Both the position numbers and the translations under genes were made by a program. From Letharia columbiana (lineage: Eukaryota > Ascomycota > Lecanoromycetes > Lecanorales > Parmeliaceae), in the NCBI RefSeq assembly GCF_014066305.1, contig NW_023501051.1:124001-188000 (forward strand): a stretch of 64,000 nucleotides of DNA, written 5' to 3'. This document shows, piece by piece, positions 1 to 64,000 of this stretch; position 1 is the stretch's first letter, and each line of letters opens with the position of its first letter. The notes beneath the pieces are model-generated. The model made no database searches. It worked only from the letters and a program-made list of their open reading frames with translations, and was not told the DNA's origin.

Positions 1-3000
1 TATATAAAATTACTAGATTAAGTATAATAGTTAAATATTATTAATTAAATATAATAAATAGAATAATAATTAGAATATCTTATCTTTAATTTAGAATAGT
101 TTTTCTTTTATTTATTATATATTTTCTTTTTATAAAAACTACGTCTAGACTTTAATAATATTATATTATTATTTATAAATTTATATCTTATCGTAATTAT
201 CTAAGAAGCTATATATCTTTTAATTATAAAGTAATTCTTTTTATATAAAATATATATAATTAAATCGCTAAATATTAATTAGTAATTTTCTTTATTTATA
301 ATTATTAAAGAATAAGTTATATTATTAAAATTACTCGCTAATTTTATCTTTATAGCTTCTTAAAGTATATATAATATAGAGATTTAAATTCGAAGCGAAT
401 TAATCGATTTTGAAGTTATATAAATTAAGATCTTCTTTATTATTTAAATAAATATAATTTAAAAAATAATTAAATTTATTAACTTCTATAATTCGCGGAT
501 TTTCTTTAATATATAAACTTTAAAATTTAATTAGTAATAATATAATTAACGCGTATAATTAATTTACTATTTAATTTAGATATACGTAATTAATATAACT
601 ATATATTTTTCTTATTTATAATTATACTTCTTAAACTTTATATATAATCTTCTAATTTTTATCTTCGCGAAGTCTTATCTTTACTTTACTTTAATAATTT
701 AAATAAATCTAAATTAATAGTTAATAAATTATTAAGAATTTTTTAAGCTTCTATAACTATTAAGTTAATAACTTTAATAAATAATAATATTATATATTAA
801 TAAATTATACTTAGTATTATAATTAATTATCGTATTAAGAGATATAGCGCTATTAGATATATACTTACTTTATAAAAATAATATTATTAATCTAATTTAA
901 CTATAGAATATAGAGAAAATAATTTTATTTTCTTTAGATATAGATAGTATTATAATAAATAAGTATACTATAATATAAATACTATAATAATAAAAAGAAT
1001 TTTTAAAAAAGAGGATAGATTAGAAAAGAATAATATTAAGTATTTATTATTAAATTAATTAATATTATATAACTAAAATCTTATTAGAATAAAATACTAT
1101 TTAAAGATAGATTAAATTTAAATATTAATTAGAAAGCTAATTAGAAAAAAAGGTTAACTTCTTTTTTATTAATATATATCGTAGAGCTATATATAAGCGC
1201 TTCTTTCTATATTTTAAATATACTTTAAATATTTATAGCTATATATATACGCCTCCTTCTATATTTCATATATATTTTATATATTTCAATATTCTTTATA
1301 TACGCGATATATCTATTAAAGATAATCTTATTAATCTAATTAATTTTTATTTAATCTTATATTTATTAATTATAAGAAAAGCTCTTTATTTTAATATTAT
1401 AACTTTATTAATTCGTTATTTTTAAATATCGAGTCGCGTATAGCTTATAATTAATCTACTTACTCTCTTCTCTCCTTCTATTTTAAAAATAAAAGAAGAT
1501 ATTATTTCTTTTTCGCCTTCGCCTATAATAAACTAATTATTATTTTTATAAGATTAAAAATATCGATTTAAAGATAAAATTATTTAATTAAAAGCGAAGA
1601 ATATAATACTTTAATATTTTAATATTTAAATAAAAGATATTATAATATTACTTAAATAAGAGAAAGCTATATTAATAAAAAAGATTTTAAAATTTAAAAA
1701 TAATCTTAGCGCGATAGAAGGTTTAATTTTTATATATAGAAGATTTAGATAGTAATTAATTTAGTTAATTAAATTATTAGAGCGTTTAAATTAAATTTTA
1801 ATTCTATATTAACGCCTAATAAAATTTATTTAATAATTTTAAGATATTAATATATACTCTTATTAATATAGCTAGCGACTAGAATATTAATTAAATAAAT
1901 ATAATTCTTAATTCTAATAATTAAAATAGTATAATAATAAATAAGTATTAATATTAAAGCGAATTAAGTATATATTATATTAAGTAGAGAAGTATTAATA
2001 GCTAGACTAATTAGAGTTTTAAATTAATTATATTAAATATTAATTCTATATTAGCGTTATTATATATTTTTAAATATATAGTTATTAATTATAATATTAA
2101 TTAGAAAGAGTTAATCTCTAATTTAAAATATTAAAAATAATATAGTAATATATTATTAAAGCGATATAAGTTTCTATTATAATAAGAAGATAGAATTTAT
2201 ATATTAAATATTAATTTTATTTTATTTCTAATATTTTATTTATTTATATATCTCTTTTAATTTCTCTTTAAATATCTTAATTTTAAGATATTAATTAAAT
2301 CTTTATTTAATATAAATTTAACTTTCTTAATTAATAATACTTAGTATAAGATATTAATAAGTATATTTCGATATAAAAATAGTAATAAACCTTACTTTCT
2401 TTTTAATATTAATAATAAAAAATAATAAATATAGTGATAAATAAAGATAGTATAGATTATATAGAATTAGTTTAAATTTAATAGCGATTATTAGCTTATT
2501 TATTAAGGCTTAGAAATTAGAAAATTTTAGAAGTAAATATAATTTAATAAATATACGCTTATCGATTTCGAGAAGCTATATATTATTTATTATTACTATA
2601 ATAAGATTCTAATTTATTTATTTATAGATTATAAAATAAGCGATATAATAATATATATTAAGTTTAAGAAATATATTAAGAAATCTAATTTAAGTAATTT
2701 ATAATAAACGAATCTAATTAATAATTATAAAAATTAGATATATTTCTAAACTAGACGATATAGATTATTAATAAATAAAATAATAAATAGAATATTTAGC
2801 TTATTATTTACTCTAGAAAAGATAATATTAAGATTCTCTTATAATACTAGAAAGTCGAAAGCTTATACGCGAAGACTTTTCGAAATAATTTCGTCGCTAA
2901 ATTATAAATATTAGTATTCTATTTATAATCGCTAATAATTCTAAAATACTACGACTCTTACGCTACCTCGACTCTAATATATAATTAAAATTAATATTAG

Positions 3001-6000
3001 TATATTAGTATATATAAAAGAATAAGATAGGGCTGAACTAGAAAACCTTAAATTTGTATGTGCAGCCAATTATAAATTCAGGGTCACTACGCTCTTTAGT
3101 TAGATTAGCTAAGTCATCGCGGGTAAATAAATTAGCGTCCGCAACCATCAAAATCTCGCCCTCCCGCGCCTCCCTCATCAAATTATAGGTGTACGTTATT
3201 CACAATAGTAATAACTTTTTTGTTTTCTATTGAAATTTTGAAACTTGTGTTTTAAATTTTGAAGCGCTATTTGCGCTTTTCGAATTTTTAAGAATTTTAA
3301 AAATTTGTCTTATAATCATTAAAGCGCAAGGAATTCAAATATCGCTCACCAAAGTTCGCTCACCAAAGATCGCTCACCTATTTACTCGATAGCCCACCAG
3401 GCCCTAATTAAAACAATGACTATGAATTTAATTCATAGGCCTTTACTCGTTTACTATAAAGAATTAATTAATAAAAAAAACTATAGAGTTAGAGATAAGA
3501 TTACTAAAGAATTTATTAGTCGATAATATTAAAGTCTCTCTAACTCTAGATTATTAATTATTTTATAATTATTAATTATTTATAATAATTCTAATCTTTT
3601 TTATTAATGCTAACTAGTAATAATATAAGATTTTTATAGATTTTAAATATATCGAAGATAAATATATTAGCTAGAAATTTATAAGTATTATTAATTTAAT
3701 TCTCGTAGAATATAAGATTTAATCTTATATACTTAGACTTATAACTAATAACGCTAATAATAATAGTATACTCTTCGATAATTTAATTACTTATCTTTTT
3801 ATTTTTATAATAAATAACTTACTTAATATTAAAGAATTTAAATTCTCGAATTATTTATAATATATTCTCTATATAGCGTATATTATTTAATTAATTTTAA
3901 AAGAACTTCTAGATAATATTAGAATTATTTTAATAAATAAGAAATTTTAAAGAAGCTAAGATAATAAAGAAGATAAGAATTAAGTTTAAATAAATATAAT
4001 CGATCTATTAATAATTCTAATAAAGATATAATATTTCTTATTATTATTCTAATTATTATATTATTAATTATATTAAGATTTAAAAAATTATTATATATAT
4101 TAATACTAGCGGTTAGTATAAAGAGATCTTTTTTATATTATAAATTAAACGACTTTAAAATAAAAACGTTTTAATATTAGATAAATATTAATCTTCTAAA
4201 AAAAAGTAATATTATTAAAAATACTTTTTTAAACTTTTTTAGAATATTAAGACTCGTTAAAATTTAATTTATTAGATATTAATCCGCGCTCTACTTCTTT
4301 ATATTAATATTATATACTTTTTAAAGAATAAATTAACTATCTATTTAAGATTAAGTAATAAAAAATAATTATAGATAGAAATTATAGTCTAAGCGTTTAA
4401 ATAATTTTTAATTAATTTCTAATAGATTTAATATTTAATTTAACTTACTAAATCTTTTTATAAGTTTATAAAATTAATAAGTAGAGAAAAGAAGGCTATA
4501 ATTTACTACGTCTTTAATATTTATAATTATCTATTTAATTATATAAATAAAAAGCTCGAAAAATTAAGAAGAAAGAGAGTTTCTTAGAAAAAAGAATTTC
4601 TTAAAGTTTTTAAGACGGCTCATGAGAAATTAGCTATCTACTATAGTTAAATTTAATTAAATTTAAATTATCTATATAAATAAGCTATACTTCTATATTT
4701 AAGTTATAATAATATAAAATTAAAGAGATTAAATTAAAAGGTTAATATTAGAGAGAAATTATAAGCGAAGATCTATTAGAAAGCGCTTAAAGATATATTT
4801 AAAAATTATTAAAATATTAATATAAGTAGTTAATTATAAAGAGCTAAGCGAATAAATTAATTAAATAAAAATACGCTTAATTAAGTAATAAAATTCGAGA
4901 TTAAGAATTTAGATAATAAGAATAAATATAATTAGCTTTAGTAATATAGACGAAATAATAAGTCTTCTAATTATTATTCTAATTATAATCTTATCTCTAA
5001 TCTTTATAAAGCTTCTTTTAATAATCTAGCGAATCTTTTAATTCTAAAATAATAAAAGAAATTAAAGCTTAAATACGCTATAATTACTCGAATAGCTTAT
5101 AATATTCTTTATTCTCTCGCGAGAGCTATTACGTATAAGCGATATTTCTTAATAATTAAAAGATATTATAATACTTAAAAGTATTATTTATTAGCGATAT
5201 TTTATACTTTAATAATAATTCTTTATATAAAATATCGAGAAAATAAATTTAAATAAGCTAAATTTAATTTTAAAGAAGATCTTAATATATTAGATTAGAT
5301 TAAAAGAGCTAATAATACTTTACGTGAAAATTTAGTTAACGTTTATAATAATTATATTAATAAAGATAATAAGCTTATAAAAAATACTTCGATAAATTTA
5401 ATATTTATAAATTTATTAAAATATATTACTAATATTTTATAATATATAAAGAAGTAATTAATAGATTTATAATTAAAAAGAATTAGTAATAATAAATCTA
5501 ATCTTAAAGAAGAGATCTAAGATAACTCGAGAAGCGAATTTATTTATAAATAGTTAATAAGTTTAATTAGATAAAGATAAATTTAAGATATTTAAAAGAA
5601 TCGCGATAGAGTAGAATAGAAGAGTAGCGAAGGATTTAAGAGAAGAATAAATATAAAGTCTATTAAGTTTATTTAACGCGTTAAAGCGAATATATAAATA
5701 AAGATAATTATAGAATTTTATTCTTATAATATTTAAAGATTTAAAATTTAGAATATTCTTTTATATTATAATTTTAAAAAGAAGAATAGAGACGCTTATA
5801 GTTCTAATTATTATTCTAATTATTACTATTAATAAAAAGATAAATAGCTATATTAGATTACTCTTTATATTCTCTCTCTCTTAATAAAGAAGAATAAATA
5901 TATTCTATATATCTTAATCGAATTATTCTATAAATATAGAAATTTTAATTAAGATATTCTATATATATATTATTTTATAGTATAATATTACAAATATATT

Positions 6001-7975
6001 ATACCGTAAGATATTTCGTTAAGATTCCGAACTTATATTAGAAAAATGAAATGATATTCGACTCTACTTATATTATACTCGGGTACGATATAATATTACT
6101 TAGTATGGAATATCCTATAGAATATACTATATCTTTTCGATTAGTAGTTATTCTCTAGCTTCTTTTTAGCGATTTATAATATCTTTATACTTCTTTATAT
6201 TTCGATATAAATCTTAATCTAGATCGTAGCGATAATTTAATAATTAAAATAAACTCTCTATAGCCGCTTAAATAGAGTTAATAATAATCGCTACTTGATA
6301 ATCGATATCGTTATTAATAAGATTTTTATTATTCTCTAAAGAATTAATTAGATATTCTTTCGATATTATAGCTCTAGCGAGTATCTCTCTTAAGACCTCG
6401 ATATTTAGTTTATTAAAGTTTTAATATATTATTAATATTAACTCTATTATAGCTAACTTAAGCTTTATAAGAATTAAAAGATAATTAGATTCGCTTTTAA
6501 AATCGTTTTCGATATTATAATTAATAATATTTATTATTAATACTAAAGTAGCGAATAATAAGTCTATTATTATTTAATAGTTTTCTTTATATATTATCGT
6601 TTTTATTAATAATACTTATTCTATAGCGAATTCTTCCGCTATAAATATTAGTTCTTCTACTCTCTTATCGATATAAGTATTTAATTTCTTCTATATCGTA
6701 TAGTAAAGATTAAAATCGTCTAGTATAATCTATTCATTTTTTTTAGACTTTATAAGCGTCTTATATAGTTCGTTAAGTTCGTTTATTTATTAATTATCGA
6801 GGTTATAGATATTATATATACGTATAATTCTATTATTTTCAAACTTAATATTAAGAGTATAGAGATTTAATAAATAATATAATAAATATTATTATTTTAG
6901 TAATATTCTCTTATTAATATAGAAGTATACTTATATATTATTATAATAGAAATAAATTAAGTTAAATCTATTCTTTAGAGAATAATATAATATATTTATA
7001 TTAGTATTTCTCTAAAGCTTCTAAATTACTACTATATCGATATTATAAATCTTTTTATTATCGAAGAGTTCTATTATAATTATTTTAAATTTTTTTATAT
7101 TATATTATAGTATTAATAGCTAACTAGAGTATATTACTATTTCTTAATATTATTATTAATATTACTTACTCGCTCCGCTTAGTTTATAAAATTTATATTC
7201 TCTTTCTAAGTATTCTTCTTTTTTTTAGTTATTAATAAATTAAATATATCTCTTTTTATTTCTATTAATAGAGATCGTAATTCTCTTATTATCACTCTTT
7301 TAACTTAGAGACTATCTATTATCCTCGAGATTATTAATTTCTTTTATCGCTATATTATTTTTATATTATTTAACTTTATCTACTACTTTAAAGAGTAATT
7401 TATTTCTAGATAAAGTCTTTATTAGTAATATAAAAGTATATCTTCTTCTACTTAACTAAAGATTTAATATAATAATTCTTTTAAGATTTAGCGCTCTAAT
7501 TTCTTCTCTATTAACTATTTTATCTCTATCTATTAACTTATCGCGCGTAAATATTAATCTTAAAAAAAATTCCTTATTTCGTCTATAATTAGATATATTT
7601 TAAAAGTAATTATTTAATTAATCGCTTATTTAATAGCTAGTCAATATCTTCTTTATTATTATAAATTATAAAAAAGTCTATTATCTCGCTATTCTTATTC
7701 TCGCTATCTCTTTCTTCTTTACTATATATATCTTATTTTAAGCCTTATATAATCTCTCGTAAATTAGACATTTACGAGTATTAATCATATATTCTTTATA
7801 ATAATACTTTTCTAAGCATTTCCCGTATACTAAGTAATTTTTTTTAGAGTATATAGTACGATAGATAACTATATTTCTAATATACGAAGTATTACTTTAA
7901 TTTATACTACTTATTATAGATATAATAGCTATATAGTTTTAAATCGATAACTAAATCTTCTTTTAATACTTTGCT
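1..7975. repeat. AT-rich, RIP-like degenerate repeat block
   Basis: About 8 kb composed almost wholly of A and T, rich in TA/AT steps, with no open frame of 60 codons on either strand. Isolated CG-containing words remain. This is the pattern left by repeat-induced point mutation (C to T on both strands of duplicated DNA), which is known from ascomycete genomes. I infer old, RIP-mutated transposon copies. I could not identify a specific element from the remnants. Two inner stretches are less AT-rich (about 3030-3420 and 5990-6130) and may mark element borders. The change to normal gene-like composition is sharp, at about 7975-8030, just before the photolyase gene. Confidence 0.85.
3030..3420. 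repeat. Less AT-rich island inside the RIP-like block
   Basis: About 390 bp of clearly higher GC content sits inside the AT-rich block. Near its right end (about 3345-3382) the word CGCTCACC recurs three times, twice followed by AAAG or AAAGA. The left part contains ordinary-looking sequence with CCCTCCCGCGCCTCC at about 3160. It has no coding capacity that I can see. It could be a short unique spacer between mutated repeats, or a small non-autonomous element too short or too recent to be mutated. I cannot decide which. Confidence 0.5.
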
Positions 7976-8167
7976 TGATCGATGATGATGTAATGATGTT
8001 ATTGATTTTCAGGAACGCGGGCGACATTTGGATAGTAAAGTAAGTACTTTAAAGGAAGGTATGGCTTCCAATCATTCAGCTTTAGCGCATCGCGCAAACA
8101 CCTCAACTTCTAGGTACTTCAACCTCAAGTTCAACCTCAACTCCATCCTTCGTACCGGCCCTTCAGC

Positions 8168-10420
8168 ATGGTGCCAGCTAAGCCAAGGGTCCTCTACTGG
8201 TTCCGGACCGATCTTCGATTACATGATTCCCCAGCTCTGAAAGCTGCCCTTGACCTGAAGCCTGAATGTTTGTATCCTATATGGTGCTGGGATCCGCATT
8301 ATGTATACCGTGCGAGGGTAGGGCCGAATAGATGGCAGTATCTGTAGGTACCCTTTCTTCAATTCCAATGGCTGTTTTTTTTCATTGATCCTAGGTGCAC
8401 TCTTCTTTAGACTCGACTGCCAATCCGACCTCTCTGCCTCCATCACCAAGCTCAATCCCAAGTCGAAGCTTTTCGTCCTCCGGGAAGCACCGCAGACGGT
8501 GCTAGCGAAGCTGTTCAAGGCGTGGAAGATCTCGCATCTGGTCTTCGAGAAAGATACCGATGCATATGCCCGACAAAGAGACGAAGATGTTATCAAGCAA
8601 GCGGAAGAGGCAGGAGTGGAGGTCATTGTCAAGATGGGCAGGACGCTATATGATCCGGACGAGCTGGTGAAGGCGAATGGAGGAAAGCCGACTATGAGTA
8701 TCACTCAGGTGCAGCATGTACGGGGAGCGTCCTTGAATCTGCGCGAGAAGTATCGTGCTGATACCTTTCAGGCAGCAGAGAAGCTGGACGAAGTCGCAAA
8801 ACCAGTCCCAACCCCAGAGTCTCTTCCCGACCCCGGCAACGCATCCCTTGATTTCGAGCATACCCCGCCCTCCCCGAAGCCCGACTTCAACGACATCCAG
8901 CGCATTGACATGGAAAGTTCCTACACCCATCTTGCCGGACCTGAAGGCGACTTCGGGGTCCCTACCCTTTCCGAACTTGGTCTCAAACCTGCAACAACCC
9001 AGCATCGGGGTGGTGAGACCCTTGCCTTACGCGCCCTAGACGAGATAATCTCCAACAAAACCTACACAGCAACGTTTGCCAAACCCGCAACAGCACCCAC
9101 AGCGTTCGACCCCCAGTCAACAACCCTGCTATCTCCACATCACCACTTTGGCTCCCTCAGCGTACGGCTCTTCTACTGGCGCGTAATGGATGTACTCAAG
9201 GAGTATAAAGGCAAGCAAAGCACCATCCCTACGAACTTAATCGGGCAACTGCTCTTCAGAGACATGTATTTCGGGTACGTACATTTGGGAGCTGGTTCTT
9301 TCCAATCTGTAGTAAGATTGAGTCACAAGACTTGTCTCGGGTGCAAAAGGATCTTTCTATTTTCGATACCTGTCTTGCAACTCCAATTTCTACCTCGAAT
9401 AGGCTTTGCTGACTACGAAATCTGCGTAGAGCTCAAACGGCTCTCGGCTATTCCTTTGCTCAAACACACGGCAACAGCCATTGCAGATTCATACCCTGGC
9501 ATCTCCCTTCCAAAGTCGATCCGTCCAATGGCCTCGTAACCGGTGACCACCATATCGACAGTCCCGAAGCCGAGACGTGGTTCGATCGCTGGAAGTGGGG
9601 CAAGACAGGCTTTCCCTGGATCGACGCTCTGATGCGCCAACTCAGGCAAGAAGGTTGGATACACCATCTCGGCCGTCATGCCGTAGCTTGCTTCCTGACC
9701 CGTGGTGGCTGCTACATTGACTGGGAGCGTGGCGCCGAAGTCTTTGAAGAATGGCTCATCGATCACGAAGTCTCCTGCAACAGCGGTAATTGGCAATGGC
9801 TCTCGTGCACAGCTTTTTATTCGCAATTCTATCGCTGCTATTCGCCAATCGCGTTTCCTAAGAAGACGGATGCGAAGGGCGACTTCGTACGGCACTTTTG
9901 CCCTGAGCTCAAGGATTATCCGGAGAAATTCATCTATGAGCCATGGAAAGCGCCTGTAGCGGATCAGAAAAAAGCGGGTTGTTTGATCAAGGGTGACGGC
10001 CAGGAGACGGAAGACGGAGGGATGAAAGTCTATCCGAAACCTATGTTTGATTTTAACGCTCGCCGTTCTATCTGCTTAGATGCAATGAAAAGCGCATACC
10101 ACATTAACCTCTACGGTGATAACCTCAAAGTCAAAGATGGGACATGGCGCGAGCTCTTTCCTGACTCGGCCGAGGGCCCAACGGAGGGGAAGAGCGCAAA
10201 GGATGCGATCAATGGTGAGGAGACGGGGAAAAAGACAAGGCCGAAGAGGGGCGAGGAGGCGAGTGGCGACATGGGCGTTGATCAGGATGAGGGCGAGGCA
10301 GCGGAGGTTGGTGGGGAGACGAAAGGCGGTGATCAAGAGGGAAAGAGTCCTGGAAAGAGAAAGAGAAAGGGGCAGGGGACGTTGGATGCTCATTTTGGGG
10401 GAAAGAGGACGAAGAAGTGA
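8168..10420 (+). CDS. PHL1: cryptochrome / (6-4) photolyase family protein
   Basis: Flavoprotein of the animal cryptochrome/(6-4) photolyase clade, expected to repair UV (6-4) photoproducts in the nucleus or act as a blue-light regulator. Proposed exons are 8168-8343, 8411-9274 and 9430-10420, giving 676 aa. The N-terminal photolyase domain begins VLYWFRTDLRLHD (residues about 8-20). The C-terminal FAD domain has GFPWIDALMRQLRQEGWIHH (about 405-424), the GWIHHLGRH segment with the His pair used by (6-4) photolyases, and NWQWLSC. Conserved blocks join exactly across both introns. The start is the first ATG that precedes the conserved block in frame. The tail after about residue 590 is charged and Lys-rich (nuclear localisation likely) and ends near QGTLDAHF, which resembles a PCNA-binding box. 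Intron 2 is an introner-like element. The symbol follows Cercospora PHL1 by family resemblance; orthology was not tested. Confidence 0.9.
9275..9429 (+). mobile_element. introner-like element 1 (intron 2 of photolyase gene)
   Basis: 155-nt intron starting GTACGTACATTTGGGAG and ending CTGACTACGAAATCTGCGTAG-like, in phase 2 of a Gly codon. The last bases are close to the reverse complement of the first. Inside, 9317-9341 (with GAGTCACAAGAC) and 9361-9387 (with TGTCTTGCAACTC) are imperfect inverted repeats. The same ends and the same GAGTC-CAAGAC core recur in the intron at 16192. A CTGAC branch-site-like word lies close to the 3' end. These features fit the introner-like elements described in Dothideomycetes. 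Confidence 0.8.
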
Positions 10421-11000
10421 AGGACCTATTGCATCAGAACTGTCGCGGCGTCGGGGGAGAAAATGTTCCGGAGCAGCAGCTTTTGGACAAGCAGGCCAGA
10501 TTGGTCAGCATATGTATGCATCGCAGGTTCAGCTAGTGTAGTGGACTGTACGATCACACGCGTGCCGCTAGCTCTCAAATCTTCCCAATTACTACATCCC
10601 ATCAGCGGAGCATCGAGCACGCGACATTTGCCAGTCCATCCCCATTCGACCTCTGTCACGCAGACGACACACCTCCCCACTCCCCTCCCGTCCTTCCCTC
10701 CAGGAGACCACCATCCCGGCCCCCTGAACCCCCCCCGCCCGTCGTGATGGAAACAAACGGCGCAGCCGTGCTCCCACCGCCCCGACCCCCGGAAATGCTA
10801 CGGTGCTACGGGTGCTACGGAAGGCGGCGTCGAGAGGGCAGGGCAGGGAGGGAAAGTCTGCGTCGGTCGCATCGTGGGCTGCTGGGCATGGAGTGAGTAA
10901 GTGAGTGAGTGAGTGAGTGAGTGAGTAAGTGAGTGAGTGAGTGAGTGAGTGAGTGAGTGAGTAAGTGAGTAAGGAGGAAAAGAAAAAGGAAGGAAGGAAG

Positions 11001-11049
<49 letters not shown>

Positions 11050-11195
11050 AAAAAAAAAAAAAAGAAAAAAAGGGGAGGGTAGGAAGAGAAAAAAAGAGGG
11101 AAGGGGTTGGGGGGAAGACGCTCTAGAAAAAAAAAAAAATGTTTTGAATTCCCGGAAAAAATTTTCTTAAAAAAAATTTTGGGGGGGGTTTTTTG

Positions 11196-11273
<78 letters not shown>

Positions 11274-11922
11274 GCGGGATATGTATGGGGGGGGTTTGGC
11301 GCGGCGGAGGATCTAGCTGGGCGGATGGATTGAGTTGAATTGAATTGAATTGAATTGAATTGAATTGAATGGATGAATGAATGAATGCCGCTCTGACTCT
11401 GTCCGGTCTGGTCCGGAGGCTGGGATTTTCGTTCGTTGGGGCTGCGTAGTATTAGCAGTAGGAGGATGTTTCACGAGTGTTGTTGGAACCAAGGGTTGTT
11501 GGAACCAAGGCTCCGGAACGTGCGCGACAGGGCCGCAAGTTTGAATCTTGTTTCGTTGATAGGGATGCAACGAGGCGGTGTTCTGTCGACGCCTTGGGAA
11601 GGAATTGATTGTGCTGCGTTCTTTGACGAGAATGAAGCTTTTCTCTTTGTGAAAGGATGCTGGAGGCTTTTTGATAGACTGGGCGGTTGGGGTGGAAAGG
11701 AGTAGTGGAGAAGACATGGCTGCGGTCAATAAATTCTGGACAGACTCGCAGAGTCAATCTGTGAGAGTCGTCGCGAGGAGCACGAGCGGTTGCGAAGCAG
11801 TTAATGGATCATTGGGCATTTTCAAAGGCTATCATACACGTAAGTAATCATCAAGCATGCAGTTCAGACAGTCCTTTCGCTTCATAGGCTAGCTCCTGAG
11901 GGCTTCTTCCCCCAGCTGTTGC
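10421..11922. other. Intergenic, low-complexity and homopolymer-rich
   Basis: No convincing gene. It holds a GTGA/GAGT tetranucleotide array (about 10891-10973), two A-runs (about 10999-11063), a garbled A/T/G homopolymer stretch (11110-11195), a T-run (about 11196-11270) and a GAATT pentanucleotide array (about 11331-11370). The long complementary A and T runs with scrambled sequence between them look like a low-quality assembly join. The 3' ends of the photolyase gene and of the hydrolase gene face each other here. Short overlapping frames at 11.3-11.76 kb show no recognisable protein. Confidence 0.7.
10891..10973. repeat. GTGA/GAGT tetranucleotide microsatellite
   Basis: About 20 near-perfect copies of a GAGT/GTGA unit with a few GTAA variants, directly before the poly-A run. 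Confidence 0.9.
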
Positions 11923-13288
11923 CTACGGTCCTAATCCTTGAGCGATTAAGAATTCTTGGGTAGCCTTGTAAGCAGCCGTGGCGTTGTAGTGCAGGTTGAT
12001 AGCATGCCCAGTGTTTGGTTGAATGTAGACTTCGAAAGCCTTCGCTGCAGGGAAAGCCTTGGTCACTCCACCCGGGATTGATCCCCCTGCCAACGCCGGG
12101 TCACCAGTCGCCATGCAGTCGCCACCACAGAAGATGAAGTCCTGATCTGTGACAAGTTAGTAGGGTATCGCCCAAAATGGTCCGAGACTCACTGCCAACA
12201 AGAACCTGGACGGGTCCCTTGAACCCTGGTACCGTAGAAGGTGAACCACCAAGGGTGAGGACCTCGCCCGTAGTCAAAGGTTCCTTGGTTGACTCGGAGA
12301 ATTGAAGGATTGCCGGGTCGAAGAAACCTGGATAAAGGAAGGTTTTTTCGTTGCAGCTCGCGTTCGCCCAAGTAAGGTACCCGGTGGGAAGATCTCCGAA
12401 TCTTTGGGGCTGATCATTACGAGCCAACTTGCTGCCCCAGGCGTCGAAAGTTGCGTCTATGTAAGCGAAATCCTGGGAGAAGGCTGTGAGGATCAGGCCA
12501 TCACTGGCGGTAGGGTCCCTGATGCTTGGTCAGTCTGCATAGGTTCTGACCTTGAGAGGGAAAAGCAAGTGAGACTCTACATAGCTGCAAGGTTGTAGCT
12601 GAGGATGGAACCAAGGGAATGGCCAACGTGGACGATCTTCGAGAAAGCCCGAGGGACTCCTGGTAGACTGCCGCGACGGAGCATCATTGTCAACTCGTAG
12701 ATGGCTGACACCTCTGCCGGTGCTTGTATGATGCTGAGAGGGTCCGCGATCGAAGAATTCCCAATGCCGAGACGATCGATGGAGAGTGTCGAAAACCCGT
12801 ACTGATCAACAGCGACATCTATATAGCTGTAACTGTAGGAGTTGTAAGGAAGGTCCCAGTAACTATAGTCTACATGTTAGCTCTGCCCCACCTCGCATGC
12901 AAATCTGCAAGTGCGCTGGCACAGGCAACAGCAAGCTGAATGTTGCGAAACAGGAGCTGGCTTACGTCTTGTCAAAACCGATGCCATGGGTGAGGAATTG
13001 CACGGTTGGATCTTGTCCGAAGCCAGTGTCTGGCTGACAGAACTTGACACTGATGTCGTATGTTCTGTCAATCGTTCGATACCCAAGTAAGACCTCATTG
13101 GAGAAATTGCCTCCAGGGTTTGTGAAGTTCGCAAAGAAGGTCGTGGCATCGTGGTTGTCCTGTAAGGTAGGAAGATTGAAAGCCCCATTGCGAGCACATA
13201 GGGTGACTGGGACTGAGAAGTTCTGGCAGTGCTTCGCTACTACCGAGCTAGCAAGAAGGGCGGAGGCCACCAATGATGGAAGATACAT
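11923..13288 (-). CDS. secreted alpha/beta hydrolase
   Basis: Predicted extracellular serine hydrolase of the alpha/beta-hydrolase fold; the substrate cannot be told. Exons on the minus strand: 13288-12966, 12862-12581, 12518-12193 and 12146-11923, giving 384 aa. I chose the ATG at 13288 because the next residues (YLPSLVASALLASSVVA) form a typical signal peptide; an in-frame extension upstream lacks this. Motifs: LTHGIGFDKTYWD (oxyanion region, exon 1/2 junction), GHSLGS with the nucleophile Ser (end of exon 2), and a late GHAINLHYN with the likely catalytic His. Cys pairs and several Asn-X-Ser/Thr sites fit secretion. Three introns of 46, 62 and 103 nt restore these motifs. Similar hydrolases are common in plant-associated Dothideomycetes. 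Alternatives are an esterase or a peptidase-like member. Confidence 0.85.
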
Positions 13289-15730
13289 TGTAAGTCGTAG
13301 GAGCAATGAGCCTTTGAGAAGACGCGGCGGAGGGAAGAGAAGGTCTGACAATGCACAAGACTGGGAGGAACGAATGGCAGAAGTTGTGTGCGAAGAGTGC
13401 GGAGGAGGGATTCAAAAGGAGAGTAAATGTGGGGAAGCAGTATTTGAAGGGAAAGAAGCCGTTGTGATGTTTACCTATCGAGTTAGCGGTTTAGCTACCA
13501 TCTTGAACACATTCGCGTCATTCACTACGGTCCTCTTGCAGCAGATCTCCCCGTCACCTTATCAATGACCGTCGTGATTCACGGGATAGTCCCTCTCCCG
13601 ACTATGGTGCAGCCATAAGGATTGGACGGAAACATCGACACAGACAAGCGAACCCTTGAGTCGCTTCGTCCATCACCTGTGGGAGGTGATAGGCTCGCCC
13701 CGCGACTCAAATATGGGAAGTGGTATGGTCAAGCCTGAGCTGGGTTACATCTTCCAACGTGCGTGATTTGTGGGGCTGCCGGCATATGCTGCCTGCTCCT
13801 TAGGCAAAGCATCAGCATTTTCCGCCATAGCTGAGGTCACGCTTCGCCGCAGCAACGTTGTTTCGTATGTATGCGCACCCTCGGAGAGCGAGTGGAGAAG
13901 CCTTTGTTCCGTAGATTTTCGTCTGCCGTCGAGAAATTCGACCCGAGCGAAGGCTTGAACATGTTGCTCGCTGGGTGCGCTGAAGAATGGAAAGGGAATC
14001 TGCACCGGGTCGGAGGATGGCAAATGGTCAAGGCCCCTGCGGACCTGCGGGCCATTCCCTCTACTGCAAGCATGAAGATAGAATTAGGAATGGCGCGAAT
14101 TTGATAGCTGCAATATGCGAGTCATAAAGCGATATCGCATGCAGCAGTAATGTAGGTACATTACATACCTAAATAACATGCAGATTCACTCGTTAGTATT
14201 TGCCTATTTTTATTTATTATTGATGATGACGATGATGATGATGATCATGTCCTTTATCAAGAAACAACCTTGAGAAGAAGATGCCAGAGATTAAACTTTC
14301 AAGCTAACTCTGAGCAATCTGACACCTGCCTTGAGCCGCGAGTACTAAGCGTTTGACAGATATCCTATCGAGCCACATGCCTGTAATCATTAACCCACTG
14401 AGCAATGTCCATCTCGACAGACATACAACTACCTGTCGGCAGTAGGCAGCTGGCCATCAAGCATACTATCTCAAGCTTGGACTTTGGGGACAGGAAGTCA
14501 TACGCTTAGTGCTTAGTTACTAGCTGGCCAACAAGAGCAGGCCAAACGTTACCAAAGGCACACCTCGCCTTGTTGGGAGAAGAATCCCGGCCTCGCTGGA
14601 GGGTTCCAGTATCATTACCGTCGTCAGTTGCTTGTTCCAGCTGTCGCTTAACTGATCAACGTCGGCCTGTCTTTAATGTCCGAGCCCCACCATCCCAATC
14701 GTATCCTACCTTCCTCTCCAATCTGAGCTTAGTCTGGATCAGCAAAACAGATTCGAGCCTCCAGGGAGTCACTTTTCTGTGGTCCCGGGCTGCAAGTCAT
14801 TCTAAGTCGACTGTCACCCATCCCATGCACGACGGTAAATGAAAATTCGACGGAACGAGGTTCCAGAATGTTAGAGAGTCTGTGCCAAAACGGATACCCC
14901 CACTGGCCATTGCCTCGGGAAAAGGCGTCATGCAGCAAGCGATGAAGCGACTGTTCCTGAGAAGAAGCCATATGTAGACCCTCAACTTCAAAGATAACGG
15001 TGATATATAGCTATGGCCGAGGATGTTGCATCTTCGCTCTGTGGTAGCTCTTTGCGAACGGCGAAGCACGTCGTTCCACCGGGAGCACGTCTCACGTCTC
15101 CATGGAATCAAGCTGTCTGGCTCTCCCTGAATACCCTGCTGGCTCAGAAGCGAGAATCAGGAGAACAGGCGAGCATATGCATGCACGTACGCACGCATGC
15201 ACACGCATCGGTCCTGGTCTCTTGGCGTGGAGGAGCAGTATCTTGATGCAAATGCTTGTACCTATCTGCTTCTGCTCGTAGCCGGACGAAGCATTGATTA
15301 CTTTCCGGAAGACGTCTTGCTCGCCACGAGGAGCCCTCGGAGTTAATGCTGACGGCCCCTTTTATCGATCCCGGAGCTAAGTGTGCGGGGCACGATTAAT
15401 TCTCCTAGTACTAGTACCTCCACATAGGTCATAGACTTTCCACACTCGTAGAGATGTAGAGACGTAGAGATGTGTGGGCAAGCGATCATACGCTTGCAAG
15501 CCTACAACTTGTATCAGACATAAATTACTGTTTAGTGACGGAGTACAAAGTCATCATCTTTTGGTCTAATGGTAACGATTACAAAACCCGTCCCTTTTCT
15601 CATAGAGTCATAGGTGCCGTAATATATGGATGTTCATCCCTGTGTTCAACGTGGTCCGTGCCACCACACCATCCAGATGGACGCCCATTTTCTCTTTTCG
15701 CGCCGTTCAGCCTGAAATGCTAAGAACTTC
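13289..15730. other. 2.4-kb intergenic region
   Basis: I see no supportable gene on either strand. Open frames are short, overlapping and without family motifs. A GAT trinucleotide run lies at about 14220-14248, and a GTAGAGAC/GTAGAGAT short repeat at about 15449-15472. The 5' ends of the hydrolase (-) and the 15.7-kb gene (+) both face this region, so it should hold both promoters. Confidence 0.6.
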
Positions 15731-15731
15731 G

Positions 15732-16704
15732 AGCTGAATCTTCCTACTCCATCGTCCATCATGCCAACAACGGGGGCTTGCCATCCTCAAATCTACCAAC
15801 ATCCTCCCTGAATACCATGCCAACGTCTCATGCCACCAATATACGAACCACAGCTTCTGCACCTCCCATCTCAAACGTTGCCATTCTCGGACGCAGTCGC
15901 CATTCAGCACGCAGAATCTTATAAATCCATCTGTCAAGCCTGCGGAGGATCAAGATCCCTACGGAGGGTACTTGATCCCCCAGCCATCATCCTTTGTGTC
16001 TTCAATGCCCTCCGAGACTGTCTGCGTTATCATTTGCTAGCATCTGGATTGAACTTGACGCCGCCCGGGAGGCTTTGAAGCCATGTGTGAGCGTGCCACT
16101 TCCATGCCACTTCTCACCTAAAGACCACGTCTAATGGTCTTCTCCCCACAGGCTTCATACGCATCAACCCCTCTACCGCCCCTCTCAACCCGTACGTACA
16201 TGTCGGAGAAGACCTTCCTCTTTGCTACTGAAAATTGAGTCGCAAGACATGTTCAGGAGCAAATTGCCCTGTTCTGCTCCCGAGACCTGTCTTACAACTT
16301 AATCATCTACCTTGAAGAAGCAACGCTGATCCCGAAATGTGCGTAGACCAGGCGCAGCCCCAACCCTAACGACCATCTACGACGAAGCCGCCGCCACCAT
16401 TCAAACCTCCTCCGCGACCACATCCCCGTCAAATTCCCTCTCCAAGGAACCACCCACACCCAAGCAGAACTCCAAGCGCCGAAAGAAATCAAATCCGTTC
16501 CGTATAAAGGCCGCGAAAGAGGGTGTGGTAGGCACGGGGAAGGAGAAGAGGAGGACACAGACCATAGCGGATAGTTTGGATCTCGGCGGCGATCTGCAGA
16601 TGGATGCGGAGAATGGTGGGAGCAGGGTGGGGGGTGAGGGCGGTGAGACATTAGTTAGGAGGAAAACCGTCGCGACGGAGATAGGGTTGGGATCGGTCCC
16701 CTGA
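15732..16704 (+). CDS. unrecognised multi-exon protein, 5' end unresolved
   Basis: A consistent reading frame runs through four exons: up to 15967, then 16041-16084, 16152-16191 and 16347-16704. The joined frame reads EDQDPYGG/IWIELDAAREALKPC/FIRINPSTAPLNP/PGAAPTLTTIYDE, with phases 2, 1 and 2 fitting at all three introns (73, 67 and 155 nt). The last exon is rich in Ser, Thr, Lys and Arg, with a basic patch KRRKKSNPFRIK that could be a nuclear localisation signal. It ends GLGSVP at 16704. I did not recognise the family. The first exon in this frame has no ATG after the stop near 15731, so at least one upstream exon is missing from this model. The third intron is an introner-like element. The phase agreement at three junctions is the main evidence that the gene is real. 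Confidence 0.55.
16192..16346 (+). mobile_element. introner-like element 2
   Basis: 155-nt intron, the same length as the one at 9275. It starts GTACGTACATGTCGGAG and ends CCCGAAATGTGCGTAG. The two ends are near reverse complements. The inner arms 16235-16261 (TTGAGTCGCAAGACATG) and 16275-16302 (ACCTGTCTTACAACTTAA) are also inverted repeats, so most of the intron can fold into one hairpin. It splices in phase 2. Confidence 0.8.
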
Positions 16705-17768
16705 ACAGCCGTTTGAGCCATGGAAAAGCCAGAAAAGTTGTCTTACACTTTTGGTATCGGGTGGGTGCGAGGTACGTACATCTCGGCGCCGACCCTTCCC
16801 ATTCGGTAGCAAAATGCAGGCCACAGGCCATCGTTCAATGCCAGAATCCTCCCATGCTCTCCAGAACTCTCCGTCTTTTTTATCTTCTTTTCCCCCTCAT
16901 TTTTCACTCACAACCGACCCCCCCACATCCCAACAGCGAACCCATCTTCCCACCCCTCTCTCTCTCTCTCTCCTCTGTCCAATCTCATCTCAGTCTTCCA
17001 TCCCATCCCAACACCTTCTCCCCCCATCCCCTATCATCTACCTACCTACCTACCTACCTACCTACCTACCTACCTACCTACCTACCTACCTACCTACCTA
17101 CCTACCCAGCCAGCTCATCCGTCCGTGCGCCAATTCCCCTCATCCATCCATGCCAGCCCGCCCCTTCTTCCCACGTGAACGAGACAGACCACCGTGGAAG
17201 GGGGGTTGGCATGGCATGGTTGCCGTTTATGGGTATTGTTGAGGCCTGCTGTGAGATCGCGTGGCTAAATTTTGAGGAGGATGGGGGTGGGCTGGTATGG
17301 CTGATGGAGGGGGGGGGCGGGGAGGCGGGGAGGTCGGTATTGAAGCTGGCGGGCTGGATGAGGTGGGTGGGAAGAGGGGGATGGAGGGGGATTTGTCTTT
17401 TGGGGAGTTTTCAACCACTACGGGAGCGAGAGCATGGTTGGGTACCTTACTTTCGTTTCCAATGCTGAGGTCGGCTGAATTTTCGTCAATCCGACAACAG
17501 GTTGACGTTCACATACATGAAGATCACGAGGTCTGCGGCTTTGGGAACACTTGTCATCTTTGCATTAACATTTGTGAAAAGATTTACTGAGAGAAGTATA
17601 TAGTCGAATGAAAAGAGCTTTTTGAAAATTGGCACAGGAACTTGGCCAACAACAGATGATGAGTGCTCAGCCTCGAATCGCAAGTCGTGTCAGTGTATGG
17701 TCGCGTCTCGGTTAGCAAAGAGACCCATGCTAAAATGCAGCGCAATGTCAGACGGCAGCACCAAAGCC
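16705..17768. other. Intergenic region with CTAC array
   Basis: No gene supported. It contains a C/T-rich stretch (16850-17040), a long CTAC tetranucleotide array and a G-rich stretch (17290-17400). At 16772-16786 the word GTACGTACATCTCGG matches the 5' end of the introner family, but no matching 3' end follows. It lies between the 3' ends of the 15.7-kb gene (+) and the Zn2Cys6 gene (-). Confidence 0.6.
17037..17106. repeat. CTAC tetranucleotide microsatellite
   Basis: About 17 uninterrupted CTAC units. The overlapping open frames are repeats of Tyr-Leu-Pro-Thr and are not taken as genes. Confidence 0.95.
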
Positions 17769-20700
17769 CTAGATACCGCCTCCTCCGAACCCTTCGAGGC
17801 GCCTTCCAAACTCATTACCCTCCCCCCCAATCTCCGGAGGGTTCAGATTGAATGGCATAAACCACGCACTCGTCTGCAAATCACCCATATACCCACCCGA
17901 ACCCAGCATCTGCTGTTGCGTCTGCGGTGACAGATCCAGTGGATTATCCCACATCGAAGTGGCCGGATCGCTCAAGCCTTGCTGGTTGCTTTGGGGATCT
18001 TGAAGGCCACTGGTCATTGCGCTGAGGGCAGAGGCAGAAGAAGAGCCAGTGGGATCGTTGCCTGCATAAGCGCCGTAGACGAGGTGGCGGTCGAGCTGGG
18101 GAAGGAGGGCCGTGTTGGCGGGAGTGGAGAGAGGGAGCATGTCGTAGGCTTGAGGGAAGGAGTTGGAGCAGGGTTGGGGGTAGAGCTGAGGTGGGTGGCC
18201 GACAAAAGCGGAGGGATCCATATGTGGCTGCGACATGGGGAGGGGAAGCATGCCTTGTTGGGTAGCATTGGTATGGAAATCTGGTTGTTGGAGCCGCTGC
18301 TGGGGTAGACGATCCTCTGGTTGCGAAGCGATCTTGGCGCTTTTCTTGCCGGACTTTCGAGGCTGGGTTGAGCGAGAGGGTGGCGACTGGGTGTGGAAGA
18401 AGTCTTCCACGCTTTGGAGGTCTTTTCCGTGACTTAACGTGACATCGCTGTTGGGTTCCTTCTTGATCTGGACCGCGGGATCCTGGTAATCTGTCTCTGA
18501 GACGCCGTGAGGATACTTCTGAAACCAGTCTCCATACTGAAAGATAGTATCATCTTGACTTGCCATCTCACTCGATCCTTTCTGGGACGCATCCGCATGC
18601 TGACGGTATATGTCCATAAGGTTTTCGGTCATAAAGTGGAACATTCCCCAATGCTTCTTCATCTTGCCCAAATATTTGAAGTTGCTGGCAAGATGTTGCT
18701 TGCACGACGCCTCGATGGATTGTTTTTTGGAGAAGATACCCCATACATGTATGGTGCTCGACATGAAAGCACAATAACCAAGGAACGGCGCAACCGCATG
18801 ATGTTCTGTAGCGTCGTTGATCAAAACCGATATCTGGCTAGCCGCGTCAAGAGCTGCCGGCGCTGCTTCGGCAAGAAAGGATATTGGCATCTCCTTTGGA
18901 TTTCTTCCTCCCGGGGCAGTGGGTATGGCAAAGCGGTGTAGAAACAATACCACCTGATGTGAAGCTATATGCATAAAGAGGAACTGATTCCCTAGTTTCT
19001 CAGCGGCGTGGTTCTTCAGGTTTTCACGAGTATTTTGAAGTTCCGCAGGCAATGATGTCTTGAAGTCGCTGGCTTGTCGTCTGAGCTCAGCATATTGGGA
19101 TTTGGTGTCCCAGATAGGGTATTCATCCCTCTCTTTCCCTCCCATGTTCAAGTATTTGATGATGCGACCCCATAGGACTATTACGCGGATCATATACGCG
19201 GCTACTCCCATGTTGCCTTGAGGGTCAGACAGTTGACCAGTGTCACTCTTCACAGGATTTGGCACTCGACCGTCCAGACTTTGGGTGGGACCGGGAATCT
19301 CCATTTGAAAGTTGGATTCTTTGACAGGCAGCTGCACCTTTATGATATCTTCATCGGCAAACATGGGTCGCTCAGTCCCTGAGGATGTGAACCGATCCAT
19401 GAGAAAGCAGGCCCACATAGTCCTCCTCCTTATTTCCCTATCAGTGAAACTAAGCTCAGACTTGTTCTCAGTCTTCCGTCCCAGCGGATCGTGATCCAGT
19501 TCTCGGTGGAGTTGAAGAGCATAAGCCATTCTTGTGGCCATGCCGCCAAGCATCCAGCTTCTTCCACCTTGGCATGTTCCGAATTCGTGAAGACCAAGTA
19601 GCAGCAGTACAGTAAGAGTGGTAATATTCGGCTCATCGTAACGACGCAAGGCGATGTCGCGTGCTGGACCAGCCCAACTCTCGCCTCGCAAGAAGGCAGG
19701 TTCGGTGTTCAATTGAGGATGCGAAGAAAAGCGTGCAGATACCGCGCACACAGCAAGGATGAGGACAGGAGGCAACGTGCCAGCACTATCGAACTGTTAG
19801 CGAAGTAGATGCAAAACGATAGGAGAGGGGCATCGCGCACCGTAACCTGCGCATATAACTTGGCTTGTGTAAAAGATGATATGATTGCCCGTACAGATTG
19901 TCAAAGAAAACTTGTGATAGATGGTCCTGGAGTTCTGGTGTAGGCAAGTGCTCTGCACCTTCCGTGTTGACTTTGCTTTCATGATTACCTTGGCCCTTAG
20001 GTGGCTGTGCAGTCGGCTTTGAATCTGTCCACTCGTCCAGCTGTGGTCCAAAAGCCTCTTCGACACTCCTCTTCTTTCCACTGTTTGCTTGAGCAGCAGC
20101 AGAAGGTTTGATTATTGCCCTTGGTACTGCCTCAGATTCTTCCTTTGGAATTATCTTAATGACCCTTTCCTCCATTCTCTTGAGGCGCTTGTCCAACATT
20201 GCCATGTAGTCTGTTCTCGGTGCCGCTTTCCTTGTAGTAACTTTGTAGACACACGGTATCCGTGACCGCAGACAGTGCTTACAAGCTGGCTTTTCACCAG
20301 AACATCGTATCTTCTTCCGCCGACAGGCAATGCAGGCCAATGGCAGTCTTTTGCGCTCTTTGCCCGCTTTGGTTTTGAGTTCGCTCCAGGGAGGTTTCTT
20401 GTCCGTCTCTTCTTTGGCTTCGCGCTGCCCCACATTCTCGTTGCTCGAGCGGTGTGTCCAGGATGCACGCCCATCCGACTGACGTTTTGTGTACTCTCGT
20501 GTGCTGACAGGGCTTGTGGGCTCGGATCCGTCTAGGCTACTGTTTCTGTGACTGTGCCCATTTCTTCCTGCAGCGTGGGAATTTGCTCGGTGACCTTTTT
20601 CAGACGTGTTCGAATCTCGCCCTTGAGACAATTCTGAAAACGAATCCGTTCGTTGTTGATCGAATTGGGCCTGAAGTTCGTGTGAGGAGGGTATCTTTCC

Positions 20701-20979
20701 CTCAAAAGATCCATTGAAATTATGGTTCTGCTCTTGCGCACTGGCAGAGTGAAAAGGAGGCACGAAAGGAGGTGGATACGATTGACCGGATCCTGGAGCC
20801 ATCATTTGTGCCTGTGCATGTGTAGCGTCGAGGGCGTAGTTTTGAACCTCGGGCATGGCGAATCCACTGAGCGTCTGGGAGTTGCTTCGGGCGGAACGGG
20901 AGTGTTGCAACATGCTCTCTGCAGCAGCATACTCTTGAGCCTCTATCGATGGCCAACCTGGAGCGCTGGTGGACGCCAT
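17769..20979 (-). CDS. Zn2Cys6 transcription factor with fungal_trans domain
   Basis: Nuclear sequence-specific regulator. The intron is 19846-19786; exon 2 runs 19785-17769. The Zn2Cys6 cluster CIACRRKKIRC/CKHCLRSRIPC lies about residues 215-242 counted from the ATG at 20979, followed by a basic linker and a short helix (MLDKRLKRMEERV). The middle homology region spans the intron (HLLHKPSYMR/SAGTLPPVLILAV) and contains the fungal_trans core GGRSWMLGGMATRMAYALQLH. The C-terminus is rich in Gln, Pro and Ser, like activation domains. The open frame continues upstream of 20979 to a TTG at 21093, right after a TTTTCAG acceptor-like site, so a further 5' exon is likely. Length from the ATG is about 1049 aa. 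The target genes cannot be told from sequence. Confidence 0.85.
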
Positions 20980-21596
20980 AGCGTCACAGACCTGATATTT
21001 GTGTGGTAGTGCTTCGCTCGGCGATACAGACGTTAGATTTGTAGATGATCGCCGATTCTTATGACGTGGGCGCCCAACATCAGGGACGGGCAAACTGAAA
21101 AGGAAGGCAACTGATGAATGGTCGGTCAGATATTATGTTTACATTTTGAAATTCGCATAAAAGAAAAGAGAAAAAGAATGAACGTCAAAGTAAAGACATC
21201 AATGCCCAGCGAAAAAAGGGCAATGTAAAGGGCTGAAGCGTGGTGTAATCTTGGTGGCGCAACTCTGACAAGCCGAGGCCGCCAAGGCCAGAGTTTCTGG
21301 AGTCTGGAAGCCTGAGGGAAAGCGTCTCTTTTCTACTGTACCATAATCACACACAGCATCACATTCATGAGCGAAAAGGGGCCGGCAAAGTCTTCGTGAA
21401 GCCGGCCTCGCCAATACTTCTACAAACGCTGTAGCTACTCTACCAATAATCATAGAATGGCGTTCCAAATGCAACTCCAAACGCGACGCTGTACCATACA
21501 GAGCTGCAGTCTAGCTTTGCAAAACGGACATGGGTATCAATATTGCTTGAAAAACAGCCACGGAAACCACTAGCTGGTGCAAACATCCACGGCATC
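20980..21596. other. 5' region of Zn2Cys6 gene and 3' region of next gene
   Basis: Includes the possible extra N-terminal coding sequence of the transcription factor up to 21093. The rest is non-coding as far as I can see and separates two genes on the same strand. Confidence 0.5.
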
Positions 21597-22943
21597 TTAC
21601 CGTCCAACATGCCCTTTCTGTAGGATCTCTTTGATCCACCCTTCAACCAGTCCAGAGTTGCCCTTGACGAGCTCTGCACACTTATTCCTGACCATTTGCA
21701 TCTTTTTAATCCGATGCTTTGCGGCGTCCTTCAGCACCCTTCCTATAACATCAAACTCAGTCTCATCCTTATCTTGTAGGTATACCGCGTCCTCCGGCAG
21801 ATAGCTATACGCCGCCACGATCTCCTTGGTCGCAACCAAGGGTGTGCCCCCAATCAGCCCAGCAGGTACGGTGCTGGAAGCCTTGCGATCGAGGTATTGG
21901 TCATTGGCGAAGGCGGGTAGGAGCGCGAAGGTGCGGGAGAGAATGGAGTAGTACTCGTCATAATCGAGCGACTCGTCGAAGCTGACGTGCGAGATCAGAC
22001 CGCTTGGGACTTCAGGGTGAATCCCCTGGCCTAGCAGATGAAGGGTGACGTTCGAGTTCATGGTTCCATCTCTTTCCGATGATCTCGAGTCTATGAATTT
22101 TTGGAGGTGAGCAAAGATCGTTTCGTAATTCCGTCTTGTGGATTCATATAGGCCTTGGAGTCCAAACCCAAGCTCCCCTTTGTCTGCGTCGACGGCTGTG
22201 GGTAGTTTGGGGAGGTTGACTGGGAAGACTGGAGCAAAGGGTCTGATCGGAGGTTTGGTCTTCCACGTCCTCATGCCGGTCTCCTGGAGGAATGTCGCTG
22301 TGTGCTGGGAAAGCGTGATGAAATCCACCAGTCCCTTATCAATCCAAGGGGCCATGAAACTTTGGTGGTCCTCATTCGCCCAATGGTCGGCGTGATGGAC
22401 GACGCAGAGTAGTTGTGTCTTGCCTTCCTTGAGTAAAGTCTCGAGTTGAGATGCGATCTTGATGCGATCATACTCGCATGTTGTGAGGACCAAGATGTCT
22501 AATTTGGTGGCGTCGTCGGCGAGCAGCATGTCAGGCGGTTGGGCTGCTGGGACCGGTTTGGGAAGTTTGAAGTCCTTCATGATCTTCTCAATGCCATAGC
22601 GTTGGTTTTGTTGAAAGAGGCTCAGATTCGATCTTTTCTGGGAGCCAAAGGAGTGTACGAACGCTGCAACGACTTCATCGTGATATCCTGTGGTCTCCAC
22701 GATGGCAATACTTAGAGGCTTCTGGGAGACATCGCTGAGAGGAGACTTGACAGCACCGCCGTCATTGGTAGCGAAGGAGGTGTCCGAAGAATTGGTATCG
22801 TCACTGACAATAGTTTCTGAGAACAGCAAAGACTTGTAGGAGAATTGCCTGTTCATGTTACTGCCGAAGAGGAAGAAGCCCACCAGGAAGAGTGCTGCCG
22901 CAGAAATGGCCAAGAAGCCGGAGAAACGTCGAGATATGGCCAT
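21597..22943 (-). CDS. type II membrane protein, glycosyltransferase-like
   Basis: Intronless, 448 aa. A single hydrophobic segment near the N-terminus (FLAISAAALFLVGFFLF, residues about 10-26) follows a short basic tail (AISRRFS), giving a type II topology with the main domain in the Golgi or ER lumen. The lumenal part has LDILVLTTCEYDRIKIASQL, VVHHADHW and a late GLIGGTPLVATKEIVAAYSY, a loop-helix pattern reminiscent of GT-B glycosyltransferases. I cannot match a named family, so the enzyme assignment is inference from topology and general pattern. The start at 22943 is supported by the basic-then-hydrophobic arrangement. Confidence 0.7.
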   Translation of the reverse strand: MAISRRFSGFLAISAAALFLVGFFLFGSNMNRQFSYKSLLFSETIVSDDTNSSDTSFATNDGGAVKSPLSDVSQKPLSIAIVETTGYHDEVVAAFVHSFGSQKRSNLSLFQQNQRYGIEKIMKDFKLPKPVPAAQPPDMLLADDATKLDILVLTTCEYDRIKIASQLETLLKEGKTQLLCVVHHADHWANEDHQSFMAPWIDKGLVDFITLSQHTATFLQETGMRTWKTKPPIRPFAPVFPVNLPKLPTAVDADKGELGFGLQGLYESTRRNYETIFAHLQKFIDSRSSERDGTMNSNVTLHLLGQGIHPEVPSGLISHVSFDESLDYDEYYSILSRTFALLPAFANDQYLDRKASSTVPAGLIGGTPLVATKEIVAAYSYLPEDAVYLQDKDETEFDVIGRVLKDAAKHRIKKMQMVRNKCAELVKGNSGLVEGWIKEILQKGHVGR

Positions 22944-23956
22944 ATCTTGGGGTCTATTACTTTCGTTTTTACAATTGCTGGATGGTTGGATCGTTGAGTG
23001 TTCGAAGCCTTACTCTTAGGCTGCGCGTCGCTCATAAAGGTGTGCAGGACATCTGTTCCCACACGTCCCGCTGCCGTACACGAAGCAGATATCCAACACG
23101 GGGGATACACTGTCGCTTACAGAAATCGGAGCACTAGAGGGACGCGAGGGCATACGAGCGAAGAAAATGGATAAAACTCTGCTGCTGTATGTGGCAGGTG
23201 CTAGGTATTTGAGTGAGCTGACGTTGCAAGAATTCTCGCGCTGGGAGTACTTGGGCGACAATGGCCAGGTGCATTGTCTTATTTTGGGGAAATGCCATGA
23301 CAGATGAAATACGTACCTTAGTTCTCAAAGGCTGTCGTGGCGCTTGCCCTCTCTTGGCAGGTGGATTCTAACGAAACTAAAGAGCGACTTTCAGGGGCAC
23401 ATTCTCGTACTTTACTCAGGTATGTTCGCGACAAGAATGTAACTTACTTTTAGCCATTCGTTCTTTTTTCCCGATTGAGAATTCCATAAGATTGCAACAA
23501 AGAGAAACATTGTTGTTGTATTTTCATGAAGTAACAGCGCGTAAGATGGTACTTTAATGATGATAAAGTAAAGTAACGTTTGCTGATGTCAACGTATCGG
23601 TCACCTTGCATTCACAATTTCACATTGCATGAGCTGGCTGCACATTTCACCCGGGGACCCCACTCCGACACCGCTAGCTAATCGTATCGTGCGCTAGTGA
23701 AGGTAATTTTAGCTACTTTCTACCTTGATTTCGTGAATTCTCCCCGAAACGAAACAAGCGGAAGTGCGGCTGGAAGTTTTGAAACCCCTCATCATTGGCG
23801 ATTGCCCCTAGCCGAGCCTGCCAAGCGTAAAGTACGACTCCTCTTCAAATCTAAGGTAACCATGTCCTCAACTTTTCCTGCTCTCTTTGGCCATCGCAAA
23901 TAGCTCAAACCACCACCTTGACCTCCGCTGACGACGCTGGGGGCCTACATTTATGC
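22944..23956. other. Intergenic, about 1 kb
   Basis: No gene supported. It contains the upstream region of the 22.9-kb membrane protein gene. On the minus strand a donor-like GTACGT lies near 23311, so that transcript may have a 5' UTR intron. A short plus-strand frame at 23697-23903 has no recognisable features. Confidence 0.5.
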
Positions 23957-24736
23957 TTATTTTTCCGCACCGAACTTTTCCCACACCTCCTCCCCAAGCT
24001 TACTGGCCCGCTCTCCCTTCTCCATCGCCCATTTCTTAGCCGTCCCCCAAGCCGTCCGATCCTCCTCCGAGCCCGGTCTCGGAACCTGGGCGTTGTCGGT
24101 ATAGCCCAAAGATGGCAGAGTGCCGGACCGGTTCTCGTCTCGTTGCTCCGCCGCAAAGCGCTGATCCGGCGTCATGTCGGACGCAAAAGGGTTCTGCACG
24201 TAGCCGGGCGGATGCTCGAGGCTTGCTCGGATGGGCATGTCCGGGGGGGAGGAAACGCTACTCGGTGGCGCTGCAGGGTCAAAGGAAGGTCTCATGCCCG
24301 TAGAGGTTGTAGATGCGGGCGGGAGACCCTGGAAGGGCGGATCCACCGTCGGCTGCGACATTTGCGGAGGATACGGTTGGGGCTGAGCGGGCGTAGAACG
24401 GACTGGCGCGTAGTGCTCCGATGATAATGCTTTCTCGCCAGCTTTGGGCGGGGGTGGCAGGCTGGCCGGCGCGGTGATTGTAGGCGGGGGTGGCACGGGT
24501 GCTGCTCCTGGTTGTGGAGCTGGTGGACCATAGCTGGAGTTGTGCGGTATACTGCGCGTAGGGGTCGGTGCTGCTGCTCCAGGCTGAGCCGGTGGGTATG
24601 CGTAAGGGGAAGGTGCAGTAGTTTTGGCCGGCTGCGAGGGGGTTATTGCATTTGAGTTGTAGGCTGTCTGTGGTGTGACGCCGCTGGCTTCCGCTGGGCT
24701 TATGGGATCTTCGGTGTGGATCGGTATCCCTGACAT
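23957..24736 (-). CDS. proline-rich conserved fungal protein
   Basis: Intronless, 259 aa, starting MSGIPIHTEDPISPAEASG. The first about 170 residues are low-complexity, rich in Pro, Ala, Ser and Thr. The C-terminal about 40 residues (AWGTAKKWAMEKGERASKLG then EEVWEKFGAEK) form an amphipathic, charged helix. This arrangement, a conserved N-terminal HTE-P-I motif plus a C-terminal helix, resembles an uncharacterised family found across Pezizomycotina. The function is unknown. The overlapping antisense frames look like shadows. Confidence 0.7.
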   Translation of the reverse strand: MSGIPIHTEDPISPAEASGVTPQTAYNSNAITPSQPAKTTAPSPYAYPPAQPGAAAPTPTRSIPHNSSYGPPAPQPGAAPVPPPPTITAPASLPPPPKAGEKALSSEHYAPVRSTPAQPQPYPPQMSQPTVDPPFQGLPPASTTSTGMRPSFDPAAPPSSVSSPPDMPIRASLEHPPGYVQNPFASDMTPDQRFAAEQRDENRSGTLPSLGYTDNAQVPRPGSEEDRTAWGTAKKWAMEKGERASKLGEEVWEKFGAEK

Positions 24737-25246
24737 TGTGGATGTGGCATTTGATGGTCAAGAGGAACTTTGACTTCAGGAAAAAGGGTCAAGGCGCAGT
24801 TATTTGCGGACTTCACGTGAAGCAAGGGAGGCCTACTTCTGCCTACGAACATACGTCATCCGGCCTGTGGGCGTTTCAGAGTGGGACAGCAGGTTCAGGG
24901 TGAGGATATCTGGCCAGTCGAAGTGTGCAAGCTTATGATTAGAACCAATGAGTCTACCTCTCGTTATGCAATCTATTCCCATGAGACGGACCAGACCGAT
25001 AAAGGGAAGAAGAACCAAGCGGAGTTGTGACAGTGCAAGATACAGAAGTACATGTGTATGAAAGTCGCCAGCTTGAATAGTACAGCATCAGGAGCATCAG
25101 CTGCACCAGCTGAATGATCACCCCCTCACATCTCAACCGTCGCGAAATTTTCACCACGTACCGCAAACCTCAGCCTAGACGGAGCACAGCACCTTACAGT
25201 CCACGTCATCCATCTGTGCCGGAATGCAAGAAGCTTTGTAGTGTAT
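24737..25246. other. Intergenic, 0.5 kb
   Basis: Non-coding as far as I can see. It holds the promoter of the proline-rich gene and the 3' region of the ADP/ATP carrier gene. Confidence 0.5.
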
Positions 25247-27013
25247 CTAACCAGATCCACCCTTGAATGCCTTGCCGAACATGAGCAATTGGACTTGGTC
25301 GTAGATCGAAAGCACACCAGCACCAGCGACACCACGGAGGATATTGGCACCAGCACCCTTGAACAAAGATCTAACACCCTCAGCGGCAATAATTTGGCGA
25401 CCGGCATCAATGGAAGACTTGTACTTGACGGCCTAATGAACGTTTTAGTAAGTTGATCTTGGGTTAGGAGATTTGCAACGGTAACTCACTTCACCAGAAG
25501 TCATCATCATACGCCTACGGATAGTATCGAGAGGGTACGAGCAGATACCAGCACCAGTGGTGACAGTCCAGCCGAGCAAGAAGGAGGCCAAGAAGTTACC
25601 CTCGAGAGAACCAACCAGGAGAACAGGCTTGAGGGAGTCGTACATTCCGAAGTACAATCCGCGGTAGACGATGATACCAGCGACAGAGGGACCGAAACCA
25701 CGGTAGAGACCAAGGATACCGTCAGAGGCAAGAGTCTTCTTGTAGACATCCACCAGACCGTTGAATTGACGGTCTCCGCCAGTCTTTGAATTCTTGGCGT
25801 CGTTTGCTAGACGAGTACGGGCGTAGTCCAGGGAGTACACGAAAAGGAGGGACGTAGCACCAGCGGCCTATGATCATTAGTTTGAAATATTTATCTATAT
25901 CAGCCCACTGGTTACTTACACCACCCGAGGCCAAGTTGCCCATCATCCACTTTGCGTAGCCATCACGCTCCTTCTTGAATGCGAACATGGACTTGTAGGT
26001 ATCACGGAAAGCGAAGTTGAGGGCCTGGGTTGGGAAGTATCGGATAACGTTGGCTGTATTACCACGCCAGAGCGAAACCACCCCCTCATTGGCGACTGTG
26101 CGGCTAAAGCACTCCCCGATGCCAGCATACTTGCGGTCAAGGCGTCCAGTCTTCAACATCTCATCCTGTTGGCAAGCAAAGTTCAGTAGAGATTCAAGTC
26201 CGGATCTTGGAGTTACAGCCTGTGTGCTACGCAGCTGGTGGTTGACAGGAAAAGGCCAGAAAGACCACCTCAGCCTAAAAACCATGCTAGAAGCTGCTAT
26301 TGCAAGATGTACAATTCCAAGCCCCAGTGTTATAAATATTCATAGCATTACTCCGGGACGAATGAAGAGATATAGCTTACCTGATTTTGAATGAGGAGCT
26401 TAACACGCTCGATAGGAGCAGCAGCGGTTTTTGAGACGGCAGCAGATACACCACCCACTATAACACGCTGTCAGTCAGCCGAAACATTTCTCACTACTCT
26501 AATTCGCGCAGTATGTTTGCGTTGGCTGCCACCATCCAGCTCTTGTTCTGATTCGGTGAATCCTATGTAGGCCTAGATGAATTGAGATACGTACTCAAGA
26601 AATCCACAACGAAGCCCTGTTATCATAGCTTATATTAGCCTCCTATTCTTGGTGTAATGGGGTGTTATTCTATCTTGCGCCATCACCAGTGCCTAGCCTG
26701 ACAAGCAATCATCGTGATGAGGACATTGGAATTTCACCCAATCGATGTCGCTTGAGATGGCATTGACATGGCGCGATATCGCGCAAGATTTGATGGGAGC
26801 TGGAAACCTACAGGCATGCTATTAAACTGTCAGCTTTCGTTCATCAAACAGTGGCTCAGGTCAGAAGGCAAGCTCAGAGGGCCTGGAAAAGACTCCAAGG
26901 ACTTGTTGCCGATGCAATCCGTCTTGCATCATTGCAGCACAGATAGTAAGGGATTACGGTGAGACCTACCCCATAAAGGACTTCTTGGCCTGGACCACCT
27001 CTCCTTCAGGCAT
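25247..27013 (-). CDS. AAC: mitochondrial ADP/ATP carrier
   Basis: Inner-membrane antiporter exchanging cytosolic ADP for matrix ATP. Exons: 26616-26595, 26457-26381, 26165-25920, 25867-25490 and 25432-25247, plus a first exon from the ATG at 27013. The joined protein has three mitochondrial-carrier repeats, the nucleotide-carrier signature RRRMMM, and conserved blocks [53 protein letters not shown] and [13 protein letters not shown]. Exons 2-6 give 302 aa that match the usual carrier from the GFVVDFL block on. The first exon ([15 protein letters not shown]) ends in phase 2 before GTAGGT, while the next exon needs phase 0, so a micro-exon or a different junction is likely in the 0.35-kb first intron. 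Five introns is typical for this gene in filamentous fungi. Confidence 0.93.
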
Positions 27014-27391
27014 CTCGGCGGTATTTCAAGGAAATAAAGGGTATGAGAAAGATAAATTGAAAGACTGAGTGGAGTGGAGTGGAGTAATTGAGACCTAGGT
27101 CGTCGTTGGTGTTCACGAGTGTTGTGATGAGTTGACAGAAGGAAATTTTTGGTAACGGATACCAAGCCACTAGTGCTCTAGTCTACAATGGGAATATAGC
27201 TCAAGACGATACTTAATGTCTTCCTCTTCCGGAACCTCCCGATCTCAAAACTTCCATCAAAGACAGACACTATTTGTGTGAACGACTTCTTTGGAGACAC
27301 CTCCAACTGCAAAGGACTGCCTACAGAATCCGGGTCGAATATTATCTATGTACAATGTTGGCAAGCCAATGATATCAGATCTTAGCCATCG
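27014..27391. other. Intergenic, 0.38 kb
   Basis: Promoter and 5' UTR of the ADP/ATP carrier gene, with a short GGAGT repeat near 27070, and the 3' end of KRI1. No gene. Confidence 0.5.
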
Positions 27392-29485
27392 TCAAGTGCT
27401 GGATGGCTTGCTCTTCCTTGAGCGTGTCTTTTTCTTCCCTTCCTTGATATCAGTCCTATTGGGGGCTTTAAGCTTCGATTTGTGATCTGCCAAATCCTGA
27501 CCAGCGAGCACCTCAGCAAGCGTCTTTTGTGGTCCCTGCTCGTTGCCAAAGGTCTCCTTTCTCCACTGCCGTAGCCTTGCCTTTTTTCCTAGCCGCTTCT
27601 TATCCTTCTTTTTCTTGTCCGAGTCTCTGAACGCAGCCATCTTTTTGAGTCCTGCGTATTGATTAAGCTGACTGTCCGAGGCCATCAATATATCGTGTGG
27701 CGTAAGACCATATGCTATTGGTGAAGTTTCTCTGTAGCGGAAATGACCTGCATGCTTCTTGCTGAAATTGGATAGGGTTTCGTCCACCTTTATGGATTCG
27801 TCAACAAGCTGTTCAATCTTGCGGCGTTCGAGCCGGGCCTCCTTTTTGTGCTCGTCCCTTTCGCGTCTCTTGCTGGGCTTTGACTTCGGTTCTGGTTTCG
27901 AGACTGACTCCGAGTCGCTGCTCCCATCATTTGCGATCGTGGCTCCACCAGCAGAGGACTCATCATCTGTCATGGAGAATTGGGGCTTTTCGTGTTCTGC
28001 TGCATCAAAGTCAAGTACGAGATCATCAATTTCTATGTCGTCCTCCCATTTGGGCTTCGTGATCTTTCGTTGACTCTTCCCTTTCACCTCACTGCTGTCA
28101 TCTGTATCATGATCGGCATAGTAGTCGTCACCGAAACGTTTTCGCATCTCTTGCTCCCATCGTTCGTCATCCCAGCCGTCATCAAGGAAAGCGGGCCAAT
28201 CCTGCTCCTGGATTGACTTGCCCCGCAAGCCTGCAGCATCTTTAATTTTTCGAATCTTTTCTTCGACTTCAGAAACCTTCAGCTTTCGGTAACGGGCTTT
28301 TTCTTCATCACGAGCCTGCCTTGCTGCCTCTTTCTTCATTTGTTCAGCTTCACGTGCCTTCTTTCTAGGATTTGTGGGTTCTTTCCGCACGGAATATTTT
28401 GCTGCGGCGTCTCTCGCATGAGAGAGGAGCTTTTCATGGGAGGCTTGCGGATCTTCGAAGCGCAAATTATACGCCTCCTCGAAGAGCTCCGCTCGACGAT
28501 CCTCTTCCTCATCATCAGACTCGAATGGCTGAAACTTGGTCCCGGCCGCGGGGACCCATGCTCTCGCGGACATGTAATTGGATAAGAAAGTTTCCGGGTC
28601 CTTGTCGGCGGCCTCGAGGTCCACCTCCGGATTCTTAATCTTCAATCGAATGGTTTGACTCTCTTTCTGTGATGCAGAAGGCTTCCGGACCAAAAAGTCG
28701 TCGTCACCACCCTTATCCTCCCCAGAGTCAATTTCACTATTAGCCGCGGCATGCATTTCCTTCACTATGACATTTTTGAGATCGTCTTGCTGCTGTGCAT
28801 AACTCATGGGTCCATCGTCCTGAATTTTGGGGGACGCAGCAACTTCAAGTATGTTTCTTCGGTGATAGTCGTTAAGATACATAGGCTTTTCATGTTTCGT
28901 TTTGAGGCCTTTGCTGTCTTGAGCCTCGTCATCTAGGTCCGTAAAGAATTTCGCTTTCTCATCGTAGACGCGAGGATCCTTCCTCCGGATCGCCTCAAGA
29001 GTTTCTTGTATTTGCTTATCAAGAGCCTCGGATGCCAGAAACCCCTCGTCATCCTCCTCCTCTGAGTCTGTAGAAGATCCTATGCCGTCATCGTCGTCCT
29101 CATTTGGCCCCGCCCTATGCCTAGTTACCGTAGATACGTCGTTGCCGTATTTTTCTTGGACTGTTATGGTCAGTACGTAATCTTAGTAAGATTGGGCAAA
29201 GCTTTACTCACGCTTGTGAAGCTCCTCTCTTTTCTTATTGTGCTCAAAGCGTCTGGCAAACTCATGGTTTACTTTGAAGCCGTGACCACCTGTTTCTGAT
29301 TCGTCATTCCGCACAGACAATCCTCTATCCATTTTGGACACACTGTCTTCCTCGTCGGAGATATCATCTTCCTCTAAGAGTCCCTTCAATCGCTTTGTAG
29401 GCCTCTCACTCTCGACTTGCTCATGACGTTTTATTTCGACATCTTTGAGAGCTTGTGAGCCTTTATTGAAGCCCATCTTCGCCAT
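27392..29485 (-). CDS. KRI1: KRI1-family ribosome biogenesis factor
   Basis: Nucleolar protein needed for 40S subunit assembly in yeast, where it works with Krr1. Exons 29485-29212 and 29154-27392, joined over a 57-nt intron, give 678 aa. Features: FEHNKKREELHK at the end of exon 1, long acidic Asp/Glu stretches (STDSEEEDDEGF, FESDDEEEDRR), Lys/Arg-rich coiled segments, DWPAFLDDGWDDERWEQEM, and the Kri1 C-terminal domain with FRYRETSPIAYGLTPHDIL and KKRLGKKARLRQWRKETFG. The tail is very basic. The ATG at 29485 is the first in frame; the frame extends slightly upstream without an ATG. It lies head-to-head with the lipid-transfer gene at 29996, with 510 bp between the start codons. Confidence 0.92.
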
Positions 29486-29995
29486 GATATTCAATTCTGT
29501 GGCATGTCGGAATCTATGAAGGCAGATGGATGGCTTTTGTGTTCTCAGCCTTTGTAAGGGACATCTGCGATTTGAATATTAGTTTGCCAAAGTGTCGAGA
29601 GGGTACACTAGTAACGATGAGGACTGGGGTTACGAACTGGACAACTTGACCGTAAACATTATCCGTCCGTTCAAAGCATTGCCGGAGTCGTGCATTATGA
29701 TTCGTTGCGTATTATCGAGACACTGCAATTCATAATTTGACGACTCTCGGAGGAACCTCGGTGCGCTAACTAACTCTAGTAGAGCGACTCGAACGCGACG
29801 ATTGAAACAGCAGTACCATCCTCAGAATTCACACCTACTCATATTGCGATCTCTTAGCCTTCTAGGAGTGCCATTGACTGTGAATGACCAGAATGTACAT
29901 ACGTCTTGCGAAATGTTTGCTGAGTCGATGAAGTCCTCAACGCCTTCCAGCTAAACAGCTTCTTCGAGACCTTACTACTTGGATTTGTGCTCAGT
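29486..29995. promoter_or_regulatory. Divergent promoter region KRI1 / BAR-PH-GRAM gene
   Basis: 510 bp between two start codons on opposite strands. It must carry both promoters. No specific operator was identified. Confidence 0.5.
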
Positions 29996-32900
29996 ATGGC
30001 CGATATCCCTGCCCACTTGGACGAGGGCAGGCCAATAACCCTTCTGTATGAAGCTAATGTATCATTCTTTTCCAACGATCCGCCGGCTAATTCGTGCTAG
30101 TCCTGTGGGTTTGAAGGAAGCGGCCCTCGATTCTCCAACATTTAGATCGGGGTTCACTCACTTCTCCGAGCAATTCGACCTCGTGGAGAAATGGCTAGAA
30201 GGCTACGTAAAGTGTACTTCAAGGTTATCACACGAAGTTGCAAATTTCGAATCTTTGGTCAACGGATTCCTTACACAGACGACACCGCCTACCTACCTTT
30301 CCGAGGCCGTCATTGATCATGACTACACGTTGCTGGCAATGAAGAGATATAGCGAGGGTGCGAAGGAGTTTTGGACGGCAACCATGTCTGGACTTAGGAA
30401 AATTCAGGTGAACATAGTAGAACCTATCCGGACTTTTCTCTTGAACGACCTTCGATCGTTCAAGGAAACTAGGCGAAATCTTCATGTCACGCAGAAGGAG
30501 CTTGATAACCTGCACTCACGCTACTCCGGTCAAGCCAAGACCAAGGAAGCTTCATCTTTGCGAGAAGACGCCTTCCAACTCCATGAAGCGCGAAAAGCCT
30601 ATTTGAAAGCATCGATGGACTTCAGTGTCACAGCGCCACAGCTACGAATGGCACTAGACAAGATGCTTGTGAAAGTATTCGCAGATCAATGGCGCGACAT
30701 GCGGACCCCTCGGCAGAACATAAGCGGCTCTATCGGAAAGTGGGGCAGTGACATTGAGAGAGTCAGAGGTTGGAGTCGTGAGATGGAGAATGGGGAAAAA
30801 TCCTTCCGACGAGAGCTCCAGACTGCCAGGAAACAGATTGAAGAGAGCGCGGAAGCGGCGTCTCGCCCCTCACGCGAACTAGAGGATTATGCTGTTGGGT
30901 CAGCCTCGGCATCCGCGGTCAGAGCGCCTTCTACTACCAACCTGCAAACGCCGGGTGGTAGACCACGATCTGCCAGGTCTGAGAAACAAGGCTGGCTTAA
31001 CTTGCGGACTGTCTCGGGAAAGCCCTCAAGGACTACATGGCTCCGGAAATGGTTTTTTGTGAAAAACGGCATTTTTGGGTGGCTCGTACAAGGCACTCGA
31101 TCTGGTGGCGTTGAAGAAAGTGAGCGCATCGGACTTCTACTTTGTAATGTGAAGCCTGGTAATGCGGACGACCGAAGATACGTATTCGAAGTGAAGACCA
31201 AAGACACCACTATAGTCGTCCAGGCTGAGACCGCTCCTGAACTAGTGGAATGGCTTGCAACGTTTGAGATTGCCAAACAGAAAGCTCTTGAAGACCCAGC
31301 AAGCACGGAGTCTCCCGGTCTCGGTCCTCGGGCTCAAGATCCTGCCTTTGCGATCTCTCCCCCAAGCGCACCAGAATTTGCTGCAAGTGCTGCTGATTCT
31401 GGGATGCCACAACACACGGACGACAACTCCGGTACATCCGGACTGGACCGAAGCTCAACTCTCCCTGTGCCTGGAGGAGACCCTTCTGCTAATAGGAGCA
31501 GCTTCGATGTCACCAGTCATCGACGCTCGTTCACCGAGAGAGAAGTAGATGTTAGCAGAGATCCTGCGTCGAGAATTATACAGAGGCTAGATCTTCATCG
31601 GAAGCCATTGGGAAGTGATAAATCGGCTGGCTCGCTTGCTAGCCCTGGACTTTCTGGAGGCGGTATTGCTAGTCTTATAGCAGCCAGTCACACGTCCATG
31701 CCCGTTGGACCTGGAGCGCTACCAACACCTCCGCCGTCCGAGACACCAGTATCAAGGAAATCGTCTGCACCGATTCTTAGCATGCGAGATCTACCTATGA
31801 GCACATTAGCCCCCAACACCCTAGCAAACCCACCTGCACCCACGAATCTTAGTGCAGCAGCTGTGATCGTTAATGGCGAGAAAGGTATTGGCGTAGGTCG
31901 TATAGATGCGTCAGGTGGTATGCCCAGCGGTCTCATGGCCAACATATGGGGGAGTGCAAATTGGGGTCATCTCAATAGGCTGGAACGTGGTGAGGTAAAA
32001 TCTCCGCAGGAGAAGCCTATGAAGTTATCAGACCCACCAAGCCCTATGGCTCGCCCCTCGAATGCTTCTTCTGCAAGCGGATCTCCTCTTCACAACGCCG
32101 CAGTCTTGGGAGCTAGCGATTCGGCCTCAGGCTCTATTGGACTAGACAAGACTACCGGCATGCCATCAGCACCATTCCCTTCACATCGTAAAACTATCAG
32201 CCTTGGTGGGGACGAGAAAAACGAGAGCTCTCAGCTAGACTATCCCAATTACTATCCGCTGCAGCTCAAGATGCAAGACGCGCAGTTCCGACTGTTGTTT
32301 CCCAATGTGCGTCGAGATGAAAGACTTGTATTAGTATTTAAGGCCACGTGGAGTCCGAACGAGCAACAAGAGTTTCCAGGAAGGATCTTTGTCACTGCTA
32401 AAGAGATTTATTTTTACAGCAATCATTGTGGTTTAACTTTAATCACAGGTGTCGGCCTTGACTCAATCTCAGAGATCACAGCGGCGACGGGAAAAGAATG
32501 TGACTTCGTCTTCTGTCATATGAAGAACAATAACAACCAAACAACCGGTTACAATCGCATCACGATCAAGACCTTTATAGAACCGCTTAGTCTGCTTCAG
32601 CGGCGACTCAACTTCTTGGTGCGGAACCGCACATCACAAGGGATTGGCATTGAAGAGATCATGAAGACTCTCATTAAGATGGAGCAAGATGATCCGGAAA
32701 GCAGCCCGAGCATAGACAGCTGGGAAAACGTATCCATCAATACGCCCACTGATGGCGATTCAACCCCCAGGCGCAATGCATCCCACAGGGATCAGCGAGA
32801 CCTCAGAGCGAGTAAGGCACCTTTCGTTGTTATCTCTTCCTATTCGAGACTGCTTTTGAGTCGCGAGACATCTTGGAGGAACAAGCTGCCCATTCTGCTC

Positions 32901-34877
32901 CCCTTTCTACTCCCCAGTTATGTCGTATTACTCAAATCTTATCAATGAGTGGTAATACTTACTCCGAAATGTGCTAGGCGTGTTAATTGACCGAGGGCTG
33001 TATGGGAGTAGCGCTCTCCAGCTAGACAGCGCAGGAGACAGTAGCAAAGCCTTCAAACTTCCGAAGCAGCCTATCACATATGCTCCATCCGGAATGGACA
33101 AGTTGGTTTTGGAGAGAAATTGGGACATCAGCCCGAAGGCTCTGTTTCATATTATGTTTGGAGATAAGAGTGTGGTATGGTACGTGCAGTTCGGAGCAAC
33201 TGATCCTTCCTGATTTTCACGAGCTCCGGGTTTCAAAGACCATCTTTTGAGACCAGAGCGCTCTTCTGATTCCCCGATCCTAGGTCACAATTCGGCCTCT
33301 TGCCCTGAAAAAGCCATGCTGACTCTTAAATCTGCATAGGCAACTTCTGTATCACGAACGGCGGGCTCGACGTGAGTGGTTTTTGAGACTTTTGGGGCTT
33401 TCATTACCACGTAGACCACGCTGACAGCTTCAAAGACATCAAGCAAAAACCGTGGAGTAACCAACTGGAACACGGGTACTTGCGTCGTGATTTCGAATAT
33501 CAGATCGAGTATCTGGATATTTTGAGTAAGCAGCTCTTATAAGACAATCGCCATTCTCAGCCCCAGCTAACTGGCCTTCACCCAGGACGAGTACGGATTG
33601 CCACAGTTGAAGACCACCAGATGGTAGAGGTGGCTAATGAACACCTCTTATATGTTATCTCGGACCGCAAGCGCCCTTGGCATCTCCCACATCGCGATAG
33701 TTTCCTCCTGCTCACTAAAGTGGTCATCACTCATCTGGCCAAATCAAAGTGCAAATTGGCCGTCTATACCAAGGTCGAGTGGACTAGACCTCCACCTCTT
33801 ATGAAGGGTACGTTGCCCATCCGTGGTTCCGCATTCTGGAAACATGCTGACAATGATAAGGTATTGTTGCCGAAGCAGCACTGAAGGGACTTGAGCTTGA
33901 CGCCTTGGACTTAGCAGACGTGATTGCGGAGCAAGTGAGGAATTTTGCAAGTGCCCATGGTCGAACGAAGAAGGCGATCCAGATCTTTGGCTCGGTTGGG
34001 CTCCAGACGCAAGTTTCTTTGTTTGCTGGGAACGATGCGCCATTGACATCGCAGTTGCGGCGTAAAATGAGGCGCCGAACTTTGACAGCGCTCGCTTTCG
34101 AGTCTCTTGGTTCGCTTTTGGAAAGTGTCGCCACCTCGGCAGTGCAGATAGTGTTTGACCTTGTACGATGGACCTGGAAAACGATCGACGCAAATAGCGT
34201 TCTGCTCGCCATTCTGGCAACGAGTGTCTTCGTCAACGTCATCTTCTCTTCAACGGGCACGTCCGAGTGGTGGAGGGAACGGAAAGCTGGCAATTTTATG
34301 ACTAGGTTGGGAGTCGGGCCAGACCTCACAATGAGCAAAGCCGTCTACCTGCATGAGATTCATGAATTTAACGCTCTGGAACTTGACCTTCGAGAAGCTT
34401 CTAGCAGTCAATGGTAAGTTTAATTCCGAGTCCCTTGTTGGTAGCCGGCAGCAACGATCTTACTGGTCTTGGTGTAGTCGAGATACCTTTAGTAGCGTCA
34501 TGAATCTTGGAAATGATTATGCACATCAGCAATCACAACAGCTCCCCTCTATGAGACCTTCGCAGACTCCAGCAGCTCGTCGTCTACAGAGGAGCCGAGA
34601 ACACTTGGGCTTCCAAAGACATGACTTGCTCGTGGCAATGCGAGTGATCAATAACATCGAGCGTGAGATGCTGCAAGCCGAGTGGGAGAACTGGCTCTTA
34701 GAAGAGAACGTCAAATGCAAGCATTTAGGGGCTATGCTGAGTCACAACACTACAGGGAAAAAGAACAGTGGGCAACATGTTTTGGATGGCGAATCCAGAC
34801 ACCTCGAGGAGGTCCGGGCGTGGCAGAAGCAATACTGCGACAGCTGTAACAAAGAGCTGGAAACCGTGGTGATTTGA
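29996..34877 (+). CDS. BAR-PH-GRAM-VASt sterol transfer protein (Sip3/Ysp1 type)
   Basis: Membrane-anchored protein of the LAM/StART-like family that moves sterol at ER contact sites; the yeast relatives with the same order are Sip3 (Lam3) and Ysp1 (Lam1). Exons: 29996-30045, 30101-32811, 32978-33179, 33340-33371, 33436-33525, 33586-33807, 33861-34413 and 34478-34877, giving 1419 aa with all phases consistent. A BAR-like helical region covers residues about 20-270 and PH about 310-410 (GWLNLRTV, TWLRKWFFVKNGIFGWL). A Ser/Pro-rich linker follows, then GRAM about 738-860 (FRLLFPNVRRDERLVLVF, EFPGRIFVTAKEIYFYS), VASt about 950-1125 (LVLERNWDISPKALFHIMFG) and one TM helix about 1214-1232 (SVLLAILATSVFVNVIF). 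The C-terminal ERE-rich helix is conserved in the family. Introns 2 and 3 are introner-like. Confidence 0.92.
32812..32977 (+). mobile_element. introner-like element 3 (diverged 5' end)
   Basis: 166-nt intron in phase 1 of a Ser codon in the BAR-PH-GRAM gene. Its 3' end, CTCCGAAATGTGCTAG, and an inner TTTGAGTCGCGAGACAT match introner 2; the inner block continues with GGAGGAACAAGCTGCCC, then TTCTGCTCCC. The 5' end (GTAAGGCACCTTTCGTTG) has drifted from the GTACGTACAT form. It is probably an older copy. Confidence 0.7.
33180..33339 (+). mobile_element. introner-like element 4
   Basis: 160-nt intron starting GTACGTGCAGTTCGGAG and ending CTGACTCTTAAATCTGCATAG-like, in phase 2 of a Trp codon. It lies 202 nt after introner 3 in the same gene. 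The middle has diverged from elements 1-3, but the ends, length and phase fit the family. Confidence 0.7.
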
Positions 34878-35703
34878 GTGTGAAGCAGGGTCCGGAGAGT
34901 AGCAGGAGGACTGAGCTCTAGCCAGAAACCTTGCAGCTCAACTCCGATTCCCCATAAGGAAACTTCGGCCGTTCTCGCTCTAGCGATCCTCCAGATGTTT
35001 GATGGCTCGGTGAGACCGAGACATTGGGACAGCGAGTGGGTGTGCGACTGGTGCACAGACCTGCCCACTCATTCTTCGACCTCGACGGAAATCTGCACCA
35101 GCAGTGGCTAATCTAGGCGTTCAGTCTGGCAAACATCTAGCAAAGGCCCAGGGAATACTTGTCGTGGCCTTGAGGCCTCAAGCGATGCTTCACCAGAAAA
35201 CCGATCTTCTGGAAGCTGAGGGCACTTCTGGAGGATGATTCGTCGTTTAGGTCAGGAATGGGAAAATATGATGCAATGCAAGAGGTGTGCAAAGCCCCTG
35301 CAGAATAGGACATGTTCAGGCTGTCAAGGTCTGCGGACCGATACATCACCGTTTGTGTGAGCCTAAGGTTTGCGTCAAGAACGCTGTATGAGGCCATGCA
35401 AGTATCAACGGCAGGGTCCTCAAACATTCCTAATCTAAGCCTATTGGGTTGAGTTGTGGCTTTCATCCCTTGCCTCCGTGCGCTCCCTGAGACATCTTTC
35501 TAGTCACTGATAAGCGCTTGCACATGGCTACTTGCCTAGGATACATCGGTACCAGATTGATACATCACACTGGGTTGTATTCTGATGACAATTTCCGGAA
35601 AAGCCTCCGTCTATAAATCTCCAATGTTCCTCCCGAAACAGTGTGTGCCCATACCCATTAGTCTTGCGTTGCTTAGTCATTTCAACCTTTCTTCAGTCAT
35701 TCT
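34878..35703. other. Intergenic, 0.8 kb
   Basis: No convincing gene. A minus-strand frame at 35466-35137 (109 codons) has no recognised motif and I do not call it. The region holds the 3' UTR of the BAR-PH-GRAM gene and the promoter of the Rua1-like gene. Confidence 0.5.
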
Positions 35704-37364
35704 ATGGCAGAGCACCCAGAAAGACCTCTTCATGTTCGAGCCGAGACTTATGGTGGCTGGCACACCCAACTTCCGGACGACTCGATATTCGAGTCCACAT
35801 TTGGACAGATATCATGTTCACAGGGTCACGACCAATCCGCTGAAGACTGTAATATTCGACAGCAAGATGCAGTTGGCTGTTCAATGTCGAATAACCTCAA
35901 ATTACCGATGCCGACCCATTTTCGCCACCCAATGCGAAAGCTACAGAGCCCTTGGAGCGACGGCTATGACTTTTCTTCAATTGAGTCCGCGCATGTCGGC
36001 TTCGGCTCTGATCTAGAGCCAACGGAGCTTGAAGCTAGTCACAGTGCGGTCAACAACAGCCACAGCGAGGCTTTCAAACATCAGCTAGCGCTGGATCAGG
36101 TAGAGCCTTCGGGCTTTTATTTGCGCTCTCCAATCTCAGGTCTTTGGCCCTTATACTTGCTACCTCATTGTGTTGAAGGATTCAGCTGATTGTTCCTAGA
36201 TCTTTCAGCCGCAACCAAAACATCGTTCCCCGGTTTCAATACGGCCAACTTCGAGTCGTATTTTGGCTTCGATGCTTCAACAGCCTCGGCGTATGGTAAC
36301 TTCCCTGCGGCATCGAGCCCTAGTGTTGCCGATTCTTCACCGCGAGCTCACTTTCGCATATCACCACACGCTGGATCATCTCGTGGTAGAAGCCGTTCTG
36401 ATGGCTTGCTAGCGGTATCTAGAGCCGAGTACCAATCGCATCTGATCAACAGCACCGTCAACATGCTAGCCCCTGCCTCCCATAGCTCACAGCCATCAGA
36501 TTCGCCGGAGCTGACACCAGGCATGGCGGAAAACGCCGTCGACTCGTTTTCTCAATCACCATCAACAACCTTCTCAGACTTGGACTTCGACTCTAGGTCT
36601 TTTGACCATGCAATGGCTCTCGCAGAAGCCAGCTACTCAGCACAAATCTCAGAGGACACTCCGAGTCACGCTTTGCAAGCAAAGTTCCATCCTGCTAAGC
36701 AACCCAAGAGTTCACCCTGCAGGCATCGCGAATCTTCCCCACCTGACCTCTTCGCACCCCTGAATATTACTCCCGTCACCCCTCCCCGTTCAGAAAAAGT
36801 CCGCCACCAGTCCCTCCGATTTCCGAACGATCTCTACACTCCTCTATACGTCCGTAACCACGGCATCAAGCGTGAGGGGTGGTGTGGCATCTGCCGCCCG
36901 GGCCGCTGGTTAGTACTCAAAAACAGTGCGTTCTGGTACGACAAGAGCTTCATACACGGCATCAGTGCTGCGAGTGGCAGGCGGTTTGAAGAGCCGGTGG
37001 AGGTGAGAAGGACGACTGGAAAGGTCAATGGGCAAGGAGAGGGGAAAGGGGTTGGGCAAGGGGATGGATGGGAAGGATTGTGTGGGACTTGTGGAGTTTG
37101 GACGACACTGGGAGGAGGGAGGAGAGGAGGTGTGCCGTGGTTTCGCCATGCTTATAAGGTAAGTCTTGAAATTTTGAGGAATTGGGGGGGGGGGAGTTGT
37201 GATGCTGATGACTGCAGTGTCATACGCACCCCAAGGTGCAAGATATGCCGAAAAGGAGACGGGAGAGCAAGGGCGAGAGGGTTTCGACGACGATGACGTC
37301 TAGACCTGTTGGTAGTGGAGGAGGAGATGATGGCGCTGATGGGGACGCCAAGGAAATCCTGTGA
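35704..37364 (+). CDS. Rua1-like transcription regulator (Cys-rich C-terminal domain)
   Basis: Likely nuclear regulator with the C-terminal domain first defined in Ustilago Rua1, the activator of ustilagic acid genes. Exons 35704-36139, 36200-37158 and 37218-37364 give 513 aa; both introns (60 and 59 nt) keep the frame. The C-terminal domain has the family pattern GIKREGWCGICRPGRWLVLK, NSAFWYDKSFIHGISAASG, EGLCGTCGVW and, across the last intron, WFRHAYK/CHTHPK. The Cys and His residues probably bind zinc. The N-terminal two thirds are rich in Ser, Pro and Thr and probably disordered. The start at 35704 is the first ATG in frame; a TTCTTCAG just before it could be a splice acceptor, so an earlier exon is possible. 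The target pathway cannot be inferred. Confidence 0.85.
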
Positions 37365-38138
37365 TGTGCCCAAGGATTCTTGGACCACCGTGTGTCTGCA
37401 CCTTCTTTGACATTCCGCTTTCGGGAACTGCTGTCTGGCTGGGTAATAGTCTTGCTGCGTAATTTGTCTCTTGGGCGGTAGTAGTCTTGTTTCATACTAT
37501 CCTTACATACACACATCAGGGCTTGGTTTTTCTTTACATGCAGAGTGAGAATCTGACGGTAGTAGACGACTTATGGAATGTCTGAATGGTCGGGCTTCTT
37601 ACCGTGATATGGCCCTCAAAGGGTGGTTTTACCCCAAAATCTTTATATTCTCTGCTCGCCAGTCCCCTTCGCGGCCGCCTTCACAGCGGACGATTGCCTC
37701 TTACCATCGATGTGCTTGCCTCCCAATCACTAGACTACTGTCCAGAGTTGTACTTAACGATCGTCTTATGTAACTTCCTCGGAGGCGGCCTAAGGTTCGA
37801 GGACCAAGACAAGGATGCAAAACTCACATATTTGTCTGCCCTGTATTTCTCTAGCCGGAGCCATTTACCGACAGTGTTCAAACAGCTGCTCCTCGTAGAG
37901 ACGTTATCAGGTTGATGAGCAGCAGGATTAATTCAAATTTTGAATACTCAACCCTCTTTACACTGACAGGATCTTACGCTTTATTGCCTTAGTCTTGCCT
38001 TGGCGTAGGTCGATTGGGCCTAGCGCCATTCAGCTCAGCTTACTTTATATCGTGCACTTTCACTGTGCAACATAATTAAAGTATCAACCATACGAAGATT
38101 CTACATCAACTCAATGATCTCGAGTCCCTGACACAAAG
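37365..38138. other. Intergenic, 0.77 kb
   Basis: I see no gene. Short frames at 37.57-37.92 kb lack any recognisable feature. Confidence 0.5.
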
Positions 38139-38987
38139 ATGCAAGTCATGTGCGGGTCCCTGATTCGCCATGTCAAAAACAGTCAGAAGATGCCGAAGCA
38201 GCCCGAGACACAAAACCGCTGGTTCACGCTACCTCGTGAGATACGTGATATGGTCTACCGTGAGGTTCTATGTAAAAAATACTTGGTCCAATGGTCAGCG
38301 AGGTGGAAAAGGGGAAAGGCTGTGTTTAACGACGATAGACCTTTATTCTGGTTTAGGGGCAGACACTGGTCCTGGAGAGGACTCTTCTGGATGATTAAGA
38401 GACCACTGTTCTGGGCCGACATTGCTCTACTCTTGACGTCACAAGCCATCAGTCAGGAAGCAATCGACATCATGTATGAAGGAAGCTCGTTCTGCGTTTA
38501 TTTGGGGCAGCAATCGATACGATGGTACCGCATGACCCCGTTACCCCCTCAGCAACTGTTGGCTCGTATGCAAAATTTCGAGATCGGAATGTGCGTGTGT
38601 GACACCCTGGACCGCACAGCAAGCGAGACCTGGTTCAAGAATTTCGACGGCAGTCACACCATGCGCAACACCTGCCGCATTTCGTTTCCCTGCTACTACT
38701 GCCTACTCGAGTTATACGACGATCATGCACTCTTTTCACGAGCCTGTCGGTCTCTCGTTGGCTTCAAGGCAGTGACCATCACGCTTCAGCTCCCCTGTGC
38801 ACATGCAGACTTAGAGGAAGAATTGTCAGAACTCTGTAATTCGATGAGGGAAGGTTTCAAGACGGCGTTGGAACCTGACCTTGGGCCTGGCCGTTGCTAC
38901 GATGTTGAGCACGCTTTCTTTCTGGAGTTCCATCCTCGCAAGTATCTCGAAGATGTTCAGGCAGTTCTGCCAACGTCGGCAGGGTGA
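38139..38987 (+). CDS. LPxEIR-motif protein (2EXR/DUF7730-like), function unknown
   Basis: Intronless, 282 aa. Begins after a short basic stretch with RWFTLPREIRDMVYREVL, the F-box-like/2EXR opening motif that is expanded in Dothideomycetes and Sordariomycetes. Next comes a Trp-rich segment (WFRGRHWSWRGLFWMIKRPL), then LLLTSQAISQEAIDIMYEGS, which is also typical of the family, and a Cys-containing C-terminal half. Alternative start at 38190 (MPKQPETQ). Members have no assigned biochemical role; a protein-interaction or F-box-like role is only a guess. Confidence 0.75.
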   Translation: MQVMCGSLIRHVKNSQKMPKQPETQNRWFTLPREIRDMVYREVLCKKYLVQWSARWKRGKAVFNDDRPLFWFRGRHWSWRGLFWMIKRPLFWADIALLLTSQAISQEAIDIMYEGSSFCVYLGQQSIRWYRMTPLPPQQLLARMQNFEIGMCVCDTLDRTASETWFKNFDGSHTMRNTCRISFPCYYCLLELYDDHALFSRACRSLVGFKAVTITLQLPCAHADLEEELSELCNSMREGFKTALEPDLGPGRCYDVEHAFFLEFHPRKYLEDVQAVLPTSAG

Positions 38988-41667
38988 GCGCTTGTCCTCG
39001 GGGAAGATACTGAGTCTGAGGCTGCGACATGATGAAAGTGCTCCTTTTCGGAGGAACTCGCCAAGGTCAAGCAATGATTGTGGTTCAGAGCTGGAGAACT
39101 CGTCATGAGCTTTCCAATAGTACATGAAAATCCTCCGGGGTATCCATCCACACTGAATCCTTTCTCGGCAACGAACACTCGAATGTAGGGTTGTGCTTGT
39201 GAAATTTGCAAGACTCTCCTCCCTCCTAATCTGTCACATCAACGCAACTTTCCCACCAAGAAGCATATAACAAAGCGATTGTTGCCAAAGAAATCCGCTT
39301 GGCATTATCCATGACCAACAGAGGCTCTACTTGGGCTCTTCGCACCATATCTTCCGCTATCTCGTACTCTGGCAGAGTTCTTGTTTCAGGGGGTAAGACT
39401 TATAGGGACCCTTTAGGCGTCGATCACCAGATTCCGGAGGTCAGGTCCCAAAACCTTAGGCGTTCTTAGGGCACAAGTCCCGAGAGCTGGGCGTCAAACT
39501 TTCCCACCACCCCGGTTGCCTCTCATCATAAGTCAAGAACGACTGAAGCTACAAGAGGTATCTCCAAAGCACATTTACAATCCATCAAACTATCTGAAGA
39601 TTCACAGTCAAGGACTTAATTGTATCCTTCATTTTTGGGAAGCTATCGCATTGCCACATCTCCTTTGAACTTCTGTGCCTTGACCGTGCCAGGAATGGGA
39701 TACTTTTCGCTTTGGTCATGTCAAGTCCGGGAGGCCAAGCAACACAAAAAGGATGGACTGAAGGAGCAGAAAGGTCTGGAGAGGCAGGATATCGGCGCTG
39801 AAGTGGGTAGGGTGTCAAGGCGTGAAGGATTTTCAGGACGTTATCGTAGATTAACAGTTGGCCAATCATGCCAGGATAATGTAGATTGAGTACTTTACGA
39901 TTCTAGGTATTCATAGCAAGATGATGTAAGGGTTCCCCCCTAAACGAGGATCGCCCGGGTAGAGTACCGTACCGAGAAAATCTACCTTAATTAATACGAG
40001 AAAATGCCCACCTGAAATCTGGCCTGCTACACGCATACGCCGCTCTTTGCTCTAAATTTGTCCGGACAAACATAAACTCGGTTCGCTTACTCTCAGTAGA
40101 TTCAAGCCCTCAAACTTACGGAGGTTGCCACCGAAAGTCCTGAACATGCGCTAAAACCCTTGGCATTCTTGGCATTTCTAGCATTTTGGCAAATTTCTTG
40201 AATAGCTTCATAATCTACATACGATGTTTCATATAATTACGTATGTACTGATTTGCTCGGTTAGCTGGATCATAGGGCCGCTTATCCCCTCCTTCACGGC
40301 CCTCCCGATACTCGTTACCGCCTCGTAAACGAATAACTTCGGCAATATGTCTAGGCATACGCTGCTATCGCTACTGTGCACACAGTAATATCGCAACTGT
40401 ATACCCCGTATGCATGCAGTAATATCGCTACTATGTACTTCATATGCATGCACTCCATATATATAGCATTGATGTCGCTACTATGCAAAGCATTGATATT
40501 TAAGATATTCAAGATATTTGCCAAGAAGAAACCTAAACTCGTTTCACTAACTCTCCGTAGGTTCAGGATTCGGTCAAAACTAGCTAGACGAGAATCCCAA
40601 CTTTCGTTTTTGGAGGAGAGATCTGGATTGTTCCTGGTTCGGGCGACCCGTCAGGGCGGGGCCCCGTCAACCGGAGTGCTTGGGCGCTTTTGATAGGGCT
40701 GAAACATCAAAGCGCTTGTACTGGTACTAATCTTAGTACTCGGAATATATTTAAGGCCCGAGGCGGCCAGACTCAAAATGCAATGAATACGATGCAACGG
40801 CCCAATGCAACGCTCTACTCTTTTGGTAGAAGACCATGGTAGACAAGTGGTGGACAGTCTACAGAAGGTGCTGGAAAGAGTCGATCCCGTCCAGAAGATC
40901 CTCACCTCTATTGCTTCCATTCCTTGGGCTTTATCACTTTTTTCAAGGCTCCATCCACTCCGATCTCTGTTATCGGGAAAGGTAAAACCCCCGACTTTAT
41001 AGTCAGACAACGCTCCTTGTCAGCTTACTTGTTCGCTGTCTTCAATTCGAGACTCGTGACAGAGAGCAATGTTAGGGTCGTGATATGTCTGCGTTGTGTC
41101 GAGTATAAGTCTGCTAGTCTCCTCCGAAAGGAGCGATTGGTTGCGACCCTTGAGTCTTTCCAACGCAAAACTTTGCTCACAACATATTGCTTCCGCAAAT
41201 GTACCCGTCAATGACACTCTATTTCGGTCGTATGTCTTATTACCTGGAAATGTGCATCTCATCGAGAGGGAGAAAATGCTATTCGTCAAACGTGGACATG
41301 CTCTCCCAATCCTCCATATGCAGTCGCCCGTGTTTTTGCAGATCATTACAATATCCATCGTTCATGTCCATAGGTATCGAGAGTTCCGACTCGGACATGC
41401 CCGGCCTCACTGACAGCATGACATGATGGCTTCGCGACCTCCTTAAATGCGTGAGTCTTTACCCCAATGCAGGTAACTCCTATTCTAAGCTTTCGGTACC
41501 TCCCTGTCAAAGTCTCATGACACTGCCGAGATAGAGGCGAGCACCGATGATGGCGTGCTTAGGAGAGCGATCCTGGCGCGTATACATCCTCTCCACTGCC
41601 CCCAACACAAGAGCCTATCCAATGTCTCTCAAATGCATGATCTTTCAGCCTGGGAAGTTGCAGGTCA
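38988..41667. other. 2.7-kb intergenic region with short diverged repeats
   Basis: No supportable gene. At 40350-40490 there are several imperfect copies of a unit with CAGTAATATCGC, CTACTATG and ATATGCATGCA. Two longer related segments at about 40066-40115 and 40528-40578 both contain AAACTCG and ACTCTC...GTAG(A/G)TTCA. The area looks like decayed repeat sequence, less altered than the left-end block. Confidence 0.55.
40350..40490. repeat. Imperfect tandem repeat with TATCGCTACTATG core
   Basis: The words TATCGCTACT, CAGTAATATCGC and ATATGCATGCA recur three or four times with variation over about 140 bp. Open frames through it are not convincing genes. Confidence 0.6.
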
Positions 41668-42585
41668 ATGCTGCAAAAACCATCCATGACGGAGTCTTCA
41701 TTGCCTGTTGCGACGATCCGCCGCTGCCTCTACAGGGATCTTGACCGGGTCATTCCCATCTACAATCACTACGTCTCCAATACCATCGTGTCCTTGGACC
41801 TAGACACCAAACCTATCCTATACATGCAAAAGTTGTACAACTCCGTCCTCGATCAGGATCTGCCCTTCCTCATCGTAACCATCAGCAATGATCATACTCC
41901 CGCTCGCAAAGAAGAAGACATCATAGGTTATGCATACGCAAACTTTTACCGCCGCTTGCCTGCCTTCGGCGGTACCGTCGAAATTCTCATCTACCTTGAC
42001 CCAAATGCCACGGGCCAAGGGATTGGGAAGAGACTGCTGGACGTTCTGATGGTGACGTTGAAGGAGGTCACTCCGGCTACCGACCGGGACCATGGTATCA
42101 GGGAGGTGTTGGCGATTGTACCTGTGGATGAAGGGCGTGATGCTAGTGGATTTTTTCGGAAAGGGGGGTTCGAGGACAGGGGATTGTTGAAAGGAGTTGG
42201 GTGGTACGTATATTTCGGAGTATATCCTTCCTGTTCGATAGCAGATAGCTTCACTCCTCCGCAGTGTCCTTTTGTTGGGGCTGCATGCTATCTTTTCGGG
42301 ACCAGAAAGCTTCTTCACTCTCCAGCACTGTCTTTTTGTTTGGGTGAAAGGCCAGGGTTTGGCAGCAAAAGGATTTTTCAGCTCTCTCAACTGGTCTCAT
42401 TTCTCGGGATTACCTGAAAACAGCGACACTGACTCTGAAATCTACGCAGGAAGATGGGGAGGTGGATTGACACCAGAACTTTTCAACGGTCCCTTGCTGA
42501 GGAGCCAAAGGATGGAGAGAAGGCCGTGCAGAAGAAGAGACAGCCAAAGCGACACTGGTGGAGCTCTGTGTTTCGCCGAAGATGA
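41668..42585 (+). CDS. GNAT N-acetyltransferase (phosphinothricin acetyltransferase-like)
   Basis: Probable acetyl-CoA-dependent N-acetyltransferase. Exons 41668-42203 and 42450-42585 give 223 aa; a second ATG at 41686 would give 217 aa and better fits the usual start (TIRRCLYRDLDRVIPIYNHY). It has the order expected of the family: IIGYAYANFYR (beta 4), VEILIYLDPNATGQGIGKRL with the acetyl-CoA-binding Q/R-x-x-G-x-G/A loop, and GFFRKGGFEDRG. Across the intron comes GVGW/KMGRWIDTRTFQRSL, the classic final strands. The tail is basic. The substrate (amino acid analogue, polyamine or antibiotic) is unknown. Its only intron is a large introner-like element. Confidence 0.88.
42204..42449 (+). mobile_element. 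introner-like element 5 (long form)
   Basis: 246-nt intron in phase 2 of a Trp codon. It starts GTACGTATATTTCGGAG and ends GACTCTGAAATCTACGCAG, and the two ends are near reverse complements. The middle is longer than in the other copies and holds the related words CTCCGCAGTGTCCTTTTG and TCCAGCACTGTCTTTTTG, so it may contain an internal duplication. Confidence 0.75.
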
Positions 42586-42827
42586 CGGCTGGCAAGGCCG
42601 ATGGTACGGGACTAATGAGAACGGTCCATTGGATACTACACTCCAGAGGAATAGACGGAGAGCAAGGGTCAAGACTTGCAGGGATTCGATGTACAGGGCT
42701 AATATGCCGGGCTTCACCGCAGCGGGGAGGTATTCGATTTAGATTCTCACACATAGAAGATCATATGATGTGTCCCCATGTACAATACCCCGACCCAGAT
42801 CCCATTGCCAAACCCTATCCAGACGCC

Positions 42828-43643
42828 TTACTCATCCTTGGTCGGTGTTGCTGCCCTAGCAGGCTTGCTGCTTCGGTCGCCACTTGCGATGGAGAGACCG
42901 TGCAATATGTCACGGGCGAACTCATAGACCATGTAGCTGGGGAAGACGAGCCATAATCCGCTACCGACGGTGTCAGCGTCGCTCCTTGAATGCAAAATGG
43001 GGGACGTAGGACGGAAAACCCACTTTGGGATGATCCACAGGAAGAGCAACGACAGCGCATCATTGTGCCCGATATTGTCGAAGCCGGAGAAAAACTCATT
43101 GCACCCTTCCCGACCTCATCAGCCCCGCCTTCCCCACACCCCCCCAACCGGGGAAAAAAAAAAACAGAAAAAGAAAAAAACCCCAACTCACAATAAAGCA
43201 CCGTCTTACTCACCGTCATCACGCTCACCGCGAACCCCACCAAACACGCCACCCCGCCCCACCCACCCCCCACCACCCCACCCTCCCCACACCGCCACAC
43301 CACCCACAGGTACGCCGCGTAGCCGACGCTCTCCACGACGTTCAGCCCCGCCTGCGCGCCCGTGAAGCCGTTGCGCGCCTCCCACGCCTCGGCCCCGTAC
43401 ATGTGGTCGACGCGGCCGTAGAGGGCGTAGGGCAGGAAGAGGGGCGCGTGCAGAGCGCCCCGGGGGGCCATCGAGTGGGGGCGCAGCAGCACGTAGGCCG
43501 TGTCCCAGCATACGAGGGGCAGGGAGACGAGGAGCCAGAGGAGGGTCAGGGGGGGGGGGTGTGGGTCCAGGGGGGGGGGGGGGGGGGGGGGGTGGTGGGG
43601 TGGGGGGGGGGAAGGTGGTTGGGTGGGAGCGGGTTGAGACCAT
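42828..43643 (-). CDS. multi-pass membrane protein, frame broken at a poly-G run
   Basis: Conserved-looking fungal membrane protein of unknown function. Exons on the minus strand: from about 43643 to 43192, then 43105-43024 and 42960-42828; introns of 86 and 63 nt. Hydrophobic helices: LTLLWLLVSLPLVCWDTAYV, GLNVVESVGYAAYLWVVWR, a Gly/Val-rich helix ending in SVMTVSKTVLYW, and DALSLLFLWIIPNGLWLVF. Between helices 1 and 2 is HAPLFLPYALYGRVDHMYG. The ATG at 43643 (MVSTRSHPTTF) opens a different frame from the membrane helices; the shift falls in the homopolymer at about 43570-43593, where a miscounted base is the simplest cause. Four helices with a short tail loosely resemble EXPERA-type proteins; this is not established. 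Confidence 0.65.
43570..43593. repeat. poly-G homopolymer run
   Basis: About 24 consecutive G within a G-rich stretch, overlapping the N-terminal coding part of the membrane protein on the other strand. Length is likely unreliable in the assembly. Confidence 0.85.
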
Positions 43644-44511
43644 GGTTTTGGTGTGGTTGGTTTGGTTCGGGAAGAGGGGGTTGTTGTTGGGGGGGGTGGA
43701 AGGGAGTGGAACGGAGTGGAGTGGAGTGGGTGATGATGCTTTGTCGGTCTTGGAATGGGGCTAGTACTGATCGGGCGACGTGCATTGATCCCTTTTTACG
43801 GCGGATGTCTCGTCCTCGGGGATGCGCGGACACGGTGCGGTGTGACAAGCGCAATGTTGCCTGCGGGTTGCAGAGGGCACGATCTTCGTTGGTGCTATGT
43901 ATACACCACCCAGTCAGGAATTCCAAGGAAGTGCTTCCGTCACTCGACAGGCCATTGGCGAGAGTGACTTGTTGCATTGAGTCGGGTACCTTTTCAGGCT
44001 CGGGAGGCATGAAATCTGGCAGCTGTGTTGGATTCCAAGCTCTGTTATCTGTTTCTCAATGCTCGAGATCCGCGGGGTTTTTCAGAAGGGTTCATGATTG
44101 GGTCCGTGGTTGACGGCATTCCTGGCTCAAAAGAGCTAGGTTTCTCGATTTTCCTGGTTGTCAGGCTCGTGTTTGATGGCATTTTTGGACAGCAATGAGT
44201 GGTCCTGGCTTGTTGATACAATATGGACTCCCAAATCGAGCGCCTCAAACCTTCTCACTGGGGCAGCATTTGGATGTGGTCCGCGATAGCATACATAATT
44301 CTCCGAACGCTTGCTGCCTTTAATATTGCTAATTCTTTTCAGGTCAGAAAGAAGCGGAAGATCCACTAATAGTACTATCTACCGTCAAGAGCAGCCTCAA
44401 CTCTTCAAATCGTTCCATCCCCTGCCAAAATTCGGTATGTCGGTTCCATTATCTCACCTTTCGATGCCTGCTTCACTGGCCTTGTCCTCATCCTTCGAAG
44501 TACTCACAATC
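43644..44511. other. Intergenic, 0.87 kb
   Basis: G-rich for the first 100 bp, with GGAGT repeats near 43705-43730. No gene supported. The end of this stretch may include a 5' exon or UTR intron of the 44.5-kb gene (donor GTATGT at 44436, acceptor CGAAG near 44500). Confidence 0.5.
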
Positions 44512-45054
44512 ATGACGCCATCATCAACGCACTCCAGCAAGTCATCCAAGCAAGAAGTGCCATCAACGTCCGAAAACGGAAATCCTACTAGAGCTCCTAG
44601 AGATGAATGCAAAGGATACATTTTTATTTTGATAACGATGCTCCTGTTGCTGGTGGCATTCATAGAGAATATGCAGATTCAAGACAACTGGCTGTCCAGC
44701 GCCAGACACCAACAGCAGGTGGCTAAAGTGCAACGCTGGCAGCAAGAGGTACCTGAAATGCAGCAAACACAGCAGGACTGGCGGTCTCACATGGAGAACA
44801 ATTACGACGAGTTGCAAGAATGCAAATCTAAGCTTGAAGAAGCAGATAGCAGATTGGAGAAGACGACGCTCTCCAGCTCCAGCGTGACCAGTTTGACTGG
44901 GGCTACCAACATGATACCCTTGGAAACGTTGAGATTGGCTTTCCAAGAGACTGTGAAATGGAGGTCATGCGCCTCGGGAGAGGTTGAGTCGGTTGAGGTT
45001 CAAGGCAGTGACGGCAGCCGTATGATATGGTCATGCAACAGAAGCAAGCATTAG
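44512..45054 (+). CDS. small single-pass membrane protein with coiled coil
   Basis: 180 aa from the ATG at 44512. A Ser-rich hydrophilic N-terminus of about 40 residues is followed by one TM helix (YIFILITMLLLLVAFI). A Gln/Glu-rich amphipathic stretch (VAKVQRWQQEVPEMQQTQQD through CKSKLEEADSRLEK) is predicted by eye to be coiled coil. The C-terminus ends CNRSKH. The frame is open further upstream (to 44311) with an alternative ATG at 44437, but GTATGT there looks like a splice donor, so I prefer the later start. The family is not recognised. Support is the clean TM-plus-coiled-coil layout and the long open frame. Confidence 0.5.
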   Translation: MTPSSTHSSKSSKQEVPSTSENGNPTRAPRDECKGYIFILITMLLLLVAFIENMQIQDNWLSSARHQQQVAKVQRWQQEVPEMQQTQQDWRSHMENNYDELQECKSKLEEADSRLEKTTLSSSSVTSLTGATNMIPLETLRLAFQETVKWRSCASGEVESVEVQGSDGSRMIWSCNRSKH

Positions 45055-47034
45055 AGGTTCTGGGCAGATCTTCGCGGAGTCTCGTGGTGCGGAAACGGGG
45101 ATAGACGCAAGATTTTTTTGTGAGAATGGTTGCAATACAAGAAATTCCGTGACTGAATGGTCATGAGTCCTGAACACTCGGACCGATAGACAGAAATTGC
45201 TACAGTCCATTCTGAAGGTGCATAAGCAACGGTTGTATCGTTGTCGTCGCCGGCTCTCCAACATGCTAGGGTCCAGGCAAAACATTGCAGCAAAATACAG
45301 CAGCTAGTATTGGTCGATCACCAGACGACCCAACTACTTCTAGTATAGATGGAGAATTTACCTAGTATGCGGAGAGCACACCGTGTGATCTACGCAATCA
45401 ATCAATAGCTAGGTAACTTATAGAAGCCAACTTCTCGGCGAACATTGGATGCCTGGCAGACCTGCAGGGTCTTCTCACTCGAACCACGAGCTCACAGGTC
45501 GGACAGGAAGCCACTCCTAATCCGGACTCGCTTCCATCGTGATCTCTGAGACCTCGGTCCATGCAAAGAAAGACGTGAAGAGAGAACAATGACGACTTTC
45601 GTGCGTACGCAGGGGACGGGACCATATGACGGGCACCTAGCCTTCTACAAGTGTTGAAATCTCTCGTAACAGTGCAAATCTTGCCATACTTTCAGACGCC
45701 ACCGTTGCCAGAGCCGTGGAAAGTCGGGTACGACCATGGCTCCTGCAGGATCTCCGAAGCTGTTCGGCTACAGGCAGGACTTGCCTTCTCCGCGACCGAT
45801 CTCATACTCCTGGGTCATTGCCGGCAAAAATTGACATAAGCGAGCGGTGATCTCGAGCTAGCAGCGGGTATCCTGAGGGTATTGTGTCATTTGTGTGTTT
45901 CTGCGAGCGGTGGTGAGGATCTCGTCTGAAAAAGGCCCTTCGGCACTCTTTCCAAGAGCGGGGTAGCAATCTAGATTCCACGTCGTCAAGGTACTTATCA
46001 CATGTGGCTTTGACCATGATTCAGTGGCATCATATAAGCTGACTGCATGCACATTTCCTTTCATTTCATACACCGAAATTCGCACCCCCTGCACACACAT
46101 ATGTTCCCAAGCCTAGTTTCCGAAGATAGTCGCGTGAAGTACGTGGGGTACTACTAATAATACTTCTGGTAGAGCTAGTAATCTCGCCTAACTTCTAGTA
46201 TGAGACTTTGACTTTTACCCCTTGTCTAAGGTATCTGATTCGTCAAATAAAGGAAAAGATGTTTAGTCAGCGTTTCGCAGCGCATACTAAAATCTATTAA
46301 AGATCTTACTTCAACGTACAGCCGAGGGTACGGAAAGCAAGCAAGGCGAAGACAAGGGGAAATATTTGCAAATTCGTCTAATTGCACGGACGTCTTCTTC
46401 TTTCAAAGAGCCGCACTAACATGGACGTCATGCAGAGGCGGGGTGCATATTTAGTCGGCCTCTCGGTCATGAAGGTGGGCAATTTTGTCCAATCGAATGT
46501 GCAGATTTCTTTCGAACTTTCCATGGCTTTTCCAGACCTCTTGGCAAGTTGGCCGTTAAAAAGGCCTTTTTACCCGTGCTAGATCCCGTAGGCTTGATGT
46601 CCGTCATTGATCACATAGTCCGAACTCAGAGATCTTCACTTCAACCTGTCACTCCAGGGAAAATCCTGCAACCCTGCAACTCTGTAAGCCTGCAATCCTG
46701 CATCCCGTCTCGAATTACGTCCCGAGGGTGTCTCGACCACGACGCCTTTTGTTTGACGCGAGTCTCAAGACCCCGCTTCTCTTGGCGGTCATCCGACTTT
46801 GCTGGCCGCTGGCAGGGGCGTCAAGAAGGATAGAGGATGGGGGAAGAGGATGATGGAACCCATGACGCTACAGTGACGGCGGGTGTAGTAAATGATTAAA
46901 GATTAAATGAATTAATTTGGCCTTATGCTATGAACCCGGGGGGTCGGGGCAAGGGTCAGGAGATGGTGGCAGATGTTAAAAAGCTTAGAAGACGGATCAT
47001 GCGGGTGTAAGCAATGCGCGAACATGGATATGGT

Positions 47035-47045
47035 CTGGGGCGGGG
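47035..47045 (+). promoter_or_regulatory. paired CreA-type sites before beta-glucosidase gene
   Basis: CTGGGGCGGGG contains two abutting matches to the CreA/Mig1 consensus SYGGRG (CTGGGG and GCGGGG, sharing one G), about 360 bp before the ATG. A third match, CCGGGG, lies near 46936. CreA mediates glucose repression of glycosidase genes in filamentous fungi. Binding is inferred from the motif only. Confidence 0.4.
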
Positions 47046-47283
47046 TACTCTAGTCACTAGTCTTCCCTACCTTTAATTTTGCACAAAAGCGTTGGTCGTT
47101 GTCTGGACCAACATGTCCAAGTACCGGCCGAACTGAGCGACGTTGAGACTCACTTCAAAGGCTCCGGGGTGTTTACAAAGTTTTATAATATTTTAATATT
47201 CATGCAGGAGCCAGCGAGCTTGATAAATGCGCCGTCTCATCATTCTCGCATAAGTACGTAGGTACATCAAATATCAAAAGATT

Positions 47284-47291
47284 GCTATAAA
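47284..47291 (+). promoter_or_regulatory. TATA-like element
   Basis: CTATAAAG about 110 bp before the beta-glucosidase ATG, at a plausible distance for a core promoter. Confidence 0.4.
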
Positions 47292-47399
47292 GAGCTCGAC
47301 CGATGCCCATTCATCTGTTGCATCCCCATCACATTGCCCTTCCTCACTTCCATTTACACGTTGACGATTATTAGCTGCACGTAGATACCGCCCCCCATC

Positions 47400-50258
47400 A
47401 TGTGGCTTGCGCCTTTCTTCCTGCTAGCGACGAGCTTCGTCCAACCTTCAATACAACAAGATGGGAACACTTCAACCACATACCCCGGTACAACATACCC
47501 CGACGCCGTCTCTCCCAATCCCGCAGCTTCGGCTGATGCCACATTCTCACCACCACACTACCCTTCGCCATGGGGATCAGGCGCTGGAGATTGGGCGAGT
47601 GCCTATAACAAGGCTACCGATTTCGTCAGCCAACTCACCTTGATGGAGAAGATCAACCTGACTACTGGTGTTGGGTAAGTACAATACGCCGAGCAAAGGA
47701 TCATGCCCGAATCCTAACGAGAAGATAGCTGGCAAAGTGAGCGTTGTGTCGGTCAAACCGGAGCTATACCTCGACTTGGATTTCGAAGCTTGTGCCTGCA
47801 AGACTCTCCGGTTGGGGTCAGATACGGTACGTATCTTGCATGCTAGGCATACATCGTGGCCCTGCTGACGGTGAGAAAAGCGGATTTCAGCTCTGTCTTC
47901 CCCGCCGGTGTCAACGTGGCCGCAACCTTCGATCGAGGTATCGCATATGCTCGAGGGCAGGCAATGGGCGCTGAACACCAGATGAAAGGCTCAGACGTCC
48001 AGCTTGGACCTGTCGCTGGTCCCCTCGGCCGTTCACCGGAAGCGGGGCGGAATTGGGAAGGTTTCAGGTGGGATGGTACATTGTAATGCTGCAGGGCTTG
48101 GCTGAAATTCCAATCCAGTCCCGATCCTGCCTTGACCGGCGTCCTGTTCGCCCAGACTATCCAGGGTATCCAGAGCTCTGGTGTCATTGCCTGTGCCAAA
48201 CACCTTATCGGCAACGAGCAGGAGCATTTTCGTCAAAGCCCCGAATCTGCTGGCTTTGGCTTCGACATCAGTGATAGCATTAGCGCAAACATCGACGACG
48301 CCACCTTGCATGAGCTCTATCTATGGTAAAGCTCTCGTGGACACCCGGGACATACCCTCATGCTAATTCTCTCCAGGCCATTTGCGGACGCGGTCAGAGC
48401 CGGTGTTGGTTCCGTCATGTGCTCTTACCAACAAGTCAACAACAGCTATGCCTGCCAGAATAGTTACATCCTCAACTACCTCCTGAAAGGCGAGCTGGGC
48501 TTCCAAGGATTTATCGTGAGCGATTGGGCGGCGCAGCACTCCGGTGTCAGTTCTGCAATTGCAGGCCTTGATATGTCAATGCCTGGCGACACTGTCTTCA
48601 ATAGCGACCATTCATACTGGGGAGCGAACTTGACCGTTGCCATCCTCAATGGCACAGTACCGCAATGGCGTCTCGATGATATGGTCACCCGGATCATGGC
48701 TGCTTGGTACTACGTAGGTCGTGATACCACGTCGATTCCCATCAATTTCGACTCCTGGACTACCGACACCTATGGCAACGAATTCTTTTACGCCAAAATG
48801 GGCTACGGTTTGATCAATGAGCATGTTGATGTGCGTCAAGAGCACGGGAATCTCATCCGCGAGATTGGCTCCGCCAGCACTGTCCTTCTTAAGAACACCG
48901 GAAACACGTTGCCCTTGACAGGAGAAGAGAAGTTCACTGCGGTCTTTGGAGACGACGCTGGTGATAATCCTTTGGGTCCCAACGGGTGCCCCGATCGAGG
49001 CTGTGACAACGGTACTCTCGCCATGGCTTGGGGTTCCGGAACTGCTAACTTTCCATATCTTGTAACGCCCGAGACTGCCATTCAGAATGAGGTTGTAGGT
49101 AATAACGGCGTGTTCCAATCGATTACCAACAACTTTGCTGCGGGGCAGATTCAAGCGCTTGCAGGTCAAGCCAGCGTTGCCATCGTGTTCGCCAACGCCG
49201 ACAGCGGTGAGGGATACCTCGACATTGATGGCAACATTGGCGATCGCAACAATCTCACTCTGTGGGACAATGGGGACGACCTCGTGACCAGCGTCTCCGC
49301 TCTTTGCAACAACACAATTCTAGTCATTCACTCAACGGGCCCAGTACTCATCGGCAACTATTCGACGAACCCAAATATTACCGCCATCCTCTGGGCTGGA
49401 ATTCCCGGCGAACAGTCTGGGAACTCTATTGCAGATGTTCTCTACGGACGTGTCAACCCAGCCGCCAAGCTTCCTTTCACGATGGCTAAGGCTCGCGAAG
49501 ACTACGGGACCGATATCCTCTATATTCCAAACGAGGGTACAGGCGCTCCTCAAACGAACTTCACTGAAGGTGTCTTCATCGACTATCGTTCTTTAGATCG
49601 AACCAATACCACTCCAGTCTACGAATTTGGATTTGGCCTGAGCTACACCAAGTTCTCTTACTCGAATCTGCAGGTCAAGAATATGCGTAGCATCAGCGTG
49701 TACACCCCTTCGACAGGCTTGACCACTGCGGCACCAACGCTTGGCAGCATCTCCAACGATTCAGCCGACTACCTATTTCCTTCCAACATGACTCGGATTC
49801 CATACTACATCTACCCTTACTTAAACTACACTGATCTTGCAACTGCGGCAAACACAACCGGCTACGGCGACAATAGCTTCGTGAACGCTGGCTCACAGGA
49901 TGGTTCCCCACAGCCACTGATTGCAGCAGGGGGTGCACCAGGCGGCAATCCAGGGTTATACGACGTGCTCTACGAGGTTACGGCTACTATCGCCAATACC
50001 GGCAGCCTGGGAGGCGCCGAAGTGCCACAGCTGTACGTCTCACTCGGCGGACCCTACGATCCTAAGGTTGTACTGCGGGGATTTGAGAAGCTGTCAATTC
50101 AGCCAAATATGAGCACAACGTTCACCGCGGATATCACTCGTCGCGATATCTCCAATTGGGACACCGTGTCCCAGGACTGGTTCATCTCGAATTACACTAA
50201 GACGGTGTATGTGGGAAGCTCGTCGAGGACTCTGCTACTGTCGGCGACTCTGTCGTGA
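47400..50258 (+). CDS. secreted GH3 beta-glucosidase
   Basis: Extracellular enzyme releasing glucose from cellobiose and related beta-glucosides. Exons 47400-47674, 47729-47826, 47881-48067, 48119-48325 and 48377-50258 give 882 aa, with all four introns (51-54 nt) in phase. The signal peptide is about residues 1-18 ([16 protein letters not shown]). The GH3 N-terminal domain has the substrate-binding blocks [44 protein letters not shown] and [13 protein letters not shown], and the nucleophile motif [13 protein letters not shown] with Asp about 305. The C-terminal domain contains [11 protein letters not shown] and [21 protein letters not shown], and there is a fibronectin-III-like end ([20 protein letters not shown]). 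Many Asn-X-Ser/Thr sites. Length is normal for fungal family 3 enzymes. Confidence 0.95.
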
Positions 50259-51681
50259 TCGAGAACCAGTTCCTGCGAAGTCAAAACAGAAGCTTGAAAG
50301 TAATTGTGGTAATGATGATGAAAGTTGGGGATGAAGCAAGCGTATCCAAAACACATACATCCATGGTGTTCGAAAGCTCTTGAGCACTTCTTAACCACGG
50401 AGCCGGACTGAACCGCCAGGAAAGTTAGATGCGTCAAGAGGCAATGACTTTAACATTCTGTCGGACCTTGCTCGCTGTAAATAGGAACAAATAAACCTCA
50501 GGGCCGAAAACCCCGTATCTCTATATATTGTTGTACCCTTTGTCAAACCCTGAGTTGTGCTACACCCCCCCCCTGATTTTTAGGATTCAATTTTACCAAT
50601 CCCGAGTTGTGCTACAACCCCCTGATGTTTAGGATTCAATCCTGCCAATCCTAAGTTGCGCTACAGCTCCCCCAAGCTTCGAGCACCGAAGCCCGTCCCC
50701 CCTTTCCCATCTCCACCATCCCTTCCTTTCCCCCCTTTCCCGACCGACCGACCCTCAGCCGATCCGCCCGCCTACAATCCAGCCCATCTCGATGAGTCAG
50801 TCCAACCCGGAAAACCATCGACTCCTCCTCCTCTCCGCTCGGTCCAAGAACACCCATCGCTAACCAATCCCCAACGCATGAAAAAAAAAAAGCTCCCTTC
50901 CACACAAACTGAGCAAGAAAGTTCCAACCCGTCACCGCGATTTCGGCGGACGGTCCCTTTTTCTCACCTTCCCACTCACTCCGGGATCCCCTGGGGTGGG
51001 GGGGGGGGGCTTTATTCATTTGTTTGGGAGGTTGCGATTTCGCCCCCGTGGTGGATGGATGGATGGATGGATGGATGGCGTGACCCCTTTTTTGGATCCG
51101 GTCGTCGTTGGAAGGGGTGGGTTTGGGGGGGTTGGGGGGGGGGGGGGGGGGGGAGTTGGGCGGTGGATTGTACTTTTGTTTGTGTTTGTGTTTGTGTTTG
51201 GACGCCGTGGGGACGGACCCGTCGAAGGTTCATAGGATCGGGTTGACCCTCTTTTTGTTTGAGATCGTCGAGCGCTGCTGCGTCTGACGCCACGCTACGC
51301 AATGCGTTTTTTTTGCTTCTTCTGCGGTCTGCGGTCTGCGATCTGAGGGGTTGGCCGGTGGAGAGGGGGTGGGAGTGGGAGTGGGAGTGGGAGTGGGAGT
51401 GGGGCGGTAAAGGCGGTCGGCGGTTTGAGTTGGTAGATCTACTTTTCGCCGCTGTTTCTCTTTCGGGGAGGCTTTTGACAATCGACGTGCTGAGACCTTT
51501 CGTTTTTGGGGGGGGTGGTTTTGGGTGTTGCGGTGGGAAAGTTTCTGGGGTTTTACTTGCTCGGGTTCCCCTTTGTCGACACGACGACGGCGGTCCGGCG
51601 AGCTGTGATGGAAATTGGCACTTAGTCTGGGGGGTTGGAGTACCATATTCGCTCAAACTTTGGGCTTCACACCCGGACCGG
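50259..51681. other. Intergenic, 1.4 kb, low complexity
   Basis: After the minisatellite the region is C/T-rich, then G-rich with G-runs at about 51000 and 51125-51152. It also has a GGAT array (51053-51078), TTTGTG repeats (51176-51200) and a GGGAGT array (51369-51403). Open frames through these are repeat translations and are not called. Confidence 0.6.
50548..50675. repeat. about 49-52 bp minisatellite, 2.5 copies
   Basis: The unit GAGTTGTGCTAC-A-CCCCC-CTGAT-TTTAGGATTCAAT-CCAATC occurs at about 50551, 50602 and, truncated, 50652, with small length and base differences. It lies about 300 bp after the beta-glucosidase stop codon. Confidence 0.8.
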
Positions 51682-52616
51682 ATGTCATTCATGCTTCAGC
51701 TTGAGCCTCAAACAACCCAAAAGCATCCCCCACTCCTCGTCGATGTGGAGCTCGTCGACATTCAAGGCATCCGTACCGCTTCGACACCGCCCACCTTTCT
51801 CCGGACGGCCTCGCCCGCACCGTGCCCCGGATCCGCTCCGACCCGCGAACCCATCCCCATCACCGACATTTCCCGCACCCGCCCTGCCGAAGACCACGAC
51901 GACGCGGCAGGAGACGGATCGACCCCCCTTTCCTCCCCTCCCGACAACTCGCCGGCCATCCGTCCCGAGAACCATCCACGGGATCACAGCATCAGCATCG
52001 TCCTTCTCAACCCTCGCCCTCGGATCCCGATTCGCGACGGCCGTCGCTCGCCACGCCGGTCCCGGGTCCATTCCATCTGCCGTGGTCGACCAAGGAAGGG
52101 GTTGAACGGGGTCGTCGCGCCGGGTCGGTCCGGAACGACGAGTCGGGCCCTTGTCGTAACGCTTTTCGGTGGTCGTTCTCATCCTCCTCCTCATAAACAG
52201 GCAACCTTCTCCCTCCTCTCCTCAGCGTACAATCTTCGGCCGCCGGCGTTCCGACAAGCCGGCCGCTCCCCTCGCGATCAACCTACTCGTCGCCATCGTG
52301 GTTGCGTTCTTCGCGAATCACTTTATGGCGTGGGCGGTCTGTCAGGTCTCCTGGACGGACAGGGTGGGCGGTGTTCCTACCCCCGAGGTGGTGACTTCGC
52401 CGTGCGTCGGCGCGGAGCGTGGCCGGTGAAGGTGTTTGCGCGTGTGGCGGTGGGGGCGAGCGTTGTTTTCGGGTGAGTCGTTGCCTCCTCTGAAACCGGC
52501 CGAGTGGAACGCTTGGTATCCGGATTGGGGAAAGAAGCCGGTGCTGAATGTCTTTTTTTTTTGTTTTTTTTGGTTGGCACAGTGTTATCCGTCTTGTGCT
52601 GTTCGGTGCGAGATGA
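51682..52616 (+). CDS. possible two-TM membrane protein, gene model uncertain
   Basis: Two segments look like real coding sequence. At 52226-52350 a frame opens right after a CTCCTCAG acceptor and encodes basic residues (IFGRRRSDKPAAP), then a strong TM helix (LAINLLVAIVVAFFANHF). At 52420-52616 a second frame encodes WPVKVFARVAVGASVVFG, continues across a good GT-AG intron (52473-52582) and ends VIRLVLFGAR. The two frames can be joined by a 47-nt GTGTTC...GGAG intron, which is a weak splice pair, or the gene may be frameshifted. The upstream part from the ATG at 51682 is Pro/Arg-rich and of doubtful frame. Family not recognised. Confidence 0.35.
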
Positions 52617-53076
52617 CGCGTCGCTTACGGCTCGGGGGCGGGGACGCTGCTCCCCGTGGCGGTTACTTTGAGGTTTCGATCCAGTTCCTCCGGGAGCCGG
52701 GGGGTGAAGCGAGGGAGGGGAATGGCTGAGTGCTGCTGGCGTACGGGTGGAGATGGGCTTCGAGCTGGGGGGGAATTGAGGGCTAGGGAGTTGTCAGTGC
52801 TGACTGCCGTTGTGGTGACTGGGGGTCGATGTCGAGCGCGTTTTTGGAATTTGAGGAGACTTGGACGCGAGTAGAGTAGTAGCAGCAAATGAAATGGTAG
52901 CAAATTTGTAATGAGTGGCAACAATGTATGGCATATTGGCCGGGTGTCGAGGGAGAAGGCTGTTGACCTCTTTTTCAGTGACATTGCAATGTTCTAGGAG
53001 TGGAGACGCTGGAATTTTGTAAGAGCACATGCAATAAGAAGAGCCTGTGGACTTTTTCCGTGCCCGCGTTGCTGGA
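52617..53076. other. Intergenic, 0.46 kb
   Basis: No gene seen; it separates the 3' ends of the possible two-TM gene and the FIT-family gene. Confidence 0.5.
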
Positions 53077-54146
53077 TTATACACCCGGGATGCCTATGAT
53101 GTCCCTCATGGCCGGCAACGCTCGGGGGAGGAAATACACGACGAACACGCCTAGAAAAGCTGTCAGGAGTCCTGTGAACTAGCAGGTGTCAGTACGACAT
53201 TGTCAACGCGTAAGATAAAGGACCAACATACCTTCTCAAACCAGGTATGAAAATAAGCCGCGGTCATGAGCAACATCCACCAACTCAACCCGGCCACGAC
53301 CAACGGCGCCCCGATACCAGTCTTCCACTCCCCCTCCCCTCCCTCACCCTCCCCTTCCCCCAAAGCCTGCCTCTCCGCCCTCACCACGGCCCCATCCCTC
53401 CCCCTCAACATCCTCTCCTCCCGCAACCCCTTCGCCCCCACCAACGCCGGCAGCACCTCCAACCCCAAAAACAAACTCCCCAACACCAGTATAAACACAT
53501 GCCCGCTGATATCGTGCCCCCCCCTCCACTGGCCCCCCACCGCCTTGCAAGCCTGGCCCGTCACAAACTCCCCCGCGCCCCCCGTCCCCTCCATCGCCCC
53601 CGCCCACTGGCACGCCCCGCCCGTGACCCGGAACCCGCGGTCCACCAGCCCGGGCCCGAAGAACCACTGCGTCACCGCGCCCCACCACAGCGTCACGAGC
53701 CCCCAGCGCAGCGCGCCCCGCAGCCGCCGCGGCGTCAGCGCCCACGGCCCCGGCCCCGGCCCCGTCGAGGGGTGCAGCGCGAGGAAGGGCACGAAGGCGA
53801 GCGTGACCCAGAACCAGGCCACCTTGACGAAGAGGACGTTGAAGAGGTTGCCCTTGCGCGCGAAGTAGCTGGGCGCGGCGCCGGCCGGGTGCGACTGCGT
53901 GACGGGGTCGTAGGGGGCGTGGCGCGCGCTGGGGTCGAGGAGGGAGAAGAGGGAGCCGAGGAGGAGGGTCGAGGGGTAGAGGCATAGGAGGAGCGTCTCG
54001 AGCGGGGTGGGGAGGAGGGACGCGAGGTAGCTGGATGGGTGGTGGTGGTGTTGTGGTTGTGGTTGTCGTCGCTTTGGACTCGTTGATGGGGGCTGCTTGC
54101 GCGTGCTGCCGTTGCGCCTGATGGGCGTGGACGGAGAGGAGGCCAT
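53077..54146 (-). CDS. SCS3: FIT family ER membrane protein (Scs3/FITM2)
   Basis: ER multi-pass protein of the fat-storage-inducing transmembrane family, acting on acyl-CoA in the ER and needed for lipid droplet budding and ER lipid balance. Exons 54146-53232 and 53178-53077, with a 53-nt intron, give 338 aa. Diagnostic block CKAVGGQWRGGHDISGHVF carries the Cys and the first catalytic His; the second catalytic His is in AAYFHTWFEK near the exon junction. At least five or six hydrophobic helices (for example SWWMLLMTAAYF and, in exon 2, FTGLLTAFLGVFVVYFLP). The ATG at 54146 (MASSPSTPIRR) is preferred over an upstream in-frame extension. Third positions are extremely C/G-rich on this strand compared with neighbours such as SOS7. 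Confidence 0.9.
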
Positions 54147-54577
54147 CGGGACTTTTCGATGTTGTGTTCTTAGTGGTCTGGGTGAAGATGCGCAAGAAGT
54201 GTAGGTGCCATAGCGAAATTTGTCATTGATGAGTGTCAAAAGAATTTTGCCGCGTGCAGGCAACTCGGTTGACCTCTTTTGGCGCTAGGCTTCGTCCGTC
54301 GTTCGCTACGTATTTTCTTGATATTGGCACTGAATGCGTCTTTCCGCCTTCAAGCATACTCAGGACTCACTCGTCATGTAGGATATGTTCCACTCCTAAA
54401 TCGCGGAGAATAATTTGGCAAAAGATGATTTCGCCAAAATGTAAGCCGTGGCCCTCCCAAGAAGTTGACCCATACCAGACCTGAACATCTGGCTCATGCA
54501 GAAACCCGGGCATAAAGCCTCTTCTTCGCATAGTAAAAATTACCTCACGGTATCGTGCCCATAGCCAGCCCAATGTC
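54147..54577. other. Intergenic, 0.43 kb
   Basis: Upstream region of the FIT-family gene and 3' region of the RS-rich gene. No gene. Confidence 0.5.
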
Positions 54578-55842
54578 TCAAGTCCCTTTCAACCTCCCCC
54601 ATTCAGGTCGAGTCTCCACACCATCGTCCCCGACAACCTTGCCCCTGTCCCATTCTCTTCCTTCGCCCCGTCCCTTCCACTTGACATCCTCCTCCCTCTT
54701 CTCTCCGCCCGTCTCCCACTTCTTCACCTCCGCTTCCGTAAAGCCCGCGGACTTCAGCCGCTCAGCCCCTAGCTTTTGCCAACGCTGGCGATCCCGGATC
54801 GCTTCCAATGCCTCGTCCCAATCATCGTCCATTTCCGGGTCAGGGTGAACGTCGACCGATGGATCATAATTTGAAGAGAAGTGTGAGTCCATTGCGGAGG
54901 AAGACGAGAAGTTGCCACGGCCGCGTGCCTGAACTTTGGGAGCCGGAGGTGGGGGTGGCGGGCCTATGATGGCATCTAGGGGATCAGAGTCTGAGCCTAG
55001 AGACGTGGCTCGCTTTTCCCCGTTCGCGTCGCCATTGGCTAAACAGCTGCGTCGTGCTTGATCCCCGATCACTCTCCATGCAGAGCTATCGCGCCCATTG
55101 CTGTCTGTGGTAGCGGATGAGGAGTCTCTGGCTGAGCGGGGTGAGCGATGGTGACGCTGACGATTATTTCCGTCTGATCGGGGTGAAGGTCGTTGCCGTG
55201 ACCTGCTTCGCCTCCGATTCTTCGTGCTGCGTCGGTCGTGCTCATACAGCTCATTGTCATCGGGTCGAGGGTGGGTTCGATGGTGATGCCGATGCCGGCG
55301 TTTGTGATGTCGTTCCTCCTCGTCATCCTTGCTACCATAGCGGTCATCGAGGTGCTTGTGGCTGGATGCGTTGCTTCGATAAACTTCACCTTTATCTCGC
55401 CCCGAATGTCTGCGTTCAAGGTGTCGCCGTAGATCACGCTCCCCTTCATCTTCACCATTAGTCCGCCGTCGCTTTGAACGGTGATGACCTTCGCTGTTCA
55501 GTCGAATACTGGAGTCTCTGGGGCTTGATATCCGTGTGTCGCTATCACGGAAATCTCGAAGACGTGCCCGCGATTCTTCGACTTCCTTGGTCCGTAAAGC
55601 AGCATTGTGATTGTTGGTTTCTCTGATGATGTTCTTCAGGAACCTTGTGTTGGGCTTGGGTGCATTGAAAGTTGATCTGTATAAATTAGCCATCTCACAC
55701 AACATTTTATTTGGACAGAAGCTCGCCTCCGGGGTAAATGCTCTCGTAGACCGTAAGCTGAGTACTTCGCATTGCTGGCCTTTGCATCTTTGGCGAGGAG
55801 CTGGGCGACATAGTCATCCGACAAGGGCTCTGAGCCTGACAT
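54578..55842 (-). CDS. RS-rich nuclear protein, pre-mRNA-splicing factor 38B-like
   Basis: Probable nuclear splicing-associated protein, of the fungal family usually labelled pre-mRNA-splicing factor 38B. Exons 55842-55727 and 55676-54578 give 404 aa. N-terminus LSDDYVAQLLAKDAKASNAK through YGLREHLPRR, then APKPNTRFLKNIIRETNNHN, both conserved. The middle is very rich in Arg, Ser, His and Asp with RS-like runs (RRSRSRQRPSPRSD). C-terminal block DPLDAIIGPPPPPPAPKVQ, then DDWDEALEAIRDRQRW and GFTEAEVKKWE. The 50-nt intron begins GC, not GT (AG/GCGAGC...ATACAG); no GT site keeps the frame. It is divergent from SOS7 with 311 bp between start codons. Confidence 0.8.
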
Positions 55843-56153
55843 GGTAGACTTGAAGAATGGAAAGAAGAATTGAAGGAGAGGATGCCTCCATAAGTATTAA
55901 TCAAGACATGCTATCGACAATGCGATGAAGTGAAGCCAAGGACAAATGGTTGGCTAATCACAGAATCTGCATGTCTTTCGCATGCATGTGAAACGGAGTG
56001 CATGTGACGCTACCGATACGCCAAGACATTACTGATAAGATAAGATTAGATTAGATTAGATCTAGCCTCATCTGGACGCCAGACGAACGGTAAACAAAGG
56101 TCGAAAAGTCTCCTTCCCGTGGTAACTTGCATCTCGTCCAGGGCATACACAAG
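55843..56153. promoter_or_regulatory. Divergent promoter region, RS-rich gene / SOS7
   Basis: 311 bp between two start codons on opposite strands. It includes a short GATTAGATTAGATTA repeat at about 56041-56062. It must serve both genes. Confidence 0.5.
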
Positions 56154-57052
56154 ATGGCAGATCCTCAACGTGTCGAGAATGTTTTACAAGGGATTCGCTC
56201 TTTGCAGGATATCTCCCTCTCTATTATTCGCCTTAGCGAACCCATCTCCGCTACTGCTACTTCCCACCGCACATCTGATGTCTCCACCTCCGCTTTCGAT
56301 AACCCGTCACCGGAATCTCTAGAAGCTGACCTGAGGCACTACAAGGTACATACTCTCCATTTCCCTGACTACGCAAAATTTTGAATCGAACGCGCGCACA
56401 GGAACTCTTCTCAAAACTCCGTTTCTCCTACCTCGAACAAGTAACCAAAGAGAAATTCCTCCGCGCCATCGTTGGCGACCCTCCCCAAATAGTCGAGCAT
56501 ACTGAGAACATCGAACTCGAAAGCCAGCTGGGGGAGATCAAAGGCGTGCTGAAAGCGCAGAAGGAACATGTAGGCGACATGGTCAAGGAGTTAGACGCGC
56601 GAGGAAGGGATTTGAGCAGGCGCTATGAGACCATCTCATTGCAGACGACACTGCTCTCGTCGCTGCCGCCACAAATTAAGGCTTTAACTCAGACGTTGGC
56701 GAGACTGAGGAAGCAGAATCGATCGGCAGATACGGACGAGACGAATCCAGCGCTTGCTATGCCGTTGCCGGCGACGCTGGAGTTGCTGGACGAGAGGCAG
56801 GCTAGTCTGGATGAAGTGAATGTACAGCTCAAGGCTCTACAGCAGGCGCTACCTAGACAGACGAGAACGTTGGAGAATGAGGAAAGGGAACTGCAAAAGC
56901 TGGAGCTGGAGAGAGACCGGGCTGTGGGACTTGCAAGGGAGGCGGTCGAGAGGAAGCAGGAAGGTGGTGGTGCTGACGAGTTGGAGAGGAAGGGAAGGTG
57001 GTTGAGAGGGGTGGAGACTGGTTTGAGAGAAATGCTAGAGATTGGCGCTTAG
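56154..57052 (+). CDS. SOS7: Sos7-type kinetochore coiled-coil protein
   Basis: Likely kinetochore protein; fission yeast Sos7 works with Mis12/Mis14-linked components. Exons 56154-56345 and 56402-57052, with a 56-nt intron, give 280 aa. The first 65 residues lead to the conserved block LEADLRHYK/ELFSKLRFSY (across the intron), then LEQVTKEKFLRAIVGDPPQI, which is the recognisable family signature. From residue about 105 to the end the protein is heptad-like and rich in Leu, Glu, Lys, Arg and Gln, consistent with long coiled coils. No TM segment. The ATG at 56154 is the first in frame. The assignment rests on the signature block recalled from annotated fungal orthologues. Confidence 0.75.
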
Positions 57053-58162
57053 GATAGTGTGTTAAATGGGTATTGGTGTTCTAAGGCCTCGTGGACGTTG
57101 TGCTGCTCTCTGGTTGAGATTGATTCCCCAAATCGTAAACTCGATTGAGCTGCCTAAAGACGCTTTGTAGATTCAATGCCATTCGCTTCGTGCCTCGAGA
57201 TGGCCAAGATCCTCGTTGCTGTCCTGTCGGACACCAAGAGATCATCTCTGCCACGCCACGTTCTTTCAGGTGCAGTCGAAGTACATAAACCCCTGCTCCT
57301 TCAATTTCATATCAACAAAGCATATCAACGACCGGCTAGCACTCCCTATCCGCCAGCCGGCTTGCATCTCACTTCAACATCCAAACCCTGCTCGCCCTAA
57401 TCACCGCATCGACCATCATCTCAAACACATCCTTATTCCTCTAAGGCACCGCGATTGGCCGAGAGACTCCGTCAACGGCGACAGTGACAGCCGCCATTTT
57501 TTGAATGCTGTCCGCCCCTACCCAAAGCTCCCCACGCCGCAATAGCCTCGTCGAAGAACGAGGTCACTGTGTTACGTTGGTTGAGGGGTTTGGAGATGGC
57601 GCCGTTCCTCTCGTCAGCTACGAGGAAACGGAATACGACGTCGCCATTTGGCTCTGAAAGAGAACAATTCGAATGGAAAGCCCACTACTGGTGCAGTGGC
57701 CATACAAATAGTACTCGCCATGGCCACCTGTCTCCCCACTATCGCATATCGCATAATGATGGAACGGTTGATCAAACAACCACCAACGCTATGGCCTCAT
57801 AATGGACCCACTAACCCACAGTCCCACTGTTGCGGCCATTGGGAAAGGGCTCGGACCAGGATAAGGGAGTCGCGGTAGCGGCTGTCGCTGAGGGGATTAG
57901 CAGTTTTGAAGTCGCCATTCCCGGCTCGTGGTGTTACATTTCGAAGGCCTTTGAGCAGGACACGGCCTCAAATCGCTCTCAGGGCTTTCGTGTTTGGCAT
58001 TCGGATGTAGTAAATTGAATCCTTCGTTTTGCGTGAAAACAATGGATGTTGAGAACAGGGTATCTCATGGCAATTGCAATCCAGATATTAAAGCCACAGC
58101 GATGTGACATTCCCTGCAACTCCTCCTCTATCCATGACCAAGTCCACCAGACTGCTTCATCA
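57053..58162. other. Intergenic, 1.1 kb, with one copy of a dispersed repeat
   Basis: No supportable gene. Contains at 57648-57725 a copy of a roughly 78-bp sequence that recurs at the right edge of the window. Short frames around it (for example MALKENNSNGKPTTGAV at 57648) and at 57830-58018 have no recognised motif and may be decayed coding sequence. Confidence 0.55.
57648..57725 (+). repeat. Dispersed repeat, copy 1
   Basis: Shares TGGCTCTGAAAGAGAACAAT, TCGAATG, ACTACTGGTGCAGTGG, CATACAA and GTACTCGCCATGGCC in the same order with 63919-64000. Both copies open with an ATG-containing frame reading MALKENNSN. Confidence 0.85.
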
Positions 58163-60998
58163 TCAGTCAATTACTTCAGCATCGACCCTTGTCCCCGTCT
58201 CAGGATCGTATTCAATGCCGCCATCCCTCAATCTCTTGATCTGCAGCTGGCTCAGGGGAATGCGCTCGAAGTTCTGTGGCAGGACTCTACCTGCCCTGAT
58301 TGCCTAGTCAGCTTAACGAAAAGATAATTCAATTTGTATACGTACTTGAGATAATCCATCTTCATATTTCGAGCCTTGTCCTTGAGCGCGACCTGATCTC
58401 GCGCTTCTAGGACGTAGCCTTGCTCCGAATCTTGTTCCTTAAGGAGCTTCCAACTGGTCCCATGCTCAGTAATTAAGTAGTAGAGCATTTCCGTCTCAGC
58501 GCCCGTCCACGCGCTACGTCTTTGGGGCAGCTTTGTCACCACTGCCATCTTCTGTTTTGCTGATTTATTCACTCTCACGTATTCATCATAGGCTTGAGAA
58601 AGCGGCACTTCGGTCTCTTGCTCGTCACGTGCGAAATCTGCGCTGCCATCTAAAAGGTGTGGATCAATGGCCTCTTGGACGCGGACCTTCTTCGGTGATT
58701 GGCGTTGAAGCCTGGCGGGCTCAGACGCAGGTCGTTTGGTTGCAGGTTTCAAACGACGCTGCATCGCAGCATTGGAAGACTCTGCCTGGACCTGAAAGCC
58801 TTCATCCGCGCTGATCTCACTCTGTTCGTCATTGGGATCCGAGTCTGGCCAGTCAATGGGAGAAACCTTATCAGCAAGCGGGTCCCGATCGTAGATACTA
58901 CGCTTCTTAGCAGTCTTAGTGTGTTGCGATCCTGGTATCTCGGCAACGTTCTCCTTGTTGCTTTCAGCTTCCCGTTGCGTTCGATACGCATCCGACGCTT
59001 GGGCGTTTCTTCTAATGGCGATGTCTTCCTCTTCGTTGTCTTCAGAGCGCCAGTTGTCGTCTTGACCTGCCGACGGCGCTTGCCCGTATGGAACATTGGC
59101 TGGGGCGGGAGAAGGAATGACTTGCTCGTTATAATTTCGTTGGGGAGTTAATGCTCGCATGAACGGTCCTGCTGTGGACGCCACCTGAATATCTGAAGCT
59201 GTACCCTGGTTTTGCGTCAACGAAATCTGTTCTGTAGCCTTTGTGACTTTCCGGTCTGCTTGTCTTTGTTTTAGATAAGCGGCGGCGCTCTTAACTTTGT
59301 TTGAGTCGGCGCTACGATAGATTGTCAGCATAAAGAGGCTTCCTAAATTCCAGGATTGGAATGTATCTACTAACCTGAATTGCGCCAAATTTAGTTCGTC
59401 AGCTTTCGCATGTCTGGTTGAAGTATCCTGCAGCTCCGAGGTGGCACGCGATTCGGAAGGCGTATCATATTCCAACCGTACTTCCGAGCCGTCGCTCTCG
59501 TTATCAGCACCGTCACTTTCTAGTGACTGCCCAAGTCTGCCGCTCTGAACTACATCGATGAGCCCTTGGCATATAGCCTGAGTACCACCATAAGTAGTCG
59601 TCTGGATCTCAATTTCGGTGAGGCGTTGAACAGCCCATGCGACCAGTTGTCGGGCGAAGGTAGTCCAGGGAAACTTCGTTCGGAGAGACTCAATACCGGA
59701 CGACTGGTCGTCGGAAGACGTTGAGACGCTGGCTCTAAAAGCTTCCCGCAGTTGTTCTACGCGTCCTAGGATTGTGTCCTTGAACTCCCTTCTCAGCTCT
59801 TCAGTCCTTAATCCGGCTACGGCCCATCCCTTTAAGTTGTTCGCATCGTAGAACAACTGAAGCAGTGCGGTGTCCGAGTCGAAATTGATTTTCTCGACAT
59901 GACGGGCAAGTAGCATGATGGCTTCTTGAGTGCGAACCTGCAGTGCCACTCGAAACGTTCCATCAGTTAAGGCGCTGCACTCAGGTGTCAAACTTTCAGG
60001 ACGCCCAAGCCCCTGTGCGAAAGGTTGGGGAAAGGTGCCAGCAATGTCTTCAAGGAATTGATCATTCTGATCTCGTCCCACAATTGTCAACATTCGCGAC
60101 ACCAGGAGTGCAAGATTTGCCTTTTGCAATAATGCGTCCGGACGCCATGAGGCAGTCTGTTCGTCTATGGGACCAGCCTTTCTTCCCAATAGTCTCCTCA
60201 ACGTCTTTCCCACATTGATGTACGAGTCGCCTCCATACTCTTTTCGTTGCCTTTCGAATATGTCACTCAACCGCTGGAGCTTCTTGTTTTCACGAGTATC
60301 CTTCTTCTGTAATTGTGCCATGGTCCTAGAAACTGAGGTTTCGGATATTTCGGTGGGAATCACAAAGCTTAACAATTTATCTGAAGCATCCGAAAGATCT
60401 GGAAGTGTATCTAACATGTCTTCCGGGCTTATTTCTGTGAGCTCCTGTGCAGGAAGAGAGATCCTTGCGGTAGTTCCAGAGAAAGCAGATAGACTCCCAG
60501 GGGACTTAAAACTTTGTTGAGCTGGTTGCTGGTCCGCTCCAGCATCCTCTACATTCTCACCTGCGCCACCATCTTCCGCAGTCTCGAGGTCTGGATAGAC
60601 AACACTCGGGTCTTCTGCTACCATGGAAAGATCTAAGAGAGGTCAGTTTGTAATCGGTGCAAAATTGTCCCAGAATTGTGAGGACAGAGATCTTAATCTG
60701 TAGTATGGACTTCCCTACCTTGCTGAGCTCGAGCATGTTTTGCAATCCTTCCCTTGCGACCCTTTGAGCCACTTTGCCCAACAGCGCCGTTTGTGCCATC
60801 TGGAGTTGCTTGCTTTGCGCCCCTCCGTGCCTTCGAGTCAGACCTCCCATTTTCGCTGTCACTGATATCACGGCTCTGGCTTCTCGTTGTCCGTGTGGTT
60901 CGCTTGGGAGGACTTTGGGTTCCCACACGGGCAGTATGAGGTGCAGGTTGGGGTGTGGTGCGCCGGCTGCCAGCTCTGCGTGAGGTGCGCTCTGCCAT
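58163..60998 (-). CDS. telobox Myb DNA-binding protein
   Basis: Nuclear protein, probably binding telomere-type repeats or related promoter sites. Exons 60998-60719, 60632-59375, 59311-58346 and 58295-58163 give 878 aa with all phases consistent (introns 86, 63 and 50 nt). The N-terminus is basic (SRRAGSRRTTP) with SQSR-type Ser/Arg elements. Residues about 150-480 are helical, with LRRLLGRKAGPIDEQTASWR and VSRMLTIVGRDQNDQFLEDI, and could be a TRFH-like or Tbf1-type dimerisation region. The C-terminal Myb domain is at about 779-840: RRSAWTGAETEMLYYLITEH, SWKLLKEQD, and the telobox-like VALKDKARNMKMDYLK, continuing across the last intron with AGRVLPQNFERIPL. Which telomere family (Taz1, Tbf1 or other) it belongs to cannot be told. 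It lies head-to-head with GDT1. Confidence 0.85.
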
Positions 60999-61510
60999 TG
61001 TTGAGGCTGAGAGTCCTTCGCCCGTATATATTTCCCACTGAAGCCAAAATCCACCATCCAACGAAAAGCAGCCCAGATGCTAGTAGAGACCTAATTCAAT
61101 TGAGGATGACAAAGTCGCGAAGAAGGGCGTGAGTGAGAGTAAACACCTCTTGTTGTGACCGGGATCTGATTAGGCACTTAGGGTTGAGCCTATTAGTACC
61201 TTAGGGCTGAACCGAGTCAATCCGATGCCGCTAACTTGTTCGAATTTAGCCAGGGGTGCTGGTACTGGCATGCCGCAACAGCCAGCGACCTGTTCTTTCA
61301 CATCGAAATTTCTCCTGCCAGCTGCATTCTCTTCGCTATCTTTCACATCGTCTTATTCCATACTTATTGTCTGGGCTTTTCGGAACCTTTCAATGCCCAC
61401 ATTACTCTACAGTCTCATTTGCTAACGTCCTGCCATTGTGGCGAAGGCGAAGGAGAGCTCCTGCACCCTCTCCACGGCATTATCTGGCCCTGAATATATC
61501 ATTGAGAGCT
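60999..61510. promoter_or_regulatory. Divergent promoter region, telobox Myb gene / GDT1
   Basis: 512 bp between start codons on opposite strands. The word TTAGGGTTGAGCC near 61178 and TTAGGGCTGAACC near 61201 are two similar direct copies containing TTAGGG. Confidence 0.5.
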
Positions 61511-63222
61511 ATGAGGTTACGACAGCTGCCATCATTACTACTGCTTGTATTGATACCTTGTACTTCGGTCGTTACGGCCTTCGTGTCTTCAGAAGAAGCT
61601 GTTGCCTTAGCAGATGGAAAGGAATTAGGGCCGCCTCCTGATCTATCAGCAAGCCCAGCCTCCAAGCCGGGCGTGGATGGCATTGGGACAATAGATGCTC
61701 CGGTCGACGGCAAAGATGGAAGACCGCACCTTGGACCTTTCGTCGAGACTGGCGCGGAAAGAGATCGGAAGAAGGCCAAGGAAAACAGTGGAGATGCAGA
61801 TATCAAGAAGCCCATACCGGAAGGGGTGCCTACCGGCGATGGCCCCAAGATACCAGAGACGAATAATGGTGTGATGGATGATCCGCACAGGACTGGGCCA
61901 AAGGAGGGTACGAGAGGCACTGAAGGTGGCATATCGGAGAAGAATAAAGATAGAAAAGCAACTCAGTTGGACGGTGCCAAGCCAGAGAAGAAGCCAGATC
62001 CACCGAAAGAGGTTCCGCCTTTGCCTCACAGCGAGCAAGAAGGCCTTGACCCAAAGGCTGCGAAGGATGAGGGCAAGAAAAGCAAGGAGACTGGGACTGA
62101 AGACAAAGATAAGCAGAAAGAGCTAGGAGGCCTGGAGGTAATGTGATATTTTCGAACCACTGAAATAATGCAAATTGCTAACGTTTCATTATTCTAGAAA
62201 CCTGCCGATCTCCCTGATAAACCTCATGACCTTCCACACCCTGTTCCGGCCACAGGCTCAAAGAGCGACCCTCTAGCAATTCTCGCGCCCTTCACACCTT
62301 CCATCCCCATGCTCACCGGCAATTCCGCCTCTCTCATTCAACCGCTGCACTCTTTCGTCCTCTCCCTCACGATGATCATATTTTCCGAGATTGGCGACAA
62401 AACGTTCTTGATCGCTGCCCTGATGGCGATGAAGCACCCTCGACTTGTTGTCTTCTCTGCCGCCTTTACCGCCCTCATTGCAATGACAATCCTCTCTGCC
62501 GTTTTGGGCCACGCTGTCCCTACCCTCGTTCCAAAGAAATATACGAATCTACTGGCGGCCCTGCTATTCCTTGTCTTTGGGGCAAAAATGCTAAAGGAAG
62601 GCTACGCAATTCCACCGGACCAAGGAGTCAACGAAGAGATGAAAGAGGTAGAATTGGAGCTTGAGGAGAAAGAAGAACTTGCTCGTAAGATGGGTCGTCG
62701 ACGGTCTTCGATTTCGCCATACATACTTGAATCGGGGAGAATGAATGCACGCAAGACTCGGTCCAGCACCCGTCTTCCTGCCCCTCCGGACTCTCCTCCG
62801 TCTTCCCCTGATGGGTCACGAAGTCCTTCACCCAGCAGAGGCTCGACCATTATGAGCTTATTTGCAGGAGTCAATAATCTGTTTTCCTTACTACTTAGTC
62901 CAGCGTGGGTACAAACCTTTGTTATGACCTTCTTGGGTGAATGGGGCGACCGGAGTCAAATTGCTACGATCGCCATGGCGGCTGGCCAAGACTACTGGTG
63001 GGTGACTGGGGGTGCAGTGAGCGGGCATGCAATTTGTACTGCAATCGCCGTCATTGGGGGTAGAGCTATCGCAGGTAGGGTCAGCTTGAGGATCGGTAAG
63101 TCAAGCTTACTCCATTTTCAAAGACCATCTGCTGACCTACTTCTGCAGTAACACTGGGAGGCGGGTTTGCATTCTTGGTGTTTGGCATCATTTACCTGAT
63201 CGAGGCAATGTATGTCGAATAA
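61511..63222 (+). CDS. GDT1: Golgi Ca2+/Mn2+ transporter, UPF0016/Gdt1 family
   Basis: Golgi membrane cation transporter supplying Mn2+ and Ca2+ for glycosylation; the human relative is TMEM165. Exons 61511-62137, 62198-63095 and 63149-63222 give 532 aa. Signal peptide LPSLLLLVLIPCTSVVTA. Two copies of the family motif E-x-G-D-[KR]-[TS]: EIGDKT at 273-278 and EWGDRS at 457-462, each at the start of a three-helix bundle. A cytosolic acidic loop (VELELEEKEEL) and a Ser/Pro-rich stretch lie between the halves. C-terminal helix GGGFAFLVFGIIYLIEAMYV. Unusual: about 185 residues of Lys/Asp/Glu/Pro-rich sequence between the signal peptide and the first helix, much longer than in yeast Gdt1. Confidence 0.94.
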
Positions 63223-64000
63223 TGGAGGGATTCGGGAACCGTGAAGCATTGGGAAGGAGTTTTCAGCCTTCATATACGGCCTGGCGCATGAAAGACTTAG
63301 TTATTGCACAATTAAACTATTCTTTGTCCGTTACTCTTGAGGTTGTCCTTTTCCACGTGCACTAAGGTATGCACATAGACACAAGTTGTCATACCATAGT
63401 ATTGTACCTCTTGTGGGAGAGTGAGATAATCTTCAAACTTGACGAAACCACGAATCACCAACATGCAGAACATAGTACCTACAAGTAACCGCAGCCAAGA
63501 CGCTAGGCCTACTTCTGACCCACGAGTTCATGACAATCACATGTGAATCACATGACATGAAGCTTTTTACCTTACAGTTCTAGTTGATCATTGAAGAAGA
63601 AATAAAGACCATACGAGCAGTGCATTCATCAAAATGAGGAGTGTGTTGACCCACTATCTACAGAAATCTAGGAAGCTAATCTGATCGAGATGATTAGTGC
63701 TCGCAAACAGTGAGGCCATACAGAAATGACGCATGCACAAGTAGATATGTAGATATATGATTGGGCATATCCAACACTGGGGCAGCTAAGACCTTTCTGG
63801 ACATGCAAATAGCCCAGAAAAGGCCCCCCAGCGCTAGAAAAACTCCCATGTCTGAGCGACATGCCCTGGAGTGAAAATGAAGCTATATATAGGTGTGGGT
63901 GGGAGGGAGAACAATGATATGGCTCTGAAAGAGAACAATTCGAATGAAGAGCCAACTACTGGTGCAGTGGTCATACAAGTACCTAGTACTCGCCATGGCC
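63223..64000. other. Intergenic to window edge
   Basis: 3' region of GDT1 and further non-coding sequence, ending in the second copy of the dispersed repeat. No gene seen, but a gene could begin at the edge. Confidence 0.5.
63919..64000 (+). repeat. Dispersed repeat, copy 2 (cut by window edge)
   Basis: Matches 57648-57725 in order and orientation with a few substitutions and one short insertion. The match reaches the last base, so it may be longer. Confidence 0.85.

Follow-up and report, generated by a model that had tools for sequence, protein, structure and literature searches.

Are the five related introns found in this stretch of Letharia columbiana DNA copies of an element that spreads through genes, and if so, by which route were they copied? 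For fungal introners in general, the choice between reverse splicing, DNA transposition and break repair is an open question. The window analyzed here is the whole stretch of 64,000 nucleotides (contig NW_023501051.1, positions 124,001 to 188,000), and it contains the following features. In the description of the insertion sites, the caret stands between the exon bases at −1 and +1, and S1 to S6 are sets of related copies considered below.

8322..10417, + strand: host frame of the 9275 introner, introner excised, 647 aa, cryptochrome/photolyase
9275..9429, + strand: introner of 155 nt from set S4, interrupting the cryptochrome/photolyase gene at G^A in phase 2
16192..16346, + strand: introner of 155 nt from set S1, interrupting a host gene without a Pfam hit at C^A in phase 2
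16772..16876, + strand: probable decayed introner that retains the 5' end, with an ill-defined 3' end (covariance-model E 0.0098)
32812..32977, + strand: introner of 166 nt in a diverged GTAAGGCAC form, interrupting a BAR/PH-domain gene at A^G in phase 1
33180..33339, + strand: diverged introner of 160 nt, interrupting the BAR/PH gene shared with 32812 at G^G in phase 2
41641..42582, + strand: host frame of the 42204 introner, introner excised, 232 aa, GNAT
42204..42449, + strand: introner of the long form (246 nt, with an additional internal stretch), interrupting the GNAT acetyltransferase gene at G^G in phase 2

All five introns have GT..AG ends. The coordinates and lengths given for them in a preliminary description (155, 155, 166, 160 and 246 nt) were all verified, as were the occurrence of four of the five in phase 2 (phases 2, 2, 1, 2 and 2 along the window) and their spread over four unrelated genes, three of them with assigned domains (cryptochrome/photolyase, BAR and PH, GNAT acetyltransferase) and one without a Pfam hit. 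The proposal that the five are related and share a start and an end was borne out by end-to-end alignment, except that the real start of 32812 is GTAAGGCACC and not the common GTACGTACATTT. A covariance model trained on 22 copies, of which the window supplied two, recovered the remaining three window introns when the 64 kb were searched, with E values of 8e-12 (32812), 3e-10 (33180) and 4e-4, the last covering only the 3' part (42285-42449) of 42204. The relatedness of the window introns is beyond chance. A second model search placed the probable decayed copy at 16772 on model positions 1-45 (E 1.6e-5), and an Rfam search at four loci, with E values up to 0.5, matched no family.

After excision of the introns, the + strand frames measured 647, 152, 1019 (32812 and 33180, which lie in one gene) and 232 aa, against 60, 94, 34/66 and 101 aa for the next-best frames at these hosts. 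The host gene of 16192, with 152 aa against 94 aa for the next frame, is the weakest of the window cases. When compared to its relatives, the frame at 8322..10417 still holds unspliced stretches of other introns. A KRI1 exon, also present in the window, showed 98% identity to Letharia lupina.

The search for further copies, extended to the genome (161 contigs, 52,243,142 bases), showed that many are present. BLAST with the 16192 intron returned 58 candidates, and the 40 that were scored, self excluded, displayed 73-89% identity across all or most of the length. Short patterns were also counted genome-wide together with reversed controls: 75+83 (158) matches against 0+2 for the 3'-end pattern (at most 3 mismatches), 37+40 against 0+0 for the core pattern (at most 3 mismatches), 84+83 against 5+6 for the 5'-end pattern (at most 2 mismatches), and 65+73 against 2+1 for a second 3' pattern, some copies being counted at both ends in these last two because one end repeats the other in inverted form. 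In the roughly 297 kb that were sampled (296,913 bases), 195 matches were obtained at E 1e-2 and 122 copies had both ends; this number is a lower bound in which one allelic pair is counted twice, and it is biased to young subfamilies, the old ones being under-sampled because the loci were picked as resembling the young ones in sequence or as matching their patterns. A search for an empty allele within the assembly, covering eight of 16 selected loci, matched only the self halves.

Splice signals do form part of the shared ends, and it could be argued that these are old introns at conserved positions whose ends are alike by chance or through such signals. However, the identity found by BLAST extends far beyond the ends, the held-out introns were recovered by the covariance model, and this explanation was refuted at the two loci tested, where the ORFs of relatives lack the intron. 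We give it practically no credence.

These two loci also bear on the recent gains that would be expected of spreading introns: genomic ORFs of relatives without the intron were found at both (2/2), in an ORF-based search from which intron-carrying orthologues, being split, would fall outside the length window, so that their absence is uninformative. For the 9275 introner, the best 120 of 3005 homologues were all gap-free across the site within 8 aa. The nearest of these homologues (P0121, 88%) keeps an apparent translated intron elsewhere in its sequence, and can thus be taken as a genomic ORF that lacks the 9275 introner. At the second locus (C12_1049710), the best 120 of 659 homologues were all gap-free across the site, and 16 of 40 among the matches listed, with 86-94% identity, end at the NLVTLL read-through of the query; since this read-through is common to the query, these 16 homologues are unspliced genomic ORFs.

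Insertion appears to be seamless at the level of the host protein. Seven junctions, selected for their well-known homologues (flavin monooxygenase, mannose-6-phosphate isomerase, glutathione reductase, cryptochrome, ABCG transporter, Rab GTPase, and malic enzyme), were all ungapped at the site when compared to solved homologues, the cryptochrome showing a one-residue gap five residues downstream of an ungapped site. At the three sites located in a Gln codon (C^AA or C^AG, in flavin monooxygenase, Rab GTPase, and malic enzyme), the solved homologue also has Gln, and the CA is therefore older than the insertion. With 7/7 junctions ungapped and Gln present in these three homologues, insertion of an extra codon was rejected. 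A flush target-site duplication (TSD) of at least 4 nt was found in 0 of 58 copies. Among the registers scanned for a duplication, one stood out, in which a C at −1 followed by GTA matched the CGTA inside the 3' end in 29 of 58 copies; a duplication in the scanned registers was nevertheless rejected, as the standout is explained by the −1 C plus bases of the element itself.

Most of the sampled copies lie in genes, and in the sense direction. The sense spliced frame was longer than the antisense one in 54 of 63 unique full-length copies (median 192 vs. 87 aa, p 1.5e-9), and a spliced frame of at least 100 aa was present in 55/63 copies in sense and 23/63 in antisense. Excising one extra base shortened the frame (median 165, p 4e-6), indicating exact intron boundaries. 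Both splice sites are inside the element in the copies examined, none being recruited from the target, and the GT-AG splice signals and reading frames are consistent with splicing of the predicted introns. One of the nine copies whose sense frame was not the longer one was followed up (C40_393458, 99 aa in sense against 288 in antisense), yet comparison with homologues revealed that it interrupts a malic enzyme gene in the sense direction, and the sense-frame test is thus conservative. Neighbouring matches were on the same strand in 52 cases and on opposite strands in one, these being in part fragments of one long-form copy. The phase was clear in 52 copies, with 27 in phase 1, 13 in phase 0, and 12 in phase 2. 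At one locus (C34_215976), an introner begins directly after the terminal AG of a longer introner that is older, and its −1 target base is therefore intronic. A second copy is separated from a neighbouring introner by 1 nt at most; true nesting, in which one intron interrupts a splicing element of another, was not observed. The single case at C34_215976 points to DNA or pre-mRNA, and not mature mRNA, as the substrate of insertion. The many further copies, the gains at both positions tested and the sense placement in genes all support the assignment to introner-like elements, and we are nearly certain that the introns form an introner family.

A further regularity was found in the exon bases on either side of the insertion. 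When the 122 copies were clustered by intron sequence alone (clusters of at least 4, 51-80 copies per cut), cluster membership predicted the exon base at −1 and at +1 (p 0.001 at all four cut levels); the result at −2 was borderline and inconsistent (p 0.02-0.18), and no association was detected at +2 or at other positions out to 6. A column-wise test on 69 copies gave a similar picture, −1 and +1 beating all 100 shuffles, with p 0.01 at +2. Of 121 copies, one allelic copy having been dropped, 52 had the same −1/+1 pair as their nearest relative (shuffle mean 17.8, maximum 34), and the outer positions showed no signal in this comparison. The preferred site was C^A in S1 and S2 (24/26), G^C in S3 (11/15), G^A in S4 (7/8), G^G in S5 (8/9), and T^G in S6 (4/6), for sets that were drawn by hand from the dendrogram with the flanks in view and that include 64 of the 122 copies, the other 58 being left out; the unbiased tests of the target are the sequence-only clustering and the nearest-relative comparison. 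Each preferred pair makes up about 6-7% of nearby dinucleotides. This subfamily-specific landing dinucleotide is a new targeting feature.

In the consensus sequences, S2 and S4 agree at all of the terminal 24 and 22 columns and have the same donor, branch-site and acceptor regions, and a single position per end separates S1 from S6. As these same-ended subfamilies differ in their targets, neither the inverted-repeat ends nor splice strength alone sets the target. A search of the six consensuses for a single intron column that would pair with the −1/+1 bases in every one of them was negative.

These comparisons are difficult to reconcile with random insertion followed by a splicing filter, in which copies survive only at flanks that permit good splicing and the flanks needed differ by subfamily: S2 and S4, with the same splice regions, and S1 and S6, with nearly the same ends, have different targets. 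A G before the intron would help a weak donor, and donors of the GTTCGT type, carried by half of the S4 copies and by most S5 copies, do sit behind a G. However, the four S4 copies that start with GTACGT are also all at G^A, and the C found at −1 in 24 of 26 S1 and S2 copies is unfavourable for U1 pairing. Such a filter is, in our opinion, very unlikely to have produced the pattern.

Templated insertion by microhomology was also considered. In this case, a source intron would be copied with one base per side and joined at a matching break, and the source gene would hand down its −1/+1 bases to the whole subfamily. A clear tie to subfamily exists at −1 and +1 alone, regardless of the element ends, as such copying would give, and the sequence G^GTG at 5 of 9 S5 sites and the value for +2 in the column-wise test of 69 copies lean in the same direction. 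The signal at −2 is weak and inconsistent, though, and +2 was unassociated in the cluster test; moreover, much is asked of the joining, which has to be exact at the neighbouring base on either side and free of indels, and a source gene was not identified. We consider this explanation improbable. It may tentatively be proposed that the lineage of the introner, and not its ends, splice sites or host alone, fixes the landing dinucleotide, although we hold this with reserve. If this is true, the determinant would be carried by the element, as an internal guide or structure or as one exon base per side acting as microhomology, and would act in a seamless, sense-strand-specific insertion of introns, for which we found no description for introners.

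The introns had been described as folding into hairpins. This was the case for the six subfamily consensuses, which fold far better than shuffled sequences (−53 to −73 kcal/mol; compared to mononucleotide shuffles, z ranged from −4.8 to −8.5), but single copies from the window gave mostly weak or moderate folds, 16192 being the only strong one (z −4.4 vs. shuffles, compared to −0.4 for 9274-9429, one exon base included, −2.0 for 32812, −0.9 for 33180, and −1.8 for 42204). The outer stem is common to all six consensuses, two of which (S4 and S6) have a branched inner part; terminal inverted repeats are present and the whole element is near-palindromic. In the consensus alignment, the hairpin pairs 87.1% of cells against 27-47% when slid, and shuffles of the 3' letters pair 86.2%, with 37 of 500 reaching the observed value. 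Covariation was not significant (4 doubly changed pairs vs. 2.1 expected, 56/500 shuffles), and no compensatory pairs were found in a separate search. As judged from these predicted structures the hairpin is real, and the fold may be just inherited palindromy.

The inverted arms had been taken as a sign of a transposon-like copying route, and a non-autonomous DNA transposon (a MITE with terminal inverted repeats, TIRs) bearing splice sites, with transposase acting in trans, has been proposed for many algal introners. Inverted-repeat ends and a near-palindromic element are in agreement with this route, and an example of introners with TIRs but without TSDs appears in the main text of Gozashti et al. 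(PMC9860276). Nevertheless, it fits our data poorly. No flush TSD of at least 4 nt was observed in the 58 copies, the placement is mostly genic and in sense although selection should spare intergenic copies, and the targets show strand asymmetry and are not the same in S2 and S4 despite their identical terminal columns. Partial-match 5' ends, behind which a long autonomous element was considered, look like decayed introners in the three cases inspected and not like the ends of such an element. The targeting by subfamily, the sense placement and the lack of TSD thus argue against transposition driven by the inverted repeats, which we regard as unlikely.

Our preferred reading, held with somewhat more than even confidence, is that an introner-like family is now or was recently spreading in L. 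columbiana, most likely through insertion of excised intron RNA into transcribed genes. The mobile unit would be exactly the intron, with a GTACGT donor, a CTGAC branch-site-like motif and a TAG/CAG acceptor inside a 155-nt near-palindrome. The excised intron RNA would stay intact through its hairpin, would become joined to the coding strand where a transcribed gene exposes it, either by spliceosome-mediated reverse splicing or by capture at a break, and would then be copied into DNA. New copies, with no exon base lost, gained or duplicated, would come to lie in sense in coding genes at the dinucleotide typical of their subfamily, would probably be spliced from the new host mRNA, and would then slowly decay. 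Splicing, the RNA intermediate and the joining chemistry are what we infer from the DNA sequence, and RNA-mediated or templated insertion into transcribed genes would seem to fit best. Plain reverse splicing predicts AG^G-like sites, and the preference of the youngest subfamilies for C^A is a point against it. With about five related branches that have nearly identical ends and different dinucleotides, the question of copying becomes a comparison.

Introners are a known kind of element; new here are the targeting feature and, as far as our literature search shows, the Lecanoromycete host. The preliminary description had referred to introners of Dothideomycetes; the host here is a lichen-forming Lecanoromycete, from a group that can thereby be added to those offering material for the study of recent intron gains through introners. 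In Capnodiales/Dothideomycetes, introner-like elements (ILEs) were reportedly described by van der Burgt et al. in 2012. A literature search by title and abstract opening found no report of introners in lichen fungi or Lecanoromycetes, and the main text of PMC9860276 does not contain the words "Letharia" or "lichen"; a supplementary listing of species is possible in both cases. According to PMC4457414, the Dothideomycete ILEs are likewise multi-copy introns in unrelated genes, with recent gains and several copies per gene; they degenerate as they age and are predicted to fold stably. This likeness is judged from described features, in a different host class. A preference for AG/GY sites is ascribed to them in a part of PMC8469720, whereas in Letharia the preference changes from one subfamily to another, the youngest having C^A.

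The introners of Gozashti et al. 2022 are also families of sequence-similar introns enriched in genes, and the ascomycete families are described in the main text as having neither TSDs nor TIRs (PMC9860276). In the Letharia family, too, no TSD was detected in the 58 copies scanned, but the ends are inverted repeats. In this respect it resembles the sister (stw)introns of Hypoxylaceae, which, in the passages devoted to them, are near-palindromic with long terminal inverted repeats, seamless, without TSD, and functional on the coding strand (PMC8469720, PMC12403724). The Hypoxylaceae sister introns are reported there in dozens of copies with no site or phase bias (PMC8469720), whereas the Letharia family has more copies, subfamily-specific dinucleotides and an excess of phase 1 (27/52); abutting introners were observed in it, and not [D1,2] nested ones.

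A long-form introner subfamily, of about 217-246 nt, matched the 155-nt model in a split fashion, with a 5' part and a 3' part separated by an additional internal stretch. Four members are given here, three from fetched genome loci (the C number denoting the contig) and one from the window:
C34_280028, 1501-1717, long-form introner
C5_642148, 1501-1718, minus strand, long-form introner
C1_1501395, 1301-1520, long-form introner
window, 42204-42449, long-form introner (GNAT gene)

Several introners resembling the hand-picked S3 subfamily (copies c10, c33, c48, c67, c68, and c80) carried one additional base ahead of the acceptor (GCGTAAG, GCGTTAG, or GCGTCAG), and the last three intron bases are thus variable among S3-like copies.

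At locus C4_678862 (reverse complement, ~1515-1525), a GTAAGGCAC-type introner, the type also found at window position 32812, began 1 nt after the acceptor of another introner. Downstream of window position 16876 lies a tetranucleotide-type repeat, recognised because a trial translation gave YLPT over and over.

Finally, a single introner insertion with its flanks was common to both contigs in each of three pairs of loci:
L017/L018, contigs C109/C77
L020/L025, contigs C68/C101
C1_603558/L131, contigs C1/C140
These contigs are probably allelic. A triploid-like signal has been described for the sample behind the Letharia columbiana assembly (PMC10512270).
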